64,000 bases of DNA, taken from positions 744,001 to 808,000 of the forward strand of contig NZ_JACLQD010000002.1 of NCBI RefSeq assembly GCF_014243445.1, in the 5' to 3' direction. Positions 1 through 64,000 of the stretch are shown piece by piece; the first letter of the stretch is position 1; each line of letters begins with the position of its first letter. Below the pieces are notes generated by a model, which was not told the DNA's origin, searched no databases, and saw nothing but the letters and a program-made list of their open reading frames with translations. A program made the position numbers and the translations under genes. This stretch comes from Paragemmobacter straminiformis. GTDB taxonomy: Bacteria; Pseudomonadota; Alphaproteobacteria; Rhodobacterales; Rhodobacteraceae.

Positions 1-151
1 TTGGCCGATTCCCCCCGGAGTATTTGGGCAAGGCTGAAGCGGCAAGCGGTGCCTGCCCTTTCAGCCTTGCCCAAATACTCGAACTCGACCCTTGCCAGAG
101 GGCGGGCCATTGCAGAAGGGGCGCGGGATTTTTCGCAGAAAAATCGCTGTA
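1..151. other. Intergenic 3' region of pepN with inverted repeats
   Basis: No credible gene. On the minus strand this lies just past the pepN stop codon. It holds a perfect 21-bp inverted repeat (arms 18-38 and 60-80, 21-nt loop) that includes GAGTATTTGGGCAAGG, and a second hairpin nearer the gene (127-145). The GAGTATTTG...GCAAGG string recurs at about 7096-7119 and 48601-48622, each time beyond the 3' end of a gene, so it is a dispersed 3' element and not a gene. Confidence 0.7.
127..145 (-). terminator. Hairpin just after pepN, identical to 7151-7169
   Basis: Arms GATTTTTC (127-134) and GAAAAATC (138-145) flank the loop GCA. It begins 6 nt beyond the pepN stop codon. The same 19 nt occur at 7151-7169, also just past the 3' end of a minus-strand gene. 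A terminator or mRNA 3'-end stabiliser is the simplest reading; function is inferred from placement. Confidence 0.55.
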
Positions 152-2713
152 TCAGCCGGCGCTGCGCATGCGGGCGACCATTTCCGCAAGATCGCGGCTC
201 AGCCCTGCGGTTCCGGCCATGCGGGCCAGTTCCCCCTGCACCAGCGCGCGGCGGGCGGTGTCGTAGCGCGGCCATGTCTCGAAGGCGGTCGACATGCGGG
301 CTGCGGTTTGCGGGTTGAGCGGATCGAGGCGCAGCAGCCAGTCGGCGACGAGCCGGTAGCCCGCGCCCGATGCGTGGTGGAAGCCGCCGTGATTGGCCGA
401 AAGCGCGCCGATGACCGCGCGGAAGCGGTTGGGGTTCTTCCAGTCGAAGGCGGGGTGGGCGGTCAGCGCCGTGGTGACGCGGGCCGCAAGGTCGGGGGCG
501 GCATAGGCGATTTGCAGGGCGAACCATTTGTCCATGACGTTGCGGTCATGGCTCCAGCGCCCCTCGAAGCGCGCAAGCTCGGCAGCGCCCTGACCGATGT
601 CGAGCAGGCAGGCGAGGCTGCCGATCTCTTCGGTCATGTTGTCGGCACCGGCGTGGGCGGCGGCGGCGGCGGTGCCGCCATCGACGCGCGAGAGCAGCGA
701 CAGGGCCGCGAGGCGCAGGGCGCGGCGGCCTGCGGCGCGGGCGTCGGGGGTGAAGGGACCGGGTTCCGCGAGGCTGTCGATCAGCGCGGGAAGGCGGGGC
801 GCCAGATGGCGGGCCACGGCTTCGGCCATGCGCCGCCGCTCGGCCCAGATGCGCGCGGGATCGGGCGCTATTCCTGCCGCATGCAATGTGGCGGCCATGT
901 CATCTTCGGCCGGAAGCCGCAGCGCCAGCGCGCGGAAGGCGGGATCGAGCGTTTCGTCAAAGGCGACACGGGCCAGCGCATCCAGCCAGTCGGGACCGGG
1001 GGACGCGCCTTCGGTCACCATGCGGGCGAGAACATCCTTGGCAAGGGCGCGGCCCGCCTCCCATTTGTTGAAGGGGTCGGTGTCATGGGCCAGAAGGAAA
1101 GCGCGTTCCTCGGGGGTGACCTGCCGTTCCAGCACCACGGGGGCCGAAAACCCGCGCAGGATCGAGGGGACGGGGCGTGTTGCCGTCTTGAAGCGGAAGG
1201 TCTGGGTGGGTTCGGCCAGTTCCAGCACGGTGGTGGGCAGGATTTCATCGCCATTGGGATTGAGCAGGCCAAGCGCCACGGGGATAAGTTTCGGGGCCTT
1301 TTCGGGCTGGCCCGGCGTGGGCGGGTTGGTCTGGCTGAGGGTCAGGGAATAGGTGGCGCCGTCCCAATCCTCGGTCACCTTGACGACAGGGGTTCCGGCT
1401 TCGGTGTACCAGCGTTTGAACTGCGCGAGGTCGCGTCCCGTCACATCCTCGAACACCTTGAGCCAGTCTTCGATCGTGGCGGCGTCGCCGTCGTGGCGGG
1501 TGAAGTAAAGGTCGAGCGCGCGGGCGTAATCGGCATCGCCCACCAGACGCCTGAGCATGCCGATGACCTCGGCCCCTTTTTCATAGACCGTGGCGGTGTA
1601 GAAATTGTTGATCTCGACAAAGCTGTCGGGGCGGACGGGATGGGCGAGCGGGCCGCCATCCTCGCGGAACTGGCGGGCGCGGAGGAGGAGGACGTCTTCG
1701 ATGCGCTTGACCGCATGGCTGCGCATGTCGCCGGTGAATTGCTGGTCGCGAAAGACGGTCAGCCCCTCTTTCAGGCAAAGCTGGAACCAGTCGCGGCAGG
1801 TGATGCGGTTGCCGGTCCAGTTGTGGAAATACTCATGCGCGATGATGGCCTCGATCCGGCCGAAATCGTCGTCGGTCGCGGTTTCGGGCGAGGCGAGGAC
1901 GAATTTGGAGTTGAAGATGTTCAGCCCCTTGTTCTCCATCGCGCCCATGTTGAAGTCGTCGACCGCGACGATGTTGAACACCGACAGGTCATATTCGCGC
2001 CCGTAGACCTGTTCGTCCCAGCGCATCGAGCGGATCAGGCTGTCCATCGCATAGGCGCAGCGGTCCTGATCTCCGGGGCGGACCCAGATGTTGAGGGCGA
2101 CGGGCATGCCCGAGGCGGTGGTGAAGGGGGCCGAATGGGCGACGAGATCGCCCGCGACAAGGGCGAAAAGATAGGCGGGTTTGGGCCATGGGTCGTCCCA
2201 TTCGGCCCAGCCCGGCCCCTGCCCTGCGGGATTGCCGTTGGACAGAAGCACCGGCAGGTCGCTTTCGATGCGGACGCGGAAGCGGGCCATGACATCGGGA
2301 CGGTCGGGGTAGAAGGTGATCTTGCGGAAGCCTTCGGCCTCGCACTGGGTGCAATACATGCCGCGCGACATGTAAAGCCCTTCGAGGGCGGTGTTGGCCT
2401 CGGGCGCGATCTCGACCTCGGTCTCGACGGTGAAGGGCGCATCGGGCAGCAGGCCTGCGGGGATGGTGAGGCCGGTTTCGTCAGGGGTCAGCGCGAGCGG
2501 GGCACCGTTCAGCCGCAGCGAGAGGAGCGTCAGTCCCTCGCCGTCGAGCCGCAGGTCCTGTCTGCCCGCGCGGGCGGGGTTGGGGGCCAGCGACAGGCGC
2601 GCTGTGACGCGCGTTGCGCCGGGCGACAGGCGGAAGGTCAGCGCCACCTGTTCGACCAGATGGGTAAAGGGCTGATAATCCGACAGGAAAACGGTGCGGT
2701 CTTGGGCGGTCAT
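152..2713 (-). CDS. pepN: Alanyl aminopeptidase (PepN, M1 zinc peptidase)
   Basis: Cytoplasmic M1-family aminopeptidase that removes N-terminal residues from peptides in general protein turnover. The protein has 853 residues, close to the usual bacterial PepN length. The substrate-anchoring GAMEN motif is at 257-261 and the zinc motif HEYFH at 293-297, followed by the downstream Glu region (LKEGLTVFRDQQF). The start at 2713 was chosen because GAGAAAG sits just upstream and the protein then begins MTAQDRTVFL; a 27-residue N-terminal extension is open but has no homologous character. It stands alone on the minus strand, with a histidine kinase gene upstream. Nothing in the key residues looks damaged. 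Confidence 0.96.
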   Translation of the reverse strand: MTAQDRTVFLSDYQPFTHLVEQVALTFRLSPGATRVTARLSLAPNPARAGRQDLRLDGEGLTLLSLRLNGAPLALTPDETGLTIPAGLLPDAPFTVETEVEIAPEANTALEGLYMSRGMYCTQCEAEGFRKITFYPDRPDVMARFRVRIESDLPVLLSNGNPAGQGPGWAEWDDPWPKPAYLFALVAGDLVAHSAPFTTASGMPVALNIWVRPGDQDRCAYAMDSLIRSMRWDEQVYGREYDLSVFNIVAVDDFNMGAMENKGLNIFNSKFVLASPETATDDDFGRIEAIIAHEYFHNWTGNRITCRDWFQLCLKEGLTVFRDQQFTGDMRSHAVKRIEDVLLLRARQFREDGGPLAHPVRPDSFVEINNFYTATVYEKGAEVIGMLRRLVGDADYARALDLYFTRHDGDAATIEDWLKVFEDVTGRDLAQFKRWYTEAGTPVVKVTEDWDGATYSLTLSQTNPPTPGQPEKAPKLIPVALGLLNPNGDEILPTTVLELAEPTQTFRFKTATRPVPSILRGFSAPVVLERQVTPEERAFLLAHDTDPFNKWEAGRALAKDVLARMVTEGASPGPDWLDALARVAFDETLDPAFRALALRLPAEDDMAATLHAAGIAPDPARIWAERRRMAEAVARHLAPRLPALIDSLAEPGPFTPDARAAGRRALRLAALSLLSRVDGGTAAAAAHAGADNMTEEIGSLACLLDIGQGAAELARFEGRWSHDRNVMDKWFALQIAYAAPDLAARVTTALTAHPAFDWKNPNRFRAVIGALSANHGGFHHASGAGYRLVADWLLRLDPLNPQTAARMSTAFETWPRYDTARRALVQGELARMAGTAGLSRDLAEMVARMRSAG

Positions 2714-2802
2714 CTTTCTCTCCCGAGGCTGGCTTGCAAGGCTAGGGAGAGGCGGCGGGCGATGCAAGCCGCGCCCGCGACGATGTGATCGCAAAGGCGC
2801 GG

Positions 2803-4866
2803 TCAGGCGCGGGGAATGCGCAGGGTGAAGGTCGAGCCGACATCGCTTTCGCTGGTGAAGGTGAGCGTGCAGCCGGTGAGTTCGGCAAGGCGCTTGCAGA
2901 TGGCAAGGCCGATGCCGGTGCCGTTGATCGTGCTGTTTTCATGGCCCAGCCGGTCGAAGGGCGTGAACACGCGCGACTGGAGGGCGGCGGCGATGCCGGT
3001 TCCGGTGTCGGTGACCGAAACGGCGATGACCGAGGGGTCCGCGGTGCCGACCGAGAGCGTGATGCTGCCGCCGTCGCGATTGTATTTCACCGCGTTCGAC
3101 AGCAGATGGCCGACGATGCGGCGCAGCACATCGGGGTCACCCTTGACCGGCGGCACGACGGCCGCGCTGCGGTTCAGGGTGATGGTGATGTTGCGCTCGG
3201 CCGCGGCGGCAAGGGCCGTCTGCCGTGCCGCGTCGAGGATCGGCATCACCTCGAGCGGGGTGGAGGACAGTTTCACCTCGTCCTGTTCGATGCGGCTCAG
3301 GTCGATCACCCCTTCGACCAGTTGCAAGAGGTGCCAGCCCGCGCGCGAGATCGCCTTGACCTGCTTCATCCGCTCGGCATCGAGCGTTTCGCCTTGCGAC
3401 ATCTCGAGCAGGTCGGAAAAGCCGATGATGGCGTTGAGGGGGGTGCGCAATTCATGGCTCATGGCCGAAAGGAAATTGGCCTTGGCGCGGTTGGCGGCAT
3501 CGAGTTTCGCGCCCATGTTGACCAGATGGTCGCCCACGGTCTGCAACTCGGCCACCTCGTAGGCGTGGGTCGGCGGGATTCGGCCGCCTTCGGAAATGCG
3601 CACCATGTTCGCCTCGATCTCGGCCAGAGGCTGGGCGACGCGTTCGCTCATCGCGTTCGAGCGTTTCCAGAGGAAGGCGAAGAAGAGAAGATAGAACAGG
3701 ACCAGCCCGCCCAGCATCAGCTTGCTGACGAGCGAGAGCTGTTCGCGCAGCGAGGTGGCTTCGGACAGGATGCTCTTTTCGCTCGACAGGACCACCAGCT
3801 TCCAGCCGGGGCCGTCGATGGTGGACCATGCGGCAATCATCGGGCGGCCGAGGTCCAGCTCTTCCGTGCCGTCGGGCGTATCTTGCAGCGCGTCGGCGAT
3901 GTTGGCGAATTCGGCGCGGCGGAAGATGTTGAACTCGCCCGGTTTGAACGTGTCCTCCTTGATCGCTTCCTCGTAAGAGTGGTCGAGGAGTTCGGACAGG
4001 CCGAAATCGGCCTCGCCCTTGGGGGGCAGCGCGAGAATGGTGCCGTCGCGGCTGACCAGAAGCGCGTAGCTGTCGCCCTGAAGGTCGAGGTCGAGCACCT
4101 GCTCGACGATGGTGCTGATGGTGATGTCGATGCCGATCACGGCTTCGAGCCGGTCGGGTCCGTAACTGGGCGCGATGGCCGAAACCATCCAGCCCGACCC
4201 CGCCGGATCGACATAAGAGTCGGTCCAGACGACCTTGCGCGCGGGGTTATGGGTGGCATCGGCTTCGTAATAGAAGTTGTAGCTCGGGATATCCATCTTG
4301 GGGGGATAGATCTCGAGCACGTCGAAATAGGGGTAGATGCGGTTGTAGCTGTCGAAGGTGTTGAAATAGACCTGCTGGATCAGGTGATCGGTCCGGGTGA
4401 TCGACCGCATCAGCGGGTCGAGGGACGCGGTGCGCCAGACCTTCTGCTTCTCGGCCTCGCCCACGGGAACGACGCCGGAATAGAACACGGCCGCGCCGCC
4501 ATTGTCGCGGACGGTGTAGAAGGCGCCCTCGGGCGAGGTCGCGTAGCGGGCCTTTTCTTCGGGGCTGGTGTCGCCCGTGCCGGTCAGGGCGCGCGCCGTT
4601 TCATCGGCGAAGATCGTGGCCTCGGCCGAGATCTTCTCGAGACGCCGCGCGATGACGTCGGCCTCGCGCTGGGCGGTATCGGACAGGGCGCCGGTGGACA
4701 GCTTGGTGACCGCCTCGGCCCCGCGGTTGTAGACGACAAGGCTGGTGCCCCAGTAGAGGCCGACGAAGGTGAGTTCGATCAGAAGCAGCGGGACAAGGGC
4801 CGCGCGGATATAGGACTTCCAAAGCCAGCTGCGCAGGGGAAGCGGTTTGTCGGGTCCGGTCGTCAT
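2803..4866 (-). CDS. Cache-domain sensor histidine kinase
   Basis: Membrane sensor kinase of 687 residues. A first membrane segment (about 20-42) is followed by a large extracytoplasmic region (about 45-375) of the double-Cache type, typical of receptors for small molecules such as amino or organic acids. A second membrane segment lies at about 381-402. The HisKA domain has the phospho-acceptor His471 in MSHELRTPLNAIIGF, and the ATPase domain has LLSNAVKYN and DTGTGIA and GTGIGLAI boxes. There is no receiver domain and no response regulator gene next to it, so its partner must be encoded elsewhere. The ligand cannot be told from the sequence. It is transcribed toward pepN with an 89-bp gap. 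Confidence 0.9.
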   Translation of the reverse strand: MTTGPDKPLPLRSWLWKSYIRAALVPLLLIELTFVGLYWGTSLVVYNRGAEAVTKLSTGALSDTAQREADVIARRLEKISAEATIFADETARALTGTGDTSPEEKARYATSPEGAFYTVRDNGGAAVFYSGVVPVGEAEKQKVWRTASLDPLMRSITRTDHLIQQVYFNTFDSYNRIYPYFDVLEIYPPKMDIPSYNFYYEADATHNPARKVVWTDSYVDPAGSGWMVSAIAPSYGPDRLEAVIGIDITISTIVEQVLDLDLQGDSYALLVSRDGTILALPPKGEADFGLSELLDHSYEEAIKEDTFKPGEFNIFRRAEFANIADALQDTPDGTEELDLGRPMIAAWSTIDGPGWKLVVLSSEKSILSEATSLREQLSLVSKLMLGGLVLFYLLFFAFLWKRSNAMSERVAQPLAEIEANMVRISEGGRIPPTHAYEVAELQTVGDHLVNMGAKLDAANRAKANFLSAMSHELRTPLNAIIGFSDLLEMSQGETLDAERMKQVKAISRAGWHLLQLVEGVIDLSRIEQDEVKLSSTPLEVMPILDAARQTALAAAAERNITITLNRSAAVVPPVKGDPDVLRRIVGHLLSNAVKYNRDGGSITLSVGTADPSVIAVSVTDTGTGIAAALQSRVFTPFDRLGHENSTINGTGIGLAICKRLAELTGCTLTFTSESDVGSTFTLRIPRA

Positions 4867-5143
4867 CGCGTCCTGCGTGGCTTTGCCTTATCAAAATGAG
4901 GTGTGTGCCATGAAGCATGGATACCCGCCTGTGTGAACAGGAATTGCGCATTTCTACTCCTTTGGAACATGCGCCATTCGACACGGGGACGTTCTGAACG
5001 CCCGTCGTGCCGGTTCTTTGGCATGAGGTATGGGAATCTCCATCCGAAAGAATGGGTTAGCCAAGGGCTGCGCCGATGCGCGCCCGCCGGAAAGGGCAGG
5101 CTGCGACTCGGGTGCTGAACGCGCGGGGGGGCTGCGCGGGGGA
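4867..5143. other. Intergenic region before the histidine kinase gene
   Basis: 277 bp between the Rid-protein stop codon and the kinase start codon. It must hold the promoter of the kinase gene and the end of the catabolic operon. Small open frames on both strands have no recognisable product. I see no convincing operator or terminator. Confidence 0.4.
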
Positions 5144-5551
5144 TCAGGCGGGCAGGACGGCGGTCGCCTCGATCTCGACCTTGGCGCGGTCCTCGACCAG
5201 TGCCACGACCTGAACCAGCGCCATCGCGGGGTAATGCGCGCCGATGGTCTGGCGATAGGCCTGCCCCAGTTCGCGCAACGAGGACAGGTATTCGGCCTTG
5301 TCGGTGACATACCATGTCAGCCGGACAAGATGTTCAGGCCCCGCCCCCGCCTCGGCCAGAACCTCGACGATCGAACGCAGGGCCTGCGCCGCCTGTGCGG
5401 CGAAATCGTCGGTCTCGAATTCCTGTTGGGCGTTCCAGCCGATGATGCCGCCGGTAAAGATCATCCGCCCTCTGGCCGCCACGCCATTGGCGTAGCCGCG
5501 TGCCGCCTTCCAATGCGACGGATGCAGGATCTGGTGCGGGGAAAGGGTCAT
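5144..5551 (-). CDS. Rid-family (YjgF/YER057c/UK114) protein lacking the RidA arginine
   Basis: 135-residue single-domain Rid protein, last gene of the leftward aminobenzoyl-CoA-type operon; its ATG overlaps the stop codon of the thioesterase gene and is preceded by GGAGG. Family members hydrolyse reactive enamine/imine intermediates to ketones and ammonia. In archetypal RidA an Arg in the motif PARS binds the substrate carboxylate; here the matching stretch is HYPAMALVQV, with Met110 instead, so this is not a standard RidA. The product expected from a 2-aminobenzoyl-CoA monooxygenase/reductase is an amino-cyclohexenone carboxyl-CoA, i.e. an enamine with no free carboxylate. Deamination of such a CoA ester is an attractive role, but it is inference. 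A Rid-type protein is also reported in the Azoarcus evansii 2-aminobenzoate cluster. Confidence 0.88.
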   Translation of the reverse strand: MTLSPHQILHPSHWKAARGYANGVAARGRMIFTGGIIGWNAQQEFETDDFAAQAAQALRSIVEVLAEAGAGPEHLVRLTWYVTDKAEYLSSLRELGQAYRQTIGAHYPAMALVQVVALVEDRAKVEIEATAVLPA

Positions 5552-5955
5552 GGGGCCTCCTGATGGGCTGCAAGGCGGTCGCGGATGGTGGCGGGCCAGG
5601 GGGCGGGGCGGTGGTCAGCGCCAAGCCTGACAAGGGTGATGAGCGCGCCAAGCCGGGTCTGCCCGTCGCAGGCAGCGCCGAGCCGCAGCGTGACCGAGGC
5701 ATGGCCGAGGCGGGTCACGCCAAGCCGCCAGTCGAGCATGTCGCCAAGGCGCGAGGGGGCGCGGAAATCGGTTTCGATCCGCACGGTCGGCACGCCCTCG
5801 CCTGCGGCCATCATCGCCTCGAAGGGCCAGCCGATCGCGTCGCGGAAGAAATTCTCGATGACGGAATTCGTCATCTCGTAATAGCGCGGATAGAAAACGA
5901 TGCCCGCAGGGTCGCAGTGGTTGAATTCGATGCGGATGGCGCGCGAATAGCTCAT
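5548..5955 (-). CDS. Acyl-CoA thioesterase, 4-hydroxybenzoyl-CoA thioesterase type
   Basis: 135-residue hot-dog fold protein. The N-terminal motif [18 protein letters not shown] matches the 4HBT family, with the catalytic Asp at about position 15. Such enzymes hydrolyse aryl- or acyl-CoA esters. In the operon it may release CoA from dead-end intermediates or from the final product. Start and stop codons overlap those of both neighbours (ATGA junctions), which indicates translational coupling with the acyl-CoA dehydrogenase upstream and the Rid protein downstream. A second thioesterase of the same fold lies at 26956-27408. The substrate is not determined by sequence. Confidence 0.88.
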
Positions 5956-7085
5956 TGCAGGCTTCTCGCGATGACGATGCGCTGCACGTCGGATGCGCCC
6001 TCGTAGATGCGCAGGGCGCGGATGTCGCGATAAAGCGCCTCGACCACGGAGCCACGGCGCACGCCGTCGCCGCCATGCAGCTGCACTGCCATGTCGATCA
6101 CCTCTTGCGCGGCTTCGGTGGCGTAAAGTTTGGCCATCGCGGCCTCGCGCGTGATGCGCGCGGCCCCCCTGTCCTTGGTCCAGGCGGCACGGTAGACAAG
6201 CAGGGCTGCAGCATCGATCTTCAACGCCATGTCGGCCAGATGGCCCTGCACCATCTGCAACGAGGCCAGCGCCTCGCCCTGGATGCGGCGGGTGGCGGTG
6301 CGGGTCAGGCTTTCGTCAAGCGCGCGGCGGGCCATGCCAAGGGCGGCGGCCCCGACCGTGGGGCGGAACACATCCAGCACCGACATGGCGATGCGGAAAC
6401 CCGCGCCCGCCTCGCCGATCAGGGCGGAGTGGGGCAGTTCGACATTGCGCAATTCAAGCCGCGCAAGCGGATGGGGCGCGATGGTCTCGAGCCGTTCGGC
6501 CACGGTCAGGCCCGCGGTGGCAGCGGGCAGCAGAAAGGCCGACAGGCCCTTTGCCCCCGCAGCCTCGCCCGTGCGGGCGAAGAGGATATAGACATCCGCA
6601 ATGCCGCCGTTGGAAATCCAGGTCTTCTCGCCGTTCAGCACCCAGCCCCCCTGCACGCGGGTTGCGGTGGTGGCGGTGGCGGCCACGTCCGAGCCCGAGG
6701 CCGGTTCGGTCAGCGCAAAGGCGGAAAGCGCCCCGCCCTCCCGCGTGCGGTCAAGCCATGCGCGCTGTTCGGCCGTGCCGAACAGGGTGACCGGCCCCAT
6801 CCCAAGCCCCTGCATGGCAAAGGCGAAATCGGCCAGGGGATCATGCCGCGCCAGCGTCTCGCGGATCAGGCAGAGCGTGCGCACATCCAGCCGCTCGCCC
6901 GCCGCCGCGCCCGTGTGCCGCAGCCATCCGCCCTGCCCCAAAGCCGCGACCAGCGCGCGGCATGCGGCATCGACATCGCCGTGATCCACAGGCAGATGCA
7001 GAGCGCACCACGCCTCGAGCGCCGCCGCAAGGTCGCGGTGGCGGGCCTCGAAGAAGGGCCAGTCAAGGAAGCTTGCGTCACGCAT
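5952..7085 (-). CDS. Acyl-CoA dehydrogenase
   Basis: 377-residue FAD-dependent acyl-CoA dehydrogenase. The motif [16 protein letters not shown] (flavin/substrate loop) and EKTWISNGG are present, and the catalytic base is Glu362 in [13 protein letters not shown], the usual C-terminal position. The start at 7085 (MRDASFLD) follows a plausible spacer; the longer reading frame upstream is an artefact of the intergenic repeat. In the presumed 2-aminobenzoyl-CoA route it would oxidise a saturated or ring-derived CoA ester in the beta-oxidation part. It is separated from the upstream crotonase by 95 bp that contain a hairpin (7151-7169), so its expression may be lower than that of the genes before it. 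Confidence 0.92.
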
Positions 7086-7095
7086 CGTTTCACCT

Positions 7096-7180
7096 TTGCT
7101 CAAATACTCTCGGGGGTGAGGCCGCAGGCCGAGGGGGCAGACAGCCCCCTGATTTTTCGCAGAAAAATCGCCCCTTTGCG
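7096..7180. repeat. Composite 3' element inside the operon
   Basis: Read on the minus strand from the crotonase stop codon: a hairpin with TTTTTC arms, then a GGGGGC...GCCCCC pair, then ACCCCCGAGAGTATTTGAGCAAAGG. The same order (TTTTTC hairpin, then GAGTATTTG.GCAA) is found after pepN at 18-145. The gap between two co-directional operon genes is otherwise empty. Confidence 0.55.
7151..7169 (-). terminator. Hairpin after the crotonase gene (possible attenuator)
   Basis: Arms GATTTTTC (7151-7158) and GAAAAATC (7162-7169) with loop GCA, identical to 127-145. It sits 11 nt beyond the crotonase stop codon and before the acyl-CoA dehydrogenase gene, so it may act as a partial terminator or mRNA stability element within the operon. 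Confidence 0.5.
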
Positions 7181-7993
7181 TCAATCTCCCCGAAACACCG
7201 GCGTCTCCTTGGCGACAAAGGCGCGGTAGGCGCGGTCGAAATCGCGGGTCTGCATGCAGATTGCCTGCGCCTGCGCTTCCGCCTCGATCGCCTGTTCCAG
7301 CCCCATGTTCCATTCCTGATTGAGTTGGGTCTTGGTGATGCCATGGGCAAAGACGGGCCCCTCGGCCAGCCGGCGCGCCAGCGCCATCGCCTCGTCCTCG
7401 AGCGCCTCGGGGGCGTGCAGCGCGTTCCAGAAGCCCCAGCGTTCTCCCTCGTCGGCGCGCATCACGCGGCCGGTGTACAGCAGTTCCGCCGCCCTGCCCT
7501 GCCCGATGATGCGCGGCAGCATGGCGCAGGCCCCCATGTCGCAGCCCGCAAGGCCGACGCGGGTGAACAGAAAGGCGCATTTCGCGGCGGGCGTGGCAAG
7601 CCGCAGGTCCGACGCCATCGCGATGATCGCCCCCGCCCCCACCGCCACCCCGTCGACGGCCGAGATGATCGGCTTGCCGCAGCCGATCATGGCCTTGACC
7701 AGATCGCCGGTCATGCGGGTAAAGGCCAGAAGGTCCTTCATCGGCAGGCCGATCAGCGGGCCGATGATGTCATGCACATCGCCGCCCGAGCAGAAATTGC
7801 CGCCGTTCGAGGCAAAGACGATCACATCGACATCGGTCGCATAGGCGAGCGCGCGGAAATGGTCGCGCAATTCGGCGTAGCTTGCAAAGGTCAGCGGGTT
7901 CTTGCGGTCGGGCCGGTTCAGCCGGACGGTGCCGATCCGGTCGGTGACGGACCACAGGAAATGTTCGGGGCGCACCCCTGCGAGTTCGGTCAT
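7181..7993 (-). CDS. Crotonase-family enzyme without the hydratase glutamates
   Basis: 270-residue enoyl-CoA hydratase/isomerase superfamily protein. The oxyanion-hole motifs are clear ([10 protein letters not shown] and GVAVGAGA). The two catalytic glutamates of ordinary hydratases are absent: the first position reads GAGAIIAM and the second reads [10 protein letters not shown]. An Asp152 in [12 protein letters not shown] occupies the place where PaaG-type isomerases and ring-acting members such as MenB and BadI carry a functional Asp. The enzyme is therefore more likely an isomerase or ring-opening hydrolase than a hydratase. Its start codon overlaps the MarR stop codon. The adjacent rightward gene at 11579 encodes a crotonase that does keep both glutamates, so the two probably do different steps. 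Confidence 0.86.
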
Positions 7994-8430
7994 TTCGGAC
8001 CTCCCATGCGTTTGAGGATGTCGGTCAGCGTGTCGAGATCGGCTTCGGTCAGGCCCGAGAACAGCGCGTTCACCTGCGCCTCGTGTTCGGCGGCCAGCCC
8101 TTCGAACTGCGCGAGCCCTTCGGGGGTCAGCGCCACAAAGACGGTGCGCCTGTCGCTGTCGGATTGCGTGCGGCGCACCAGACCGTCCTTTTCCAGCCGG
8201 TCCACGACCGTCGTGGCATTGCCGTTCGAGACGAGAAGCATCCGGCTGAGTTCCGACATCGTCACCCCGTCGCGGCGGCGGTAGAGGGCGGCCAGAACGT
8301 CGAAGCGCGGCAAGGTGGTGTCGTGGCCAAGCCGCAGGAATTCGCGCAAGGCCCCCTCGGCGGTGCGGGTCACGCCGAGCAGGCGGATCCAGATCTTGAG
8401 GCGGCGCTTGGACAGGGGATCGTGGCTCAC
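7990..8430 (-). CDS. MarR-family transcriptional regulator
   Basis: 146-residue winged-helix regulator ([30 protein letters not shown] is the recognition region, followed by the [12 protein letters not shown] wing). The start is taken as the GTG at 8430: it overlaps the SDR stop codon (GTGA), has a GGGGGGCGAG purine run upstream, and gives the family's usual length. Lying inside the operon suggests autoregulation. MarR proteins of aromatic-CoA pathways commonly release DNA when they bind the pathway's CoA thioester; that is family knowledge and not seen here. The likely operator is the AT-rich inverted repeat at 11521-11551 in front of the operon. Confidence 0.9.
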
Positions 8431-9170
8431 ACCTCGCCCCCCGAAATGGTGATGGCCTGCCCGTTCACCCCGTCCGACCCCGCCCCGCACAGCCAGAGCG
8501 CGGCAGAGGTCACCTCGTCGGGCCGGAACAGGCGGTTCTGGGGGTTCAGGGATTCGAGCGCCGCGCGCGCCTCGGCGGGGCTGCGCCCGGTCTTTTCCGA
8601 GATGACGCGGATGGAGTGGGCGGTCATCTCGGTATCAAGAAAGCCGGGGCAGATGGCATTGGCGGTGACGGGCGAGCGCGCCACCTCGAGCGCGACCGAG
8701 CGGGTCAGCCCGATCACGCCATGCTTGGCCGCCGCATAGGGTGCCACCTTGGCATAGCCCTTGATCCCGGCGGTCGAGGCGATGGCGATCAGCCGCCCCC
8801 ATCCGGTGAACTGGCGCAGCCCCGCGCGGAAGGTCAGGAACACGCCGGTCAGGTTGGCAGCGATCATGGCGTTCCACTGGTCGAGCGAGGTTTTCGCCAA
8901 GGGTGCGGAATCGGCCTGCCCCGCATTGGCGATGACGATGTCGACCGGGCCGCTTGCCGCAAAGAGCGCCGCGACCGAAGCCTCGTCCGTCACGTCGCAG
9001 GGCAAGGCGCGGATCAGGGGCGAGGACGCGGCGACCGACTCAAGTGCCGCGATGCGGCGGCCGCAGATCACCACCGATGCGCCTGCGGCGGCAAAGCCGC
9101 GCGCAAGGTCGGCCCCCGTGCCCGAGCCGCCGCCCGTTACCAGAACGCGTTTGCCGGTCAGGTCGGTCAT
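8427..9170 (-). CDS. Short-chain dehydrogenase/reductase
   Basis: 247-residue NAD(P)-binding SDR. The nucleotide motif TGGGSGTG is near the N-terminus (about 12-19), followed by NAG, the catalytic Ser region IAIASTAG and YAAAKHG (Tyr-x3-Lys). The C-terminal ending [22 protein letters not shown] is typical for FabG-like enzymes. In this operon it would interconvert a hydroxy and a keto group on the ring-reduced CoA intermediate. Its ATG overlaps the stop codon of the monooxygenase/reductase gene, and its stop overlaps the MarR start. Confidence 0.92.
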
Positions 9171-11452
9171 GCGCGGATCACCTCGGCCCCTTTCGATTGC
9201 AGACGGCGCAGCTGGTCGCGGCCCGCGAGATAGGGCAGCGGCCAGACGGTTCCGGTATCGCCCATCGCGGCGGCGGCGTGAAGCGTCCAATAGGGGTCGG
9301 CCAGATGCGGGCGGGCAAGGCAGACAAGATCGGCGCGGCCCGCAAGCAGGATCGAGTTCACGTGATCGGGTTCGGTGATGTTGCCCACCGCCATCGTGGC
9401 CAGCCCCGCCTCGTTGCGGATGCGGTCGCTGAACGGGGTCTGGAACATGCGGCCGTAGACGGGCCTTGCTTCGGTCGAGGTCTGGCCTGCCGAGACGTCG
9501 ATGATATCGGCGCCGCCTGCGGCGAACATCCGTGCGATCTCGACCGCTTCGGCGGGTGTCACGCCGTCGGGTCCGGCCCAGTCGGTGGCCGAGATGCGCA
9601 CCGAGATCGGCTTTTCCTCGCCCCATGCGGCGCGCATGGCGGCCAGCACCTCGAGCGGCCAGCGCATGCGGTTGTCAAGGCTGCCGCCATAGGCATCGCT
9701 GCGCCTGTTCGACAGCGGCGAGATGAAGGAGGACAGAAGGTAGCCGTGGGCGGCGTGCAGTTCGACCATGTCGAAGCCCGCGCGTTTCGCCATCAGGGTG
9801 GCATCGACGAATTCCTGCGTGACGGCCTCCATGTCGGCGCGCGTCATCTCGCGCGGGACGGCGTTTCGGGGCGACCACGGCAGGGCCGAGGGGGCGATGA
9901 TCTCCCAGTTGCCCGAGGGAAGCGGGGCGTCGCCCTCCTCCCAGCCGACCTGCGTGCTGGCCTTGCGGCCCGCGTGGCCGATCTGGCAGCAGATCTTGGC
10001 CTGCGTCTCGGCATGGACGAAATCGGTCAGGCGCTTCCATGCGGCTTCGTGTTCGGGGGCGTAAAGGCCGGGGCAACCGGGGGTGATGCGCCCCTGCGCG
10101 CTGGTGCAGGTCATTTCGGTGTAGACAAGCCCCGCGCCGCCCTTGGCGCGTTCGGCGTAATGGACGAAGTGCCAGTCGGTCGGGCAGCCATCCACGGCCT
10201 TGTATTGCGCCATGGGCGAGACGACGATGCGGTTTTGCAGCGCCATGTCGCGCAGCCGGAAGGGGGCGAACATCGGGGCGCGGCCCTTTTCACCCCCCGC
10301 CTGTTCGGCGAACCAGTCTTCGGCCCTGCGCAGCCATTCTGGGTCGCGCAGGCGCAGGTTTTCATGGCTGATGCGCTGGCTGCGGGTCAGCAGGGAATAG
10401 GCGAATTGCATCGGCGGCATGTCGAGATAGCGTTCGACCTGCTCGAACCATTCAAGGCTGTTGCGGGCCGCCGATTGCAGGCGCAACACCTCGACCCGCC
10501 GTTCGTCCTGATAGCGCTGGAAGGCGGCTTGCAGGGTGGGTTCGGATTGCAGGTAGTCGGCCAGCGCGATCGCGCTGTCGAGGGCGAGGCGGGTGCCCGA
10601 GCCGATGGAAAAGTGCCCCGTCGCTGCGGCATCGCCCATCAGGACCACGTTTTCGTGGAACCATGTGTTGCAGACCACGCGGGGGAAGTTCATCCAGACC
10701 GCCGATCCGCGCAGATGGGCGGCGTTCGAGATCAGCTCGTGCCCGCCAAGGTGGCTGGCAAAGATCTTGCGGCAGGTTTCGACCGTGTCCTCTTTCGACA
10801 TGGCGTCGAAACCCCAGCGGTCCCATGTCTCTTGCGTGCATTCGACGATGAAGGTCGCGGTCGAGTCGTCGAACTGGTAGGCGTGTGCCCAGACCCAGCC
10901 GTGTTCGGTGTTCTCGAAGATGAAGGTGAAGGCGTCGTCGAATTTCTGATGCGTGCCGAGCCAGACGAATTTGCACAGGCGCATGTCGATGTCGGGCTGG
11001 AAGGTGGCTTCGTATTCGCGCCGCACGGCCGAGTTGATGCCGTCGCAGGCCACGACGACATCATAGTCGCGGCGATATTCTTCGGCGGATTTGAATTCGG
11101 TCTCGAACCTGAGGTCGACGCCCAGCTCGCGGGCGCGGGCTTGCAGCAGGATCAGCAATTGCTTGCGCCCGATGCCTGCAAAGCCGTGCCCGCCCGAGAC
11201 GTTGCGCACCCCGTCGTGGACCACGGCGATGTCGTCCCAATAGGCGAAGTGGTCGCGGATGGACCGGGTGGAAACGGGGTCGTTCTTCTGCATCCGCCCG
11301 AGCGCGTCGTCAGACAGCACCACGCCCCAGCCGAAGGTATCGTTGGCGCGGTTGCGTTCCAGCACGGTGATCTGGTGCGCGGGATCGCGCAGCTTCATCG
11401 AGATGGCAAAGTAAAGACCGGCGGGGCCGCCGCCGAGGCAGAGAATCTTCAT
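9167..11452 (-). CDS. 2-aminobenzoyl-CoA (or salicylyl-CoA type) monooxygenase/reductase fusion
   Basis: 761-residue fusion of two flavoproteins. Residues 1 to about 380 form a FAD aromatic hydroxylase ([16 protein letters not shown] dinucleotide fold, [25 protein letters not shown] flavin motif). From Met394 on there is an old-yellow-enzyme domain ([45 protein letters not shown]). This architecture is that of 2-aminobenzoyl-CoA monooxygenase/reductase of Azoarcus evansii, which hydroxylates and then reduces the ring of anthraniloyl-CoA; databases often label it bifunctional salicylyl-CoA 5-hydroxylase/oxidoreductase. It is the first gene of the leftward operon and defines the pathway. The start at 11452 puts the Rossmann motif at the very N-terminus. 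Substrate (amino versus hydroxy) cannot be proved from sequence. Confidence 0.93.
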
Positions 11453-11578
11453 GGCCCGTATCCTTTTCCTGACGCAGGATGGCTGCATCGCTGGAATTAG
11501 GCTGGCACTGTCGCAAAACAATTTCAAGTTTGAAATTTATGGGCTTGAAATTTATCCGGCCGCGCGGATGATGGGCGC
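11453..11578. promoter_or_regulatory. Divergent promoter region with MarR-like operator
   Basis: This 126-bp gap separates the leftward monooxygenase/reductase operon from the rightward hydratase operon. It contains the AT-rich perfect inverted repeat ATTTCAAGTTTGAAAT (11521-11536) and a further copy of the half-site, CTTGAAAT (11544-11551); TTGAAATTTAT occurs twice, at 11530 and 11545. Such a site between divergent operons that include marR is a likely MarR operator. The same half-sites, ATTTCAAG and CTTGAAAT, occur at 31437-31464. Confidence 0.65.
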
Positions 11579-12334
11579 ATGGGATTGCAGATCGAACAAC
11601 ATGCGGGCTGGGTGCGGCTTGTGCTGGACCGGCCCGAGGCGCGAAACGCCTTGAATACCGCGCTTTTGGCCGAAATCGCGGCTGCCTTGACGCGGCTGGC
11701 GGAAGATGCCGCCTGCCGGGTGGCGGTGCTTGCGGGGGCTGGCGGGCATTTCGCGGCAGGGGCCGACATCGGCGAGATCGAGGGGAAATCGGCCGCCGAG
11801 GGCGCCGCCGATCCGCGCAAGGCGCATTGGGCGGCGATACGGGCCTTTCCCAAGCCGCTGCTTGCCGAGGTTGACGGCTTTGCGCTGGGGGGCGGGTTCG
11901 AGCTGGCGCTGATGGCCGATATCATGGTGCTGGGCCAGTCGGCGCGGCTTGGCCTGCCCGAGACGAACCTTGGCCTGATCCCCGGAGCGGGGGGCGGGCA
12001 GCGGTTGCTGGCGCTGGCCGGTCGGGCGCGGGCTGCGCGGATGGTGCTGACGGGCGAGGTCATCGACGCCGCCACCGCGCGGGACTGGGGCATTGCGGCC
12101 TATCTGGCCGAGGGCGATGCAGGCCCGTTGGCCGCAGATCTGGCAGGGAAGCTTGCGGCGCGCGCGCCGCTGGCGCTGATGGCGGCAAAGCGGGCGCTGG
12201 TCGCGGGCGACGAAGCGGGCCTTGCCTTGCAGGCCGAGCGGGCGGCGTTCGAGGCGCTTCTGGACAGTGCCGACAAGGCCGAGGGGATCCGCGCCTTTCG
12301 CGAAAAGCGCAAACCGGAGTTCAGGGGCGCATGA
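11579..12334 (+). CDS. Enoyl-CoA hydratase (crotonase with both catalytic glutamates)
   Basis: 251-residue enoyl-CoA hydratase. Oxyanion-hole segment AGAGGHFAAGADIGE, then the two catalytic glutamates Glu108 (ALGGGFELALM) and Glu128 (GLPETNLGLIPGAGGGQRL), so ordinary hydration of an enoyl-CoA is expected. It is the first gene of the rightward arm that shares the divergent promoter with the aminobenzoyl-CoA-type operon, and its TGA overlaps the ATG of the 3-hydroxyacyl-CoA dehydrogenase gene. Together the two genes supply the hydration and oxidation steps of beta-oxidation. C-terminal FREKRKPEF is typical of the family. Confidence 0.93.
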   Translation: MGLQIEQHAGWVRLVLDRPEARNALNTALLAEIAAALTRLAEDAACRVAVLAGAGGHFAAGADIGEIEGKSAAEGAADPRKAHWAAIRAFPKPLLAEVDGFALGGGFELALMADIMVLGQSARLGLPETNLGLIPGAGGGQRLLALAGRARAARMVLTGEVIDAATARDWGIAAYLAEGDAGPLAADLAGKLAARAPLALMAAKRALVAGDEAGLALQAERAAFEALLDSADKAEGIRAFREKRKPEFRGA

Positions 12335-13434
12335 TCGGGGTTGTCGGTCTGGGGGCGATGGGCCTTGGCATCGCGCAGGTTTTCGCGGCGGCGGGGCATG
12401 AGGTGCGGGTCACCGATGCCGCGCCCGCCATGCGCGACAGCGCCCTTGCGCGGCTGGCCGAGGCGCTGGCCCCGCGCGTCGCCAAGGGCGCGTTGAGCGG
12501 CGCGTCACGCGATGCGCTGCTGGCGCGGGTGACGGTGGTCGAGAGCGCCGGAGAGATCGGCCCCGTGATGCTGGCGGTCGAGGCGGTGGTCGAGCGGATC
12601 GAGGTGAAGCGGGCGGTCTTTGCCGCACTCGAGGCCGGATCGGGCGGGGCGGTCATGGCGACCAACACCTCGTCCATTCCGGTAGCCGAGATCGCCAGGG
12701 GCATGGCGCGGCCCGAACGGCTGGTGGGGTTGCATTTCTTCAACCCCGCGCCGGTGATGAAACTGGTCGAGGTGATCGGCCACGCGGGCAGCGATGCGGC
12801 GGCGATCGATCTGGCCCGCCGCGTGACCGAAGCGGCGGGCAAGGTGGTCATCGCCGCACCCGACCGCCCCGGTTTCATCGTCAACCGCTGCGCGCGGCCC
12901 TTTTACGGCGAGGCGCTGGCCCTGCTTGCGGAAGGGCGCGGCGCGGCCGAGGTGGATGCGGCGATGGTGGCTGCGGGCTACAGGATCGGCCCCTTTGGCC
13001 TGATCGACCTGATCGGGGCCGACATCAACCTTGCCGCGACCGAGGGGCTGGCGGCGGCGATGGGCGGGCATCCGCGCTATCATGTCTTTGCCGCGCTGCG
13101 CGAACAGGTGGCGGCGGGGCGTCTGGGACGCAAATCGGGGGCGGGGTTCGTCTATCCCTCGGGGGCGGTTGCGCCGCCTGCGGATGCGGCGCAGATCGCC
13201 CTGCGGATCGAGGCCACGCTGGTGAACGAGGCGGGTTGGCTGCTGGCCGAAGGCGGCGTCAGCGCCGGGGATATCGACACGGGCCTGACGCTGGGCCTGA
13301 ACTTTCCGCGCGGGCCCTTCGCCATGCTGCAAGCGCAGGGGCGCGCGGCGGTCCGCGCCACGCTGGCAGGTCTGGCGGCATCCGCCCCCCCTGCCCTGCG
13401 CGGGCGCTACGACCTGTCGCCGCTGCTGGCCTAG
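12331..13434 (+). CDS. 3-hydroxyacyl-CoA dehydrogenase (PaaH/FadB-like)
   Basis: 367-residue NAD-dependent 3-hydroxyacyl-CoA dehydrogenase. NAD motif GLGAMGLG near the N-terminus, catalytic His135 in GLHFFNPAPVMKLVEV, and 3HCD C-terminal domain beginning near PDRPGFIVNRCARPFYGEAL. A second, partial C-terminal repeat (ATLVNEAGWLLAEGGVSAGDIDTGLTLGLNFPRGPF) makes it longer than the 280-residue butyryl-type enzymes and similar to PaaH-type proteins. It follows the hydratase with an ATGA overlap. The TAG stop codon lies in the first unit of an 18-bp tandem repeat shared with the convergent iorB gene. Confidence 0.93.
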   Translation: MIGVVGLGAMGLGIAQVFAAAGHEVRVTDAAPAMRDSALARLAEALAPRVAKGALSGASRDALLARVTVVESAGEIGPVMLAVEAVVERIEVKRAVFAALEAGSGGAVMATNTSSIPVAEIARGMARPERLVGLHFFNPAPVMKLVEVIGHAGSDAAAIDLARRVTEAAGKVVIAAPDRPGFIVNRCARPFYGEALALLAEGRGAAEVDAAMVAAGYRIGPFGLIDLIGADINLAATEGLAAAMGGHPRYHVFAALREQVAAGRLGRKSGAGFVYPSGAVAPPADAAQIALRIEATLVNEAGWLLAEGGVSAGDIDTGLTLGLNFPRGPFAMLQAQGRAAVRATLAGLAASAPPALRGRYDLSPLLA

Positions 13435-13494
13435 GCGAAACTGCTGGCCTAGGCGAAACTGCTGGCCTAGGCGAAACTGCTGGCCTAGGCGAAA
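13423..13494. repeat. Four tandem copies of an 18-bp unit carrying stop codons on both strands
   Basis: The unit CTGCTGGCCTAGGCGAAA is present four times without mismatch (13423-13440, 13441-13458, 13459-13476, 13477-13494). Each unit holds the palindrome GCCTAGGC, so each reads Leu-Leu-Ala-stop to the right and Phe-Ala-stop to the left. The rightward dehydrogenase stops in unit 1 (TAG 13432-13434) and the leftward iorB stops in unit 4 (TAG on the minus strand, 13485-13487). Because the unit is a multiple of three, gain or loss of copies leaves both proteins unchanged. Confidence 0.95.
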
Positions 13495-15029
13495 CTGCGG
13501 ATCGTCTGGATCGCGCCGTCGAGCGCCTTGCCCTCTTCATCCCTGAGCGCGGCTTCACGCAGGCGGCGCGCCCAGTCGGCGGCATCGTCGCGGCCGGCCA
13601 CAAGGGCGATGGCGTCGATCACGCGGTCGAATTTCGACAGGCCGCGCGCATGGGTGTCGGAATAGCCTTTGACGAGGCGGCGGCAGCGTATGACCTCGAC
13701 CGCGAGCGCGTAATCGGTGGCGCGGTAGCCAAGGGCCAGCGCAAGCCAGCGGTCGAGATGGGCCACCTCTTGCGCGTGGCGAAGGGTGCGCGGACGCCAG
13801 AAGCGCAGACCGCCGATCAGGTAGAGCGTGACAAAGGCGGTCAGGCTGTCGCTGCGCAGGCGGCGGCCCTTGTCGAACCAGCGGGTCAGGCGGGACATCC
13901 ACTTGGGATCGGCCTGCACCCTTGCGCCAAGGCGGGCGGGCAGAAGGCCGGCAATCTCTTCGGCACGGGGGTGGAAGAATTCGGTCAGTTGCAGCACGTT
14001 CTGGTCGCGCAGGCCCATTTCGCGGGCGATGCGGGCGCTGCGGCTGCCACGGGTTTTCAGGTCGGCCACGCGGATCACATCGTCATAGGCCATCGCATTG
14101 GCGATGTATTTCGCAGCCTCGCGCGTCAGGGCATGGCCAAGGGCCGGATCGTCCTGTGCCAGAACGGCATCGAGGCGGGCAAGGTAGGTTTCGCCATAGG
14201 CAAGGTTCTGGAAGCCGACCACCTTTTGCAGGCCCGGCAGGGCAAGTTCGGCCACGGGCGCGGGCAAGGCGGCCACGCGGGACTGAAGCCTGTGCCACTG
14301 CGCCAGCAGGGCGGCGGGGCCTTTGGCGACCGGTGCCTTGGGAGGGGCGGCGGGTTCGTCCTGTTGCTGCGGGGCCTGTGCGGCCTCGAAGCCTGCGGCA
14401 AAGGCGCGGAGCGAGCCTTCGATGCCCTTGCCGCCCGCGCGGATGGCGGCCTCATAGGCGTCGCGCCCGAAGGGCAGCGCCCCCGACCCTGCGAGTGCGC
14501 CCAGAAGCGAGGCGGAAATGACCGACCCGTTGGCAATGGCCAGACGGTCGAAATCGGCGGCGATGAAGCGGCGCGCGGCGATGGCGGCGGCGGCCATCAC
14601 CTCGTCGCTGTCGGCGATTCCGTCACCGGGGACCATCTTTTCCGACACGGCCAAGGCGCGGTGGGTCGAGGTGATGAGCGTGGTGCGGTCGGGTGTTACA
14701 AAACCGCGGATGATCGAGCGGCCCGCCTCCATCATTTCGGCGGTCACCATGATGTCGACATCGCCCGCGGCGGGTTGCAGCGAAAAGACCGGCATCGCGC
14801 CATCGGCGGGCATCGGGGCCATTTCGACGTAATAGACCGTGGCCCCCGTGCGCTGCGACACGCCCGCGACCGAGGTTGCCTGCGCGGCATAGCCGTTGGC
14901 GCGGGCGACGGCTTCGATCCAGCCGGTCAGCACCCCGCCGCCCTGCCCGCCCACGGCGAGGATGGCAAGCTTGATGATCCCGCCAAGGGCGGCATCGGGG
15001 CGCGGGGTAAAGCCTTCGTGCAGGGTCAT
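13485..15029 (-). CDS. iorB: Indolepyruvate (aryl-2-oxoacid):ferredoxin oxidoreductase, beta subunit fused to DUF6537-type domain
   Basis: 514 residues. The first roughly 200 form the pyruvate-ferredoxin-oxidoreductase gamma-type domain (ILAVGGQGGGVLTGWI, then SVAGVSQRTGATVYYVEM), which binds CoA and works with the TPP/Fe-S alpha subunit. The rest (about 250-510) is the long C-terminal extension found in the proteobacterial two-gene form of the enzyme; archaeal IorB consists of the first part only. Family reaction: aryl-pyruvate + CoA + oxidised ferredoxin to aryl-acetyl-CoA + CO2. Its ATG overlaps the iorA stop codon. The start at 15029 was chosen for that overlap; the open extension upstream is out of character. 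The stop codon lies in the 18-bp tandem repeat. Confidence 0.88.
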   Translation of the reverse strand: MTLHEGFTPRPDAALGGIIKLAILAVGGQGGGVLTGWIEAVARANGYAAQATSVAGVSQRTGATVYYVEMAPMPADGAMPVFSLQPAAGDVDIMVTAEMMEAGRSIIRGFVTPDRTTLITSTHRALAVSEKMVPGDGIADSDEVMAAAAIAARRFIAADFDRLAIANGSVISASLLGALAGSGALPFGRDAYEAAIRAGGKGIEGSLRAFAAGFEAAQAPQQQDEPAAPPKAPVAKGPAALLAQWHRLQSRVAALPAPVAELALPGLQKVVGFQNLAYGETYLARLDAVLAQDDPALGHALTREAAKYIANAMAYDDVIRVADLKTRGSRSARIAREMGLRDQNVLQLTEFFHPRAEEIAGLLPARLGARVQADPKWMSRLTRWFDKGRRLRSDSLTAFVTLYLIGGLRFWRPRTLRHAQEVAHLDRWLALALGYRATDYALAVEVIRCRRLVKGYSDTHARGLSKFDRVIDAIALVAGRDDAADWARRLREAALRDEEGKALDGAIQTIRSFA

Positions 15030-17173
15030 GCCGGAACCTCGAATGACAGGCGCTTGGCGGCGCGGCGGGCTTGCAGCCAGCCGATGATGCGGCCGCGCCA
15101 CGTGGCGAGGCGCTTTTCCCACGGGGTCGGGTTGTGGACCACGTCGGCGCGGTAGAACGAAGGGCAAAGCACGGCGGCATCGGCCACCTCGCCACAGTTG
15201 CCGCAGCCGACGCAGGACTGGTCGATGCTGGCGACAGGGTCGTCGCGCAGCGGGTCGTCAAGCCGCTTGAGCGAGAGCGACGGGCAGCCCGACAGGCGGA
15301 TGCAGGCGTGGTCGCCGGTGCAGATGTCTTCGTCGACGCCGAAGCGCGGGGCCTCGACGCGGCGGCCCTCGCGGATCGCCTGTTGCGCCAGCGGCTTTTC
15401 GCGGCGCTGCTTGTTGAGCATGCATTCCGACGAGGCGACGATCACCTTGGGGCCGGGGGTGTCGGTGGTCAGCGCCTCGCGCAGCACGTCGCGCATGTGG
15501 CCCACGTCATAGGTGCGGTCCACCTCGCGCACCCAGTCGATGCCGATGCCGCGCAAGGCCTTGGAAATCGGGTGCTTGGTCGCCTTGGTCGGGTTGTCGG
15601 CGCGCGACGACATGATGTCCTGCCCGCCGGTCGCGGCAGAGTAGTAGTTGTCGACGATCACCGCCACGCCATCGGATTTGTTGAAGGCCATGTTGGTGAA
15701 CGAGGATGACAGCCCGTTGTGCCAGAAACCGCCGTCGCCGATGATCGACACGGGCCGCCGTTCGCCGCCGCCGTCGAAGGCCGCATTGGCGGCGGGGCCG
15801 AGGCCATAGCCCATCGTGGCACCGCCCACCTCGAACGGCGGAAGCGAGCCGAAGAGGTGGCAGCCGATATCGGCGGTGATCTGGAGCTTGCCGGTTTCCT
15901 TTTGCACCAGCTTCATCGCGGCAAAGATCGGCCGCTCCGGACAGCCGGTGCAAAAGCCGGGCGGACGGATCGGGACGGTCTTGGTCAGATCGGGGATCCG
16001 GGGCTTGTCCTCGTTCGGGGCGCGGACAAGGGCGGGCAACATCTCGGGGGCGGCCTGTTTCAGGAAGGCGGCGATGCTGTCGAGCATGACCTGACCGGTG
16101 TATTCCCCCGCCATCGGGAAGATGTCCTTGCCGTGCAGGCGCAGCGACGATCCCTGCCGGTAAAGGAAGGTGGACAGTTGCTGTTCGATGAATTCGGGCT
16201 GGCCTTCCTCGACCACGAGAATGTGGTCCTTGCCTTGGCAAAAGGCGTGGAATTCCGAGGACACCAGCGGATAGGTGACGTTCAGGACGTAAAGCGGCAC
16301 CTGCGTATTGCCGAAAAGGTCGGCAAGGCCAAGCCGTTGCAGGGCACGGATCACGCCGTTGTACATGCCGCCTTGCAGGATGATGCCGAGGGGGGCTTTC
16401 TCGGGGCCGAACATCTCGTTCAGCTTGTGGTCGAGGATGAAGCGTTCGGCGGCGGGCCAGCGGTTCCTGACCTTGTCCTGTTCATGGGCAAAGGACATGG
16501 GCGGCAGGACGACGCGGGCGAAATCGGATTGCGGGTTCGACAGCGCCTCGCGCACCGAAAGCGCGGGGCGCTTGTTGTCGCGGGTGGTGAACGACCCCGT
16601 CACGTGGCACGAGCGGATGCGCACCATCAGCATGACGGGGGTGTTCGAGGCTTCGGACAGCTCGAACCCGTCCTTTACGGCCTTGGTGATGCAGGGCAGG
16701 TTCGGGCGCGGGTCCAAGAGCCAGAACTGCGATTTCATCGCAAAGGCGTGGCTGCGTTCCTGCATGATCGAGGAGCCTTCGCCGTAATCCTCGCCCACGA
16801 TGATGAGAGCGCCGCCGTTGACGCCGGAGGAGGCAAGGTTCGCCAGCGCGTCAGAGGCCACGTTGACCCCGACCGAGCCCTTGAACGTCACGGCCCCGCG
16901 GATCGGGTAATGCACCGAGGCCGCCAGCATGGCGGCGGCCGCGGCCTCGTTGGCGTTGGCCTCGTAGCGCACGCCGAGTTCGGCAAGCAGTTCCTCGGCA
17001 TCGGCCAGAACGTCCATCAGGTGGCTGATCGGCGCGCCCTGATAGCCGCCGACATAGCCCACGCCGTTCTCCAAAAGAGCCTTGGTGATGGCAAGGATGC
17101 CTTCGCCCGTAAAGGTTTCGCCCGCGCCGAGGCGCAGATCTTCGACTTCCGCCTTGAAGGACCGTTCGGCCAT
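15026..17173 (-). CDS. iorA: Indolepyruvate (aryl-2-oxoacid):ferredoxin oxidoreductase, alpha subunit
   Basis: 715-residue TPP enzyme subunit. Order: pyrimidine-binding domain (about 20-200), central domain, TPP-binding domain with GDG at 479-481 followed by the conserved Asn in VIVDNYYSA, and a C-terminal ferredoxin domain starting near Cys618 with CTGDHACIRLSGCP and CVGCGNC...CP, enough for two [4Fe-4S] clusters. FCTGCPERPIF is the usual family motif. It decarboxylates aryl-pyruvates to aryl-acetyl-CoA, with ferredoxin as acceptor. It lies in a leftward operon cyclase - flavoprotein - marR - iorA - iorB, so the oxoacid probably arises from the compound handled by the neighbouring flavoproteins and importer. 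The true substrate may not be indolepyruvate. Confidence 0.91.
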   Translation of the reverse strand: MAERSFKAEVEDLRLGAGETFTGEGILAITKALLENGVGYVGGYQGAPISHLMDVLADAEELLAELGVRYEANANEAAAAAMLAASVHYPIRGAVTFKGSVGVNVASDALANLASSGVNGGALIIVGEDYGEGSSIMQERSHAFAMKSQFWLLDPRPNLPCITKAVKDGFELSEASNTPVMLMVRIRSCHVTGSFTTRDNKRPALSVREALSNPQSDFARVVLPPMSFAHEQDKVRNRWPAAERFILDHKLNEMFGPEKAPLGIILQGGMYNGVIRALQRLGLADLFGNTQVPLYVLNVTYPLVSSEFHAFCQGKDHILVVEEGQPEFIEQQLSTFLYRQGSSLRLHGKDIFPMAGEYTGQVMLDSIAAFLKQAAPEMLPALVRAPNEDKPRIPDLTKTVPIRPPGFCTGCPERPIFAAMKLVQKETGKLQITADIGCHLFGSLPPFEVGGATMGYGLGPAANAAFDGGGERRPVSIIGDGGFWHNGLSSSFTNMAFNKSDGVAVIVDNYYSAATGGQDIMSSRADNPTKATKHPISKALRGIGIDWVREVDRTYDVGHMRDVLREALTTDTPGPKVIVASSECMLNKQRREKPLAQQAIREGRRVEAPRFGVDEDICTGDHACIRLSGCPSLSLKRLDDPLRDDPVASIDQSCVGCGNCGEVADAAVLCPSFYRADVVHNPTPWEKRLATWRGRIIGWLQARRAAKRLSFEVPA

Positions 17174-17183
17174 GATGTTCCCG

Positions 17184-17669
17184 TCAGATCTCGTGTTTGC
17201 GGATATTGGCCAGCATCTTTTGCAGCGTGCCGACAAAGGCGCGGCGTTCGGCCTCGTCTATGCCCTTGAACATGCGGGCGTAGCTTTCGGCCATGCGGGG
17301 CCAGAGGGTTTCAAAGGTGGTGCGGCCCGCTTCGGTGATGAAGACGCGGGTGGCGCGGCTGTCTGTGGCATCCGCCTCGCGCCGGATCAGCCCTTCGGCG
17401 GCCAACTGGTCAAGGGCGCGCGACAGGGTGGATTGTTCGACGACCGCATAGACGGCCAGTTCGCGGATCAGCGGCGCGTCGATCACCGACAGAACCGCAA
17501 GCGCGCGCATCTTGGGCGTGGACAGGCCCAGATCGGCCATCTCGTCGCGCAGCGAGGCGTTGTAGCGGCCCATGATGCGGTTCATCAGATAGGGCGCATA
17601 GTTCGACAGGCCGATCTCGCCGAGGCGGGTATCGGTGGGCGGCGGTTTGGCGGGGCTTTGGTCGGTCAT
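17184..17669 (-). CDS. MarR-family transcriptional regulator (second)
   Basis: 161-residue MarR protein: dimerisation helix GLSNYAPYLMNRIMGRYN, recognition region VVEQSTLSRALDQLAAEGLIRR, wing DATDSRATRVFITEAG. The start at 17669 gives MTDQSPAK and overlaps the stop codon of the upstream flavoprotein; the longer open frame is shadow sequence. The gene sits inside the operon cyclase - flavoprotein - marR - iorAB. Its likely target is the AT-rich palindromic region between the two divergent operons (20139-20158). It is distinct in sequence from the MarR at 7990-8430. Confidence 0.9.
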   Translation of the reverse strand: MTDQSPAKPPPTDTRLGEIGLSNYAPYLMNRIMGRYNASLRDEMADLGLSTPKMRALAVLSVIDAPLIRELAVYAVVEQSTLSRALDQLAAEGLIRREADATDSRATRVFITEAGRTTFETLWPRMAESYARMFKGIDEAERRAFVGTLQKMLANIRKHEI

Positions 17670-19222
17670 GCGCCCAGCCTTTTCGCCGCAAGGAAGCCCG
17701 AGCCGCCGCCGAGGCCGGGACCGGGATGGGTCGAGGCGCCGATCTGCACCAGCCCGCGCGGCAGGTCGGGCGCCGCGGCAAAGGGGCGGAACAGGAAGAA
17801 CTGGTCGATGCTGCACAGGCCCCCGTAGGGGTCGCCGCCCACGAGGTTGATGTTCATCGCCTCGAGGTCGGCGGGCGAATGGGCGCGGCGGGCCAGCTTG
17901 ATCGCGGCGAAATCCTTGATGTGGCGCGACAGGATCGCTTCGATCCGGTCGGCAAAGGCCTCGCGCAGGGTGTCGGTCCATGTGCCGTCGGTTGCGATCT
18001 CGCCGCGCGCGTCGCCTTTGACCACGCGCGGCGCGTCGGGAATTTGCAGCCAGAGAATGGCCTTGCCCCCGGGGCAGCGCGACGGGTCGAGGCGGTGGGG
18101 CTGGCCCACGCAGATGGTCGGAGCTTCGGGCAGCAGGCCGCGTTCGGCCTCGTTCGCGGATTTCGAGACGGAATCGATGCCGTCGGCCAGATGGATCAGC
18201 GCCACGTCGTCAAGGCCGGGCGAGAGCCATTCGGGGGCGCGGTCGAGCGCGTAGTGAAGCTGGAAGTTGCCGCGCCCGTGCCGGAAGCCCTGTGCCGCCG
18301 TGCGGGTGGCGGGGCTGGCGGCCGGGCCGAGCAGACGGTTGGCAAGCTGTCCCGGCGTGACCGAGGCGAGGACCGAGGCGCAGGTGATCACCTCGCCCCC
18401 CGCAAGGGTGACGCCGGTCACGCGGCCATCGTTGACGGTGATACGCTCGACATCGGCGCCGGTTCGGAAGGTGCCGCCCTTCTCCTCGATCAGCGCGCGG
18501 AAGGCCGCGACGGCGCGGGCCGAGCCGCCCTTGACGACGGGCGCGCCTGCGGCTTCCAGCGCGAAGGCGATGACCTTGCCCATCTGGCCGGAATAGGTGC
18601 TTTCGGGTGTCAGGCCGCAATGCAGGACCCAAGGGGCGAAAAGCGCCTGCACGAGCGGGCTTTGGTAGCCGGTTTCCAGCCATCCCCGCGCCGGCGCGAG
18701 CGCCGAGCCGAACCAGGCGGCAAGCCCGCGCACCCCGCGCTTGCGCGCCTGCGAGACAAGGAGTTTCAGCGTGGGCCAGCTCCAGAGATCGCCGCCGAGG
18801 ATGGAGAAGAGGAAGGGGGCATCGGTCTCGACCCCGCCCGCATCGGCGGCATGGCGCGCGCCGTCGCCCGGGGCGAGGGCGTCGAAGGCCGCGACATTGG
18901 CGGCGCGGTCCATCGTCAGCACCAGCGCCGAGCCATCGGGGCGCAAGACGGCCGTGGGGCGGGCGCTGTGGCAATATTCGAACCCGTGCCGCGCCAGATG
19001 CGGCCCGAGTGCGGCCCCTGCGGGCGAGGTCATGAACAAGACCCAAGTTGCCGCCATCGTGTCATGGCGGAACCCCGGCAGGGTCAGTTCCTCGGTCCGC
19101 AGGCAACCGCCGATCACGTCGTTGCGTTCCAGCATCAACACGCGCTTGCCCTTGATCGCGAGCAGGGCGCCCGCGACCAAGGCGTTGATGCCCGATCCGA
19201 TGATGACGTGATCCGGCTGCAT
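17666..19222 (-). CDS. Phytoene-desaturase-like (CrtI family) FAD oxidoreductase
   Basis: 518-residue flavoprotein with an N-terminal FAD fold (DHVIIGSGINALVAGALLAIKGKRVLMLERN), the motif ELTLPGFRHD typical of this CrtI-like family, and a C-terminal FAD segment (GLVQIGASTHPGPGLGGGSGFLAAKRL). Members of this broad family oxidise or isomerise many substrates; the name of the family does not imply carotenoid synthesis, and no other crt gene is near. A paralogue with the same layout is encoded at 20187-21755 in the divergent operon, so both probably act on related compounds. The gene is 3 bp downstream of the cyclase gene and overlaps marR. Confidence 0.87.
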   Translation of the reverse strand: MQPDHVIIGSGINALVAGALLAIKGKRVLMLERNDVIGGCLRTEELTLPGFRHDTMAATWVLFMTSPAGAALGPHLARHGFEYCHSARPTAVLRPDGSALVLTMDRAANVAAFDALAPGDGARHAADAGGVETDAPFLFSILGGDLWSWPTLKLLVSQARKRGVRGLAAWFGSALAPARGWLETGYQSPLVQALFAPWVLHCGLTPESTYSGQMGKVIAFALEAAGAPVVKGGSARAVAAFRALIEEKGGTFRTGADVERITVNDGRVTGVTLAGGEVITCASVLASVTPGQLANRLLGPAASPATRTAAQGFRHGRGNFQLHYALDRAPEWLSPGLDDVALIHLADGIDSVSKSANEAERGLLPEAPTICVGQPHRLDPSRCPGGKAILWLQIPDAPRVVKGDARGEIATDGTWTDTLREAFADRIEAILSRHIKDFAAIKLARRAHSPADLEAMNINLVGGDPYGGLCSIDQFFLFRPFAAAPDLPRGLVQIGASTHPGPGLGGGSGFLAAKRLGA

Positions 19223-19225
19223 GGA

Positions 19226-20020
19226 TCAGCCCCGGGGCACGAGGGCCAGCGCGCGAATGGGCGAGCCGGTGCCGGATTTGATCTTGAGCGGCGCCGCGAT
19301 CAGGATCGCCCCCTTGGCGGGCAGCTTGTCGAGGTTGGCAAGGCTGGCAAGGCCGAAGCAGTTGTTCTTGTGCAAGAGGTTGTGCGCCGGGAACGGCGGC
19401 GTCATGCCCCCCGCCTGCCCCGCATCGGTGCCGATGCACTGGCTGCCCCAGCCGACGATCTTTTTCGACATCAGATATTCGATGACCTCGGCGGTCGGGC
19501 CGGGGGTGTGGGGGCCGGTGGCATCGGCGTTCAGGAACAGGTCTTCGTCATGGGCGCGCTTGTCCCAGTCCGAACGCAGCACCACCCATTCGCCGGCGTT
19601 GATCGCGCCATGCTTGGCCTCCCATGCCTTCACATGGTCGATGGTGAGCAGGAAGTCGGGGTTGGCGGCGCATTCGGCGGCGAAGTCCAGCACGTTGACG
19701 GGGGCGACGAGGCGCTGCACGTCAAGCGTGTCGGTGTAGCCGTCGGGATAATCCTTGCCGGTGATCCAGTGATGCGGCGCGTCGAAATGGGTGCCGGAAT
19801 GCTCGCCGAGCTTGAGCCAGTTCCACGCCCAGAAGGGGCCGTTCTGGTCATAGTTGGAAATGGTGTGGATCTCGATCTTGGGGGTGTCCTTGGCGAAATC
19901 CGGCGGCAGTTTCAGAAGCGGGGTGTCGGGGCCAAGAACGCCCGTGCAATCCACGACTTCGATCCCGCCCGAGGCGATCATCCCTGCGAGGGACGTAAGA
20001 ACTGCGGCTGAGGTCATCAT
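19226..20020 (-). CDS. Cyclase-family metal hydrolase (kynurenine formamidase type)
   Basis: 264-residue protein of the cyclase/KynB family. The metal-binding signature HxGTHxDxPxH is present as HSGTHFDAPHHW (74-85), with the further conserved GWGSQCIGTDAGQA segment. Relatives hydrolyse N-formylkynurenine, isatin or other amides and lactams. First gene of the leftward operon ending in iorAB. The start at 20020 has GGGAGAG a few bases upstream; an ATG three bases later is equally possible. In this context an amide or lactam derived from an indole/kynurenine-type compound is a sensible substrate, but sequence alone does not decide between formamidase, isatin hydrolase and others. Confidence 0.82.
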   Translation of the reverse strand: MMTSAAVLTSLAGMIASGGIEVVDCTGVLGPDTPLLKLPPDFAKDTPKIEIHTISNYDQNGPFWAWNWLKLGEHSGTHFDAPHHWITGKDYPDGYTDTLDVQRLVAPVNVLDFAAECAANPDFLLTIDHVKAWEAKHGAINAGEWVVLRSDWDKRAHDEDLFLNADATGPHTPGPTAEVIEYLMSKKIVGWGSQCIGTDAGQAGGMTPPFPAHNLLHKNNCFGLASLANLDKLPAKGAILIAAPLKIKSGTGSPIRALALVPRG

Positions 20021-20186
20021 TCACTCTCCCTGTGGAACGGTGCGAAGCTGTTTTCGCCCGTGCATCCGTTGTGCATCCCGCTGCGGTCTTTCCGGGCTGG
20101 CGCCGATTGTGCGGGGTCTGTGGAATCATGCTAGACAGATTTAAATGCATTTGCAAATATCCCGTCGAAACGAAACGGGGAATACG
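20021..20186. promoter_or_regulatory. Divergent promoter region with AT-rich nested palindromes
   Basis: Region between the leftward cyclase-iorAB operon and the rightward flavoprotein-ABC operon. At 20139-20158 it holds ATTTAAATGCATTTGCAAAT, in which ATTTAAAT, AAATGCATTT and ATTTGCAAAT are each perfect palindromes that overlap. In a GC-rich genome this is a strong candidate operator, most simply for the MarR protein encoded at 17184-17669. Confidence 0.6.
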
Positions 20187-21755
20187 ATGTCCGATAGCTT
20201 TGATGCGGTCGTGATCGGGGCCGGGCATAACGGCCTTGCCGCTGCGCTGCATCTGGCATCGAAGGGCTGGCGGGTCGGCGTGTTCGAGGGGGCCGCGACC
20301 GCGGGTGGCGCGGTCAAGACCGGCGAATACACCCTGCCCGGCTTTCGCCACGACTGGGCGGCGATGAATCTGTCGCTTTTCGCGGGAAGCCCGTTTTTCA
20401 AGGCGCACGGGGCTGAACTGCAACGGCATGGCTGCGCCTTTGTTCCGGTGGCGCGCCCCTTTGCGTCAAGCTTTCCGGACGGGTCATGGGTGGGCGTGTC
20501 CACCGACATGGCCGAAACGATGGCCGCGATATCGGCGCTTTCCCCACCCGATGCCGCCGTGTGGCAGCGGCTTTGCGCGGGCTTCGGCGCCGAGGCGCCG
20601 CATCTGTTCGGGCTTTTGGGCAGCCCGATGAAGATGCGTGCGCTTGCATATTTCATGTTCAAAACGATTCGTGCCAAGGGCGTTGCGGGCACGCTGGACA
20701 TGGCGCGGTTCCTGCTGTCCTCGCCCCGCGCCTTTCTTGACGAAACCTTTACCGACGATCGCGTCAAGGCGATGCTGGGCGCGTGGGGGATGCATCTGGA
20801 TTATGCGCCCGACATCGCGGGCGGCGCGATCTTTCCCTATCTCGAGGGGATGGCGGGGCAGGCCTTTGGCATGGTGCTGGGGCAAGGCGGGGCCGATACC
20901 ATCATATCGGCGCTGGTCGCGGCCATTCGCGCCCGTGGCGGCGCCGTGGAATGCGGGGTCAGGGTTGCGAGGGTGGTGCAGTCGAACGGCAAGGCCACGG
21001 GCATCGAACTGGCGGACGGGCGCAGGATTGCGGCCGCGAAAGCCGTGATCGCGGGTGTGGCGCCGAGGAACCTTGCCGCGCTGACGGGGCCGGTCGAGCC
21101 GCGTTTCGATGCGGCGATGGCGGCGTTTCACCATGCGCCGGGGACGATGATGATCCACCTTGCGCTGTCGGACCTGCCCGACTGGCGGGCGGGGGCGGCG
21201 CTGCGGTCTTATGCCTATGTCCATATCGCGCCGAGCCTTGACCAGATGGCGCGGACCTATGCGCAGGCGCAGGCGGGGATGCTGCCGGACGAGCCCATTC
21301 TGGTCGTGGGCCAGCCGACCAGCGTCGATGCAAGCCGCGCCCCGGCGGGCAAGCACACGCTTTGGGTGCAGGTGCGGATGGCCCCGGCGGCGATCAAGGG
21401 GGACGCTGCGGGCAAGATCGCGGCGCGCGACTGGGCCGATGCGGCGGCCCCCTTTGCCGGGCGGGTGCTTGACATCCTCGAGGCACATGCGCCGGGAACG
21501 CGCGCGAAGATCATCGGGCAACGCATTGTCACGCCTGTGGAATTCGAGACCGAGAATCCCAACCTGATCGGCGGAGACCAGGTTTGCGGCAGCCACCATC
21601 TGGGGCAGCACTTCCTGTTCCGGCCCGCGCGCGGCCATGCCAACGGATCGACACCGCTGGGCAATCTGCACCTGACGGGGGCTGCGGTCTGGCCGGGTGC
21701 AGGAACCGGGGCAAACCCCGGATTTCTTTTGGCGCAACGGCTTGCCGGAGCGTGA
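20187..21755 (+). CDS. Phytoene-desaturase-like (CrtI family) FAD oxidoreductase (second)
   Basis: 522-residue flavoprotein: SDSFDAVVIGAGHNGLAAALHLASKGWRV at the N-terminus, EYTLPGFRHDW in the same place as in the paralogue at 17666-19222, and the C-terminal GNLHLTGAAVWPGAGTGANPGFLLAQRL. The start at 20187 has GGGGAA seven bases upstream; the upstream ATG at 20145 lies inside the operator-like palindrome and is unlikely. It is first in the rightward operon and is followed, 58 bp later, by the binding protein of an ABC importer. Probably oxidises the imported compound or an early intermediate. Substrate unknown. Confidence 0.87.
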   Translation: MSDSFDAVVIGAGHNGLAAALHLASKGWRVGVFEGAATAGGAVKTGEYTLPGFRHDWAAMNLSLFAGSPFFKAHGAELQRHGCAFVPVARPFASSFPDGSWVGVSTDMAETMAAISALSPPDAAVWQRLCAGFGAEAPHLFGLLGSPMKMRALAYFMFKTIRAKGVAGTLDMARFLLSSPRAFLDETFTDDRVKAMLGAWGMHLDYAPDIAGGAIFPYLEGMAGQAFGMVLGQGGADTIISALVAAIRARGGAVECGVRVARVVQSNGKATGIELADGRRIAAAKAVIAGVAPRNLAALTGPVEPRFDAAMAAFHHAPGTMMIHLALSDLPDWRAGAALRSYAYVHIAPSLDQMARTYAQAQAGMLPDEPILVVGQPTSVDASRAPAGKHTLWVQVRMAPAAIKGDAAGKIAARDWADAAAPFAGRVLDILEAHAPGTRAKIIGQRIVTPVEFETENPNLIGGDQVCGSHHLGQHFLFRPARGHANGSTPLGNLHLTGAAVWPGAGTGANPGFLLAQRLAGA

Positions 21756-21813
21756 TAGAGTTCGACCAAGCAACACAACCAAAACAACAAGAACCATCCA
21801 CAGGGAAACGACC

Positions 21814-23337
21814 ATGAAACTCAGCAGACGCAGCTTGATGAAGATTTCGGCCGCTGGCGTTGCGGCGGGGGCCATCGGCCTTCCGGCCAATGCGCAGGCC
21901 ATCGAGGAACTGGTGATCGCCTATAACGTCACCCTGCCCTCGTGGGACCCGACGGTGGGGCCGAGCGCGGTGAACCCGACGATTCAGGGGCTCTACCAGT
22001 CGGTGTTCGACCAGTTCATCCTGCAACAGCCCGACCTGAAACCCGCGCCGGGCTTGCTGACGGAATGGGGCTGGAACGAGGACCGGAGCAAGGTCAAGAT
22101 GACCGTGCGCGAGGGCGTGACCTGGCATGACGGCTCGCCCTTTACCGCCGAAGACGTGGCCTGGTCGCTGGAGCGGGCCGCCAATCCGGAAACCGGAAAC
22201 CCGATCAACTTCGTCTGGGGATCGCTGACCAATTTCGTGGTCGAGGGCAACACCGTCACCGCCGATGTGAAGCAGTTCGACCCGACGATCTTCAAGTGGA
22301 TGTATTTCCTGACCGGATATGTCCTGCCGAAAGCCTATTACGAAAAGGTCGGCGCCGAAGGCTTCGAGGCCGCCCCGATCGGGACCGGCCCCTATATGGT
22401 CGAGAAATTCGAGCGCAACGCCTTTGTCCGCCTGAAGGCCAACGCCAATTACTGGGGCGGCAAGCCCGATTTCGACACCGTGACCATCAAGTTCGTGCCC
22501 GATGCCGCCGCACGGGTGGCCGAGGTGGAATCGGGCAACAGCCATGTCACGCTGGAAATGCCCTATGAGGAATACGACCGTCTGAAGGGTGGCCCGCTGG
22601 CCGGCGTGGCCGCGCCGATTTCGGATATCGGGATGATCTTCCTGAACGACATCGACGTGATGCTGGACCCCAATGTCCGCAAGGCCGCCGCCCATGCGGT
22701 GGACAAGCAGACCATCATCGACCGGCTGCTGTCGGGCTATGGCGTGAAGATCGACACGCTCGAGACGCCGGAATACGATGCCTATGACCCGTCGATCACG
22801 GTGGAATACAGCCCCGAGAAGGCGGTCGAGCTGCTGGCGGCCTCGGGGTACAGCGTCGACAATCCGGTGAAGTTCAAGATCCAGACGACCAAGGGCTTCA
22901 AGCCCAAGGATTACGAAATGGTGCAGGCCATCGTCGGGCTGTGGCGCAAGGTCGGGATCGAGGCCGAGATCGAGGTCTACGAGATCGCGAAGCACTACGA
23001 GTTGCGCGCCGCCGACCAGTTGGCCCCCGCGGCCTTTTACAACTGGGGCAATTCGGTGGGCGACCCGACCACGTCGACCGGTTTCGCGATGTTCGGCCCC
23101 TCGCCCCACTCGGTCTGGGATGGCGAGGATCTGATCGGGATGATCGGCCCCCTGTGGGGCGAGGCCGACGAGGCCAAGCGCATCGCAGGCTGGAAGGCGG
23201 TGGACAAGTTCATCGCCGAGAACGCGCTGGTGATCCCGTTGCTGCAATATGTGCAGCCGATCCTGCACGCGCCGGGCGTGGTGGTGACGCCGCATGCCTC
23301 GGGTGCGCTGCTGCCGCATCTGATGAAGCGCGCCTGA
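21814..23337 (+). CDS. ABC importer substrate-binding protein, Dpp/Opp type
   Basis: 507-residue periplasmic binding protein of the SBP_bac_5 family. The N-terminus MKLSRRSLMKISAAGVAAGAIGLPANAQA carries a twin-arginine (Tat) type signal with SRRSLMK followed by a hydrophobic stretch and AQA cleavage site. Family members bind peptides but also opines, glycosides and other small molecules. It opens a five-gene importer set (binding protein, two permeases, two ATPases) located next to catabolic enzymes, so the ligand is probably the pathway substrate. A strong hairpin (23358-23380) directly after the gene would let it be made in excess over the membrane parts. Confidence 0.92.
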   Translation: MKLSRRSLMKISAAGVAAGAIGLPANAQAIEELVIAYNVTLPSWDPTVGPSAVNPTIQGLYQSVFDQFILQQPDLKPAPGLLTEWGWNEDRSKVKMTVREGVTWHDGSPFTAEDVAWSLERAANPETGNPINFVWGSLTNFVVEGNTVTADVKQFDPTIFKWMYFLTGYVLPKAYYEKVGAEGFEAAPIGTGPYMVEKFERNAFVRLKANANYWGGKPDFDTVTIKFVPDAAARVAEVESGNSHVTLEMPYEEYDRLKGGPLAGVAAPISDIGMIFLNDIDVMLDPNVRKAAAHAVDKQTIIDRLLSGYGVKIDTLETPEYDAYDPSITVEYSPEKAVELLAASGYSVDNPVKFKIQTTKGFKPKDYEMVQAIVGLWRKVGIEAEIEVYEIAKHYELRAADQLAPAAFYNWGNSVGDPTTSTGFAMFGPSPHSVWDGEDLIGMIGPLWGEADEAKRIAGWKAVDKFIAENALVIPLLQYVQPILHAPGVVVTPHASGALLPHLMKRA

Positions 23338-23357
23338 CGGGGCTTTTGCGACAAGGG

Positions 23358-23380
23358 CCGGGGGGCTTTGCGCCCCCCGG
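23358..23380 (+). terminator. Strong hairpin between binding protein and permease genes
   Basis: Perfect 9-bp stem CCGGGGGGC / GCCCCCCGG with a 5-nt loop, 21 bp past the binding-protein stop codon. No T-run follows, so partial termination or 3'-end protection of the upstream mRNA is more likely than a full stop. Confidence 0.65.
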
Positions 23381-23460
23381 CACCCCTGCGGGATATCTGA
23401 CGACAGAAACTGGGGGGCAAGGCCCCTGCCCCGCCATAGCCGTGCGGGGGGATGGGGCGG

Positions 23461-24471
23461 ATGCAGCTTTTACGGGTCTTTCTTTTGCGGCTTGTGACGA
23501 CGGCGGTGACGCTGGTCGGCGTGGCCGTCATCGTGTTCTTCGTGATCCGCGTTGTGCCGGGCAATCCGATCGCGATGATGCTGCCGCCCGGTGCGACCGA
23601 GGCGGATGTGGCGGCGTTGACCGCGCTTTACGGTCTGGACAAGCCCTTGCCCGCGCAGTTCCTGATCTGGGCGGGGGGCGTGTTGCAGGGAGATTTCGGC
23701 ACCTCGATCACCACGCGGCAGCCGGTGCTTGGGCTGGTGCTGGGACGCCTGCCCGCAACGCTCGAACTGTCGGTCATGGCGCTGGTGATGGCGGTGGTCA
23801 TCGGCGGGGTGGCCGCGCTGACCGGCACGCGCCGGCGCGGCACGCGGGTCGAGGGGGCGATCGACATTGCAAACGGAATGGCGCTTTCGGTGCCCGACTT
23901 CCTGTGGGGGCTGGTGCTGATCCTGCTGTTCGGGGTGCTGGTGCCGGTGTTCCACATCTCGGGGCGGGTGACGCCGTCGCTGGAACTGCCCTTCACCACC
24001 AATTTCTACCTGTTCGAAAGCCTGATCCGCCTGCGCTTCGACCTGTGGCTGGATATCGTGAGCCATATGCTGATGCCCGCGCTGGCGCTGGCTGTTCCGC
24101 TGGCGGCGATCATCGGGCAGTTGCTGAAGCAAAGCCTGAAAGAGACGATGCATCTGGATTACGTGACGCTGGCCCGCACCAAAGGCTATGGCGAAAACCA
24201 TGTGATCCTGCGCGAGGCATTGCGCAATGCGGTGCTGCCCACGCTGACGCTGGTGGGCGTGCAGTTCACCTTTCTGATCGGCGGCACGGTGATCATCGAG
24301 CGGCTGTTTTCCTATGAGGGGCTTGGCAACATGGCCATCGATGCGGTGATCAACCGCGACCTGCCGCTGATCCAGGGGATCGTGATCCTGTTCGCGGTGA
24401 TCTTTACCGGCGTGAACCTGATCGTCGATCTGCTTTACGCCGCGCTGAACCCGAGGTTGCGCCATGCTTGA
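23461..24471 (+). CDS. ABC importer permease, DppB type
   Basis: 336-residue inner-membrane permease with six predicted hydrophobic segments. The N-terminus MQLLRVFLLRLVTTAVTLVGVAVIVFFVIRVVPGNP is typical for DppB/OppB, and the EAA loop reads LDYVTLARTKGYGENHVILREALRNAVLP. The start at 23461 is preferred because GGGGGG then lies at a workable distance; the ATG at 23452 would add three residues but directly abuts the purine run. It overlaps the next permease gene by 8 bp and forms a heterodimeric channel with it. Confidence 0.93.
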   Translation: MQLLRVFLLRLVTTAVTLVGVAVIVFFVIRVVPGNPIAMMLPPGATEADVAALTALYGLDKPLPAQFLIWAGGVLQGDFGTSITTRQPVLGLVLGRLPATLELSVMALVMAVVIGGVAALTGTRRRGTRVEGAIDIANGMALSVPDFLWGLVLILLFGVLVPVFHISGRVTPSLELPFTTNFYLFESLIRLRFDLWLDIVSHMLMPALALAVPLAAIIGQLLKQSLKETMHLDYVTLARTKGYGENHVILREALRNAVLPTLTLVGVQFTFLIGGTVIIERLFSYEGLGNMAIDAVINRDLPLIQGIVILFAVIFTGVNLIVDLLYAALNPRLRHA

Positions 24472-25315
24472 CGGACGCAGCATGGTGCGCCGCCGTGCCG
24501 GGGCGCGGCTTTGGCTTTCGGCGGGATGGCTGGGCTTGCTTTGCGTGATCGCGGTCTTTGCGCCGTGGATCGCGCCCAAGGACCCGCTGGCGCAGGACCT
24601 GTTCCTTGGCCGTTTGCCGCCCTTTTGGGTGGCAGGGGCGGAGCCGGGGTATCTTTTGGGCACCGACAGTCTGGGCCGCGATGTGCTGAGCCGCATCCTT
24701 TATGGCGTTCGGGTGGCACTGAGCGTGGCGCTTGTCGCGGGAACGATCACCTGCATCGTCGGGGCGACATTGGGGCTGATGGCTGGGTTTCTGCGCGGCT
24801 GGGTCGATCTGGTGATCTCGCGCTTCATCGACATCTGGATGGCCTTTCCGCCGGTGCTGTTCTCGATCCTGCTGATTGCGGTTCTGGGGCCGGGGTTGTT
24901 CTCGATCATCCTTGCCATCGTGGTGATCGACTGGACGCGCTTTGCCCGCGTGGTGCGGGCCGAGGCGATGGCGCAGGGTGCGATGGATTACGTGGCCTCG
25001 GCCCGCGTGGCGGGGCGGGGACGGTTGGGGACGATGGTGCGCGAGATACTGCCGAACGTGCTGCCGACCATCGTCGTGCTGCTGACGCTTGAAATGGGGA
25101 TTGCGGTGATCGTCGAGGCGATCCTGTCTTTCGTGAACCTGTCGATTGCGACCGATGATCCGACATGGGGCGGGATGATCGCCGAGGGGCGGACATCGGT
25201 GCATCAGGCGTGGTGGGTGCTGGTCTTTCCGCTGGTCACGCTGTTTCTGACGGTGCTGGCCTTCAGCCAGTTGGGCGAAGGGTTGAAGGACCGCTTCGAT
25301 CCGGTGCTGCGATGA
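24464..25315 (+). CDS. ABC importer permease, DppC type
   Basis: 283-residue permease. After the first membrane segment comes LLGTDSLGRDVLSRILYGVRVALSVAL, the hallmark of DppC/OppC proteins, and the EAA loop MDYVASARVAGRGRLGTMVREILPNVLP that contacts the ATPase. Start overlaps the DppB-type gene, and the stop overlaps the ATG of the first ATPase gene, so all four membrane and ATPase genes are translationally linked. Confidence 0.93.
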   Translation: MLDGRSMVRRRAGARLWLSAGWLGLLCVIAVFAPWIAPKDPLAQDLFLGRLPPFWVAGAEPGYLLGTDSLGRDVLSRILYGVRVALSVALVAGTITCIVGATLGLMAGFLRGWVDLVISRFIDIWMAFPPVLFSILLIAVLGPGLFSIILAIVVIDWTRFARVVRAEAMAQGAMDYVASARVAGRGRLGTMVREILPNVLPTIVVLLTLEMGIAVIVEAILSFVNLSIATDDPTWGGMIAEGRTSVHQAWWVLVFPLVTLFLTVLAFSQLGEGLKDRFDPVLR

Positions 25316-26178
25316 GCTTTCTGTCCATTCGCGAATTGTCGGTGCGGTTGAAGGGCGGCCCGCCGCTGTTGCGGCGCGTCTCGCTCGATGTGGCGGCGGG
25401 AGAGGTGCGGGGGCTGGTCGGCGAAAGCGGGGCCGGCAAGTCGATGATCGGCAAGGCGGTTCTGGGCATCCTGCCCGGATCGGTCGAGGTGACGGGCGGG
25501 GAGATCCGGCTTGACGGGGTGGACCTGCTGGCGCTGCCCCCGGCCGAGCGGCGCAGGCGGATCGGGGCCACGGCGGCGCTGATCCCGCAAGACCCGCTGA
25601 CGGCGCTGAACCCCTCGCGCCGGATCGGGGGGCAGATCACCGACCGTCTGGTCGATATTCTGGGCTGGGAACGGGGCCGCGCCGAGGCGCGCGCGCGCGA
25701 ATTGCTGGCAGAGGTGCAGATACCCGAGCCCGAGCGGGTGTTGCGGAACTATCCGCACGAATTGTCGGGAGGGATGCGGCAGCGCATCCTGATCGCCAGC
25801 GCCTTTGCCGCCGAGCCGAAGCTGATCGTCGCGGACGAGCCGACGACCGCTTTGGATGTGACGGTGCAGAAGCAGATCCTGAAGCTGATCGCGGGAATGC
25901 AGGCGCGGCATGGCACGGCGCTGCTGTTCGTGACGCATGATCTGGGCGTGGTGTCGAAGGTGTGCCAGTCGCTGAGCGTGCTTTACGCAGGCATGGTGGT
26001 CGAGGATGCTCGGGTGCGCGATTTCTTTGCCGCGCCGAAACATGCCTATTCGGCGGCTTTGCTGGCCGCCACACCGAAATACACCGACCCGATGGCCAGC
26101 CTGACCCCCGTTCCCGATGCGGTGATCGAGGCCGTGCGGGCCGAGGTGGCGGCGGCGGACAGGGGCGGACATGGCTGA
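25312..26178 (+). CDS. ABC importer ATPase, DppD type
   Basis: 288-residue ATP-binding subunit. Walker A GESGAGKSMIGKA, Q-loop region ALIPQDPLTALNP, signature LSGGMRQRILIA, Walker B KLIVADEPTTALD and switch His in LLFVTHDLG. The C-terminal tail after HAYSAALLAATPK is short, so the protein is shorter than many DppD (about 320-330 residues) and lacks a full Cys-containing oligopeptide C-terminal extension. The longer open frame upstream is shadow; the ATG at 25312 overlaps the permease stop. Confidence 0.93.
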   Translation: MSFLSIRELSVRLKGGPPLLRRVSLDVAAGEVRGLVGESGAGKSMIGKAVLGILPGSVEVTGGEIRLDGVDLLALPPAERRRRIGATAALIPQDPLTALNPSRRIGGQITDRLVDILGWERGRAEARARELLAEVQIPEPERVLRNYPHELSGGMRQRILIASAFAAEPKLIVADEPTTALDVTVQKQILKLIAGMQARHGTALLFVTHDLGVVSKVCQSLSVLYAGMVVEDARVRDFFAAPKHAYSAALLAATPKYTDPMASLTPVPDAVIEAVRAEVAAADRGGHG

Positions 26179-26971
26179 TCTTTACACCATCACGGACCTG
26201 CGCCTGTCGCTGGCGGATATGACGCGGAAGCCCTTGCTGGGGGCTGCGCCACGGCTCGAGATTCTGAAGGGGCTGGATTTCACCATTCCCAAGGGGGCGG
26301 TGGTCGGGATCGTCGGCGGCTCGGGATCGGGAAAATCGACGCTGGGGCGGGCGCTGGTGCGGCTTTTGGAGCCTTCGGGCGGCAGCATCCGGTTTGACGG
26401 GACCGATATCACCCATCTGCCCGAGGCCGAGTTGCGCCCGCTGCGGCGGCGGTTCCAGATGATCTTTCAGGATCCGATGAGCAGCCTGAACCCGCGCCAC
26501 CGCGTGGGGCGGATCATCGCGGAGCCGATGCGGCTTCACGGTTTTGACGGGGTCGATGCGCGGGTGGCGCGGGCGCTGGACCATGTGGGCCTGCCGCAGG
26601 GCTTTGCGGGGCGCTATCCGCACGAGCTTTCGGGCGGGCAGCGCCAGCGGGTCGGCATCGCGCGGGCCATCGCGCTCGCGCCGGATTTCATTCTGGCCGA
26701 CGAGATCGTGTCGGGGCTGGATGTCTCGTCACAGGCGCAGGTGCTGAACCTGCTTGAACAACTGGTGGCGGACCTCGGGCTTACGCTGGCGTTCATCAGC
26801 CATGATCTGAGCGTGATCCGCCGGCTGTGCCAGCGGACCATCGTTCTTTACCAGGGCGCGATCGTCGAGGACCGCGCGACGGCCGACCTGTTTTCGGACC
26901 CGAAAGCCGCCTATACGCGCGAGCTGCTGGAGGCGATCCCCCTGCCCGATCCCGATCAGGTCTGGGCCTGA
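26171..26971 (+). CDS. ABC importer ATPase, DppF type
   Basis: 266-residue ATP-binding subunit. Walker A GGSGSGKSTLGRA, Q-loop QMIFQDPMSSLNPRHRVG, signature LSGGQRQRVGIARA, Walker B FILADEIVSGLD, switch His in LAFISHDLSV. Walker B carries Ile where most have Pro (DEIVSGLD), seen also in some DppF/OppF proteins. Overlaps the previous ATPase gene by 8 bp and completes the importer. The 3' end overlaps the convergent thioesterase gene by 16 bp. Confidence 0.93.
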   Translation: MADLYTITDLRLSLADMTRKPLLGAAPRLEILKGLDFTIPKGAVVGIVGGSGSGKSTLGRALVRLLEPSGGSIRFDGTDITHLPEAELRPLRRRFQMIFQDPMSSLNPRHRVGRIIAEPMRLHGFDGVDARVARALDHVGLPQGFAGRYPHELSGGQRQRVGIARAIALAPDFILADEIVSGLDVSSQAQVLNLLEQLVADLGLTLAFISHDLSVIRRLCQRTIVLYQGAIVEDRATADLFSDPKAAYTRELLEAIPLPDPDQVWA

Positions 26972-27408
26972 ACGGGGACATGTTCGACCGAAGGTGACGG
27001 GGCGAGGAAACTTTCGAGTTTCGCGCGCACATCGTCGGGCCAAGGCATCGAGGTGTGCTTGTCGAGCCAGCTTGCGGCAAGCACCTGTTCGCCCGACCAG
27101 CGGTCCTCGGCACCGCAATGGACGGTGTGGCGGATGCGGACCGAGGATTTGCCGACCTTCAGCACGCTCAGCCGGAAGGTCAGGCGGTCGCCGAAGAACG
27201 AGGGTTTCGAGAAGTCGCAGGACAGGTGGACGGTGGGCGTGCCCCAACGCTCTTTCCAGATGATCTCGTGCCAGGGATAGCCGATATGGGTCCAGAACTC
27301 TTCGACCACGCCGTTCAGGATATTGAGGTAGGCGGGGTAGTAGGCGGTTCCCGAGATGTCGCAATCGCCGAAATTGAGCATGCGGTCGGTGGTGAAGCTG
27401 ACGGCCAT
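26956..27408 (-). CDS. Acyl-CoA thioesterase (hot-dog fold, 4HBT type)
   Basis: 150-residue thioesterase. N-terminal motif LNFGDCDISGTAYYPAYLNILNGVVEEFW is the 4-hydroxybenzoyl-CoA thioesterase pattern with the catalytic Asp in GDCD. The start at 27408 has GAGGAACC just upstream; the ten residues before it are not part of the gene. It lies downstream of, and in the same direction as, the kynureninase-like gene, with 81 bp between. Likely hydrolyses an aryl-CoA ester connected with the local catabolic pathway; exact substrate unknown. Confidence 0.86.
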   Translation of the reverse strand: MAVSFTTDRMLNFGDCDISGTAYYPAYLNILNGVVEEFWTHIGYPWHEIIWKERWGTPTVHLSCDFSKPSFFGDRLTFRLSVLKVGKSSVRIRHTVHCGAEDRWSGEQVLAASWLDKHTSMPWPDDVRAKLESFLAPSPSVEHVPVQAQT

Positions 27409-27489
27409 GATGGTTCCTCCCTTTGCGTTCAGCGACACGGAAAGGAGGCTTGCGTCAAGATGGGTTTTTCATGCCGCAAGCGGGGGCGG

Positions 27490-28608
27490 TCAGGGGCGCA
27501 GGTGGCGGCGCAGCGCATCGCAGAGGGTTTCGACCCCGTCATCGGTGGTGACGATTCCGGGCGAGAGGCGCAGCGTCTGGCCGCGCGAGTCGGCCGAAAT
27601 CCCCTCGTCCCGCAGGGCGGCGACGATTTGCGGCGCGGGCGGGTCGATGCGCAGCATGACCGAACCGCCGCGACGCGCTTCGGGGCGCGGGGTGACGAGG
27701 GTCAGCGACAGGTCGTCGGCGGCGGCGATGATGCGGGCGGTCTGGCGGCGGTTCTGCGCGGCGATGGCCTTGCGGTCGGCGCTGGCGTGCCAGTCGAGCG
27801 CGGGAAGCGAGGCGAGGGCCGCCATGCATCCCGGGGTGCCGTTGTCGAAACGGCGGATGTCGGGGGCATAGGCGAAACGGTCGAGGTCCCAGTTGAAGGG
27901 ATTGTCCTGACTGAACCAGCCACGCAATTCGGGTTGGCACAGCGCGATCAGCGGTTCGGCCACATGCAGCACCCCTGCCCCCGGTGTGCCGCACATCCAT
28001 TTCAGGCTGGTCGAGATGGTGAAATCGACGGCAGGGTCCGCCACGTCAAAGGGCAAAAGGCCGGCGGCCTGCGTGATATCGACCCCGATCAGGCTGCCCA
28101 TGCTGCGGCCATGCGCGACGAGGGCGGCAAGGTCGATGCGGTGCGAGGTGGTGGACGAGACCCAGGTCAGCAGCGCAAGGCCGACATCCGGCCCCCATGC
28201 GGCGGCGAAATCCTCGTCCTCGACATGGGCGGCGCCTTGGCGGAAGGGCACGGTATGGAGGGAAAATCCCATGCGTTCGGCAAGTCTGGTCAGCAGGAAG
28301 TGGTTCGAGGGGAAGCAATCGGCGCCGACCAGCACGCGTTTGCCGCGCAGCAGTCCGGGCGGAAGGGCGGTGACCAGCATGTGCAGGCTTTGCGTCACGC
28401 TTTCGGATGTGGTCAGCGTGCCTTGGGGGGCGTTGATGATGCCGCGCCAGCGGTCGATGAACCGCGCGCGCCCGCCCAAGAGATAGCCCCATTGCGCATC
28501 GTTCGCGGCGCCCCAGACCCCCGCGAATTCGGTCATGGCACGGGCGAGGTCTTCGGTCTTGCCGGGATACTGGCCGATGGAGTGATAGAGGAAATAGGCG
28601 TCTTGCAT
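27490..28608 (-). CDS. Kynureninase-like class V aminotransferase-fold PLP enzyme
   Basis: 372 residues. The PLP region matches kynureninase: VDITQAAGLLPFD (Asp that pairs with the cofactor nitrogen), then the Schiff-base Lys203 in TSLKWMCGTPGAG, then LRGWFSQDNPF and a late F(D)NGTP segment, corresponding to the GWFGH and GTQP regions of KynU. Kynureninase splits kynurenine into anthranilate and alanine. The protein is shorter than typical KynU (about 410-460), so another C-C lyase or lyase/epimerase of the class V family is possible. It is last in an operon with an amino-acid permease, a DUF1445 protein, an SRPBCC protein and an amino-acid binding protein. Anthranilate as product would feed the 2-aminobenzoyl-CoA-type locus at 5-13 kb. 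Confidence 0.76.
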   Translation of the reverse strand: MQDAYFLYHSIGQYPGKTEDLARAMTEFAGVWGAANDAQWGYLLGGRARFIDRWRGIINAPQGTLTTSESVTQSLHMLVTALPPGLLRGKRVLVGADCFPSNHFLLTRLAERMGFSLHTVPFRQGAAHVEDEDFAAAWGPDVGLALLTWVSSTTSHRIDLAALVAHGRSMGSLIGVDITQAAGLLPFDVADPAVDFTISTSLKWMCGTPGAGVLHVAEPLIALCQPELRGWFSQDNPFNWDLDRFAYAPDIRRFDNGTPGCMAALASLPALDWHASADRKAIAAQNRRQTARIIAAADDLSLTLVTPRPEARRGGSVMLRIDPPAPQIVAALRDEGISADSRGQTLRLSPGIVTTDDGVETLCDALRRHLRP

Positions 28609-28616
28609 GGGTCTTC

Positions 28617-29291
28617 CTAGCGGATATAGGCGCGCTGGAAGCGATGCTCCAGCCAACCGGTCAGCCGCACCAGCGGCCAGAGAAGGGCGACATAGATCAG
28701 TGCGGCACCGATCAGCGGGGTGGGGTTGGCGAAAAGCGCCTGCGCGTCGGTCGCCTGTTTGAGAAGGTCGGACATGGCGACGACCGAGGCGAGCGATGTG
28801 TCCTTGATGATGCTGACGCAATTCGAGGCATGCGGCGGGATCACGATGCGCATGGCCTGCGGGTAGACCACCTTGCGCATGGTCAACCAGAAGCCGAGAC
28901 CAAGGGCGGCGGACGCCTCGAACTGGCCTTTGGGCACCGACTGGATGCCCGCGCGGAACACTTCGGCGGCATAGGCGGCAAAGACCATCGACAGGGCAAC
29001 GGCGGCAGCGGCAAAGGAGGAAAGCACGATGCCCGCGAAGGGCAGCGCGTAGTAGATCAGGATCAGCACCACCAGCACCGGCATGGCGCGCATGAGGTCG
29101 GTGTATCCGATGGCGAGCAGTTGCAGCGGGCGGATCGCGTAAAGGCGCACCATCGCGAGGCCAAGGCCGAGCAGCGTGCCCAGCACGATGGCGGTGATGC
29201 CGAGCAGGATGGTGTTGGCAAGCCCCCGCAGCAGGATCGGGATCGAGCGCCAGAGGATGTCGGGATTGAAGAAGATGTCGACGACGCTCAT
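28617..29291 (-). CDS. Amino-acid ABC transporter permease (HisM/GlnP family)
   Basis: 224-residue permease of the polar amino-acid (PAAT) family: RGLANTILLGITAIVLGTLLGLGLAM at the N-terminus, and the EAA loop ASAALGLGFWLTMRKVVYPQAMRIVIPP. Its ATG overlaps the DUF1445 stop codon and the kynureninase-like gene follows after 8 bp, so it is in one operon with both. A single permease implies a homodimer. No matching ATPase gene exists in the operon or elsewhere nearby, so the ATPase must be shared or lie outside the window. Confidence 0.92.
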   Translation of the reverse strand: MSVVDIFFNPDILWRSIPILLRGLANTILLGITAIVLGTLLGLGLAMVRLYAIRPLQLLAIGYTDLMRAMPVLVVLILIYYALPFAGIVLSSFAAAAVALSMVFAAYAAEVFRAGIQSVPKGQFEASAALGLGFWLTMRKVVYPQAMRIVIPPHASNCVSIIKDTSLASVVAMSDLLKQATDAQALFANPTPLIGAALIYVALLWPLVRLTGWLEHRFQRAYIR

Positions 29292-30049
29292 GTCAGGCCT
29301 TTCAGACGATGATCGGTGATCAGCATGTGACCGGGGGCGTGGGTGATGGCAAAGGGCAATCGGGCCGAGGCGATGGCGCGCTCCATCGTCACGCCACAGG
29401 CCCAGAAAACCGGAACCTCGCCGGGCAGAAGATCGGTCAGGCCGATTCCGTCGATGGGGCGCGTGAGGTCGACGCCGATGGCGGCGGGATCGCCCGCATG
29501 GACGGGGGCGCCGTGGGTTTCGGGATGGGCCTTGGTGATGACGGTGGCGAGTGCGACCTGATCGGCGGGAATGGCGCGCATCGAGACGACGAGCCTGCCA
29601 CCGAAGCCGCCTGCCGCGTGGTTGGGAATGGCGGTGTCGAAGGCCGAACAACTGCGCCCCGCCCCGTGGCAGCGCAACGAGACGCCTGCTGCGACCAGCG
29701 CCGCCTCGAAGCTGAGCGAGCAGCCGATGGCAAAGGCCGTCATGTCGGGGGTCCAGTGGTCGGCCACATCCTGCACGCGGGCGACGGCCTGGCCGTTGCG
29801 GAACAGGCGGTAGAGCGGCAGGTCGTGGCGCAGGTCGAAATCTCCAAGCGCGGGCAGGCCCCATTCGCCCGCCGTCCCCCGTGCGAGCATCGGGCAGGCT
29901 GCCGGATTGGCGCGCAGGAAGGCTTCGAAATCATCGGCCCATGCGGCGGGGATGATGGCGATGTTTGCCTGCATGTAGCCCGGGCAAAGTGCTGCGGTCT
30001 GGCGCACTTCGCCCGCGCGGAAACGGGCGCGCCATGCGGCGGGGGTCAT
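29288..30049 (-). CDS. DUF1445 family protein (putative hydro-lyase / D-glutamate cyclase-like)
   Basis: 253 residues, the usual size of the family. Conserved features: LCPGYMQANIAIIP near the N-terminus, DHWTPDMTAFAIGCSLSFEAALVAAG in the middle, and PVFWACGVTMERAIASARLPFAITHAPGHMLITD at the C-terminus. Proteins of this family are annotated as hydro-lyases by similarity and are related to D-glutamate cyclase; reactions are known for few. Start and stop codons overlap those of both neighbours. Its position between an amino-acid importer and a PLP lyase suggests it acts on the imported amino acid or its product. Confidence 0.85.
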   Translation of the reverse strand: MTPAAWRARFRAGEVRQTAALCPGYMQANIAIIPAAWADDFEAFLRANPAACPMLARGTAGEWGLPALGDFDLRHDLPLYRLFRNGQAVARVQDVADHWTPDMTAFAIGCSLSFEAALVAAGVSLRCHGAGRSCSAFDTAIPNHAAGGFGGRLVVSMRAIPADQVALATVITKAHPETHGAPVHAGDPAAIGVDLTRPIDGIGLTDLLPGEVPVFWACGVTMERAIASARLPFAITHAPGHMLITDHRLKGLT

Positions 30050-30480
30050 GGCGCGGCCTTCCAGCCCTGTTCGATCTGGGATTTGAACAAGAGCACCTCG
30101 AGTTCGTGGGTCTTGCAGGTGCGCTGCCAGCGCGCATCGTCCATCCAGCCCGCGCGCCATGTGGTCATGGCGACGAGGCAGGCGGTTTCGGGCAGGCCCC
30201 AGTCGGGGCCGGAGGCCACGCGGATGCTGACGCGCGGCACGCGCGCGCCTGCGGGGCCAAGATAGAAGTCGATCAGGCCAAGGCGGCGGTCGGGGCGGAT
30301 TTCGACCTCGGCCCCCGAGCCGTCGAACAGCGAGGTGCCGCGCCAGAGGCCGGGTTCGCCCGTCGGGCGCAGGTCCATCGAGCCGAGCGCCCAGCGGCCA
30401 AGGCGGTGACCGTCGCTCAGGCAATCGAAGGCGTGGTCGAAGGGTACGTCGAGGCGCACCGAGGCGAGATGGGCGAACAT
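30046..30480 (-). CDS. SRPBCC-fold protein of unknown function
   Basis: 144 residues beginning MFAHLASVRLDVPFDHAFDCLSDGHRLGRWALG, an SRPBCC (START-like) N-terminal pattern, with a hydrophobic ligand cavity expected. There is no rigorous functional assignment. The start at 30480 gives this fold a clean beginning; no strong ribosome-binding site is seen. It follows the amino-acid binding-protein gene and overlaps DUF1445 by ATGA, so it is part of the same operon. Confidence 0.7.
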   Translation of the reverse strand: MFAHLASVRLDVPFDHAFDCLSDGHRLGRWALGSMDLRPTGEPGLWRGTSLFDGSGAEVEIRPDRRLGLIDFYLGPAGARVPRVSIRVASGPDWGLPETACLVAMTTWRAGWMDDARWQRTCKTHELEVLLFKSQIEQGWKAAP

Positions 30481-30507
30481 CGGGGAGACCTGAGGTAAGG
30501 GATGGGC

Positions 30508-30526
30508 GGGGGGCGATGCGCCCCCC
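30508..30526 (-). terminator. Hairpin after the amino-acid binding-protein gene
   Basis: Perfect 8-bp stem GGGGGGCG / CGCCCCCC with loop ATG, 11 bp beyond the stop codon of the binding-protein gene on the minus strand. As with 23358-23380 it lies between a binding-protein gene and the rest of its operon, and probably lowers expression of the downstream genes. Confidence 0.6.
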
Positions 30527-30537
30527 TGCCCCAAGGG

Positions 30538-31350
30538 TCAGTCGGCCGAGGTGGGAACCGGCATCGGGGTGACGGTGAAGCTGTCGGCCGCGGGGGCGAC
30601 GCCAAGCCATTTCTCGTAGATCGCGGCCATCGTGCCATCGGTCTTCATGTCGGAAATGATCTGGTTGACCGCTTCCAGCTTGTCCGAGCCCTTGGGCATC
30701 ATGATCGCGAATTTCTCGCCCGTCTTGATTTCGGTCGCCACGGCGAGGCCCTGCATCTGGGCAAAGGCGTAGCGCAGGCCGACCACATCGTTGACGGCGG
30801 CGTCGATGCGGCCATTGGCAAGGTCGGTCAGCATGTTGGCGGTGGTGTCGTAGCTTTTGTATTCGGCATAGCCGAGTTCGGCTTCACGCTCTTTCAGCCA
30901 GCTTTCGGGGAAGGAGGTGGCGATGGAGCCGACGATCTTGCCCTTGAGCCCCTCGGCCGAGGTGATGTCGGACCCTTCCTTGACGCCGATGCCAAGCGCG
31001 CCCTCGACGTAGGGCTGGGTGAAGGACTGGCTTTCGAGGCGTTCGTTGGTGATGGTGAGCGACGAGATGACCATATCGACACGGGACGAGGCCGAGGCGA
31101 CGAAAAGCGCCTTGAAATCCATGCCGTTGATTTCGGCCGTGGTGCCCATGCGCTTGGCGATTTCGTTGACGATGTCGACTTCGAACCCTTCGAAGGCGCC
31201 GCTTTCGGTCTTGTTCTCCCACGGGGGGTTGGCGGGATAGGAGCCGACCTTGAGCGCGTCCTGCGCGAAGGCGGTGGTGGCGGCGGTCATGCCGAAGCCG
31301 AGGGCGAAGATGGCGGCAAGGCCGAAGGTGCGGCGTGTCGTGTTGGTCAT
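30538..31350 (-). CDS. Amino-acid ABC transporter substrate-binding protein
   Basis: 270-residue periplasmic binding protein (SBP_bac_3). Signal peptide MTNTTRRTFGLAAIFALGFGMTAATTAFAQ, with AFA-QD as cleavage site. Mature region: LKVGSYPANPPWENKTESGAFEGFEVDIVNEIAKRMG, the typical start of polar amino-acid binders, and DVVGLRYAFA plus MPKGSDKLEAVNQII later. The start at 31350 has AGGAGG upstream. First gene of the leftward operon, facing the GntR regulator. Ligand probably an amino acid or related cation/aromatic compound; the neighbouring kynureninase-like enzyme makes kynurenine or a similar amino acid a candidate. Confidence 0.92.
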   Translation of the reverse strand: MTNTTRRTFGLAAIFALGFGMTAATTAFAQDALKVGSYPANPPWENKTESGAFEGFEVDIVNEIAKRMGTTAEINGMDFKALFVASASSRVDMVISSLTITNERLESQSFTQPYVEGALGIGVKEGSDITSAEGLKGKIVGSIATSFPESWLKEREAELGYAEYKSYDTTANMLTDLANGRIDAAVNDVVGLRYAFAQMQGLAVATEIKTGEKFAIMMPKGSDKLEAVNQIISDMKTDGTMAAIYEKWLGVAPAADSFTVTPMPVPTSAD

Positions 31351-31436
31351 GGCGTTCCTCCTGTTGGCGCCGGCCCTTGGGCCGCGATGGATTCGCGCCG
31401 GACCGATCTGGGGAAAGCGTCGCAGATTCCGTATCC

Positions 31437-31464
31437 ATTTCAAGCGATGTTTTGGGCTTGAAAT
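31437..31464. promoter_or_regulatory. Inverted repeat ATTTCAAGC-N10-GCTTGAAAT between divergent genes
   Basis: Perfect 9-bp arms (31437-31445 and 31456-31464) lie in the 198-bp gap between the amino-acid binding-protein operon and the gntR gene. It may bind the adjacent GntR protein. The half-sites ATTTCAAG and CTTGAAAT are the same as those at 11521-11551 in front of the aminobenzoyl-CoA-type operon, so the MarR protein of that operon is the other candidate. Confidence 0.65.
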
Positions 31465-31548
31465 AGTTTAATTCCGCCAAGAACGAGCAAAAACTTGCCA
31501 GACTGCGGAAAGATCGGCAGAAACGGGGCAGGAAACTGTATCCAGATC

Positions 31549-32187
31549 ATGTCCCGACAAAGCCACCGCGACCGAATTTATGACCTGCTGCTGACCCGCA
31601 TCCAGAATGGCGAGGTGGGCTGGCAGGACCGTCTGGTGGACGTGAACCTCGGGATGGAACTGGGGGTGTCGCGCATGCCGGTGCGGGATGCGCTGCTGCA
31701 ACTGGCGGCGGAGGGCTATCTGGTGGCCACAACGCGCGGCTTCACCCTGCCCAGCCTGACCCCCGCCGAGGTGCTTGAGGTGTTCGAACTGCGCCGCCTG
31801 CTCGAGCCGCGCGCGGCGGCGATGGCGGCGCAGGCGATGACGCCGGAACGGCTGGACGCGCTGGCGCAGGCGGTCGAACAGGCGCAGGGCACCTTGGGCA
31901 GCGGGGATATTCCGCTGTTCTTCCGCGCCTCGGAGCGGTTTCGCAGCGGCTGGCTGTCGATGGTGCCGAACCGTGCGCTGCTCGATACGATCCGCCGCTA
32001 CATGGCGCAGGTGCAGACCGTGCGGCTGACAACGATGCGCGACCCCGTCTCGCATGCCGTGGTGATCGCGGGGCAGCGCGAACTGCTCGCGGCTTTTGCC
32101 GCGCGGGATGTGGTGGGCGCGTCGGACCGGATGCTGCGCTTTGTCGTCGAGGGAGAGCAGGCCTTTCGCCGCTTGGCCGCGATCTAG
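31549..32187 (+). CDS. GntR-family transcriptional regulator (FCD-type)
   Basis: 212-residue regulator. N-terminal winged helix (RIYDLLLTRIQNGEVGWQDRLVDVNLGMELGVSRMPVRDALLQLAAEGYL) followed by an all-helical ligand-binding domain of the FadR/FCD kind (about 75-205). Divergent from the amino-acid importer operon, so it very likely controls it, with the imported compound or a product as effector. The ATG at 31549 places the DNA-binding domain at the usual position. Its TAG stop shares the four bases CTAG with the stop of the convergent glycerate kinase gene. Confidence 0.89.
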   Translation: MSRQSHRDRIYDLLLTRIQNGEVGWQDRLVDVNLGMELGVSRMPVRDALLQLAAEGYLVATTRGFTLPSLTPAEVLEVFELRRLLEPRAAAMAAQAMTPERLDALAQAVEQAQGTLGSGDIPLFFRASERFRSGWLSMVPNRALLDTIRRYMAQVQTVRLTTMRDPVSHAVVIAGQRELLAAFAARDVVGASDRMLRFVVEGEQAFRRLAAI

Positions 32188-33437
32188 CCGATCAGGATCG
32201 CGCGGAAGTCGTTGACGTTGGTCAGCGTGGGTCCGGTGACGACCTGCGCGCCGAGGGCGGCGAAGAAACTGTGCGCGTCGTTGCGGGCAAGGAATGCGGC
32301 CGCGTCGAGGCCGAGAGCCGTGGCACGGCGCAGCGTTTCGGGGGTGACGATGGCGCCTGCCACTTCGGCCGCGCCATCGACGCCATCGGTATCGCAGGCG
32401 ATGGCATGGATGCCCGCCGCGCCGTTCAGGGCAAGGGCGAGCGCAAGGCAGAATTCGGCGTTGGGCCCGCCGATTCCGTCGCCTCGTCTTGTGACGGTCA
32501 GCTCTCCGCCCGACAGAAGCAGCAGCGGCGGGTCGGCGGCGTTGCGGCTGGCTTGCAGGGCCAGCGCCTCGGCGGCCATGCGGGTGGCGGTGTCGCGGGC
32601 CTCGCCCTCGATCGCGTCGCCGAGGATGCGGACCTCGCAGCCCCGTTCGCGGGCAAGCTGCGCCGCGGCGTGCAATGATTGGGCGGGCGCGGCGTAGATG
32701 ACATTTTCCACCCGTGACAGGCGCGGGTCAAAGGGGGCGACAACGCCCGAGGGACGCGAGAGCGCCTGCGTGACCGATGCGGGAACGGCGATGTTCCAGC
32801 GCGCGAGGATGGCCAAGGCATCGGCGGGGGTCGATGCGTCACCCACGGTGGGGCCAGAGCCGATGAAGGCAGGATCGTCGCCGGGGACGTCCGAGATCAT
32901 CAGGGTAAGCATGCGGGCGGGAAAGGCGGCGGCGGCAAGTTGGCCGCCCTTGACGCGCGAGAGGTGCTTGCGGACCGTGTTCATCTTGTCGATGGGCGCG
33001 CCCGACGCAAGAAGTGCCGCGTTAACCGCCTGTTTCTCGGCCAGCGTCACGCCTTTGGCGGGGGCGACAAGCAGGGCCGAGGCCCCGCCCGAGACGAGGC
33101 AGAGGACGAAATCCCCTGCGCCGAGCGAGCCTGCGAGGGCCAGCATCCGATCGGTCGCGGCAAGACCTGCGGCATCGGGGACGGGATGGGCGGCTTCGAC
33201 GATGCGCACGCCCTTGCAGGGGCGGGCATAGCCGTAACGGGTGATGACGAGGCCGTCGCAGGGGCCCCAGACGGATTCGACCGCTTCGGCCATGCGGGCG
33301 CTGGCCTTGCCCGCGCCGATCACCACAACGCGGCCCTGCGGCTTTGCGGGCAGCACGCGGGCCAGCGATTGCATCGGATCGGCCACCTGAACCGCGCGGT
33401 CGAAGAGAGAGCGGAGAAAGGCGGCGGGGTCGGTCAT
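32184..33437 (-). CDS. Glycerate 2-kinase (MOFRL/GckA type, formerly hydroxypyruvate reductase TtuD)
   Basis: 417 residues. N-terminal DUF4147 domain (VVVIGAGKASARMAEAVE, LVSGGASALL, KMNTVRKHLSRVKGGQLA) and C-terminal MOFRL domain (IACDTDGVDGAAEVAGAIV, NDAHSFFAALGAQVVTGPTLTNVND). These enzymes phosphorylate D-glycerate to 2-phosphoglycerate and belong to glyoxylate/tartrate/serine metabolism; older records call them hydroxypyruvate reductase. Monocistronic in appearance. The start at 33437 fits the family start (MTDPAAFLRSLFDRAV). Malate synthase G nearby (36805) also serves glyoxylate use, but the two are not in one operon. Confidence 0.9.
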   Translation of the reverse strand: MTDPAAFLRSLFDRAVQVADPMQSLARVLPAKPQGRVVVIGAGKASARMAEAVESVWGPCDGLVITRYGYARPCKGVRIVEAAHPVPDAAGLAATDRMLALAGSLGAGDFVLCLVSGGASALLVAPAKGVTLAEKQAVNAALLASGAPIDKMNTVRKHLSRVKGGQLAAAAFPARMLTLMISDVPGDDPAFIGSGPTVGDASTPADALAILARWNIAVPASVTQALSRPSGVVAPFDPRLSRVENVIYAAPAQSLHAAAQLARERGCEVRILGDAIEGEARDTATRMAAEALALQASRNAADPPLLLLSGGELTVTRRGDGIGGPNAEFCLALALALNGAAGIHAIACDTDGVDGAAEVAGAIVTPETLRRATALGLDAAAFLARNDAHSFFAALGAQVVTGPTLTNVNDFRAILIG

Positions 33438-33545
33438 GGCAATGTCCTGAATGGCTGGGGCCAAGGACGCATGGAAGCGGGGAGTTTGGCAAGGGACAGC
33501 CAAAGGGGCTTTACGAATCTGCCGCCGCCGCTAGATAAATGTTCC

Positions 33546-35081
33546 ATGAATGTTCTCGTCTGGTTCAAGCGCGATCTGCGCATCGAAGACAATGCCGCCC
33601 TTGCGCTTGCCGGCGAAACGGGGGCGGTGCTGCCGCTTTACATCGTCGAGCCGGATTATTGGCGGCTGCCCGACACCTCGGCACGGCAATGGGCCTTTAC
33701 GGCGGAAACCCTGACGGAATTGCGCGACGGGTCAGCGGCGCTGGGTGCGCCGCTTGTGGTGCGGGTGGGCGATGCGGTCGAGGTGCTGGACCGGCTTTGC
33801 CGCCAGCATGATATCGCGCGCATCATCAGCCATGAGGAAACCGGAAACCGCTGGACCTTTGCCCGTGACAGGCGCGTTGCGGCATGGGCCAAGGCGGCGG
33901 GGGTGGATTGGGTGGAAGTGCCGCAGCAGGGCGTGATACGGCGGCTGGCGCGGCGCGAGGGGTGGGCAGGCCGGCGCGATGCGGTGATGGCCGCCGCCGT
34001 GCCGTCTGCGCCCGTGGCCCTGCGCGCGGTGCGCGGGGTGGAACCGGGGGCAATCCCGCCTGCGCGGGCGCTGCGGCTGGCGGATGATCCTTGCGCGCAT
34101 CGGCAAGCGGGCGGGCGGGCGCAGGGTTTGCGGCTGCTCGACGGGTTCCTGACGCAGCGGGGCGAGCCCTATCGCAGCGCGATGTCGTCGCCCCTTACGG
34201 CGGAACGGGCCTGTTCGCGGCTGTCGGCGCATCTGGCGGCGGGGGCCTTGTCGGGGCGCGAGGTGGTGCAGGCCGTGCAGGCGCGGCAGGCAGAGCGGCC
34301 GGGCGGACGCTGGGGCGGGGCTTTGGCGAGTTTCCAGTCGCGCATGGCATGGCGCGACCATTTCATGCAGAAACTGGAAAGCGAGCCTGCGATCGAATGG
34401 CGCGCGCTGCATCGCGCGGCAGACGGGTTGCGACCGCGCGAAGCCGATGCGCTGCGGCTTGCGGCCTGGGAAAAGGGCGAGACGGGGATGCCCTATGTGG
34501 ATGCCTGCATGCGCTATCTGCGGGCGACGGGCTGGCTGAACTTTCGCGCAAGGGCGATGGTGATGTCGGTCGCCTCGTATCACCTCTGGCTGGATTGGCG
34601 GGCGACGGGGCCCATTCTTGCGCGGCGCTTCACGGATTACGAACCGGGCATCCACTGGCCGCAGGTGCAGATGCAATCGGGGGTGACCGGAATCAACGCG
34701 CTGCGCATCTACAACCCCGTGAAACAGGGGCTGGAGCAGGATCCGACGGGGGTTTTCACACGGCGCTGGGTGCCGGAACTGGCGGGCGTGCCGGACGGGT
34801 TCCTGCAGGAGCCGTGGAAATGGCCCGGCGCGCGCGGGTTGCTCGGGCGGCTCTATCCCGAACCGGTGGTGGATGTGGCCGCGAGCGCGCGGGCCGCGCG
34901 CGAGGCTTGCGGGGCGCTGCGGCGCGAGGCGGGGTTCCGCGAGGCCGCGTTCGAGGTGGTGGAGCGCCATGCAAGCCCGTCGGGCGATGGCCGCTTTGTC
35001 AATGACCGCAGCCGCATCCTGCGCCGGCGCGAGGGGGCCGGACGCGGCGCGGGCGGGGCGCAGATGAGCTTTGATCTGTAG
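33546..35081 (+). CDS. DNA photolyase / cryptochrome family flavoprotein
   Basis: 511 residues. N-terminal photolyase alpha/beta domain (MNVLVWFKRDLRIEDNAALALA, then HEETGNRWTFARDRRV) and a C-terminal FAD-binding domain (MAWRDHFMQKLE, GETGMPYVDACMRYLRATGWLNFRARAMVMSVASYHLWLDWR, GIHWPQVQMQSGVTGINALRIYNPVKQ). The lack of the C-terminal Cys cluster means it is not of the iron-sulphur photolyase/CryB class. It either repairs UV lesions or acts as a cryptochrome; sequence alone does not decide. A DUF2256 mini-gene follows immediately, which is a common partner of this photolyase/cryptochrome group. Confidence 0.9.
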   Translation: MNVLVWFKRDLRIEDNAALALAGETGAVLPLYIVEPDYWRLPDTSARQWAFTAETLTELRDGSAALGAPLVVRVGDAVEVLDRLCRQHDIARIISHEETGNRWTFARDRRVAAWAKAAGVDWVEVPQQGVIRRLARREGWAGRRDAVMAAAVPSAPVALRAVRGVEPGAIPPARALRLADDPCAHRQAGGRAQGLRLLDGFLTQRGEPYRSAMSSPLTAERACSRLSAHLAAGALSGREVVQAVQARQAERPGGRWGGALASFQSRMAWRDHFMQKLESEPAIEWRALHRAADGLRPREADALRLAAWEKGETGMPYVDACMRYLRATGWLNFRARAMVMSVASYHLWLDWRATGPILARRFTDYEPGIHWPQVQMQSGVTGINALRIYNPVKQGLEQDPTGVFTRRWVPELAGVPDGFLQEPWKWPGARGLLGRLYPEPVVDVAASARAAREACGALRREAGFREAAFEVVERHASPSGDGRFVNDRSRILRRREGAGRGAGGAQMSFDL

Positions 35082-35243
35082 ATGGCGAAGATGCGCAAGA
35101 AGGGCGATCTGCCGGAAAAGGCCTGCATCTGCTGCGGGCGACCCTTTGCCTGGCGCAAGAAGTGGGAAAAGGTCTGGGACGAGGTGAAATACTGTTCCGA
35201 CCGGTGCAGGACCGAAGCGAAGCGCAAAGAGCGGCAGGGCTGA
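35082..35243 (+). CDS. DUF2256 mini-protein (zinc-finger-like) next to photolyase
   Basis: 53 residues: MAKMRKKGDLPEKACICC at the start, then GRPFAWRKKWEKVWDEVKYCSDRCRTEAKRKE. The Cys pairs CxxC and CxxxC, with the WRKKW...V.YCSDRCR core, match DUF2256 and look like a small zinc-binding fold; the protein is strongly basic. The ATG lies one base after the photolyase stop codon, so the two are co-transcribed and probably co-translated. The function of the family is not established; co-occurrence with photolyase/cryptochrome genes suggests a nucleic-acid or repair-related role. Confidence 0.88.
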   Translation: MAKMRKKGDLPEKACICCGRPFAWRKKWEKVWDEVKYCSDRCRTEAKRKERQG

Positions 35244-35251
35244 CCGGCGCG

Positions 35252-35266
35252 GCAGGCGGCGCCTGC
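35252..35266. terminator. Hairpin in the convergent gap after DUF2256
   Basis: GCAGGC (35252-35257), loop GGC, GCCTGC (35261-35266), followed by GCGCCCCCTGCCCCGGGG. It lies between convergent genes, so it could serve both. Placement supports a terminator; the stem is short. Confidence 0.4.
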
Positions 35267-35305
35267 GCGCCCCCTGCCCCGGGGTGGTGCCGAATCTCTC
35301 CGCGA

Positions 35306-35761
35306 TCAGGCCGCGCCGATGATGGCGGCAAGTTTGCCCAGGGTTTGCAAGCCCAGAGCCTCGGCCCCGAAGCCCTTGGCATTGCGGTATTCCTCGACCG
35401 TGACCATGACCATGCCGAGAGTGACCTGCGTTCCCTGACCTTCGGGTTCGAAATCGACCCATGCATCGGCGTGTTTCGGGCCGTCCTCGCCCCAGAGCAG
35501 GGTGTATTCGATGCGGGTTTGTGGCCGGACAAGGGTGTAGCGGTGGTGGTTGGGAAAGACCGTGCCGTCGGGGGCGATCATGTCGAAGACCCATTCGCCG
35601 CCCTGACGCAGGTCGATGCGCTTGGTGCGGCAGGAGAAGCCGTCCGGCCCCCACCATTTGGGCAGCGACTCGGGGTTCAGCCATGCGCCCCAGATGGTGT
35701 CGACGGGGGCTGCGATGACGCGGCGGATCAGCAATGTGCGGTCGGCGGGGTAATCCTTCAT
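35306..35761 (-). CDS. SRPBCC (Aha1-like) domain protein
   Basis: 151 residues with the AHSA1/SRPBCC pattern: LLIRRVIAAPVDTIWGAWLNPESLPKWWGPDGFSCRTKRIDLRQGGEWVFDMIAPDG. Such proteins commonly occur beside a small ArsR-type repressor, as here: the order is arsR - SRPBCC - SRPBCC with ATGA overlaps at both junctions. A hydrophobic ligand cavity is expected; function is unknown. This is the last gene of the three-gene operon. Confidence 0.85.
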   Translation of the reverse strand: MKDYPADRTLLIRRVIAAPVDTIWGAWLNPESLPKWWGPDGFSCRTKRIDLRQGGEWVFDMIAPDGTVFPNHHRYTLVRPQTRIEYTLLWGEDGPKHADAWVDFEPEGQGTQVTLGMVMVTVEEYRNAKGFGAEALGLQTLGKLAAIIGAA

Positions 35762-36258
35762 TTCGCGCCCCTTGCCATCAGACCCTGCGCATAGGCCTCG
35801 AGCTGGGTCACCACGGTTCCCCAGCCGTCATGAAAGCCCATCGCCGCATGCTGTCTGGCGGTTTCGGCGCTGCGGTGGCGGGCGATGGCGGTATATTTCG
35901 TCCGGCCCTGCCCCGCATCGGCAAAGAGCAGGATCGCGGTCATGAAGGGTTCGGGCGCGGGTTTCCAGCCGGCGCTGTAGGCGTCGGTAAAGACGAGCTT
36001 CTCGTTGGGGACCACCTCGAGGTAGACGCCGTTGTTGTCCATCTCGACCCCGTCGACGTTGAAGGTCGTGTTGCAGGCTCCGCCAACCCTTACGTCGAGT
36101 TCGCATTTCGTAACGGAATGCGGCTTGGGCACGAACCAGTGAACCAGATGCTCGGGCGTGGTCCAGCAGGTGTAGAGCAGGTCACGCGGGGCATTCACCT
36201 CGCGTTCGAGGACGAGGTCGAGGTCCGGGTCGTAGCCGGGCAAGAGGTCTGGGGTCAT
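35758..36258 (-). CDS. SRPBCC (Aha1-like) domain protein (second)
   Basis: 166 residues: LDLVLEREVNAPRDLLYTCWTTPEHLVHWFVPKPHSVTKCELDVRVGGACNTTF is the AHSA1-type START-like pattern. It is related to the following gene product but more divergent at the C-terminus (HAAMGFHDGWGTVVTQLEAYAQGL). The start at 36258 overlaps the arsR stop codon. Together the two proteins form a regulated pair of unknown substrate; glutathione-S-transferase-like or stress roles proposed for relatives are not supported here. Confidence 0.86.
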   Translation of the reverse strand: MTPDLLPGYDPDLDLVLEREVNAPRDLLYTCWTTPEHLVHWFVPKPHSVTKCELDVRVGGACNTTFNVDGVEMDNNGVYLEVVPNEKLVFTDAYSAGWKPAPEPFMTAILLFADAGQGRTKYTAIARHRSAETARQHAAMGFHDGWGTVVTQLEAYAQGLMARGAK

Positions 36259-36611
36259 GGCGCGGTGTCCTTTTCCATCCGGGCGGTCATCAACTTGGTT
36301 ACGTAATCGTCCAGCCGGTCGAGACGCGCCTCCCACTGGGCGCGCTGGGTGTCGAGCCAGCCTTTCATCGGGTCGAGCGCCTGCGGGTTCAGCCGACAGG
36401 AGCGGATGCGGCCATCCTTGGCCGAATGGATCAGCCCCGCCTGTTCCAGCACCGAAAGGTGGCGCAGGATGGTGGGCAGCTTGAGCCCGCTGGGACCGGC
36501 AAGTTCGGTCACCGCCGCAGGGCCGCAGGCAAGGCGTTCGAGCATCGCCCGACGGGTCGGGTCGGAGAGTGCGTGAAAGAGCAGCGAAAGGTCGGGGTCA
36601 TGCTTAGCCAT
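36255..36611 (-). CDS. ArsR-family transcriptional repressor
   Basis: 118-residue winged-helix protein: [70 protein letters not shown]. No metal-binding Cys motif of the ELCVC type, so it is not an arsenite sensor; it belongs to the group linked with SRPBCC genes. The start codon at 36609-36611 lies inside an 18-bp perfect palindrome (36603-36620), the probable operator. The long open frame upstream is shadow sequence running through the malate synthase leader. Confidence 0.9.
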
Positions 36612-36620
36612 ATGGCTAAG
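36603..36620. promoter_or_regulatory. ArsR operator palindrome over the start codon
   Basis: CTTAGCCATATGGCTAAG is a perfect 18-bp palindrome that contains the arsR ATG. Binding here would block both transcription and, by position, initiation. A degenerate second copy lies 31 bp further upstream. Confidence 0.7.
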
Positions 36621-36651
36621 TAACATGCCAGGGCGAGTCGCGACAGGGAAA

Positions 36652-36669
36652 CTTAGCCATTCGGCAAAG
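36652..36669. promoter_or_regulatory. Second, imperfect ArsR site
   Basis: CTTAGCCAT followed by TCGGCAAAG. The left half is identical to the first operator and the right half matches it at six of nine positions. It lies between arsR and the divergent malate synthase gene, where it could also affect glcB. Confidence 0.5.
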
Positions 36670-36684
36670 TTTCGCGATTTTCGG

Positions 36685-36750
36685 GCAAAGCCGAAAGGTG
36701 ATGTTCGGCTTTGCGGGCAAATCTGCACGGGGGCTTTGTTGAAGCCCCCG
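36685..36750. repeat. Two inverted repeats in the malate synthase leader
   Basis: Arms GCAAAGCCGAA (36685-36695) and TTCGGCTTTGC (36704-36714) form an 11-bp stem. They are followed by CGGGGGCTT (36728-36736) and AAGCCCCCG (36742-36750), a 9-bp stem. Both lie 5' of glcB and 3' of the arsR promoter. They may be RNA hairpins of the leader or a regulator site; no known riboswitch is recognised. Confidence 0.5.
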
Positions 36751-36804
36751 CCTGCCGCAGCTATGGTGTGCCGTGGCATACCGACCGCGAGAAGGAGACG
36801 ACGC

Positions 36805-38955
36805 ATGGCACGGATCGAGAGAAGCGGGCTTTCCGTGGATGCGCGGCTGGTGGCCTTCGTCGAGGAAAGGGCGCTGGCCGGAACCGGCCTTGCGGCTGAC
36901 CGCTTCTGGTCGGGGTTTGCGGCGGCGGTGGCAGAGCTTGGCCCCGTGAACCGCGCGCTGCTTGCCAAACGCGCGGATCTGCAGGCGCGGATCGATGCCT
37001 GGCATGTGGCGCGGCGCGGGCAGGCCTTTGACGCAGAAGCATACCGCGCCTTTCTGGCCGAGATCGGCTATCTGCTGCCCGAGGGGCCGGATTTCCGTAT
37101 CGAGACCGAAGGCGTCGATCCCGAAATCGCGCAGGTGCCGGGGCCGCAGCTTGTGGTTCCGGTGATGAACGCGCGCTATGCGCTGAACGCGGCGAATGCG
37201 CGCTGGGGATCGCTGTACGATGCGCTTTACGGCACCGATGCCTTGGGGGATGCACCCATAGGCAAGGATTATGACCCGGCGCGCGGGCAGCGGGTCATCG
37301 CATGGGCCAAGGCGTTTCTGGACGATGTGGCCCCGCTTGCAAAGGGCAGCCATGCGGATGTGACGGGCTACCGCGTCGAGGGCGGGGCGCTGGTTCCGGC
37401 GCTGAGGACCCCCGCCCAATTCGCCGGATATCGCGGCGAGGCGGCGCAGCCTTCGGCAATCCTGCTCAGGAACAACGGCTTGCATCTGGTGTTGCGGATC
37501 GATCCGCTGAACCGCATCGGGTCGGTCGACAAGGCAGGCGTGGCCGATCTGCGGATGGAAGCCGCCATGTCGGCGATCATGGATTGCGAGGACAGCGTCG
37601 CGGCGGTGGATGCCGAGGACAAGGTCGTGGCTTACGGCAACTGGCTGGGCCTGATGCGGGGCGATCTGGTCGAGATGGTGGCCAAGGGCGACCAGACGAT
37701 CGAGCGGCGCCTGCGCGACGACTATGCGTTTACCGCAGTCGATGGCGCACCGCTGACGCTGAAGGGCCGCGCCCTGATGCTGGTGCGGAACGTCGGGCAT
37801 CTGATGACCAACCCCGCCGTGCTTGACCAAGAGGGGCGCGAGGTGGGGGAAGGGATCATGGATGCCTTTGTCACCACGCTTTGCGCCATGCATGACCTGC
37901 AAAAGACGGACGGGCCGCGCAATTCGCTGCACGGGTCGGTCTATGTGGTGAAACCCAAGATGCACGGCCCCGAGGAAGTGGCATTCGCCTGCACGATCTT
38001 TGATCGGGTCGAGGCCTGTCTGGGCCTGCCGCGCCATACGGTGAAGCTGGGGATCATGGACGAGGAGCGGCGCACCAGTGCCAACCTAAAGGAATGCATC
38101 CGCGCCGCGAAGAACCGCGTTGCATTCATCAACACGGGCTTCCTCGACCGGACGGGGGACGAGATCCACACCAGCATGGAAGCCGGGGCGATGGTGCGCA
38201 AGGGCGAGATGAAGAACGCCGCCTGGATCAAGAGCTACGAGGACCGCAACGTGGACATCGGCCTTGCCTGCGGCTTGAAGGGCCGCGCGCAGATCGGCAA
38301 GGGGATGTGGGCCATGCCCGACCTGATGGCCGCGATGCTGGAGCAGAAGATCGCGCATCCAAGGGCGGGTGCCACCTGTGCATGGGTGCCCTCGCCCACG
38401 GCGGCGACGCTGCATGCGACGCATTACCACCGTGTCGATGTGCTGGCCCGGCAAGACGAGATCGCGGCGGGCGGAGCGCGGGGCAGGCTGGACGATCTGC
38501 TGACGATCCCGCTGGCCGAGGGGGTCAACTGGTCGGAGGCCGAGGTGCGCGCCGAGATCGAGAACAACGCGCAGGGCATTCTGGGCTATGTGGTGCGCTG
38601 GGTCGATCAGGGCGTGGGCTGTTCCAAGGTGCCGGACATCCATGACGTCGGGCTGATGGAGGACCGCGCCACCTGCCGGATTTCGGCGCAGGCGCTGGCC
38701 AACTGGCTGCACCACGGCGTTGTCAGCGAGGCGCAGGTGATGGCGGCGCTGCGCAAGATGGCGGCGGTGGTCGACAGGCAGAACGCGGGCGACCGGGCCT
38801 ATCTGCCGATGGCGCCGAATTTCGACGGTGTGGCCTTCAAGGCGGCCTGCGATCTGGTGTTCAAGGGGCGGGAACAACCCTCGGGCTATACCGAGCCTGT
38901 GCTGCATCGCCGCAGGCTGGAAGCCAAGGCCCGCAGCCGCATTCACGCCGTCTGA
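36805..38955 (+). CDS. glcB: Malate synthase G
   Basis: 716-residue G-form malate synthase, the normal length for this monomeric class. It condenses glyoxylate with acetyl-CoA to malate in the cytoplasm. Key segments: [30 protein letters not shown] (catalytic acidic residues that hold Mg), [42 protein letters not shown], and [15 protein letters not shown]. The start at 36805 has AAGGAG nine bases upstream and gives the standard start ([15 protein letters not shown]). Monocistronic, divergent from the arsR operon, and followed by a hairpin and the convergent bolA-like gene. No isocitrate lyase gene is present in the window. Confidence 0.97.
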
Positions 38956-38960
38956 CGGGC

Positions 38961-38979
38961 GGGGCGCTGCGCGCGCCCC
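38961..38979. terminator. Hairpin between glcB and the BolA gene
   Basis: GGGGCGC (38961-38967) and GCGCCCC (38973-38979) around loop TGCGC, in the 33-bp gap between convergent genes. A bidirectional terminator is likely. Confidence 0.5.
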
Positions 38980-38988
38980 CCTGCCCGA

Positions 38989-39246
38989 TCAGCCGATATC
39001 GAGTGCGAGGGCGTGGATGCGGCTGTTGAGGTCACCAAGTGCGCGCTGCACGGCGCGATGGCGGTCGACCCTGCCCATCGCCGCAAGCGAGGCGGCGCGG
39101 ATCCGCACGCTGAAATGGCTTTCGCCGCTGCCATCGTCGCCGGAATGGCCCGCGTGGCGGTGGCTGTCGTTCACCACGCGCAATTCGCTGGGGGCGAAGG
39201 CTTCGGTGAGGCGGGCTGTCAGCTCTTCGGTGATGGTCATTTGCAT
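38989..39246 (-). CDS. BolA-family protein
   Basis: 85 residues: ITEELTARLTEAFAPSELRVVNDSHRHAGHSGDDGSGESHFSVRIRAASLAAMGRVDRHRAVQRALGDLN. The conserved His in ESHFSV and the class-specific loop with NDSHRHAGH are present. BolA proteins partner with monothiol glutaredoxins in iron-sulphur sensing. Start uncertain: ATG at 39246 or at 39240; neither has a strong ribosome-binding site. The gene faces away from the DnaJ-domain gene, a common arrangement in Rhodobacterales by my recollection, so the two share an intergenic region of about 90 bp. Confidence 0.88.
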   Translation of the reverse strand: MQMTITEELTARLTEAFAPSELRVVNDSHRHAGHSGDDGSGESHFSVRIRAASLAAMGRVDRHRAVQRALGDLNSRIHALALDIG

Positions 39247-39335
39247 GTCACGGGCATTTTCCTTCCCTCCCCCCTTCAATCCGGCGCGAGAAGCCTTAAA
39301 CTCTCGCCTCCGAGTCGGAAAGGCAAGCCAGACCC

Positions 39336-39971
39336 ATGAGCACGCGACCCCCGTTTGAATTCGATCTCCGCGTCTCGTCGGACAAGAAGCGCCGCAAGAC
39401 CGGCAGGCGCGGCATGTCGGGGGCTTTCGAGACCTCGCAGAAGATGTGCGAATATCCCGACTGCAAGGAACAGGGGGCCTATCGCGCGCCGAAATCGCCC
39501 GATCTGCTCGACGAGTATTTCTGGTTCTGCAAGGAGCACGTCCGCGAATACAACCTGAAATGGAATTTCTTTCAGGGCACGACGGACGAGGAATTCCAGA
39601 AGTTCCTCGACAAGGACAGGCTGTGGGGGCGCGAGACGCAGCCCTTTGGCAAGAAGGCCGACGAGGGGCGGGCCTGGCAACGGCTGGGGGTCGATGATCC
39701 GATGGCGATTCTGGGCGACAAGTCCACGATCAACCCGCCCAAGCCGACCAGCAACGCCACGCGCAAACTGCCCGCGACCGAGCGCAAGGCGATCGAGATT
39801 CTGGACGCGCGCGACACCTGGACGCGGACCGAGATTCGCAAGCAATACAAAAGCCTGGTGAAGGATCTTCACCCCGATATGAACGGCGGCGACCGCAGCG
39901 ACGAAGACCGTCTGCAAGAGGTTGTCTGGGCCTGGGACCAGATCAAGGACAGCCGTTACTTCCGCGACTGA
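39336..39971 (+). CDS. DnaJ-domain protein
   Basis: 211 residues. The J domain is at the C-terminus (about 145-211): AIEILDARDTWTRTEIRKQYKSLVKDLHPDMNGGDRSDEDRLQEVVWAWDQIK, with the HPD tripeptide intact. The N-terminal half contains a CEYPDC...FWFCKEH stretch that could bind metal, and FNLKW-like YNLKWNFF. J-proteins of this layout are widespread in alphaproteobacteria with unknown client. Its 3' end overlaps the convergent membrane-protein gene by 16 bp. Confidence 0.9.
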   Translation: MSTRPPFEFDLRVSSDKKRRKTGRRGMSGAFETSQKMCEYPDCKEQGAYRAPKSPDLLDEYFWFCKEHVREYNLKWNFFQGTTDEEFQKFLDKDRLWGRETQPFGKKADEGRAWQRLGVDDPMAILGDKSTINPPKPTSNATRKLPATERKAIEILDARDTWTRTEIRKQYKSLVKDLHPDMNGGDRSDEDRLQEVVWAWDQIKDSRYFRD

Positions 39972-40324
39972 CGCAGGGCGAGGATTTGCGGTGCGACCAG
40001 CGCGAGGGCCAGCGAGGCCAGCGCGAGGTTGTGCTGCGGCAGGGCCAGCACAAGGCCCAATGCCCCCCGCCCCGCATAGAGGCCGAGCGGAACCGCGACC
40101 ACCAGAACCACGGCCAGACAGGTCAGGACCGCCCTGACCCAGCCTTGCCCAAGCTGCGGGGCCGCAACCCAGCCGGCAAGAATGGCGGGAATCAGCCCCA
40201 GCCGGAACAGCGCAGAATTCAGCACCGAGGGTTCGGTATCGGCGCCGAGATCGACGCGGCCAAGCGCCGAGGCGGTGAAAACCCCGATCAGCAGGGCAAG
40301 GACAAGGCGGTGTTTTGCGGTCAT
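39956..40324 (-). CDS. Small membrane protein, not recognised
   Basis: 122 residues with several hydrophobic stretches: RLVLALLIGVFTASALG, LFRLGLIPAILAGWVAAP, AVLTCLAVVLVVAVPLGLYAG and NLALASLALALVAPQIL. Four membrane segments are likely. No family recognised. The start at 40324 (MTAKHRLVLA) gives a classical positive-inside N-terminus. It lies alone on the minus strand between the DnaJ-domain gene and cobS, so its promoter must be in the 145 bp shared with cobS. Confidence 0.65.
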   Translation of the reverse strand: MTAKHRLVLALLIGVFTASALGRVDLGADTEPSVLNSALFRLGLIPAILAGWVAAPQLGQGWVRAVLTCLAVVLVVAVPLGLYAGRGALGLVLALPQHNLALASLALALVAPQILALRQSRK

Positions 40325-40469
40325 TGCGCTTGATACGATGGCAGGACGGGCCAAGCCAAGGGGCTGGCGCATGTCGCTTGCGACGCAATCCCTGCCGCCC
40401 TTCCCCTTGCGGCCCCCCGCGTTATGTTCCACACATCTTTGAACGGCCCTGCGGGGCGATGCGAATTTT

Positions 40470-41456
40470 ATGGCGGTCGGAATGCTGGACACTGTGATGA
40501 AACCCACCGAAGAAATCTCGGTCCGCGATGTCTTCGGCATCGACACCGAAATGAAAGTGAAGGGGTTCGCTGACCGCACCGACCGCGTGCCCGAGATCGA
40601 CCCCACCTACAAGTTCGACCCGGACACCACTTTGGCGATTCTGGCGGGCTTCGCCTATAACCGCCGCGTGATGATTCAAGGCTATCACGGCACGGGCAAA
40701 TCCACGCATATCGAACAGGTGGCGGCGCGGCTGAACTGGCCCTGCGTGCGGGTGAACCTCGACAGCCATATCAGCCGGATCGACCTGATCGGCAAGGACG
40801 CGATCAAGCTGCGCGACGGCAAGCAGGTGACGGAATTCCACGAAGGCATCCTGCCCTGGGCGCTGCGCAACCCCGTGGCCATCGTCTTTGACGAATATGA
40901 TGCGGGGCGCGCGGACGTGATGTTCGTGATCCAGCGCGTGCTGGAGCATGACGGCAAGCTGACGCTGCTGGACCAGAACGAGATCATCACCCCGCACCCG
41001 TCCTTCCGCCTGTTCGCCACGGCGAACACGGTGGGTCTGGGTGACACCACGGGGCTTTACCACGGCACGCAGCAGATCAACCAGGCGCAGATGGACCGCT
41101 GGTCGCTTGTCGCGACGCTGAACTATCTGAGCCATGATGCCGAGGCCGCGATCGTGCTGGCGAAGAACCCGCATTACAACACGGAAAAAGGGCGCAAGCA
41201 GATCAACCAGATGGTGACGGTTGCGGACCTGACGCGGACGGCTTTCATGAACGGCGATCTTTCGACGGTGATGAGCCCGCGCACGGTGATCAACTGGGCG
41301 CAGAATGCCGAGATTTTCCGCAATCTGGGCTATGCGTTCCGGCTGTCGTTCCTGAACAAATGCGACGAGCTGGAGCGGCAGACGGTGGCCGAGTTCTACC
41401 AGCGCTGCTTTGGCGAGGAACTGCCGGAAAGCGCGGCAAGCACGGCGATGAAGTAA
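40470..41456 (+). CDS. cobS: Cobaltochelatase subunit CobS (MoxR-like AAA+ ATPase)
   Basis: 328-residue AAA+ protein. The N-terminal part [46 protein letters not shown] is CobS-specific. Walker [11 protein letters not shown] with Lys77, Walker [12 protein letters not shown], sensor FATANTVG. With CobT it forms the chaperone-like complex that, together with CobN, inserts cobalt into hydrogenobyrinate a,c-diamide in the aerobic cobalamin route. cobT follows after a short gene. cobN is not in the window. Alternative start codons at 40482 or 40497 are possible. No cobalamin riboswitch is evident upstream. Confidence 0.94.
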
Positions 41457-41478
41457 GCCGTAACGGGTGACGGATTTC

Positions 41479-41510
41479 GGGCCGACAGGGTTTTGGGCCG
41501 ACAGGGTTTT
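41479..41510. repeat. Two tandem copies of a 16-bp unit after cobS
   Basis: The unit GGGCCGACAGGGTTTT is present twice without mismatch (41479-41494 and 41495-41510) and is followed by a partial GGGC. It begins 22 bp after the cobS stop codon. The rest of the gap up to 41694 holds no other recognisable element. Confidence 0.85.
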
Positions 41511-41694
41511 GGGCGCGGGGGGAACCTTTGCGCCCATTTCCTTTGGGCCGGGCGCGCGATGGCGCGGGTCGCAAGGCAAGGTAGGCGGGGGCGGCAAGGG
41601 TTGCGCCCGGGCTTTGAACACCATGCCGGACTGGTCGTGAAAGTTTTCAAACTGCCTGATTGATTGGCGCTATTCCTTGTGCCACGCTGCATTC

Positions 41695-42075
41695 ATGAGC
41701 GGTCTGCGAACATATCTCGCCCCCCTCGTCCTGTGCATGTTTCCACAGGCCAGCCCCGCCATTGCCCAGACGGCCCCCGACCCCGAATGGTTCGCCATCT
41801 GCACCGGCAGGCTTTCGGCGCTGATGGAGCACCAGTTCCTGACGGACGGGCCTGCGTCTGAGGCGACGCGGGCAAAACGCGATGCCATGGCCGATCTGCT
41901 GGAGGCGGTGGCGCTGCCCGATCAGGTGCCGCATCTGATGGGGCTGCGGGTCGATGCAAAATGGGCCTATCGCGCGCTGCTCGACCAGGCGGCGTTCGGC
42001 CCCGATCCCGCGCATCGGGCGGCACGGCAGGCGCGGGCGCTGGGGGCGGCCTGCACCGATATGCTTCTGGGCTGA
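41695..42075 (+). CDS. Hypothetical exported protein
   Basis: 126 residues with a signal peptide ([29 protein letters not shown] cleavage). The mature part has two Cys ([12 protein letters not shown] and [10 protein letters not shown]) that could form a disulfide, and helical character. No family recognised. It stands between cobS and cobT on the same strand and may be co-transcribed. The ATG at 41677 is a possible alternative start but would spoil the signal peptide N-region. Confidence 0.6.
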
Positions 42076-42127
42076 AAGGCGCGCCCTGCCCCCTTGCCCC
42101 CGCCCTTGCGCGGTGCAAATGTGGGCC

Positions 42128-44011
42128 ATGAGCAAGCCGCAAGACAACAATCCCGCCGACCCTTTCAAGAAAGCCTTGGCCGAGGCGACCAAGACCTTGG
42201 CCGACGATCCGGACATGACGGTCAGCTATTCCGTCGACCCGCCGGGGATGAACAAGGAAGGCGTGCGCCTGCCGCAGGTCAGCCGACGTATGACGCGCGA
42301 CGAGGTGATGCTTGCCCGCGGCACGGCGGATGCCTATGCGATGCGGCGCAAGTATCATGACGATGCGGTGTCGAACCGCTATGCGCCCACGGGCAACCTT
42401 GCGCGCGAGATATATGATGCGATGGAGACCGCCCGTTGCGAGGCGGTGGGTGCGCGGGCCATGCCCGGCACGGCGGTGAACATCGACGCCAAGATCGCGC
42501 ATGAGGCCGACCGCAAGGGGTATAGCCAGATCACCTCGGCGCAGGATGCCCCGCTGGCGGTGGCGGCGGGTCTGCTTGTGCGGCAGATGGCGACGGGGCG
42601 CGACCTGCCCAAGGGCGCGGCGAATGTCGCCGACCTGTGGCGCGGCTTCATCGAGGAACAGGCCGGCGGGACGCTGGAAACGCTTGACCATGTGCTGTCG
42701 GATCAGGCCGCCTTTGCGCGGATGGCGCGCAAGGTGATTTCCGATCTGGGCTATGGCGACCAGTTGGGCGACGACCCCGATCAGGACGACCCCGACGATC
42801 AGGAAGGCGAGGCCGAGGAAGATCAGGACAGCCCCGACAGCGCGGGCGAGGAAGAGCAGGAGCAGGACGACTCGGAAGCGGCACCCGAACGCAGCCAGGA
42901 GGAGCAGCAGGACCAAAGTCAGGCGCAGGTCACGATGGAGGACAGCGCCGACATGGAACAGGGCGACGAGGCCGAACTGCCGGAAGGCGAAGCGCCGCTC
43001 GAGCCGCCGCCGCCTGCCCCCTATTCGGATGCCGATCCGAACTATACCGTCTATACCACGGATTTCGATGAGGAAATCCGCGCAGAAGAACTGGCCGAAC
43101 CGGCCGAGCTTGAACGGCTTCGGGCCTATCTTGACCAGCAGTTGGAACCCCTGAAGGGGGCTGTCAGCCGTTTGGCGAACAAGTTGCAGCGGCGCTTGCA
43201 GGCGCAACAGAACCGCTCGTGGCTGTTCGACCTCGAGGAGGGCACGCTGGATGCGGGCCGTCTTGCGCGGGTGGTGGCGAACCCGACGACGCCGCTGAGT
43301 TTCAAGCAGGAGAAGGACACCGAGTTCCGCGATACCTGCGTGACGCTGCTGCTGGACAATTCGGGGTCCATGCGGGGCCGCCCGATCAGCATCGCGGCGA
43401 TCTGCGCCGATGTTCTGGCGCGCACGCTGGAGCGGTGTTCGGTGAAGGTCGAAATCCTCGGCTTTACCACGCGGGCGTGGAAGGGCGGGCAGAGCCGCGA
43501 GCGGTGGCTGGCGCAGGGGCGTCCGCAGGGACCGGGGCGGCTGAACGATCTGCGGCACATCATCTACAAATCGGCGGATGCGCCGTGGCGGCGGGCGCGG
43601 CCCAATCTGGGGCTGATGATGAAGGAAGGGCTGCTCAAGGAAAACATCGACGGCGAGGCGCTGGAATGGGCGCAGCGGCGTCTGGTGCATCGGCCCGAAG
43701 CGCGGAAGATCCTGATGGTGATTTCGGACGGTGCGCCGGTCGATGATTCCACCCTGTCGGTCAATGCGGCGAATTTCCTTGAAAAGCACCTGCGCGATGT
43801 GATCGCGATGGTCGAGCGGCGGCGGCAGGTCGAGCTTATCGCCATCGGCATCGGCCATGACGTGACGCGCTATTACCAGCGGGCGGTGACGATCACCGAT
43901 GTGGAGCAGCTTGCAGGGGCGATGACCGAGCAGCTGGCCAGCCTCTTCGAGGCGGACCCGAAGAAGCGCGCCAAGGGCTTTGGCGGCGGATCGCAGCGGC
44001 GGGCCGGATAA
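42128..44011 (+). CDS. cobT: Cobaltochelatase subunit CobT
   Basis: 627 residues, the usual size. N-terminal CobT domain (about 1-215), a long very acidic region (about 215-330, rich in Asp, Glu and Gln), and a C-terminal von Willebrand A domain with the MIDAS motif DNSGSM starting at Asp410. The C-terminal part also has [17 protein letters not shown]. Works with CobS as the AAA+ activator of the CobN cobaltochelatase. The start at 42128 (MSKPQDNNP) fits the family; an ATG nine bases upstream would add three residues. A strong hairpin follows the gene. Confidence 0.95.
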
Positions 44012-44013
44012 AA

Positions 44014-44032
44014 GGGGGGCTGCCTGCCCCCC
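44014..44032 (+). terminator. Hairpin after cobT
   Basis: GGGGGGC (44014-44020), loop TGCCT, GCCCCCC (44026-44032), directly after the cobT stop codon and before the aminopeptidase P gene. Downstream text (CCCCGAGGAGAGTTACAGACAGAAGATGAG) is not T-rich. Confidence 0.5.
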
Positions 44033-44073
44033 TGCGCCCCGAGGAGAGTTACAGACAGAAGATGAGGGGCGCG

Positions 44074-45870
44074 ATGTTCCAGAGTTTCGAGACGACATCC
44101 GACCCGTCCAAGGGGCCCGTGCGGCTGGCGGCGCTGCGGGCGGCGCTGGGGGCCGAGGGCCTTGCCGGGTTTCTGGTGCCGCGCGCCGATGCGCACCAAG
44201 GGGAATATGTCGCGGCACGGGATGAGCGGTTGTCGTGGCTGACGGGGTTTACCGGATCGGCAGGCTTTGCGGTGGTGCTGCCGGATGTGGCGGGGGTGTT
44301 CATCGACGGGCGCTACCGCGTGCAGGTCAAACATCAGGTGGATCTGTCGGTCTATACCCCTGTGCCCTGGCCCGAGGTGAAGGCGGGCGACTGGATCCGC
44401 GAGCATCTGGCAAGCGGCGTGATCGGATTTGACGCGTGGCTGCACACGGCCGATGAGATCGAGCGACTTGAAGCGGTTTTGCAAGATCGTGGCGTAACCC
44501 TGCGCGCTGTAAGGAATTTCGTTGATGCGGTCTGGCCGGACCAGCCTGCGCCGCCGAAAGGGTTGGCCTTTCCCCACGGGATCGAATTTGCGGGCGAGAC
44601 CAGTCTGGCCAAGCGCGCGCGGCTTGGCGCGGGGCTGCGCGAGGCCGGACAGGATTTTGCGGTGATCACCTTGCCGGATTCGATTTGCTGGCTGTTGAAC
44701 CTGCGCGGGGCGGATGTGCCGCGGAACCCCATCCTGCACGGTTTTGCCATTCTGGCCGCCGATGGCGGGGTGCGCCTGTTCACCGATCCGGCGAAGATCA
44801 CCCCCGAGGCGGCGTCGGCGCTGGATGCGGGCGTGACGGTGGAGCCGCCCGAGGCTTTCGCCGCCGCCCTGTCGGGGCTGTCGGGCGTGGTGCGGGTGGA
44901 CAAGGGAACCGCGCCGCTTGCGGTGTCGATGGCCGTGACGGGTGCGCGGGTGGTCTGGGGCGATGATCCCTGCCGTTGGCCCAAGGCGCGCAAGAATGCC
45001 GCCGAAATCGCCGGCATGCGCGAGGCGCATCTGCGCGACGGGGCGGCGGTGGCAGAGTTCCTTGCGTGGCTCGATGCCGAGGCGCCGAAGGGCGGCTTGA
45101 CCGAGATCGACGTGGTGACCGCGCTGGAAGGGTACCGGCGGGCGACCAATGCGCTGCATGACATCAGCTTCGACACGATCTGCGGCGCGGGCGCGAACGG
45201 GGCGATCATGCACTACCGCGTGACACACGAGACGAACCGCCCCGTGCGCCGCGACGAATTGTTGCTGGTGGACAGCGGGGCGCAGTTCAAGGACGGCACC
45301 ACCGACATCACCCGGACCATCGCCGTGGGCGATCCGGGGGCCGAGGCGCGGGAATGCTATACCCGCGTGTTGCAGGGCATGATCGCCATTTCGCGGGTGC
45401 GTTGGCCCAAAGGGCTTGCCGGGCGCGATCTGGACGGTTTTGCGCGCTATCATCTGTGGGTGGCGGGGCAGGATTTCGACCACGGCACGGGGCATGGTGT
45501 CGGCGCGTTTCTGTCGGTGCATGAGGGGCCGCAGCGGCTGAGCCGGATTTCCGAGGTGCCGCTTGAGCCGGGGATGATCCTTTCGAACGAACCCGGCTAC
45601 TATCGCGAGGGCGGCTTCGGCATCAGGCTGGAAAACCTGATCGTGGTGCGCGAGGCCCCTGCCCTGCCGCGCGGCGATGCGCGGGTGCAATATGATTTCG
45701 AGACGCTCACCTTTGTACCGCTCGATCGGCGGTTGATCCTTGCCGGGCGGTTGGCGCCTGCGGAACGCGAGTGGCTGGACGCCTACCATGCCGAGGTGCT
45801 GGCAAAGATCGGCCCGCGCGTCAGCGCCGCGGCACTGGATTGGCTGAAGGCTGCCTGCGCGCCGATCTGA
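44074..45870 (+). CDS. Xaa-Pro aminopeptidase (M24B, AmpP2-like long form)
   Basis: 598 residues, three-domain long form as in eukaryotic-type aminopeptidase P. Two N-terminal creatinase-like domains (starting RLAALRAALGAEGLAGFLVPRADAHQGEYV and a second about 180-310) precede the pita-bread metallopeptidase. Metal ligands: VDSGAQFKDGTTDITRT, HGTGHGVGAFLSVHEGP, LSNEPGYY and the final LENL. It removes an N-terminal residue before proline. The start at 44074 has GAGGGG upstream and is preferred over the ATG at 44062. Monocistronic. Confidence 0.93.
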   Translation: MFQSFETTSDPSKGPVRLAALRAALGAEGLAGFLVPRADAHQGEYVAARDERLSWLTGFTGSAGFAVVLPDVAGVFIDGRYRVQVKHQVDLSVYTPVPWPEVKAGDWIREHLASGVIGFDAWLHTADEIERLEAVLQDRGVTLRAVRNFVDAVWPDQPAPPKGLAFPHGIEFAGETSLAKRARLGAGLREAGQDFAVITLPDSICWLLNLRGADVPRNPILHGFAILAADGGVRLFTDPAKITPEAASALDAGVTVEPPEAFAAALSGLSGVVRVDKGTAPLAVSMAVTGARVVWGDDPCRWPKARKNAAEIAGMREAHLRDGAAVAEFLAWLDAEAPKGGLTEIDVVTALEGYRRATNALHDISFDTICGAGANGAIMHYRVTHETNRPVRRDELLLVDSGAQFKDGTTDITRTIAVGDPGAEARECYTRVLQGMIAISRVRWPKGLAGRDLDGFARYHLWVAGQDFDHGTGHGVGAFLSVHEGPQRLSRISEVPLEPGMILSNEPGYYREGGFGIRLENLIVVREAPALPRGDARVQYDFETLTFVPLDRRLILAGRLAPAEREWLDAYHAEVLAKIGPRVSAAALDWLKAACAPI

Positions 45871-45927
45871 GACTTGCTTTGAGAAAGGTTAATCCTCAAG
45901 CTGGGATCTTTCGGCGAGGGGGTGGCG

Positions 45928-46263
45928 ATGACGACGATCACGATCAGGCCCGCGAGCGGCATCTATACGATCCGTGCCAAAGGGGCGATCATCGGAGAGA
46001 CGGCGCGGGCGGTCGAGTTGATCGAAGGCGGTCGCGCACCGGTGATCTATGTGCCGCGCGAGGATGTGGCGATGGCCTTTCTCGACCGCAGCCCGCGCGA
46101 GACGGTTTGCCCGTACAAAGGCACGGCGAGCTATTATTCGGTCGTGACCCCCGAGGGGCGGCTGGAGAATGTGGTCTGGACCTACGAGACGCCGAAAGCG
46201 GGCGTCGAGGGAATCGCAGGCTACCTTGCCTTTTACCCCGAAGTGACGGTGCAGCGGGCCTAG
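45928..46263 (+). CDS. DUF427 family protein
   Basis: 111 residues: MTTITIRPASGIYTIRAKGAIIGETARAVELIEGGRAPVIYVPREDVAMAFLDRSPRETVCPYKGTASYYSVV. The Pro-Tyr-Lys-Gly motif after a Cys (CPYKG) is the hallmark of the family. Function not firmly known. The ATG at 45928 follows GAGGGGGTGGCG. Its TAG shares the bases CTAG with the stop codon of the convergent sufE. Confidence 0.88.
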   Translation: MTTITIRPASGIYTIRAKGAIIGETARAVELIEGGRAPVIYVPREDVAMAFLDRSPRETVCPYKGTASYYSVVTPEGRLENVVWTYETPKAGVEGIAGYLAFYPEVTVQRA

Positions 46264-46670
46264 GCGGCCTCGGCGGCGGTCTTGCGGATGCGTTCGACCA
46301 TAGCGCGCAGCCCGTTCGAGCGTTGCGCGGAAAGATGGTCGGTCAGGCCAAGGCGGGCGAGTTCGGCCGCAGCATCGATGCGGGCGACTTCGGCCACGGG
46401 AACGCCTGCGTAAAGCGCATGGAGGACGGCGATCAGCCCCTTGACGATCATCGCGTCGCTGTCGCCCTGAAAGTCGAAGCGGCCCGCTTCGATCACCGGC
46501 TGGATCCAGACCTGACTGGCGCAGCCCTGAACCTTGGTGGCCGGAACCTTGAGCGCCTCGTCCATCGCGGGGAAGGCTTTGCCGAGTTCGATGACATGGC
46601 GGTAGCGGTCTTCCCAGTCGTCGAGGAATTCGAAGGTTTCCGCGATGTCGTCGAAGGCTTCGGTCGCCAT
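46260..46670 (-). CDS. sufE: SufE cysteine-desulfuration activator
   Basis: 136 residues: FDDIAETFEFLDDWEDRYRHVIELGKAFPAMDEALKVPATKVQGCASQVWIQP. Cys50 in KVQGCASQVW is the sulfur-accepting residue. SufE takes persulfide sulfur from SufS for iron-sulphur cluster assembly. No other suf gene is near. The start at 46670 (MATEAFDDIAE) fits the family length. Confidence 0.93.
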   Translation of the reverse strand: MATEAFDDIAETFEFLDDWEDRYRHVIELGKAFPAMDEALKVPATKVQGCASQVWIQPVIEAGRFDFQGDSDAMIVKGLIAVLHALYAGVPVAEVARIDAAAELARLGLTDHLSAQRSNGLRAMVERIRKTAAEAA

Positions 46671-46796
46671 GTGCAATCCTCTTGATCCCGGCCCTAGGTA
46701 GCCCCGCCTTGGGCAAAGGTCCAGTCGGGGCGACGTGTCTGTGCTTTTCAAAAGCGCGGCGATGGTCTACCCAAGGGCAAGGAACGGGGGACCGGG

Positions 46797-47249
46797 ATGA
46801 CACGTGCTTTGCTTGCCGCCTTGCTGGCGCTTTCTTTGACGGGCTGCGGCTATGTGGCGAAATCGAAGTTGAATCCGTTCAACTGGTTCGGCCGGTCCGA
46901 GGCGCGCGAGTCGATCGAGCTGGTCGGCGAGAAGGCCGAGACGCGGGGGCTTGCGGCGCAGGTCACCGACATGAAGGTCGAACCCTATTCGGCAGGTGCG
47001 ATCATCCGCGCGACCGGTGTGATGCCGACGCAAGGCTGGTGGGATGCCGAACTGGTGCCGCGGCCTTTGGACGAGAACGGCGTGCTGGTCTATGACTTCC
47101 GCGTCTTTCCGCCCGTGGTCGACGCGCCCGTCGGCACGCCGCAATCGCGCGAGGTGACGGTGGCGGTCTCCATCTCGCCGCAGAAGCTGGAAGGCGTGCG
47201 CGAGATCGTGGTGCAGGGCGAGACCAACGCGCGGTCGTCGCGGCGTTAA
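46797..47249 (+). CDS. Putative lipoprotein, unknown function
   Basis: 150 residues. Signal peptide with lipobox LTGC, lipidated Cys17 (MTRALLAALLALSLTGCGYV). The mature protein NPFNWFGRSEARESIELVGEKAETRGLAAQVTDMKVEPYSAGAIIRATGVMPTQGWWDAELVP looks beta-rich; the pattern occurs in Rhodobacterales proteins of unknown function. The stop TAA lies in the first unit of a 15-bp tandem repeat. Convergent with rnd. Confidence 0.78.
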   Translation: MTRALLAALLALSLTGCGYVAKSKLNPFNWFGRSEARESIELVGEKAETRGLAAQVTDMKVEPYSAGAIIRATGVMPTQGWWDAELVPRPLDENGVLVYDFRVFPPVVDAPVGTPQSREVTVAVSISPQKLEGVREIVVQGETNARSSRR

Positions 47250-47285
47250 GGGGCGCGGCGTTAAGGGGCGCGGCGTTAAGGGGCG
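47241..47285. repeat. Three tandem copies of a 15-bp unit carrying a TAA stop
   Basis: The unit CGGCGTTAAGGGGCG is present at 47241-47255, 47256-47270 and 47271-47285, followed by a diverged part (CGGCGGTAAGGACGG). Each unit carries the TAA in the reading frame of the lipoprotein gene, giving three in-frame stops 15 bp apart. Confidence 0.92.
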
Positions 47286-47307
47286 CGGCGGTAAGGACGG
47301 GCGGGCG

Positions 47308-48465
47308 TCAGAGACGCACGACCCGCACTTCGTTGCCCTTGGCCGAAAGCGCGATTTCACCGCGGCACAGGCGCAAGGCATCATCGCCGAAGGCTTCGGC
47401 ACGCCACCCCGAGAGGGCTTCGACATCGCGTTCGCCGGCGGCGATGGCATCGAGGTCGGAGGCGTTGGCGATCAGCTTTGCCGCGACGCCGAGGGATTCG
47501 GATTTCGCCTTGAGCAGAACGCGCAGAAGATCGGCCAAGGCGGGATTGACCTGAAGCTGTTCGCGCGACAGATCGGGTTTGGGCATGTCGTCGGGCTTCA
47601 TCTCGAGCCCGGCCTTGACCGCGGCAAGGATCCCTTCGGCGATTTCGGGCTTGCGCCCCTCGCGCAGGAGGAGGCGCGAGCGGCCGAGTTCCTCGAGTGA
47701 CGTGGGACGGGTCGAGGCGAGTTCCAGAAGCGCGTCGTCCTTCATCACGCGAGAGCGCGGGACGTTGTGCTTTTGGGCATATTCCTCGCGGAAGCGGGCC
47801 AGCGCCTTGACGAGCGCGAGAAAGCGCCCCGAGGTCGTGCGGGTCTTGACGCGGAGCCACGCCTCGTCGGGATGGACGGTGTAGGTGGCGGGATCGGTGA
47901 GGATGGCGAGTTCTTCCTCGACCCATTTGGTGCGGCCGTTCTTGGCAAGCTGTGCCGAGAGCCATTCGTAGATTTCGCGCAGGTGGGTCACATCGGCCAG
48001 CGCATATTCGGCCTGCGCCGTGGTGAGCGGGCGGCGCGACCAGTCGGTGAAGCGCGAGGTCTTGTCGAGGTTCTCGCGGGCGATCTTTTTCACCAGCGTC
48101 TCGTAGCCGACCTGTTCGCCGAAACCGCAGACCATCGCCGCGACCTGCGTGTCGAAGAGCGGTTCGGGAAAGACATTGCCCTCGACGAAGAAGATTTCGA
48201 GATCCTGCCGCGCGGCGTGGAACACCTTGACCGTGCCCTTGTGGCGGAAGAGGTCGTAGAGCGGTTCCATCGACATGTCTTCGCCGAGGATGGGATCGAC
48301 CAGCACGGCATCGCCGCCTTTGCCGGGAAGCGCCATCTGGATCAGGCAGAGCTTGGACCAATAGGTCCGCTCGCGAAGGAATTCGGTGTCGATTGTGACG
48401 TAGGCCTGGGTCTTTGCAGCTTCGCAGAAGGCGGCAAGATCTTCGGTCGTGGTGATGGTGCGCAT
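47308..48465 (-). CDS. rnd: Ribonuclease D
   Basis: 385-residue 3'-5' exoribonuclease involved in tRNA 3' maturation. DEDD exonuclease motifs: VTIDTEFLRERTYW (Asp, Glu), VFHAARQDLEIFF (Asp), and YALADVTHLREIY (Asp, with Tyr-type signature). C-terminal HRDC domain at about 205-290 (FLALVKALARFREEYAQKHNVPRSRVMKDDALLELA). The start at 48465 (MRTITTTEDLAAFC) is the family-like start; the upstream open frame is shadow. Transcribed downstream of purMN, with a terminator between. Confidence 0.93.
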   Translation of the reverse strand: MRTITTTEDLAAFCEAAKTQAYVTIDTEFLRERTYWSKLCLIQMALPGKGGDAVLVDPILGEDMSMEPLYDLFRHKGTVKVFHAARQDLEIFFVEGNVFPEPLFDTQVAAMVCGFGEQVGYETLVKKIARENLDKTSRFTDWSRRPLTTAQAEYALADVTHLREIYEWLSAQLAKNGRTKWVEEELAILTDPATYTVHPDEAWLRVKTRTTSGRFLALVKALARFREEYAQKHNVPRSRVMKDDALLELASTRPTSLEELGRSRLLLREGRKPEIAEGILAAVKAGLEMKPDDMPKPDLSREQLQVNPALADLLRVLLKAKSESLGVAAKLIANASDLDAIAAGERDVEALSGWRAEAFGDDALRLCRGEIALSAKGNEVRVVRL

Positions 48466-48575
48466 ATGCCTTCCGATCGGCCAGAGGGGGCACGGGGTCA
48501 TCCCGCAGGACCCGCTATAAAGGATTGTGGGGAAATTGAAAGAGTTTGGTCTGTGATGGCCGCGCGGGCGCAAAG

Positions 48576-48593
48576 GCGGGGGCCAGCCCCCGC
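48576..48593 (-). terminator. Hairpin after purN with the dispersed 3' element
   Basis: GCGGGGGC (48576-48583) and GCCCCCGC (48586-48593), adjoining ACCCCCGGAGTATTTCCGCAAGG (48594 onwards). This is the third copy of the GAGTATTT element in the window, here between purN and rnd, both leftward. Confidence 0.5.
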
Positions 48594-48639
48594 ACCCCCG
48601 GAGTATTTCCGCAAGGCTGAAGCGGGGGGCTGAGGCGGA

Positions 48640-49233
48640 TCAGAGAAAGAGGGGGGTTCTGTCGCCTGCCGCGAAACGGCGCAGGACGGCAGGGTAGAGG
48701 CGGTGTTCCTGCACCAGCACGCGGGCGGAAAGCGTGGCCTCGGTGTCGCCGGCGAGGACCGGAACGCGGGCCTGACCGAGGATGGGACCGTCATCGAGGA
48801 CGGGGGTCACTTCGTGAACGGTGCAGCCGGCCTGCGTATCGCCCGCGTCGATGGCGCGCTGGTGCGTGTGCAGGCCGGGGTATTTCGGCAGGAGCGAGGG
48901 GTGGATGTTGAGCATGCGCCCCGCGAAACGCATCACGAAAGCGGGGGTCAGGACGCGCATGAAGCCCGCGAGAAGCACGATGTCGGGTTCGGCGGCAAGG
49001 AGCGGCTGGAGCAGTGCGGCCTCGAAGGCGGCGCGGTCCTTGCCATAGGCGCGGTGGTCGACGGCGGCGGTCGCAACGCCCTGCGCTGCCGCCTTGGCGA
49101 GGCCCGCGGCCGCGGGATCGTTTGCGGCCACGAGGACCGGACGGGCGGGGTGGCCCGCCTGTTCCATATCGCGCAGGAGCGCCAGCATGTTCGAACCGCC
49201 ACCGGAGATCAGGATGGCCGTGCGTTTGGTCAC
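48640..49233 (-). CDS. purN: Phosphoribosylglycinamide formyltransferase
   Basis: 197 residues. Transfers formyl from 10-formyltetrahydrofolate to GAR, third step of purine synthesis. Motifs: [12 protein letters not shown] (phosphate binding), LAGFMRVL, and the catalytic block [45 protein letters not shown] with Asn, His and Asp. The start is a GTG at 49233 that overlaps the purM stop (GTGA), so purM and purN are translationally coupled. Confidence 0.95.
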
Positions 49234-50267
49234 AGAAGTTTGCCCTTGTAGATCACGCCTTCGCCTTCGACGACGCGGCCGAGGGTGCAGACGGTTTCGC
49301 CCTGTTCGCGCAGGAGGGCTGCCAGATCATCGGCGCGGGACGCCTCGACCACGAGGATCATGCCGATGCCGCAGTTGAAGGATTTGAGCATTTCGGCCTC
49401 GGCGATATTGGCGGTCTTGGCCAGCCAGCGGAACACCGGTGGCAGGGACCATGCCGTCAGGTCGATTTCGCAGGCCAGCCCTTCGGGCAATACGCGGGGC
49501 GGGTTTTCGGTGAGCCCGCCGCCGGTGATATGGGCCAAGGCATGCACGCCGCCCGCGCGGATCGCGGCGAGGGCCTGTTTGACGTAAAGGCGCGTGGGGG
49601 CGAGGAGCGCCTCGCCCAGGGTGCCGGTGCCGAAGGGGTTCGGGGCGTCCCACGACAGGCCGGACAGTTCGACGACCTTGCGCACGAAGCTGTAGCCGTT
49701 GGAATGCACCCCGTCCGAGGCGAGGCCGAGGATCACGTCGCCCGCCCGCACCCCTGCGGGCAGGTCGGCCCCGCGCTCCATCGCGCCGACGGCGAAACCG
49801 GCAAGGTCGAAATCGCCCTTGTGATACATGCCCGGCATTTCGGCGGTTTCCCCGCCGATCAGCGCGCAGCCCGAGCGTTCGCAGCCGAGGGCGATGCCTT
49901 CGATGATGCGGGTGGCCTGATCGACATCAAGCTTGCCGGTGGCGAAATAGTCGAGAAAGAGCAGCGGTTCGGCGCCCTGGCAGACCAGATCGTTCACGCA
50001 CATGGCGACGAGGTCGATGCCGATCGTGTCCACGTTGCCGGTGTCGATGGCGATGCGCAGCTTGGTTCCCACCCCGTCGGTCGCGGCGACGAGGATCGGG
50101 TCGCTGTAGCCCGCGGCCTTGAGGTCGAAGAGCGCGCCGAAGCCGCCGAGACCGGACATGGTGCCGGACCGGCTGGTGCGCTTGGCGGCGGGTTTGATGC
50201 GTTCGACAAGGGCATTGCCTGCGTCGATGTCCACGCCTGCCTGAGCATAGGTAAGGCCGTTCGTCAT
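49230..50267 (-). CDS. purM: Phosphoribosylformylglycinamidine cyclo-ligase (AIR synthetase)
   Basis: 345 residues, normal length. Converts FGAM to AIR with ATP, fifth step of purine synthesis. Motifs: [79 protein letters not shown]. The start at 50267 gives the standard N-terminus. First gene of purM-purN; no purine riboswitch is apparent in the 116 bp that separate it from the tRNA gene on the other strand. Confidence 0.96.
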
Positions 50268-50383
50268 GGAGTCTCTCCGCCGCTGATCGCTGATGCGCTG
50301 GCGCATAGACGATTGCGCGGGCTTGCGCAACGAGGGCTTGGGTGCTTGACCTTCGGAACGGTCGTGGTAACCACGAAAAGCGT

Positions 50384-50459
50384 GGGCCTGTAGCTCAATG
50401 GTTAGAGCAGGGCGCTCATAACGCCTTGGTTGGGGGTTCGAGTCCCTCCGGGCCTACCA
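50384..50459 (+). tRNA. tRNA with CAU anticodon (probably tRNA-Ile2, otherwise tRNA-Met)
   Basis: 76 nt including the encoded CCA. Acceptor GGGCCTG pairs with CGGGCCT (G1-U72 and U6-G67 wobbles). D arm GCTC...GAGC; anticodon stem GGGCG/CGCCT with loop CTCATAA, hence CAU; T arm GGGGG-TTCGAGT-CCCTC. The C4-G69 and C5-G68 pairs, G27-U43, A37-A38 and the variable loop TGGTT resemble E. coli tRNA-Ile2, whose C34 is changed to lysidine by TilS, more than the elongator tRNA-Met. It is not an initiator: the anticodon stem lacks three consecutive G-C pairs next to the loop (it has C30-G40 and G31-C39 in mixed order). Confidence 0.93.
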
Positions 50460-50475
50460 ATCCCAGACCTGTCGC

Positions 50476-51360
50476 CTAGGCAGCCGGCAGAAGGCCCGCG
50501 ATCCAGTCGCGGAAGGCCAGGAGTTGCGGGCGCGGGGCGACGTCTTTCGGCCAGACCAGCCAATAGGCGCCATTGGATGGCACGGGCTTGCCCCATGCGG
50601 GGACGAGGCGGCCCACGGCAAGGTCTTCGGCGACAAGGAAGCTGGGCAGAAGGGCGATGCCGAGACCGTGGATCGCGCCCTGCTGCATGGTGGCGAACTG
50701 GTCGAACATCATGGCCTGCGGGCGCTGCCCCGGAAGGCCCTGAGCCGCAAGCCAGCGGCCCCAATCGCCGGTGCGGCTTTCGATCATCAGAAGCGGACGG
50801 GTCAGGATATCCTCGGCCCGCGCCAGAGGGGCGCGCAGGAAGGCGGGGGCGCAGACGGGAAGCACCTCTTCCTGCATCAGCAAGAGATGCTCGGCATTGG
50901 GCCAGTCGGCGCGGCCGTAATGGATGGCGGCATCGACCCCTTCGGCGGCAAGGTCGAAGGGACGCAGTCGGGTCGCGAGGTTGAGCGGGATTTCGGGATG
51001 GATCGCACGGAACGCGGGCAGGCGCGGGGCGAGCCAGTGCATGCCGAAGGCGGGAAGGATCGCAAGGGTCAGCACATCCCCTGCCCCGCTGCGCAAGCGG
51101 TGGGCGGCCCCTGTCAGCCCGTCGAGCGCGCGGCGGACCTGCAACACATAGTCCCGCGCCGCAGGGGTCAGGCGCAGGCGCTGGCGGTCGCGGACCAGAA
51201 GGGTCTGGCCAAGGGTCGCCTCGGCCTCTTGCAGGGCGCGGCTGATGGCGCCCGCGGTCAGGTTCAGTTCTGCCGCCGCCGCGCTGGCCGTGCCGAGGCG
51301 GGCCACGGCCTCGAGCGCCAGAAGGCCCGAGAGAGAGGGGAAGTTGCGGCGGGAATACAT
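50476..51360 (-). CDS. LysR-family transcriptional regulator
   Basis: 294 residues. N-terminal helix-turn-helix LLALEAVARLGTASAAAAELNLTAGAISRALQEAEATLGQTLLVRD and a periplasmic-binding-like effector domain (about 90-290), closest in style to GcvA/AmpR-type regulators. Divergent from glutaryl-CoA dehydrogenase with a 90-bp gap that has a LysR-type site, so it very likely activates gcdH in response to a glutarate/lysine catabolite, as GcdR does elsewhere; this is inference from arrangement. Confidence 0.92.
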   Translation of the reverse strand: MYSRRNFPSLSGLLALEAVARLGTASAAAAELNLTAGAISRALQEAEATLGQTLLVRDRQRLRLTPAARDYVLQVRRALDGLTGAAHRLRSGAGDVLTLAILPAFGMHWLAPRLPAFRAIHPEIPLNLATRLRPFDLAAEGVDAAIHYGRADWPNAEHLLLMQEEVLPVCAPAFLRAPLARAEDILTRPLLMIESRTGDWGRWLAAQGLPGQRPQAMMFDQFATMQQGAIHGLGIALLPSFLVAEDLAVGRLVPAWGKPVPSNGAYWLVWPKDVAPRPQLLAFRDWIAGLLPAA

Positions 51361-51389
51361 TGCGTTTTGCTCAATTAGTATCGAGAAAG

Positions 51390-51410
51390 CTTCGCTATCT
51401 TCTCACGAAG
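51390..51410. promoter_or_regulatory. LysR-type inverted repeat CTTCG-N11-CGAAG
   Basis: Perfect 5-bp arms at 51390-51394 and 51406-51410 with 11 bp between, inside the 90-bp divergent gap between lysR and gcdH. The spacing fits a LysR recognition box. Confidence 0.55.
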
Positions 51411-51450
51411 TCATGGGGCATACAACAGGCAAGCCAACAGGAGCACCGCC

Positions 51451-52674
51451 ATGAGCCTCGATTCCCCCAAGCTGAAAGCCAAGGATGCGCCCGATCTGGG
51501 GCGGTTCGATTGGGAGGACCCCTTCCGTCTGGAAGACCAGTTGACCGAGGAAGAGCGGATGCTGCGCGACGGCGCGCGTGCCTATGCGCAGGAAAAGCTG
51601 CAACCGCGGGTGGTCAAAGCCTATCGCGAGGAAGAGACCGATCCCGCGATCTTCCGCGAGATGGGCGAGATGGGATTGCTGGGGGTGACCGTTCCCGAGG
51701 AATATGGCGGGCTGGGGGCGTCCTATGTGGCCTATGGCCTGATTGCCCGCGAGGTCGAGCGGGTCGACAGCGGCTACCGGTCGATGATGTCGGTGCAGTC
51801 AAGCCTCGTGATGTATCCGATCTATGCCTATGGCACCGAGGCACAGCGGCAGAAGTTCCTGCCGAAACTGGCATCGGGCGAATGGATCGGCTGTTTCGGC
51901 CTGACCGAACCCGATGCGGGGTCGGACCCTGCCGGTATGAAGACCACGGCGAAGAAAACCGCGAACGGCTATGTGCTGAACGGCGCCAAGATGTGGATTT
52001 CCAACGCGCCCATCGCGGATGTCTTTGTCGTCTGGGCCAAGTCGGAGGCGCATGGCGGCAAGATCAAGGGCTTCGTGCTGGAGAAGGGCATGAAGGGGCT
52101 GTCGGCTCCGAAAGTGGGCGGGAAGCTGTCGCTTCGGGCCAGCATCACCGGCGAGATCGTGATGAAGGATGTGGAAGTGGGCGAGGATGCGCTGCTTCCG
52201 AATGTCGAGGGGCTGAAGGGGCCGTTCGGCTGTCTGAACCGTGCGCGGTACGGCATTTCATGGGGCGTGCTGGGCGCGGCCGAGTTCTGCATGCATGCCG
52301 CACGGCAATACGGGCTTGACCGCAAGCAGTTCGGCAAGCCGCTTGCCGGAACGCAGCTTTACCAGTTGAAGCTTGCCAACATGATGACCGAGATTTCGCT
52401 GGGGCTTCAGGCCTCGCTTCGGGTCGGGCGGTTGCTCGACGAGGCGAATGCGGCGCCCGAGATGATCTCTATCGTCAAGCGCAACAATTGCGGCAAGGCG
52501 CTGGATGCGGCGCGTTGGGCGCGGGACATGCATGGCGGCAACGGGATTCAGGAAGATTTCCAGATCATGCGCCATATGGTGAACCTTGAAACCGTGAACA
52601 CCTACGAGGGCACGCATGACGTCCATGCGCTGATCTTGGGCCGTGCGATCACCGGATTGCAGGCGTTCTTCTGA
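51451..52674 (+). CDS. gcdH: Glutaryl-CoA dehydrogenase
   Basis: 407 residues. Decarboxylating acyl-CoA dehydrogenase that converts glutaryl-CoA to crotonyl-CoA and CO2. Specific motif [16 protein letters not shown] carries the Arg that binds the gamma-carboxylate. FAD segment [16 protein letters not shown]. Catalytic Glu386 in [20 protein letters not shown]. It serves lysine, tryptophan and aromatic (glutarate-forming) catabolism. Its regulator is the adjacent LysR gene. The 3' gap contains the four-hairpin array. Relation to the ring-degradation locus 40 kb away is possible but not shown. Confidence 0.96.
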
Positions 52675-52683
52675 TACGGGGGG

Positions 52684-52798
52684 CGGAGTTTGACGCAAAC
52701 TCCGCGACGAAATCTGACGCAGATTTCGGGGCCGCGCCTTCGGGCAGGGGACCGGAATTTGCGTCAAATTCCGGCGCGTTTTTTGCGTCAAAAAACGC
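52684..52798. repeat. Array of four perfect hairpins with a common 3-nt loop
   Basis: H1 52684-52704 (arm CGGAGTTTG, loop ACG), H2 52708-52728 (arm CGAAATCTG, loop ACG), H3 52752-52774 (arm CCGGAATTTG, loop CGT) and H4 52776-52798 (arm GCGTTTTTTG, loop CGT). Stems are 9-10 bp and perfect. The sequence around each loop is TGACGCA or its complement TGCGTCA, while the arms differ. The first two and the last two are in opposite orientation. A hairpin with the same loop occurs at 27449-27459 (CTTG-CGT-CAAG). It lies between gcdH and the next co-directional gene, so it may terminate or protect the gcdH mRNA. Confidence 0.9.
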
Positions 52799-52863
52799 AT
52801 GGGCACGACCGCCGCTGTCGTTTTCCGGCCTGACAGCCCCCGCCGCGCGGCTAGGCTTGGCGC

Positions 52864-54240
52864 ATGACACAGCCTGCCCGCCTTGGTGACGTTTCCTTCT
52901 GGTATGCCGATATCGGCCTGCCCGCCCGCCGCCCGGCCCTTGCGGGGGATGCCGAATGCGATGTCTGCATCATCGGGGCGGGTTATACGGGGCTTTGGTC
53001 GGCCTATTACCTGAAACAGGCGGACCCTTCGCTTTCGATCATCGTCGTCGAGAAGGAGTTTGCGGGTTTCGGTGCCTCGGGCCGCAACGGGGGCTGGCTT
53101 TCGGGCGGTTTTGCCTGGAGCCACGAGAAATACCTGAAGGGATCGTCCGAAGCTGCCGTGCGGGCGATGGTTCAGGCGATGAACGGGACGGTGGACGAAG
53201 TGATCCGCGTGGCCGGGGCCGAGGGGATCGAGGCCGACATCCTGCGGACCGACGAGATCATGGTGGCGACCACCCCGGCGCAACTGGCGCGGGCCGAGGC
53301 CGAGGTGGCGCATCGGCGGCACTGGGGCGAGGTGCGGGCGCATCTGATCGGGGCGGGCCAGTCGAAGAGCCGCGTCGACATTCCGGGCACGCTGGGGGCG
53401 ATGCTGGTGGAAGGGGTGGCGCGGGTGCAGCCCGCGAAACTGGTGCGCGGTCTGGCATCGGTGGTCGAACGGATGGGGGTGCGGATCGTCGAGGAGACTG
53501 CGGTCACCTCCTTTGCGTCGGGCGAGGTGCTGACGGACAAGGGGCGCATCGCGGCGCGGACGATCCTGCGATGCACCGAAGGCTTTACCGCCACACTGCC
53601 CGGTCTGAAGCGCGAATGGTTGCCGATGAATTCGGCCCAGATCGCGACCGAGCCATTGGGGCAGGATATCTGGGACAGGATCGGATGGCAGGGGCATGAA
53701 ATCCTTGGAGATTTCGCCAATGCCTATTGCTATTGCCAGCGCACGCGCGAAGGGCGGATCACCGTGGGGGCGCGGGGCGTGCCCTATCGCTTCGGGTCGG
53801 CCATCGACGAGAACGGCACGCCGGATGCCGAGACTGTGCGCCGCCTGACGGCCATTCTGCACAGGCATTTTCCGGCCGCGAAAGGCGCAAGGATCGATCA
53901 CGCGTGGTGCGGGGTGCTGGGCGTGCCGCGTGACTGGTGCGCGACCGTGGGCTTCGATCCGGTGACGCGGATCGGCTGGGCGGGGGGCTATGTGGGGGTC
54001 GGGGTGTCGACCTCGAACCTGTCGGGGCGGACGCTGTGCGATCTGGTGATCGGGGGAGAGACGGCGCTGACGCGATTGCCTTGGGTCAACCGCGCGCCAC
54101 GGAAATGGGAAGCCGAGCCGCTGCGCTGGCTGGGCGTACACGGGATGTATGCGCTTTATGCAGCGGCAGATCGGGCCGAGGCATCGGGCGGGCCGCCGTC
54201 GCGTCTGGCGAAACTCGGCAACCGGTTGACGGGGCGGTGA
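52864..54240 (+). CDS. DAO-family FAD oxidoreductase (gamma-glutamylputrescine-oxidase-like)
   Basis: 458 residues. N-terminal FAD motif ECDVCIIGAGYTGLWSAYYLKQADPSLSIIVVEKEFAGFGASGRNGGWLSGGF. The ASGRNGG stretch is typical of PuuB-like and other D-amino-acid-oxidase superfamily members that deaminate amines. C-terminal GWAGGYVGVGVSTSNLSGRTLCDLV. Substrate not determined; no other polyamine gene is near. gph overlaps its stop codon by GTGA, so the two are in one transcript. Confidence 0.88.
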   Translation: MTQPARLGDVSFWYADIGLPARRPALAGDAECDVCIIGAGYTGLWSAYYLKQADPSLSIIVVEKEFAGFGASGRNGGWLSGGFAWSHEKYLKGSSEAAVRAMVQAMNGTVDEVIRVAGAEGIEADILRTDEIMVATTPAQLARAEAEVAHRRHWGEVRAHLIGAGQSKSRVDIPGTLGAMLVEGVARVQPAKLVRGLASVVERMGVRIVEETAVTSFASGEVLTDKGRIAARTILRCTEGFTATLPGLKREWLPMNSAQIATEPLGQDIWDRIGWQGHEILGDFANAYCYCQRTREGRITVGARGVPYRFGSAIDENGTPDAETVRRLTAILHRHFPAAKGARIDHAWCGVLGVPRDWCATVGFDPVTRIGWAGGYVGVGVSTSNLSGRTLCDLVIGGETALTRLPWVNRAPRKWEAEPLRWLGVHGMYALYAAADRAEASGGPPSRLAKLGNRLTGR

Positions 54241-54881
54241 GGGTGCGGGCGGTTCTGTTCGACCTTGACGGAACGCTGGTCGACAGCGCGCCCGACATCC
54301 ATGCGGGCGTCAATGCCATATTGGCCGAGGAAGGGGTCGCCCCCCTGCCCTTTGCCACGGTGCGCGGCTTTATCGGGGGCGGGGTGCCGGTGCTGATGAC
54401 GCGGGTCATCGCGGCCACGGGGATGGAGCCTGCGCGGCACGGGGCGCTGTGCGCGCGTTTTGTCGAACGATACGAGCATGATCCGGGCGGATTGACGCGG
54501 CCCTACGAGGGGGTCGAGGAGGCGCTGGATGCGCTGGCCGATCTGCCGCTTGGGCTATGCACCAACAAGCCCGAGGGGCCGACGCGGGCGCTGCTGTCGC
54601 ATCTGGGCTGGCAGGGGCGGTTTTCGGTGATCGTGGGCGGCGACACCCTGCCCGTGCGCAAGCCGGACCCCGCGCCCTTGCACGAGGCCATGCGGCGGAT
54701 CGGCGGGGGCGAGGTGCTGTTCGTGGGCGACAGCGAGGTTGACGCCGAAACCGCGCGGTCGGCGGGCGTGCCGCTGCTGCTGTTCACGCAAGGCTATCGC
54801 AGCACCGAGGTCGCGGCCCTGCCCCATCTTGCGGCTTTTGACCACTGGAGCGCCTTGCCCGCGCTGGTCAGAGGACGGTGA
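54237..54881 (+). CDS. gph: Phosphoglycolate phosphatase
   Basis: 214-residue HAD phosphatase. DxD motif AVLFDLDGTLVDSAPDIHAGVNAIL, motif II LCTNKPEG, motif III/IV KPDPAPLHEAMRRIGGGEVLFVGDSEVDAETARSAGVPLLLFTQGYR. Hydrolyses 2-phosphoglycolate, which arises from DNA repair or the oxygenase reaction of Rubisco. The start is a GTG overlapping the flavoprotein stop (54237); a GTG at 54243 is also possible. The 3' end overlaps the convergent glyoxalase-fold gene by 14 bp. Confidence 0.9.
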   Translation: MRVRAVLFDLDGTLVDSAPDIHAGVNAILAEEGVAPLPFATVRGFIGGGVPVLMTRVIAATGMEPARHGALCARFVERYEHDPGGLTRPYEGVEEALDALADLPLGLCTNKPEGPTRALLSHLGWQGRFSVIVGGDTLPVRKPDPAPLHEAMRRIGGGEVLFVGDSEVDAETARSAGVPLLLFTQGYRSTEVAALPHLAAFDHWSALPALVRGR

Positions 54882-55548
54882 GGCGCAATCCGTCGGGACC
54901 GCTGCGTTCGCCCTTGTCGAGCGCGGTGCCGACAAGACGCAGCCCCGCCCAGAAGCCGTTTTCGGCAAAGGCGGGCTTGCCCCCTCGCAGGGCGGGGGGT
55001 TCGTAGAGTTCGACCACGCTTGCGCCTGCGGACAGGAAACGCACCTCGGTCACGCCTTCGGGGCGGTGCAGGCTGACGGCGGAAAGAAGCGCGCAGCCGA
55101 GGCTTTCGAAGAAAGCCTGGCTTGCCGCGATATCGGTGCAGGGGATGCCGATGTGGTCATGGCCCGGCAATCCGGCGCGGGTGTCGGCGGGCAGGCGCTG
55201 GCACAGCTCGATCCGGGCGCCCTCGGGGCCGCGCAGAAAGACGTAGGTGATCCCCGCCTCCCAGAATTCGGAGATATGTCCCGCGCCGTGGGGGGTGGTT
55301 TCCTCGAGCGCCGCGCCGCGGGCTTGCAGGGCGGCCAGCGTGGCGGGCAAGTCGGTGACGGCAAGGGCGAGGTGGTCGATCCCGCCGTGGGCGATGGCAC
55401 CCTGCCCCTGCACGAGCGCGATGCGCTGGCTGCCGAGCGCCATGACCCCGTCGCCTTTGGCGAACCCGAAGACCGAGGCAAGCAGTGCTTCGGCGGCGGG
55501 AATGTCGCGCACGCGCAATTCGGGGATGATCTCGATGCCGCTGCCCAC
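54868..55548 (-). CDS. Glyoxalase/bleomycin-resistance-fold (VOC) protein
   Basis: 226 residues with two VOC repeats: EIIPELRVRDIPAAEALLASVFGF...GIDHLALAVTDLPATLAALQARGA, and LPGHDHIGIPCTDIAASQAFFESLGCALL. The His/Glu pattern can bind a metal. The start GTG at 55548 has AGGGAG upstream, and the N-terminus then begins at the first repeat. Member of a broad superfamily of dioxygenases, isomerases and resistance proteins; substrate unknown. Stands alone, convergent with gph. Confidence 0.83.
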   Translation of the reverse strand: MGSGIEIIPELRVRDIPAAEALLASVFGFAKGDGVMALGSQRIALVQGQGAIAHGGIDHLALAVTDLPATLAALQARGAALEETTPHGAGHISEFWEAGITYVFLRGPEGARIELCQRLPADTRAGLPGHDHIGIPCTDIAASQAFFESLGCALLSAVSLHRPEGVTEVRFLSAGASVVELYEPPALRGGKPAFAENGFWAGLRLVGTALDKGERSGPDGLRLTVL

Positions 55549-55619
55549 AGATGGCTCCCTTTGGCCGGTTCGGGCGATCATGTCGCAGAAGCGGATGAAG
55601 GCTTCAACCGAAACCTGCC

Positions 55620-56939
55620 CTATTCGTACAGGCGCACGATTTCTGACGCCCAGAGGTCACGGGTGCCCGCGCTGGCGCAGGTTGCTTTCAAGGTCGAGTT
55701 GCCGGTGAGCGTGATGGTCGAGGCGATGACTTGCGTGCAGCCGTTGGTGCCTGCGGAATCGCCCGAGAACTGGATGGCGGAAGCGGGGGTATAGATGGCC
55801 CCTTGCAGGACCGAGCCGGAAGATCCGTTGATGATATGGCTTGCCGTGGTGGCCGTGCGCGCGCCGAAGAACAGCACGCCGGACAGCGGGCCCGTGGTCG
55901 GGGCAGAGAGCCCGAGGGTGACGTTGCCGTTGAGGCGGACATCCACCTCGGACGAGGCGAGATAGAAGGTCACACCCGCCCCCGAAAGCTTGGCGGCGGT
56001 GGTCGAGGTCAGGCTGCCGCCGTTGACGGTGAGATTTCCACCCTCGACGATGTAGAGGCCGGGCATCAGCGTCACTTCGCCCCGGACGTCGAAGCCGTTG
56101 CAGAAGCGCATGGATTTCAGACCGCCGCCCAGGGGATGGACATCCGTCGGCGTCAATGTGGTCGGGTTCTGGTTGTTGCCGACGTTCTTGGGTTTGCAGG
56201 CGCCGATGATGGCCGGTTCGGGCAGATTGGAATAGGGATCGCGGGCGCGCGCCGCGTTGGTGATGACCGAAGGACAGGATGTCAGGGTCAGGCCCGAGTT
56301 CACCGAAGCGCCGCCGACCGTATGGATGCAGCCCGTGGTGATGGCCGATCCCATGCCGCCCATCGAATAGGAGGTGTTCGACACCGAGTTCGAGGCGATG
56401 TCGCAGCCCGTCAGGGTGACGTTGGTCGACCCGCCCACGCTGACCGCGCCATTGGCGGCACCGGAGAGCGCGAGCATGCAGGCGGTCGCGTCGCCCTCGA
56501 TCACGGTGACGGCCCGTCCGGCAAGGGCGACATCGCCGGTTTCGAACAGGGCGGTGAACCAGCGGGCGTGGTTTTCCGACAGGATCACCTCGATCGCATT
56601 CGGGTTGCCCTTTTTCGCGCCCGAGAGGGGCGGGATGTTGACGGTCAGCGTGCCCGCGGCGGGAAAGCCTGCCTGTGTCGCGATGTAGCGGGCGGCGGCG
56701 GTGGCCTGCGCCTTGCTGTCGCCTGCACGGATGCGCACGCCGGCGGCATGGGCCGAGACATCGGCGATGTGCTGGACGCGGCGCTGGATGTGATACCAGT
56801 AGCCGGTTTCGACCCAGAGGCCGAGGCCGCCGATCACCACGGGAAACAGGATTGCGGCAAGGATGATAACGCTGCCACGGCTATCTTGCCGGTAGCGGCC
56901 GAGGGCGGTGCGGAGACGTCGGGTCAGTTGGGCGAACAT
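55620..56939 (-). CDS. Tad pilus assembly protein, TadG-like (minor pilin/pseudopilin-related)
   Basis: 439 residues. N-terminal TadE/TadG segment SRGSVIILAAILFPVVIGGLGLWVETGYWYHIQRRVQHIADVSAHAAG with one membrane helix (about 22-44), then a long extracytoplasmic region rich in Gly, Ser, Thr and Asn with repeated short strands and several Cys pairs (CMLAL, GCDIAS, GCIHT, SCPSV, ACKPK). Such a region suggests a beta-rich, surface-exposed part. Last gene of the leftward run cpaF - tadB - tadC - tadG, 7 bp after tadC. Likely a membrane-anchored component of the Flp pilus machine. Confidence 0.82.
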   Translation of the reverse strand: MFAQLTRRLRTALGRYRQDSRGSVIILAAILFPVVIGGLGLWVETGYWYHIQRRVQHIADVSAHAAGVRIRAGDSKAQATAAARYIATQAGFPAAGTLTVNIPPLSGAKKGNPNAIEVILSENHARWFTALFETGDVALAGRAVTVIEGDATACMLALSGAANGAVSVGGSTNVTLTGCDIASNSVSNTSYSMGGMGSAITTGCIHTVGGASVNSGLTLTSCPSVITNAARARDPYSNLPEPAIIGACKPKNVGNNQNPTTLTPTDVHPLGGGLKSMRFCNGFDVRGEVTLMPGLYIVEGGNLTVNGGSLTSTTAAKLSGAGVTFYLASSEVDVRLNGNVTLGLSAPTTGPLSGVLFFGARTATTASHIINGSSGSVLQGAIYTPASAIQFSGDSAGTNGCTQVIASTITLTGNSTLKATCASAGTRDLWASEIVRLYE

Positions 56940-56946
56940 GGCAGCC

Positions 56947-57882
56947 TCAGGAGCCGAAAACCTGCATGAGCGCAGGCGCGATGATGACGGCGAAGAGAAC
57001 GGGCAGGAAGAACAGGATCATGGGCACGGTAAGCTTGGGCGGCAGAGAGGCGGCCTTTTTCTCGGCCGCTTGCAGGCGCATGTCGCGGTTTTCCTGACTG
57101 AGGACGCGCAGCGAGGCGCCCAGCGAGGTGCCGTGCCGTTCGGCCTGTTTCAGCGAGGCGATCACCGCCTTGACCGTGTCGAGCCCCGTGCGCGCGGCAA
57201 GGTTCTCATAGGCCATGCGGCGGTCGGGAAGGTAGGAGAGTTCCGAGACGGTCAGCATCAGCTCTTCGGCCAGATCGACCGAGTCGAGGCCGATCTCGTC
57301 GGCGACCTTGCGCAGGGCCTGATCGATGCCCATGCCGGATTCGACGCAGATCAGCATGAGGTCGAGCGCGTTGGGCCATGCCCGCTGGATCGCCTGCTGG
57401 CGTTTGATGATGCGGTTCTTCAACAGGACGGCGGGCAGGAAGAAGCCGAAGAGGCTGCCGGCAAGGCTGGCGAGCAGCAGGACCGGCAGGGGCTGGTCGA
57501 GTTCGATCACGAAGCGAAGGTAGAAAAAGCAGATCGGGCCAAGGGCCAGCACGCCGACGATGCGCAGCGAGAGATAGGTGGTCAGCGCCGAAGGCCCGCG
57601 CAGGCCGGCCATTTGCAGCCGGTGCGCGGCTTCGCCCCCCGGAAGGCGGCGCAGGATGTCGAAGCGGTTGGCGAGGGCATCGAACAGGGCGGCAAGGCCG
57701 TGCAGGTCGCGGTTGCCGTCGCGGTGGCGGCGGTTCGTCTCCGCCTCGCCGGCGACCTGCGCCAGACGGGTGGAGAGGCGGTCTTTGCCGAGTTGCGGCA
57801 GAAAGACCGCGATGGCCGCGGAACTTACCGAGATGAAGGAAAGCAGCGCGATGGGGTCGGTGGCGAGACGGGCAAGGGACAT
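56947..57882 (-). CDS. tadC: Tad pilus inner-membrane platform protein TadC
   Basis: 311 residues, T2SF/GspF-type platform protein. N-terminal and C-terminal membrane segments enclose the cytoplasmic GspF domain: RAWPNALDLMLICVESGMGIDQALRKVADEIGLDSVDLAEELMLTVSELSYLPDRRMAYENLAARTGLDTVKAVIASLKQAERHGTSLGASLRVLSQENR is the diagnostic part. With TadB it forms the inner-membrane platform that the TadA ATPase drives. GGAGG precedes the start. It follows tadB after 12 bp. Confidence 0.93.
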   Translation of the reverse strand: MSLARLATDPIALLSFISVSSAAIAVFLPQLGKDRLSTRLAQVAGEAETNRRHRDGNRDLHGLAALFDALANRFDILRRLPGGEAAHRLQMAGLRGPSALTTYLSLRIVGVLALGPICFFYLRFVIELDQPLPVLLLASLAGSLFGFFLPAVLLKNRIIKRQQAIQRAWPNALDLMLICVESGMGIDQALRKVADEIGLDSVDLAEELMLTVSELSYLPDRRMAYENLAARTGLDTVKAVIASLKQAERHGTSLGASLRVLSQENRDMRLQAAEKKAASLPPKLTVPMILFFLPVLFAVIIAPALMQVFGS

Positions 57883-57894
57883 GGCGTCCTCCGT

Positions 57895-58887
57895 TCAGTA
57901 ATCGAAGCGGATCATGCCGCGCATGACCAGAATGCCGAGACCCATCCACAGGATCGAACCGCCGAGGATGAGGTTGCCCAGAAGCGTGGTGAAAAGGACG
58001 TTCAGATAGCCGGGGCTGATGAAGAAAAGCACGGCCATGACCAGCGGCGGCATGGCCCCGATGATCGCGGCAGAGGTGATGGCCTCGGAACTCATCGCGC
58101 GGATCTTGCCGGCGATGTTCTTGCGGCCGCGCAGCACCTTGGACAGGTTGGACAGGGCCTCGGACAGGTTGCCGCCGGTCTTGGACTGGATGCCCACGAC
58201 GATGGCGAAGAAGGATGTCTCCGAAAGCGGCATGCGGTCGGCAAGCCGCTGCACCGCTTCGTCGAGCGGCACCCCGAGGGTCTGATCGCGCACGACGATG
58301 GCGAATTCGCCACGGATGGGTTCCTCCATCTCGGTGGCGATGGTCTTGAGCCCGTCGGCCAGCGCCATGCCCGAACGGACACCGCGCACGATGATGTCGA
58401 TGGCGGTGGGGAAGTCGTCGGAGAAGCGCTTGAGGCGGGCGCTGCGCTTGTGGGCGACAAAGAGGTGGGGCAGCAGCAATCCGGCGGCGGCGGCAAAGCA
58501 CAGGGCGGGCAGGACGGCGAGGCCCGTAAGGCCAAGCGCAAGGATCAGCGCGGCAAGGCCCACAAGGGCCGAGACGGTGTAATAGGTCTTGCGCGTCCAA
58601 TCGAGACCGGCCTGACGCAGGCGGCCCGTCAGCGTGGGCTGGGCGCGGCGGCGGGCGCGCCCGATCTCGCGGGCGCGCAACTCGCGCAAGGACTCGCGGA
58701 CGCGGCGCTTGCGGCGCTGGTCTTCGGTTGCAAGGCCATCGGAGGCATCGTCATCGGAGCGTTTGCCGAGGCGGTCCATCCGCTCGCGCAGGCGCGCCGC
58801 GTCGGAGGGAGTGGCCCATCCGAGGACAAGCGCGGCGATGCCGACCGAGACGAAACAGAAAACGGCGACTTGCAGCGGCGTGACCAT
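57895..58887 (-). CDS. tadB: Tad pilus inner-membrane platform protein TadB
   Basis: 330 residues. N-terminal membrane segment, basic cytoplasmic stretch, two further hydrophobic segments (VSALVGLAALILALGLTGLAVLPALCFAAAAGLLLPHLFV) and GspF domain with FPTAIDIIVRGVRSGMALADGLKTIATEMEEPIRGEFAIVVRDQTLGVPLDEAVQRLADRMPLSETSFFAIVVGIQSKTGGNLSEALSNLSKVLR. Typical TadB. Starts 2 bp after the cpaF stop codon, so it is in the same operon. Partner of TadC and the TadA/CpaF ATPase. Confidence 0.93.
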   Translation of the reverse strand: MVTPLQVAVFCFVSVGIAALVLGWATPSDAARLRERMDRLGKRSDDDASDGLATEDQRRKRRVRESLRELRAREIGRARRRAQPTLTGRLRQAGLDWTRKTYYTVSALVGLAALILALGLTGLAVLPALCFAAAAGLLLPHLFVAHKRSARLKRFSDDFPTAIDIIVRGVRSGMALADGLKTIATEMEEPIRGEFAIVVRDQTLGVPLDEAVQRLADRMPLSETSFFAIVVGIQSKTGGNLSEALSNLSKVLRGRKNIAGKIRAMSSEAITSAAIIGAMPPLVMAVLFFISPGYLNVLFTTLLGNLILGGSILWMGLGILVMRGMIRFDY

Positions 58888-58889
58888 GA

Positions 58890-60284
58890 TCAGACCCCTC
58901 CGTTCGATCTGCCGGCGGCTTCGAGGGCGGCGGTGACGTTCTTGGCCTCGCCGAAGTAGCGGGCGCGGTCCCAGAAGCCGGGACGCATCACGCCGGTCGA
59001 ACGGTGGTGGCCGAGGATGTGGCCCTGCGCGTCCTCGCCGTCGATGTCGTAGACGAAGAGGTCTTGGGTCACGATGACGTCCCCCTCCATGCCCAGCACT
59101 TCGGAAATGTGGGTAATCTTGCGCGAGCCGTCGCGCAGGCGGGCGGCCTGCACCACCACATCGACCGATTTCGAGATCATCTCGCGCAGGGTGCGCGCGG
59201 GAAGGGTCGATCCGCCCATCGTGATCATGGTTTCCAGACGCGACAGCGCCTCGCGCGGGGAGTTGGCGTGGACGGTGCCCATCGAGCCGTCATGGCCCGT
59301 GTTCATCGCTTGCAGAAGGTCGATGGCTTCCGCGCCGCGGACTTCGCCGACGATGATCCGCTCGGGGCGCATCCGCAGGCAGTTCTTGACCAGATCGCGC
59401 ATCGTCACCTCGCCCTCGCCTTCGAGGTTCTTCGGGCGGGTTTCGAGGCGGACGACATGGGGCTGTTGCAGTTGCAGTTCGGCCGCGTCCTCGCAGGTCA
59501 CGATGCGTTCGGTGGGGTCGATGGCGCGGGTCATGCAGTTCAGCAGCGTCGTCTTGCCCGACCCCGTGCCGCCCGAGATCAGCACGTTGCAGCGCACGCG
59601 GCCGATGATGCGCAAAAGCTCGGCCCCTTCGGCCGTGATCGAACCGAAGCGGACAAGCTGGTCGAGGGTGAGTTTGTCTTTCTTGAATTTCCGGATGGTC
59701 AGCGTGGTGCCGTCGATCGAGAGCGGCGGGGCTATGACGTTGACGCGGCTGCCGTCTTGCAGGCGGGCGTCGCAGATGGGCGAGGATTCGTCCACGCGGC
59801 GGCCGACCTGGCTGACGATGCGCTGGCAGATGTTCAGCAACTGGGATTCGTCGCGGAAGCGGATATCGGTTTCGACAAGCTTGCCGCCGACTTCGATCAT
59901 GATCGGGCGGCAGCCGTTCACCATGATGTCGGCGATGTCGTCGCGGGCGAGCAGCGGCTCGAGCGGGCCGAAACCGAGAATGTCGTTGAGAAGGTCGGTG
60001 AGCAGGACCTCTTGCTCGGCGGCGGTCATCACCGCCTTTTTGGCGGCGAGAATGTCGGAGACCAGCAGGCCGATCTCGCGGCGGGCGATTTCGGTGTCTT
60101 GCTGGCCCACGCGTTTCATGTCGATCGTATCGATCAGCGCATCGAATACGGCTTTGCGCAGCCCGTCGAATTCCTGCGCCCGCTGCGGGGCGACAGGGTC
60201 TGCCGCCGCGGGGCGGAGGGTCTGGATCGTCACGATCTGGGGCTTTGCTTGCGCTTCGGGTTGGCGCTGGCGTTTACCGAACAT
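58890..60284 (-). CDS. cpaF: Tad pilus secretion ATPase (CpaF/TadA)
   Basis: 464-residue GspE/VirB11-type ATPase. Walker A GGTGSGKTTLLN with Lys244, Walker B RIIVGEVRGAEAIDLLQAMNTGHDGSMGTVHANS (Asp and His boxes), plus ISGGTGSG and the arginine region RMRPERI. Powers Flp pilus assembly. The start at 60284 (MFGKRQRQPEAQ) has AAGGGAACACC upstream; the longer open frame to 60431 has no ribosome-binding support. First gene of the visible tad operon; tadZ, rcpA, rcpC, tadV and tadD are not in the window. Confidence 0.95.
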   Translation of the reverse strand: MFGKRQRQPEAQAKPQIVTIQTLRPAAADPVAPQRAQEFDGLRKAVFDALIDTIDMKRVGQQDTEIARREIGLLVSDILAAKKAVMTAAEQEVLLTDLLNDILGFGPLEPLLARDDIADIMVNGCRPIMIEVGGKLVETDIRFRDESQLLNICQRIVSQVGRRVDESSPICDARLQDGSRVNVIAPPLSIDGTTLTIRKFKKDKLTLDQLVRFGSITAEGAELLRIIGRVRCNVLISGGTGSGKTTLLNCMTRAIDPTERIVTCEDAAELQLQQPHVVRLETRPKNLEGEGEVTMRDLVKNCLRMRPERIIVGEVRGAEAIDLLQAMNTGHDGSMGTVHANSPREALSRLETMITMGGSTLPARTLREMISKSVDVVVQAARLRDGSRKITHISEVLGMEGDVIVTQDLFVYDIDGEDAQGHILGHHRSTGVMRPGFWDRARYFGEAKNVTAALEAAGRSNGGV

Positions 60285-60702
60285 GGTGTTCCCTTGCATC
60301 ACGGGTGGGGCCTTGATCGCCCCTGACGAAATGGCGCGACACTTGCACCTGTGCGGATGGAATATCGCGCGACGGCCCTGCGCATCCATTCGGCCTGATG
60401 GCCTAATCCGGCGGGACGGGGCGCGAATCATCCGGCGGATGGCCTTTGGACGCGCGGCACAACCTTGGCGGAGGCGGCGCGCAATCGCTGAAAATCAAAG
60501 GGAAACCGGACAAAACCGGAGGGAGCGGGACCGGAAACCCACCGGTCCGAAGGCCATCGGACCCAGACCTTTGGATATGGGGTGATACTGTCGGGATGGT
60601 TTTCGCGCGTAAGCGCTTTACGGAACTAAAAAATAGTTAACATGATCCGGCCAAGACAGCGCGACAGGCGATTGCCGGACCGCGGGGCGGATGGAGGACA
60701 AG
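60285..60702. other. 418-bp divergent region between the tad operon and the response regulator
   Basis: No gene. It must contain promoters for the leftward tad operon and for the rightward response-regulator/kinase pair. It holds an inverted repeat TTCGGCC-N4-GGCCTAA at 60389-60406, a near-palindrome around 60608-60622 (CGTAA-GCGCT-TTACG), and an AT-rich stretch before the regulator gene (AAAAAATAGTTAAC, 60629-60642) that may belong to its promoter. Confidence 0.55.
60389..60406. promoter_or_regulatory. Inverted repeat TTCGGCC-N4-GGCCTAA upstream of tad operon
   Basis: TTCGGCC (60389-60395), TGAT, GGCCTAA (60400-60406): one mismatch in 7-bp arms. A similar element, TAGGCC-GAAT-GGCCTA, lies at 63583-63598 upstream of flp. 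The arm spacing fits a NarL/FixJ-type dimer site, and a NarL-type response regulator is encoded between the two. Confidence 0.55.
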
Positions 60703-61452
60703 ATGAACCAGATGCAGATGCAGATGCAGACAGCGGTGGCCTCGTTCCCGACGGCAGTGATGCAGGCCAAGGTCGCCCCCGCCGAACGTGTGGCAGTTAT
60801 CGCGGATGACGACGAGTTCTTCCGCATGGCGCTGGCGGCGGTTCTTGTGCAGCGCTGCAACTTTGCCCGCGTGATCCAGACCGGCAGCTATGCCGAGGCC
60901 ATCGAAGCCATCGAAGCCGAAGCCCATGTGACGCTGGCCCTGTTCGACCTGAACATGCCCGGAATGGAAGGCCCTGCCCTGCTGCACCATCTGCGCGAGA
61001 CGTGCGACCATCTGGAAAAGGTCGCGGTCGTGTCGGCATCGCGCCGCCGCGAGGATATCATCGAGACCCTGTCTGCCGGAGCGCATGGCTATGTGTGCAA
61101 GGCGTCGGGCGTGCAGGAATTGTCGGATGCGCTGGGGCAGATCCTTGACGGGCGTATCTATGTGCCGCGGATGATCGCGGATATCGCCCCTGCCAAGGAT
61201 GCCGCGCCCGCGCTTGCGGTGGTGGCGCAGGATGCGCCGGCCGCGGCCCATGCCGATGCACCGGCCCTGTCGCCGCGCCAGTCGCGGGTGCTTGAGATGC
61301 TGGTGCGCGGCAAATCCAACAAGGAAATCGCGCGCGAGCTGAACCTTGGCGCAGGCACGGTCAAGGTGCATATGGCGGCGCTTTTCTCGAAGCTGGGCGT
61401 CGCGAACCGTGCCGCCGCCGCGGTGGCGGGGACGCGCATGCTGGGTGCCTGA
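60703..61452 (+). CDS. NarL/FixJ-type (LuxR HTH) response regulator
   Basis: 249 residues. Receiver domain (about 30-145) with the acidic pair ADDDEFF, phospho-acceptor Asp82 (LFDLNMPGMEG) and Lys in HGYVCKASG; then a linker and a LuxR-type helix-turn-helix (about 190-245): LSPRQSRVLEMLVRGKSNKEIARELNLGAGTVKVHMAALFSKLGVANR. The N-terminus MNQMQMQMQ is encoded by three CAGATG repeats. The start at 60703 has GGAGG seven bases upstream. The following histidine kinase gene starts two bases after its stop codon, so the two form a two-component system beside the Tad/Flp genes. Confidence 0.93.
   Translation: MNQMQMQMQTAVASFPTAVMQAKVAPAERVAVIADDDEFFRMALAAVLVQRCNFARVIQTGSYAEAIEAIEAEAHVTLALFDLNMPGMEGPALLHHLRETCDHLEKVAVVSASRRREDIIETLSAGAHGYVCKASGVQELSDALGQILDGRIYVPRMIADIAPAKDAAPALAVVAQDAPAAAHADAPALSPRQSRVLEMLVRGKSNKEIARELNLGAGTVKVHMAALFSKLGVANRAAAAVAGTRMLGA
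60709..60726 (+). repeat. Three tandem CAGATG hexamers at the 5' end of the regulator gene
   Basis: CAGATG at 60709-60714, 60715-60720 and 60721-60726, in frame, encoding Gln-Met repeats. A change in copy number would not shift the frame. Confidence 0.8.
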
Positions 61453-61453
61453 C

Positions 61454-63484
61454 GTGACGCCGCGTGCGACCGGCGGCCAGCGCCGCGACGGTCTGCGTAT
61501 CGACGGGTTGCGCCTGATCATCATCGCGGTTTCGGCCGTCGGACTTTTCACGACATATTCCGCGCTGGCGATCTATCGCTTCGGCGACCTGTCGCGGTCG
61601 TTGCAGCAGGGCATATCGACCAGCACAGGACGGAGCGAGGCCCTTGCAGGGCTGGCGGTGGCGCTGGAGCGCGATGCCGCGCGGATTCCTGCGGCGGCGG
61701 CGGCCGCGCTTGCGCTGCTTGATGCGCCGGATGTGAAGGCGCTGACGCCTGCGCTGGCAGAGGCGCGTGCAGGAAATGGCGCCGAGGCGCGGGGACTGGT
61801 GACGAAGCTTGCCGGGGCCGAGGCGGCGCGGCGCGACACATTGGTTGCGATGTGGGACGAGGCGAGCCAATCGCTGTCGCAATCGCTGTCGCTGTCGCTC
61901 GCCTCGATCGTAGTGCTGCTGTTCACGGTGGTGCTGCGCAGTCTGGCCTATCTTTCCGCACGCGACCGGACCGAGGCACAATTGCGCCGCGCCCGCGCCG
62001 AAGCCGAGGCCGCGACGCTTGCCAAGTCCGAGTTTCTGGCGACGATGAGCCACGAGATCCGCACGCCGCTGACCGCGATCAAGGGCTATGCCGAATTGCT
62101 TGACGCGACGCCGCTTGATCCGTCGCAGCGCGACCATCTGGGACGGTTGCGCGATGCGGGTGATGTGCTGGGCACCCTGATCGACGATATCCTCGACCTG
62201 TCGAAGATCGAGGCGGGGCGGATCGACCTGCACAGGGGGGCCGTCGACATCTCGGCACTTGCCGAGCGGGTGATCGCGCTGGTCCGGCCCGTTGCCGCAG
62301 CCAAAGGGCTGTCGCTGGCCTGTTCGGTGGCAGAAGGTCTGCCGCGCCATATCGAGGGCGATGCGGGGCGCTTGTTGCAGGTGCTGCTGAACCTGACCAA
62401 CAACGCGGTGAAGTTCACAGCGAAAGGCGGGGTCACGCTGGCATTCGAGCGGCGGGGCGAAAGCCTTGCCGTCATCGTGCGCGACAGCGGGATCGGTATC
62501 GCGGCCGCCGATATGGGGCTGCTGTTCAAGCGGTTCAGCCAGATCGACAGTTCGCTGACCCGCGCGCATGGCGGCAGCGGGCTTGGCCTTGCGATCAGCC
62601 AGGGCCTTGTGCAGCAGATGGGGGGCGAGATCACGGTCGAGAGCGTGGTCGGGCAAGGCAGTTCCTTTACCGTCACCCTGCCCTTGCGCGCGGCGGCGGA
62701 ACCGCAGCCGCAGCAGGTGCCGCACCCTGCCGGGCTGGCGCAGGCCCCGCAGGGAGCGCGGGTGTTGATCGTCGAGGACAGCGCGCAGAACCAGGACCTG
62801 ATCCGCGCGGTGCTGACGCGGGCGGGATATGCCTGCCGCAGCGCCCTGGACGGGGTCGAAGGGTTAGAGGCGGCGCGGGCGGGCGCTGTCGATCTGGTCA
62901 TCATGGACATGCAGATGCCACGCATGGACGGGATCAGCGCCACGGCGGCCATCCGCGCGCTTGAAGGCCCTGCGGGGCGGGTGCCGATTCTGGCGCTTTC
63001 GGCCAATGCGCGCCCCGATCAGGCCGCGGCGATGGCGCGGGCGGGCGCGGACCGCCACCTTGCCAAGCCCTTCGGGATCGAGGATCTGACGCAGACGGTG
63101 GGCGCCCTGCTTGCGGGGCGGCTGCCCGAGGCCGCGCGCCCTGCGCCGCCCCCCCAGCCGGCCCTGCGGGACGAAGCGGCCCTGGCATCGCTGGTCGAGC
63201 TTTTGGGGGCGGAATGGGTGCGCGGGCGGCTTGGGGCCGTGCTGGGCGATCTGGACTGGATCACCACCGAAAGCGACGGGCCGGATTTGCGCAAGCGCGC
63301 GCACAGGCTGATCTCGGAGGCGGGGCAGCTTGGCTTTCCGGCGCTTGCGGAGGCGGCGCACCAGCTGGAAGAGGCGATTGACGCGGGCGCGCCGCTCGCC
63401 GCACTTCGCGCAACGCTTGCCGAACGTGCGGCCAGCGCGAAGGCTTTTCTGCCCGCCCTTCTGGACGGACTCGGCCGCGGCTGA
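61454..63484 (+). CDS. Hybrid histidine kinase with receiver and HPt domains
   Basis: 676 residues, start GTG at 61454, two bases after the regulator stop codon (no ATG start fits). Two membrane segments (about 19-41 and 146-168) flank a small extracytoplasmic region rich in Ala and Arg. HisKA with His200 in MSHEIRTPLTAIKGYAELL; ATPase with LLNLTNNAVKFT, DSGIGIAA and GGSGLGLAIS; a receiver domain with Asp485 (LVIMDMQMPRMDG); a C-terminal HPt domain with His617 (RAHRLISEAGQLGFPAL). The full His-Asp-His relay ends in HPt, which can pass phosphate to the adjacent response regulator. Likely controls the Tad/Flp genes. Signal unknown. Confidence 0.93.
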   Translation: MTPRATGGQRRDGLRIDGLRLIIIAVSAVGLFTTYSALAIYRFGDLSRSLQQGISTSTGRSEALAGLAVALERDAARIPAAAAAALALLDAPDVKALTPALAEARAGNGAEARGLVTKLAGAEAARRDTLVAMWDEASQSLSQSLSLSLASIVVLLFTVVLRSLAYLSARDRTEAQLRRARAEAEAATLAKSEFLATMSHEIRTPLTAIKGYAELLDATPLDPSQRDHLGRLRDAGDVLGTLIDDILDLSKIEAGRIDLHRGAVDISALAERVIALVRPVAAAKGLSLACSVAEGLPRHIEGDAGRLLQVLLNLTNNAVKFTAKGGVTLAFERRGESLAVIVRDSGIGIAAADMGLLFKRFSQIDSSLTRAHGGSGLGLAISQGLVQQMGGEITVESVVGQGSSFTVTLPLRAAAEPQPQQVPHPAGLAQAPQGARVLIVEDSAQNQDLIRAVLTRAGYACRSALDGVEGLEAARAGAVDLVIMDMQMPRMDGISATAAIRALEGPAGRVPILALSANARPDQAAAMARAGADRHLAKPFGIEDLTQTVGALLAGRLPEAARPAPPPQPALRDEAALASLVELLGAEWVRGRLGAVLGDLDWITTESDGPDLRKRAHRLISEAGQLGFPALAEAAHQLEEAIDAGAPLAALRATLAERAASAKAFLPALLDGLGRG

Positions 63485-63761
63485 CCGCCGACCGGCGCCC
63501 CAGCCTAAAGCCTTGGGATGCATCCTTTCGGATGGCGGCCAAGCCATTGATTCAAAATCAAATAAACGCAGATGACCGAACCTAGGCCGAATGGCCTATA
63601 TGCCCGGCGGCAATGGCCTAAAGCACCAGTCCGAATAGCGCGAGCGGCGAAAAACACCGATCTTCATCGCATCGGACGGCAAGCAAGAACGCCCCGTCCG
63701 GGAAGAAACACACGGGATTAGCTGCCCGATCAACCCGACGATCAACCCAAGGATCAAAGTC
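63485..63761. other. 277-bp region before flp
   Basis: Promoter region of flp, downstream of the hybrid kinase. It holds the inverted repeat at 63583-63598, a half-site GGCCTA at 63615-63620, and an AT-rich stretch at about 63548-63566 (TTGATTCAAAATCAAATAA), in which TTGAT and ATCAA are arms of a small inverted repeat. No gene seen. Confidence 0.5.
63583..63598. promoter_or_regulatory. Inverted repeat TAGGCC-N4-GGCCTA upstream of flp
   Basis: Perfect arms TAGGCC (63583-63588) and GGCCTA (63593-63598) with spacer GAAT. Followed by CCCGGCGG, as the copy at 60389 is followed by CCGGCGGG. Candidate binding site for the neighbouring response regulator. Confidence 0.55.
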
Positions 63762-63938
63762 ATGAAAACCCTCGTTTCGCGTTTCATCAAATCTGAATCC
63801 GGTGCCACCGCCATCGAATACGGCCTGATCGCCGCGCTCGTCTCGGTCGTCATCATCACCGCCATCACCACGATGGGCACGAACCTGACCGCGACCTTCG
63901 ACTCGATCGCGACCGCCTTGGGTGGCGCGACCCAGTGA
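63762..63938 (+). CDS. flp: Flp/Fap pilin (Tad pilus major subunit)
   Basis: 58 residues starting MKTLVSRFIKSESGATAIEY and continuing GLIAALVSVVIITAITTMG. The prepilin cleavage site is ESG-ATAIEY: after cleavage the mature chain begins ATAIEYGLI with the conserved Glu5 and Tyr6, then a hydrophobic helix. Major subunit of the adhesive Flp pilus that the tad genes (55620-60284) assemble. It lies next to, not inside, the tad operon, with its own promoter region and a terminator hairpin. The ATG is preceded by AAGGATCAAAGTC. Confidence 0.93.
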   Translation: MKTLVSRFIKSESGATAIEYGLIAALVSVVIITAITTMGTNLTATFDSIATALGGATQ

Positions 63939-63967
63939 TCGGCACAAAGGCCGAACTGCCCGATGCC

Positions 63968-63995
63968 GTGCGGGGCTGAACGATCCGCCCCGCAC
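63968..63995 (+). terminator. Terminator hairpin after flp
   Basis: Perfect 9-bp stem GTGCGGGGC (63968-63976) and GCCCCGCAC (63987-63995), 29 bp beyond the flp stop codon, loop of 10 nt. The window ends before any T-run could be seen. Confidence 0.6.
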
Positions 63996-64000
63996 AGCGA

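Follow-up and report, generated by a model that had tools for sequence, protein, structure and literature searches.

The window, that is, the whole 64-kb stretch of DNA that was analyzed, carries two divergent promoter gaps that are the subject of this report: 11453-11578 (site 1), between a monooxygenase/reductase operon and a hydratase operon, and 31351-31548 (site 2), between an amino-acid-type importer operon and a gntR gene (Table 1). The first gene of the monooxygenase/reductase operon encodes a protein, here termed ACMR, that scored above the equivalog cut-off for the fused FAD monooxygenase and OYE reductase (NF006101) and is a predicted 2-aminobenzoyl-CoA monooxygenase/reductase or salicylyl-CoA 5-hydroxylase. 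Of the two substrates, 2-aminobenzoyl-CoA would fit the linkage to kynureninase genes and the operator shared with them (see below), both indirect indications. The regulator encoded in the same operon, MarR1, has a MarR winged-helix domain above the curated cut-off; its best NCBIfam match is HpaR, at a score under the HpaR cut-off. A second MarR gene lies in the window at 17184-17666. Since the product of 27490-28608 misses the equivalog cut-off of TIGR01814, it is named kynureninase-like only.

Table 1. Genes and predicted regulatory elements at the two loci
Feature	Position	Strand	Basis
Enoyl-CoA hydratase-family protein, ACMR operon	7181..7993	-	NF006107, 472.8 bits (cut-off 330)
MarR1, MarR-family regulator, ACMR operon	7990..8430	-	PF01047, 57.3 bits (cut-off 24.6); PF12802, 55.7 (27)
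SDR dehydrogenase, ACMR operon	8427..9170	-	adh_short; gene order kept in relatives
ACMR, FAD monooxygenase/OYE-type reductase fusion	9167..11452	-	NF006101, 1288.5 bits (cut-off 1078)
-10 box CAGCCT, monooxygenase/reductase operon	11499..11504	-	Sequence, spacing, conservation
Predicted primary MarR operator, 16-bp palindrome ATTTCAAGTTTGAAAT	11521..11536		Matrix, window score, genome profile search
-35 box TTGAAA, monooxygenase/reductase operon	11522..11527	-	Spacing to YAGCCT in aligned ACMR promoters
Predicted secondary, imperfect operator TTTATGGGCTTGAAAT	11536..11551		9.6 bits; shares one base with primary
-35 box TTGAAA, divergent hydratase operon	11545..11550	+	By inspection, followed 16 bp on by GATGAT/GAAGAT in several congeners
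-10 box GATGAT, hydratase operon	11567..11572	+	By inspection
Enoyl-CoA hydratase (PaaF-like), divergent operon	11579..12334	+	Profile matches
3-Hydroxyacyl-CoA dehydrogenase, divergent operon	12331..13434	+	Profile matches
Kynureninase-like PLP enzyme (aminotransferase class V)	27490..28608	-	TIGR01814, 61.9 bits (below cut-off 246.4); ACMR co-occurrence
ABC permease, start estimated	28617..29288	-	PF00528
Putative hydro-lyase/D-glutamate cyclase family, start estimated	29288..30070	-	NF003969, 291.5 bits (under cut-off 324); PF07286
Amino-acid-type solute-binding protein (SBP family 3), importer operon gene 1	30538..31350	-	PF00497
Probable GntR box 1, GTATCC (consensus GTATAC)	31431..31436		Between importer -35 and -10
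-35 box TTGAAA, importer operon, within left 8-mer	31438..31443	-	Fixed distances in closer orthologues, by inspection
Degenerate MarR-like 16-mer GTTTTGGGCTTGAAAT	31449..31464		Just upstream of importer -35; matrix score
Probable GntR box 2, GTATCC	31538..31543		Adjoins gntR start codon; box comparison across gaps
GntR/FCD-family regulator	31549..32187	+	PF00392, 42.9 bits, and PF07729, 77.2 bits, both above cut-off

A preliminary description of this DNA had reported the same inverted pair of 8-mers in both gaps, and direct reading of the sequence placed them exactly as claimed, with both pairs in divergent gaps: ATTTCAAG at 11521-11528 and CTTGAAAT at 11544-11551 for site 1 (spacer of 15 nt), and the same words at 31437-31444 and 31457-31464 for site 2 (12 nt). 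The 8-mer was found six times in the window against a shuffle mean of 0.89, with none of 100 shuffles reaching six, and the two copies other than those of the pairs (25088 and 31111) are within transporter ORFs. The genome scan that the description had asked for, run here with spacers of N8-18 over 4.12 Mb, returned sites 1 and 2 only, both of them promoter gaps. Among the 149 genomes of a family sample, 14 contained a total of 16 pair places, of which 13 were upstream of the same monooxygenase/reductase gene, one was upstream of an SDR-MarR-hydratase operon, one was site 2 itself and one (L016) had no related gene inside its 3 kb, the query proteins for this comparison being a set without acyl-CoA dehydrogenase. 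Together, the shuffle, genome-scan and family-sample counts place the pair far above chance. A random coincidence of AT-rich words would be in keeping with the two copies inside window ORFs, but it is rejected both by the genome scan, in which the backwards-read control gave zero, and by the family sample, where, site 2 aside, 14 of 15 pair places are at the same operon type; we regard it as extremely improbable.

The interpretation of the pair itself had to be revised. It had been proposed that the inverted 8-mers form the binding unit and that a third half-site at site 1 is merely inserted between them. Instead, the best operator was a contiguous 16-mer, in which 11521-11528 is properly paired with 11529-11536, and the outer 8-mers hold -35 boxes. 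Given this, and given that the 16-mer starting from 31437 scores -6.7 bits, ATTTCAAG-N-CTTGAAAT was rejected as a binding unit. The operator matrix was built by a search seeded with the palindrome, taking the best place per 250 bases, from ACMR loci, those of the family search being the best 30 loci of 143 ACMR-bearing genomes; 63 distinct upstream regions were distilled from 71, with ACMR matches at ≤58% identity dropped. The 16-bp palindrome was present in 62 of these 63 regions, the genome under study included (the region without a fitting operator being L034), and in 49 of 50 once 13 pattern-fetched regions were removed. Homologues of marR1 adjoined ACMR at 48 of the 49 loci with enough sequence behind that gene, and at one locus (L005) the operator was also found upstream of an SDR-MarR-hydratase operon without ACMR. 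In the window the primary site 1 operator had the top score (30.9 bits), and it was the sole locus returned by a profile search of its own genome at E≤10; three-mismatch matches to the palindrome were present at 14 places in that genome. The predicted palindromic operator is at the promoter of MarR1's own operon, and the earlier assignment of a MarR operator to site 1 is, as a prediction, hardly in doubt.

Each outer 8-mer of site 1 contains a -35 box, one for either divergent promoter. In 55 aligned ACMR promoters the best match to YAGCCT was mostly 16-17 bp downstream of the -35 box (15 and 34 placements, with ties counted repeatedly). In favor of the secondary operator, the exact outer pair was present in 12 of the 15 genus members with ACMR, including the strain studied here. 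The start codon of the hydratase gene, at 11579, follows so closely behind its -10 box that a leaderless transcript is predicted.

At site 2 the two 8-mers have different roles. The left one holds the importer operon's -35 box, whose spacing from the GntR box and from a -10 box (CAGCCT, CAGGCT or AAGGCT) is, by inspection, constant in the closer orthologues; the -10 box of the strain itself, GACGCT, is weak. GntR box 1 occurred as exact GTATAC in eight of 14 orthologous gaps, and the other gaps compared had forms with one mismatch at corresponding positions (L065 was absent from this comparison of position and flanks and is included in the 14-gap counts). At least two boxes, one mismatch allowed, were present in all 14 gaps. 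The counts were clearly above those of shuffles (≤5% of which reach them) in four gaps only, so that it is their common position and flanking sequence that speak for the boxes; in the strain's own gap there are two one-mismatch copies, and a shuffled gap yields the same in 20% of cases. Because of this shuffle control our confidence in the predicted GntR boxes was lowered from very high to good. The description had named the GntR protein as the rival of MarR for this site, and in giving it a role it was probably right in view of the GTATAC-type boxes at fixed places in orthologues; its choice of either MarR or GntR fits less well than dual control by both, which we prefer.

The right 8-mer of site 2 belongs, alone, to the degenerate MarR-like 16-mer. 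This element scored 16.3 bits, ranking second of 63,985 window positions, and still ranked second with a matrix trained solely outside the genus; by cmsearch it reached 8.3 bits (E 0.44 in the window). Eight of the 14 orthologous gaps scored ≥9, which none of 1000 column-permuted matrices equalled (without L065, 8 of 13 and none of 2000), these gaps being homologous and hence not independent; in the other six (L059-L063 and L065) no MarR-like 16-mer was found by the matrix. Genome-wide profile searches at E≤10, in which 150 candidates were scored per genome (1383 in G000), recovered, in the congener G154, nothing but sites 1 and 2 (the latter at E 1.9); in the congener G158, nothing but site 1 and the kynureninase-like gene's promoter; and in the strain's own genome, site 1 alone. 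Among the five gntR-bearing genomes (G000, G154, G159, G223 and G427) site 2 was recovered in G154 only, and simulated sequence gives about 2.6 matches per genome that score no lower than site 2. The claim that one MarR protein serves both sites therefore stands in part: a MarR-like 16-mer is present at site 2, but it is weak and went unrecovered genome-wide in its own strain. Binding of MarR1 there is plausible from the sequence, and whether it acts there in this strain is, in our judgment, evenly balanced.

Two alternatives bear on this point. MarR1 could act at site 1 only and GntR at site 2 only, the 8-mers being alike because each holds a TTGAAA -35 box, a shared promoter sequence, and the right 8-mer at 31457 being chance or an upstream-promoter element. 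The constant spacing of the left 8-mer, as -35 box, from the GntR box agrees with this, as do the different -35-like sequences that, by inspection, take its place in distant orthologues, the recurrence of GTATAC-type boxes in the gaps, and the failure to recover site 2 genome-wide in the strain and, among the four further genomes with gntR, in all except G154. Against it are the rank of site 2 as second-best MarR match in 64 kb, the presence of such a match in eight of 14 gaps, and the genome of G154, where site 2 is one of only two matches; moreover, the right 16-mer, if read as a -35 element, has no conserved -10 box by inspection, and the right 8-mer was rejected by eye as the gntR -35 box on the same ground. 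We consider this possible although rather doubtful. The second alternative, that a different MarR-type regulator binds site 2, such as the MarR of 17184-17666 or the winged-helix protein encoded beside ACMR in relatives, is unlikely. It would suit the elements of L057, L067 and L068, which have TTCAAAAT in place of the operator's CTTGAAAT and have a form of their own close to ATTTTGA-NN-TCAAAAT (that of L057 being perfectly palindromic), and the similar operator that adjoins the second winged-helix gene of relatives (L019, L172), but the right half in G000 and G154 is exactly the MarR1 half-site.

Consistent with the proposal that the two operons serve one pathway, ACMR accompanied the kynureninase-like gene in 43 of 49 genomes and gntR in all 10 of 10, against a background of 143 of 394. 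The operator was also found at canonical kynureninase promoters, with a score ≥15 in 26 of 48 from ACMR-bearing genomes versus none of 42 from other genomes (p 9e-10), a count made on the first 90 rows (89 genomes) of a non-random list ranked by profile score, with G223 excluded since its site was known beforehand; the kynureninase profile had a match in 323 of 394 genomes. No operator was found at the remaining 22 of the 48 promoters or at the canonical kynureninase promoter of the strain's own genome, and at kynureninase-like loci it was directly upstream in only three of 33. On the co-occurrence and the operator at canonical kynureninase promoters, the importer and ACMR operons very probably belong to one pathway.

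The best reading of these data is a single MarR regulator of kynurenine-to-aminobenzoyl-CoA catabolism. MarR1 would bind the 16-bp palindrome ATTTCAAGCTTGAAAT and presumably repress the CoA-dependent aminobenzoate pathway, including marR1 itself, which sits in the ACMR operon under site 1. The site 1 operator and its overlapping weaker copy would cover the back-to-back -35 boxes of both operons, so that both would be shut off, and the likely inducer is a pathway aromatic or a CoA ester thereof. The second operon would import an amino acid, and its kynureninase-like enzyme probably supplies the aromatic substrate. Its promoter would be mainly under the local GntR, through the probable box between -35 and -10, and the degenerate MarR1 operator overlying it would add a weaker, conditional repression. 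We hold this model in full, with a strong site 1 and a weak site 2 beneath GntR control, to be moderately probable. Whether MarR1 is a family-wide regulator of this catabolism in these Rhodobacteraceae, with an operator captured again and again by the gene that provides the aromatic substrate in each case, here the GntR-controlled importer operon, could go either way. If so, the captors would comprise the canonical kynureninase gene, a kynureninase-like gene either on its own or moved beside the MarR-controlled divergent operon, and the importer operon, where a weak operator would have been gained beside the -35 box: genes move and the wiring stays. From sequence only, the analysis predicts a regulon, open to testing, that would connect the breakdown of tryptophan and kynurenine with an oxygen-dependent CoA route for aminobenzoate across a large family of bacteria. 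It also shows how to tell true co-regulation from its appearance, as the likeness of -35 boxes to operator half-sites can make two promoters seem co-regulated.

In the literature searched, by titles and abstract openings, no MarR regulator of an ACMR/aminobenzoyl-CoA pathway was described, and the operator core TTTCAAGCTTGAAA had no match in the literature searched. IacR and IadR/MarR_73 are described as MarR-family repressors of aromatic catabolism, and the iad pathway as ending in anthranilate (PMC9613470). Like these and HpaR, which are encoded with catabolic genes and act at their promoter, MarR1, known here from sequence alone, lies among the genes that it is predicted to control; it differs from them in its operator, in an operon built around a CoA-dependent monooxygenase/reductase, and in a predicted regulon that extends to kynureninase genes at separate loci. 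The GntR protein resembles other GntR regulators with an FCD domain in being encoded divergently and, if the probable boxes hold, in having one GTATAC-type palindrome close to the start of its gene and another within the spacer of the target promoter; compared with the PhnR type, its nearest NCBIfam equivalog, it is far below the cut-off (73.9 of 271.5). In Pseudomonas and others the kynurenine regulator is KynR, of the Lrp/AsnC type, through which kynureninase responds to tryptophan degradation. MarR1 is from a different protein family, and here it is a MarR operator that marks kynureninase promoters.

The preliminary description reported inverted 8-mer pairs at 11521-11528/11544-11551 (site 1) and at 31437-31444/31457-31464 (site 2), and direct reading of the sequence placed both pairs there, in the gaps 11453-11578 and 31351-31548. 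The window has six copies of the 8-mer where 0.89 would be expected, and a scan of the 4.12-Mb genome for the pair, with spacers of 8-18, returned sites 1 and 2 only, while the backwards control returned no place in that genome. Among 149 genomes drawn from the family, the pair was present at 16 places in 14 genomes. Thirteen of these were upstream of the same monooxygenase/reductase fusion (ACMR type) as at site 1, and the remaining three comprised a place upstream of an SDR-MarR-hydratase operon, site 2 itself and one place for which no related gene was found within the 3-kb stretch examined. The SDR-MarR-hydratase operon (locus L005, genome G139; ~50% identity) has no monooxygenase in the stretch examined and is possibly a paralogous system.

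Features of the two loci
Feature	Position	Strand	Match
Acyl-CoA dehydrogenase	from 5952	minus	
Hydratase	7181-7993	minus	
MarR1	7990-8430	minus	
SDR	8427-9170	minus	
Monooxygenase/reductase (ACMR type)	9167-11452	minus	NF006101 1288.5 bits, cut-off 1078
PaaF-like hydratase	11579	plus	
3-Hydroxyacyl-CoA dehydrogenase	12331	plus	
Kynureninase-like enzyme, second locus	27490-28608	minus	61.9 bits, kynureninase cut-off 246.4
Permease, second locus		minus	
Hydro-lyase-like protein, second locus		minus	
Solute-binding protein, second locus	30538-31350	minus	
Probable GntR box 1, GTATCC	31431-31436		
Probable GntR box 2, GTATCC	31538-31543		
GntR/FCD regulator, second locus	31549-32187	plus	

An iterative search of the ACMR upstream regions (71 gathered, 63 distinct, the window's own genome among them) converged on one 16-bp palindrome, ATTTCAAGCTTGAAAT, in 62 of the 63, or in 49 of 50 when the 13 regions first fetched by the 8-mer pattern were left out. 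In the window this palindrome lies at 11521-11536. The left 8-mer, proposed as an operator half, is paired there with the supposed third half-site (11529-11536), not with the right 8-mer. All 15 genus members with ACMR carry the operator at ~24 bits or more (congener G104 counted as L010), and the exact outer pair is kept in 12 of them. Where 1350 or more bases of sequence were available behind ACMR (49 distinct loci), a marR1 homologue was found in 48, the exception being L035.

The outer 8-mers of site 1 contain two back-to-back -35 boxes, both TTGAAA. Across 55 aligned ACMR promoters the best -10 match (YAGCCT) is mostly 16-17 bp downstream; on the hydratase side, GATGAT/GAAGAT follows 16 bp on in several congeners (by inspection). 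The last base of the predicted hydratase -10 (11567-11572) lies 6 bases short of the base in front of the start codon at 11579, so near that a leaderless transcript is predicted, and several congeners have a similar layout (by eye). A repressor bound to the site-1 palindrome would sit over the ACMR -35 box and, through an overlapping weaker operator copy, over the hydratase -35 box as well. Sequence data could hardly make a firmer case that MarR1 would be this repressor. The literature searched, which included PMC9613470 and lacked most subscription papers, yielded no paper on a regulator of this kind.

At site 2, GntR orthologues were rarer (3 of 61 relatives and 10 of 394 family genomes, plus three close named ones, of which L066 is identical in sequence to L042), and 14 distinct orthologous gaps were compared. 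Every gap has at least two GTATAC boxes with one mismatch allowed, and eight have an exact box, but the count is clearly above that of shuffled gaps (reached by no more than 5% of shuffles) in only four of the 14; the two boxes of the own-genome gap are reached by 20% of shuffles. The case for a GntR operator is therefore made by a longer shared form of the box, similar to AACNGTATACTTTT, and by the places of the boxes, one beside the importer promoter and one near the gntR start, and not by count alone. The left 8-mer holds the importer -35 (TTGAAA, minus strand), with box 1 between it and a -10 at 16 bp, and in distant orthologues this -35 varies, reading TTGACA in L064, for example (by eye). 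The left 8-mer is thus promoter sequence, and what adjoins it is probably a GntR operator.

The right 8-mer is part of GTTTTGGGCTTGAAAT (31449-31464). Under the site-1 matrix this element took second place in the window, with 16.3 bits against 12.9 for the next match, and it kept that place under a matrix trained solely outside the genus. The third-best match, at 20650-20665 (12.9 bits) inside a flavoprotein ORF, is probably due to chance. A 16-mer scoring at least 9 was present in eight of the 14 gaps, from 10.0 (L058) to 22.3 (L041), and none of 1000 column-permuted matrices reached eight gaps; an earlier set gave 8 of 13 gaps and none of 2000 matrices. When seven of these gaps were aligned, the GntR box, the -35 and the MarR-like element formed one conserved block. 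The 16-mer was absent from six gaps (L059-L063, L065), and three others (L057, L067 and L068) have an element that deviates at the half-site core. Simulated DNA yields ~2.6 scores as good as site 2 per genome, and a profile search of the window's own genome (E<=10) recovered site 1 and no other place. Of the four other gntR-bearing genomes searched, site 2 was recovered only in the congener G154 (E 1.9), where sites 1 and 2 were the only places recovered genome-wide. It is an even bet that MarR1 binds site 2 in addition to GntR. The proposal of one MarR for both sites accordingly holds firmly, by sequence, at site 1 and is evenly balanced at site 2, and GntR, put forward as the rival there, is better regarded as a probable companion than as a replacement.

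Genome-wide profile matches also turned up elsewhere. In both G223 and G427 one preceded a gene over the kynureninase cut-off; in G321 one preceded the gene for an ABC substrate-binding protein, and in G104 a gene without family match. A further match in G427 adjoined the gene of a luciferase-type monooxygenase. Among the first 90 canonical kynureninase matches in list order, an operator scoring at least 15 was upstream in 26 of 48 from ACMR-bearing genomes versus none of 42 from others (p 9e-10), and the canonical kynureninase promoters of the window's own genome and of G104 had no operator. A similar palindrome adjoins another winged-helix regulator gene in L019 (4721-4736), L172 (near 1501) and L133 (near 893), as CTTTCAAACATAAAAT in L019 and L133; in L019 and L172 it lies between that gene and a luciferase-type flavin monooxygenase gene, near a monooxygenase/reductase cluster.

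The window's kynureninase-like protein falls far below the kynureninase cut-off. ACMR is present in 143 of 394 family genomes and the kynureninase-like gene in 49, 43 of which have ACMR (Fisher 2e-15, kinship of genomes ignored). ACMR is likewise present in all 10 genomes with gntR (3e-5), or 9 of 9 without the own genome (9e-5), kinship again ignored. A direct search of 13 genomes, made up of the remaining gntR-bearing ones and that of L073, gave full-length ACMR in every one. In eight genomes the kynureninase-like gene is within ~4 kb of ACMR. Surroundings were compared at 33 kynureninase-like loci, with ~1.5 kb of upstream flank (shorter in a few). Seven are importer-type operons; five stand behind a same-strand hydroxyacyl-CoA dehydrogenase gene, two directly and three with ~1.2 kb between; three (L121, L134, L137) have an operator directly upstream, the L134 gene sharing one gap with ACMR; and 18 had no operator within that flank. 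Between the two sites, the genes at 13485-20020 of the window include some of the indolepyruvate oxidoreductase type, along with those for a second MarR, a CrtO/amine-oxidase-like flavoprotein and a putative cyclase. In 7 of the 33 loci the kynureninase-like gene is followed by a cyclase gene of this sort, and in two of the seven an iorA-like gene stands behind the cyclase gene.

The co-occurrence and operator data back the earlier suggestion that the two operons belong to one pathway. Since kynureninase chemistry is established, we infer from it, together with these data, that anthranilate links the two operons; the monooxygenase substrate may be either 2-aminobenzoyl-CoA or salicylyl-CoA, ACMR being of the 2-aminobenzoyl-CoA monooxygenase/reductase or salicylyl-CoA 5-hydroxylase type.
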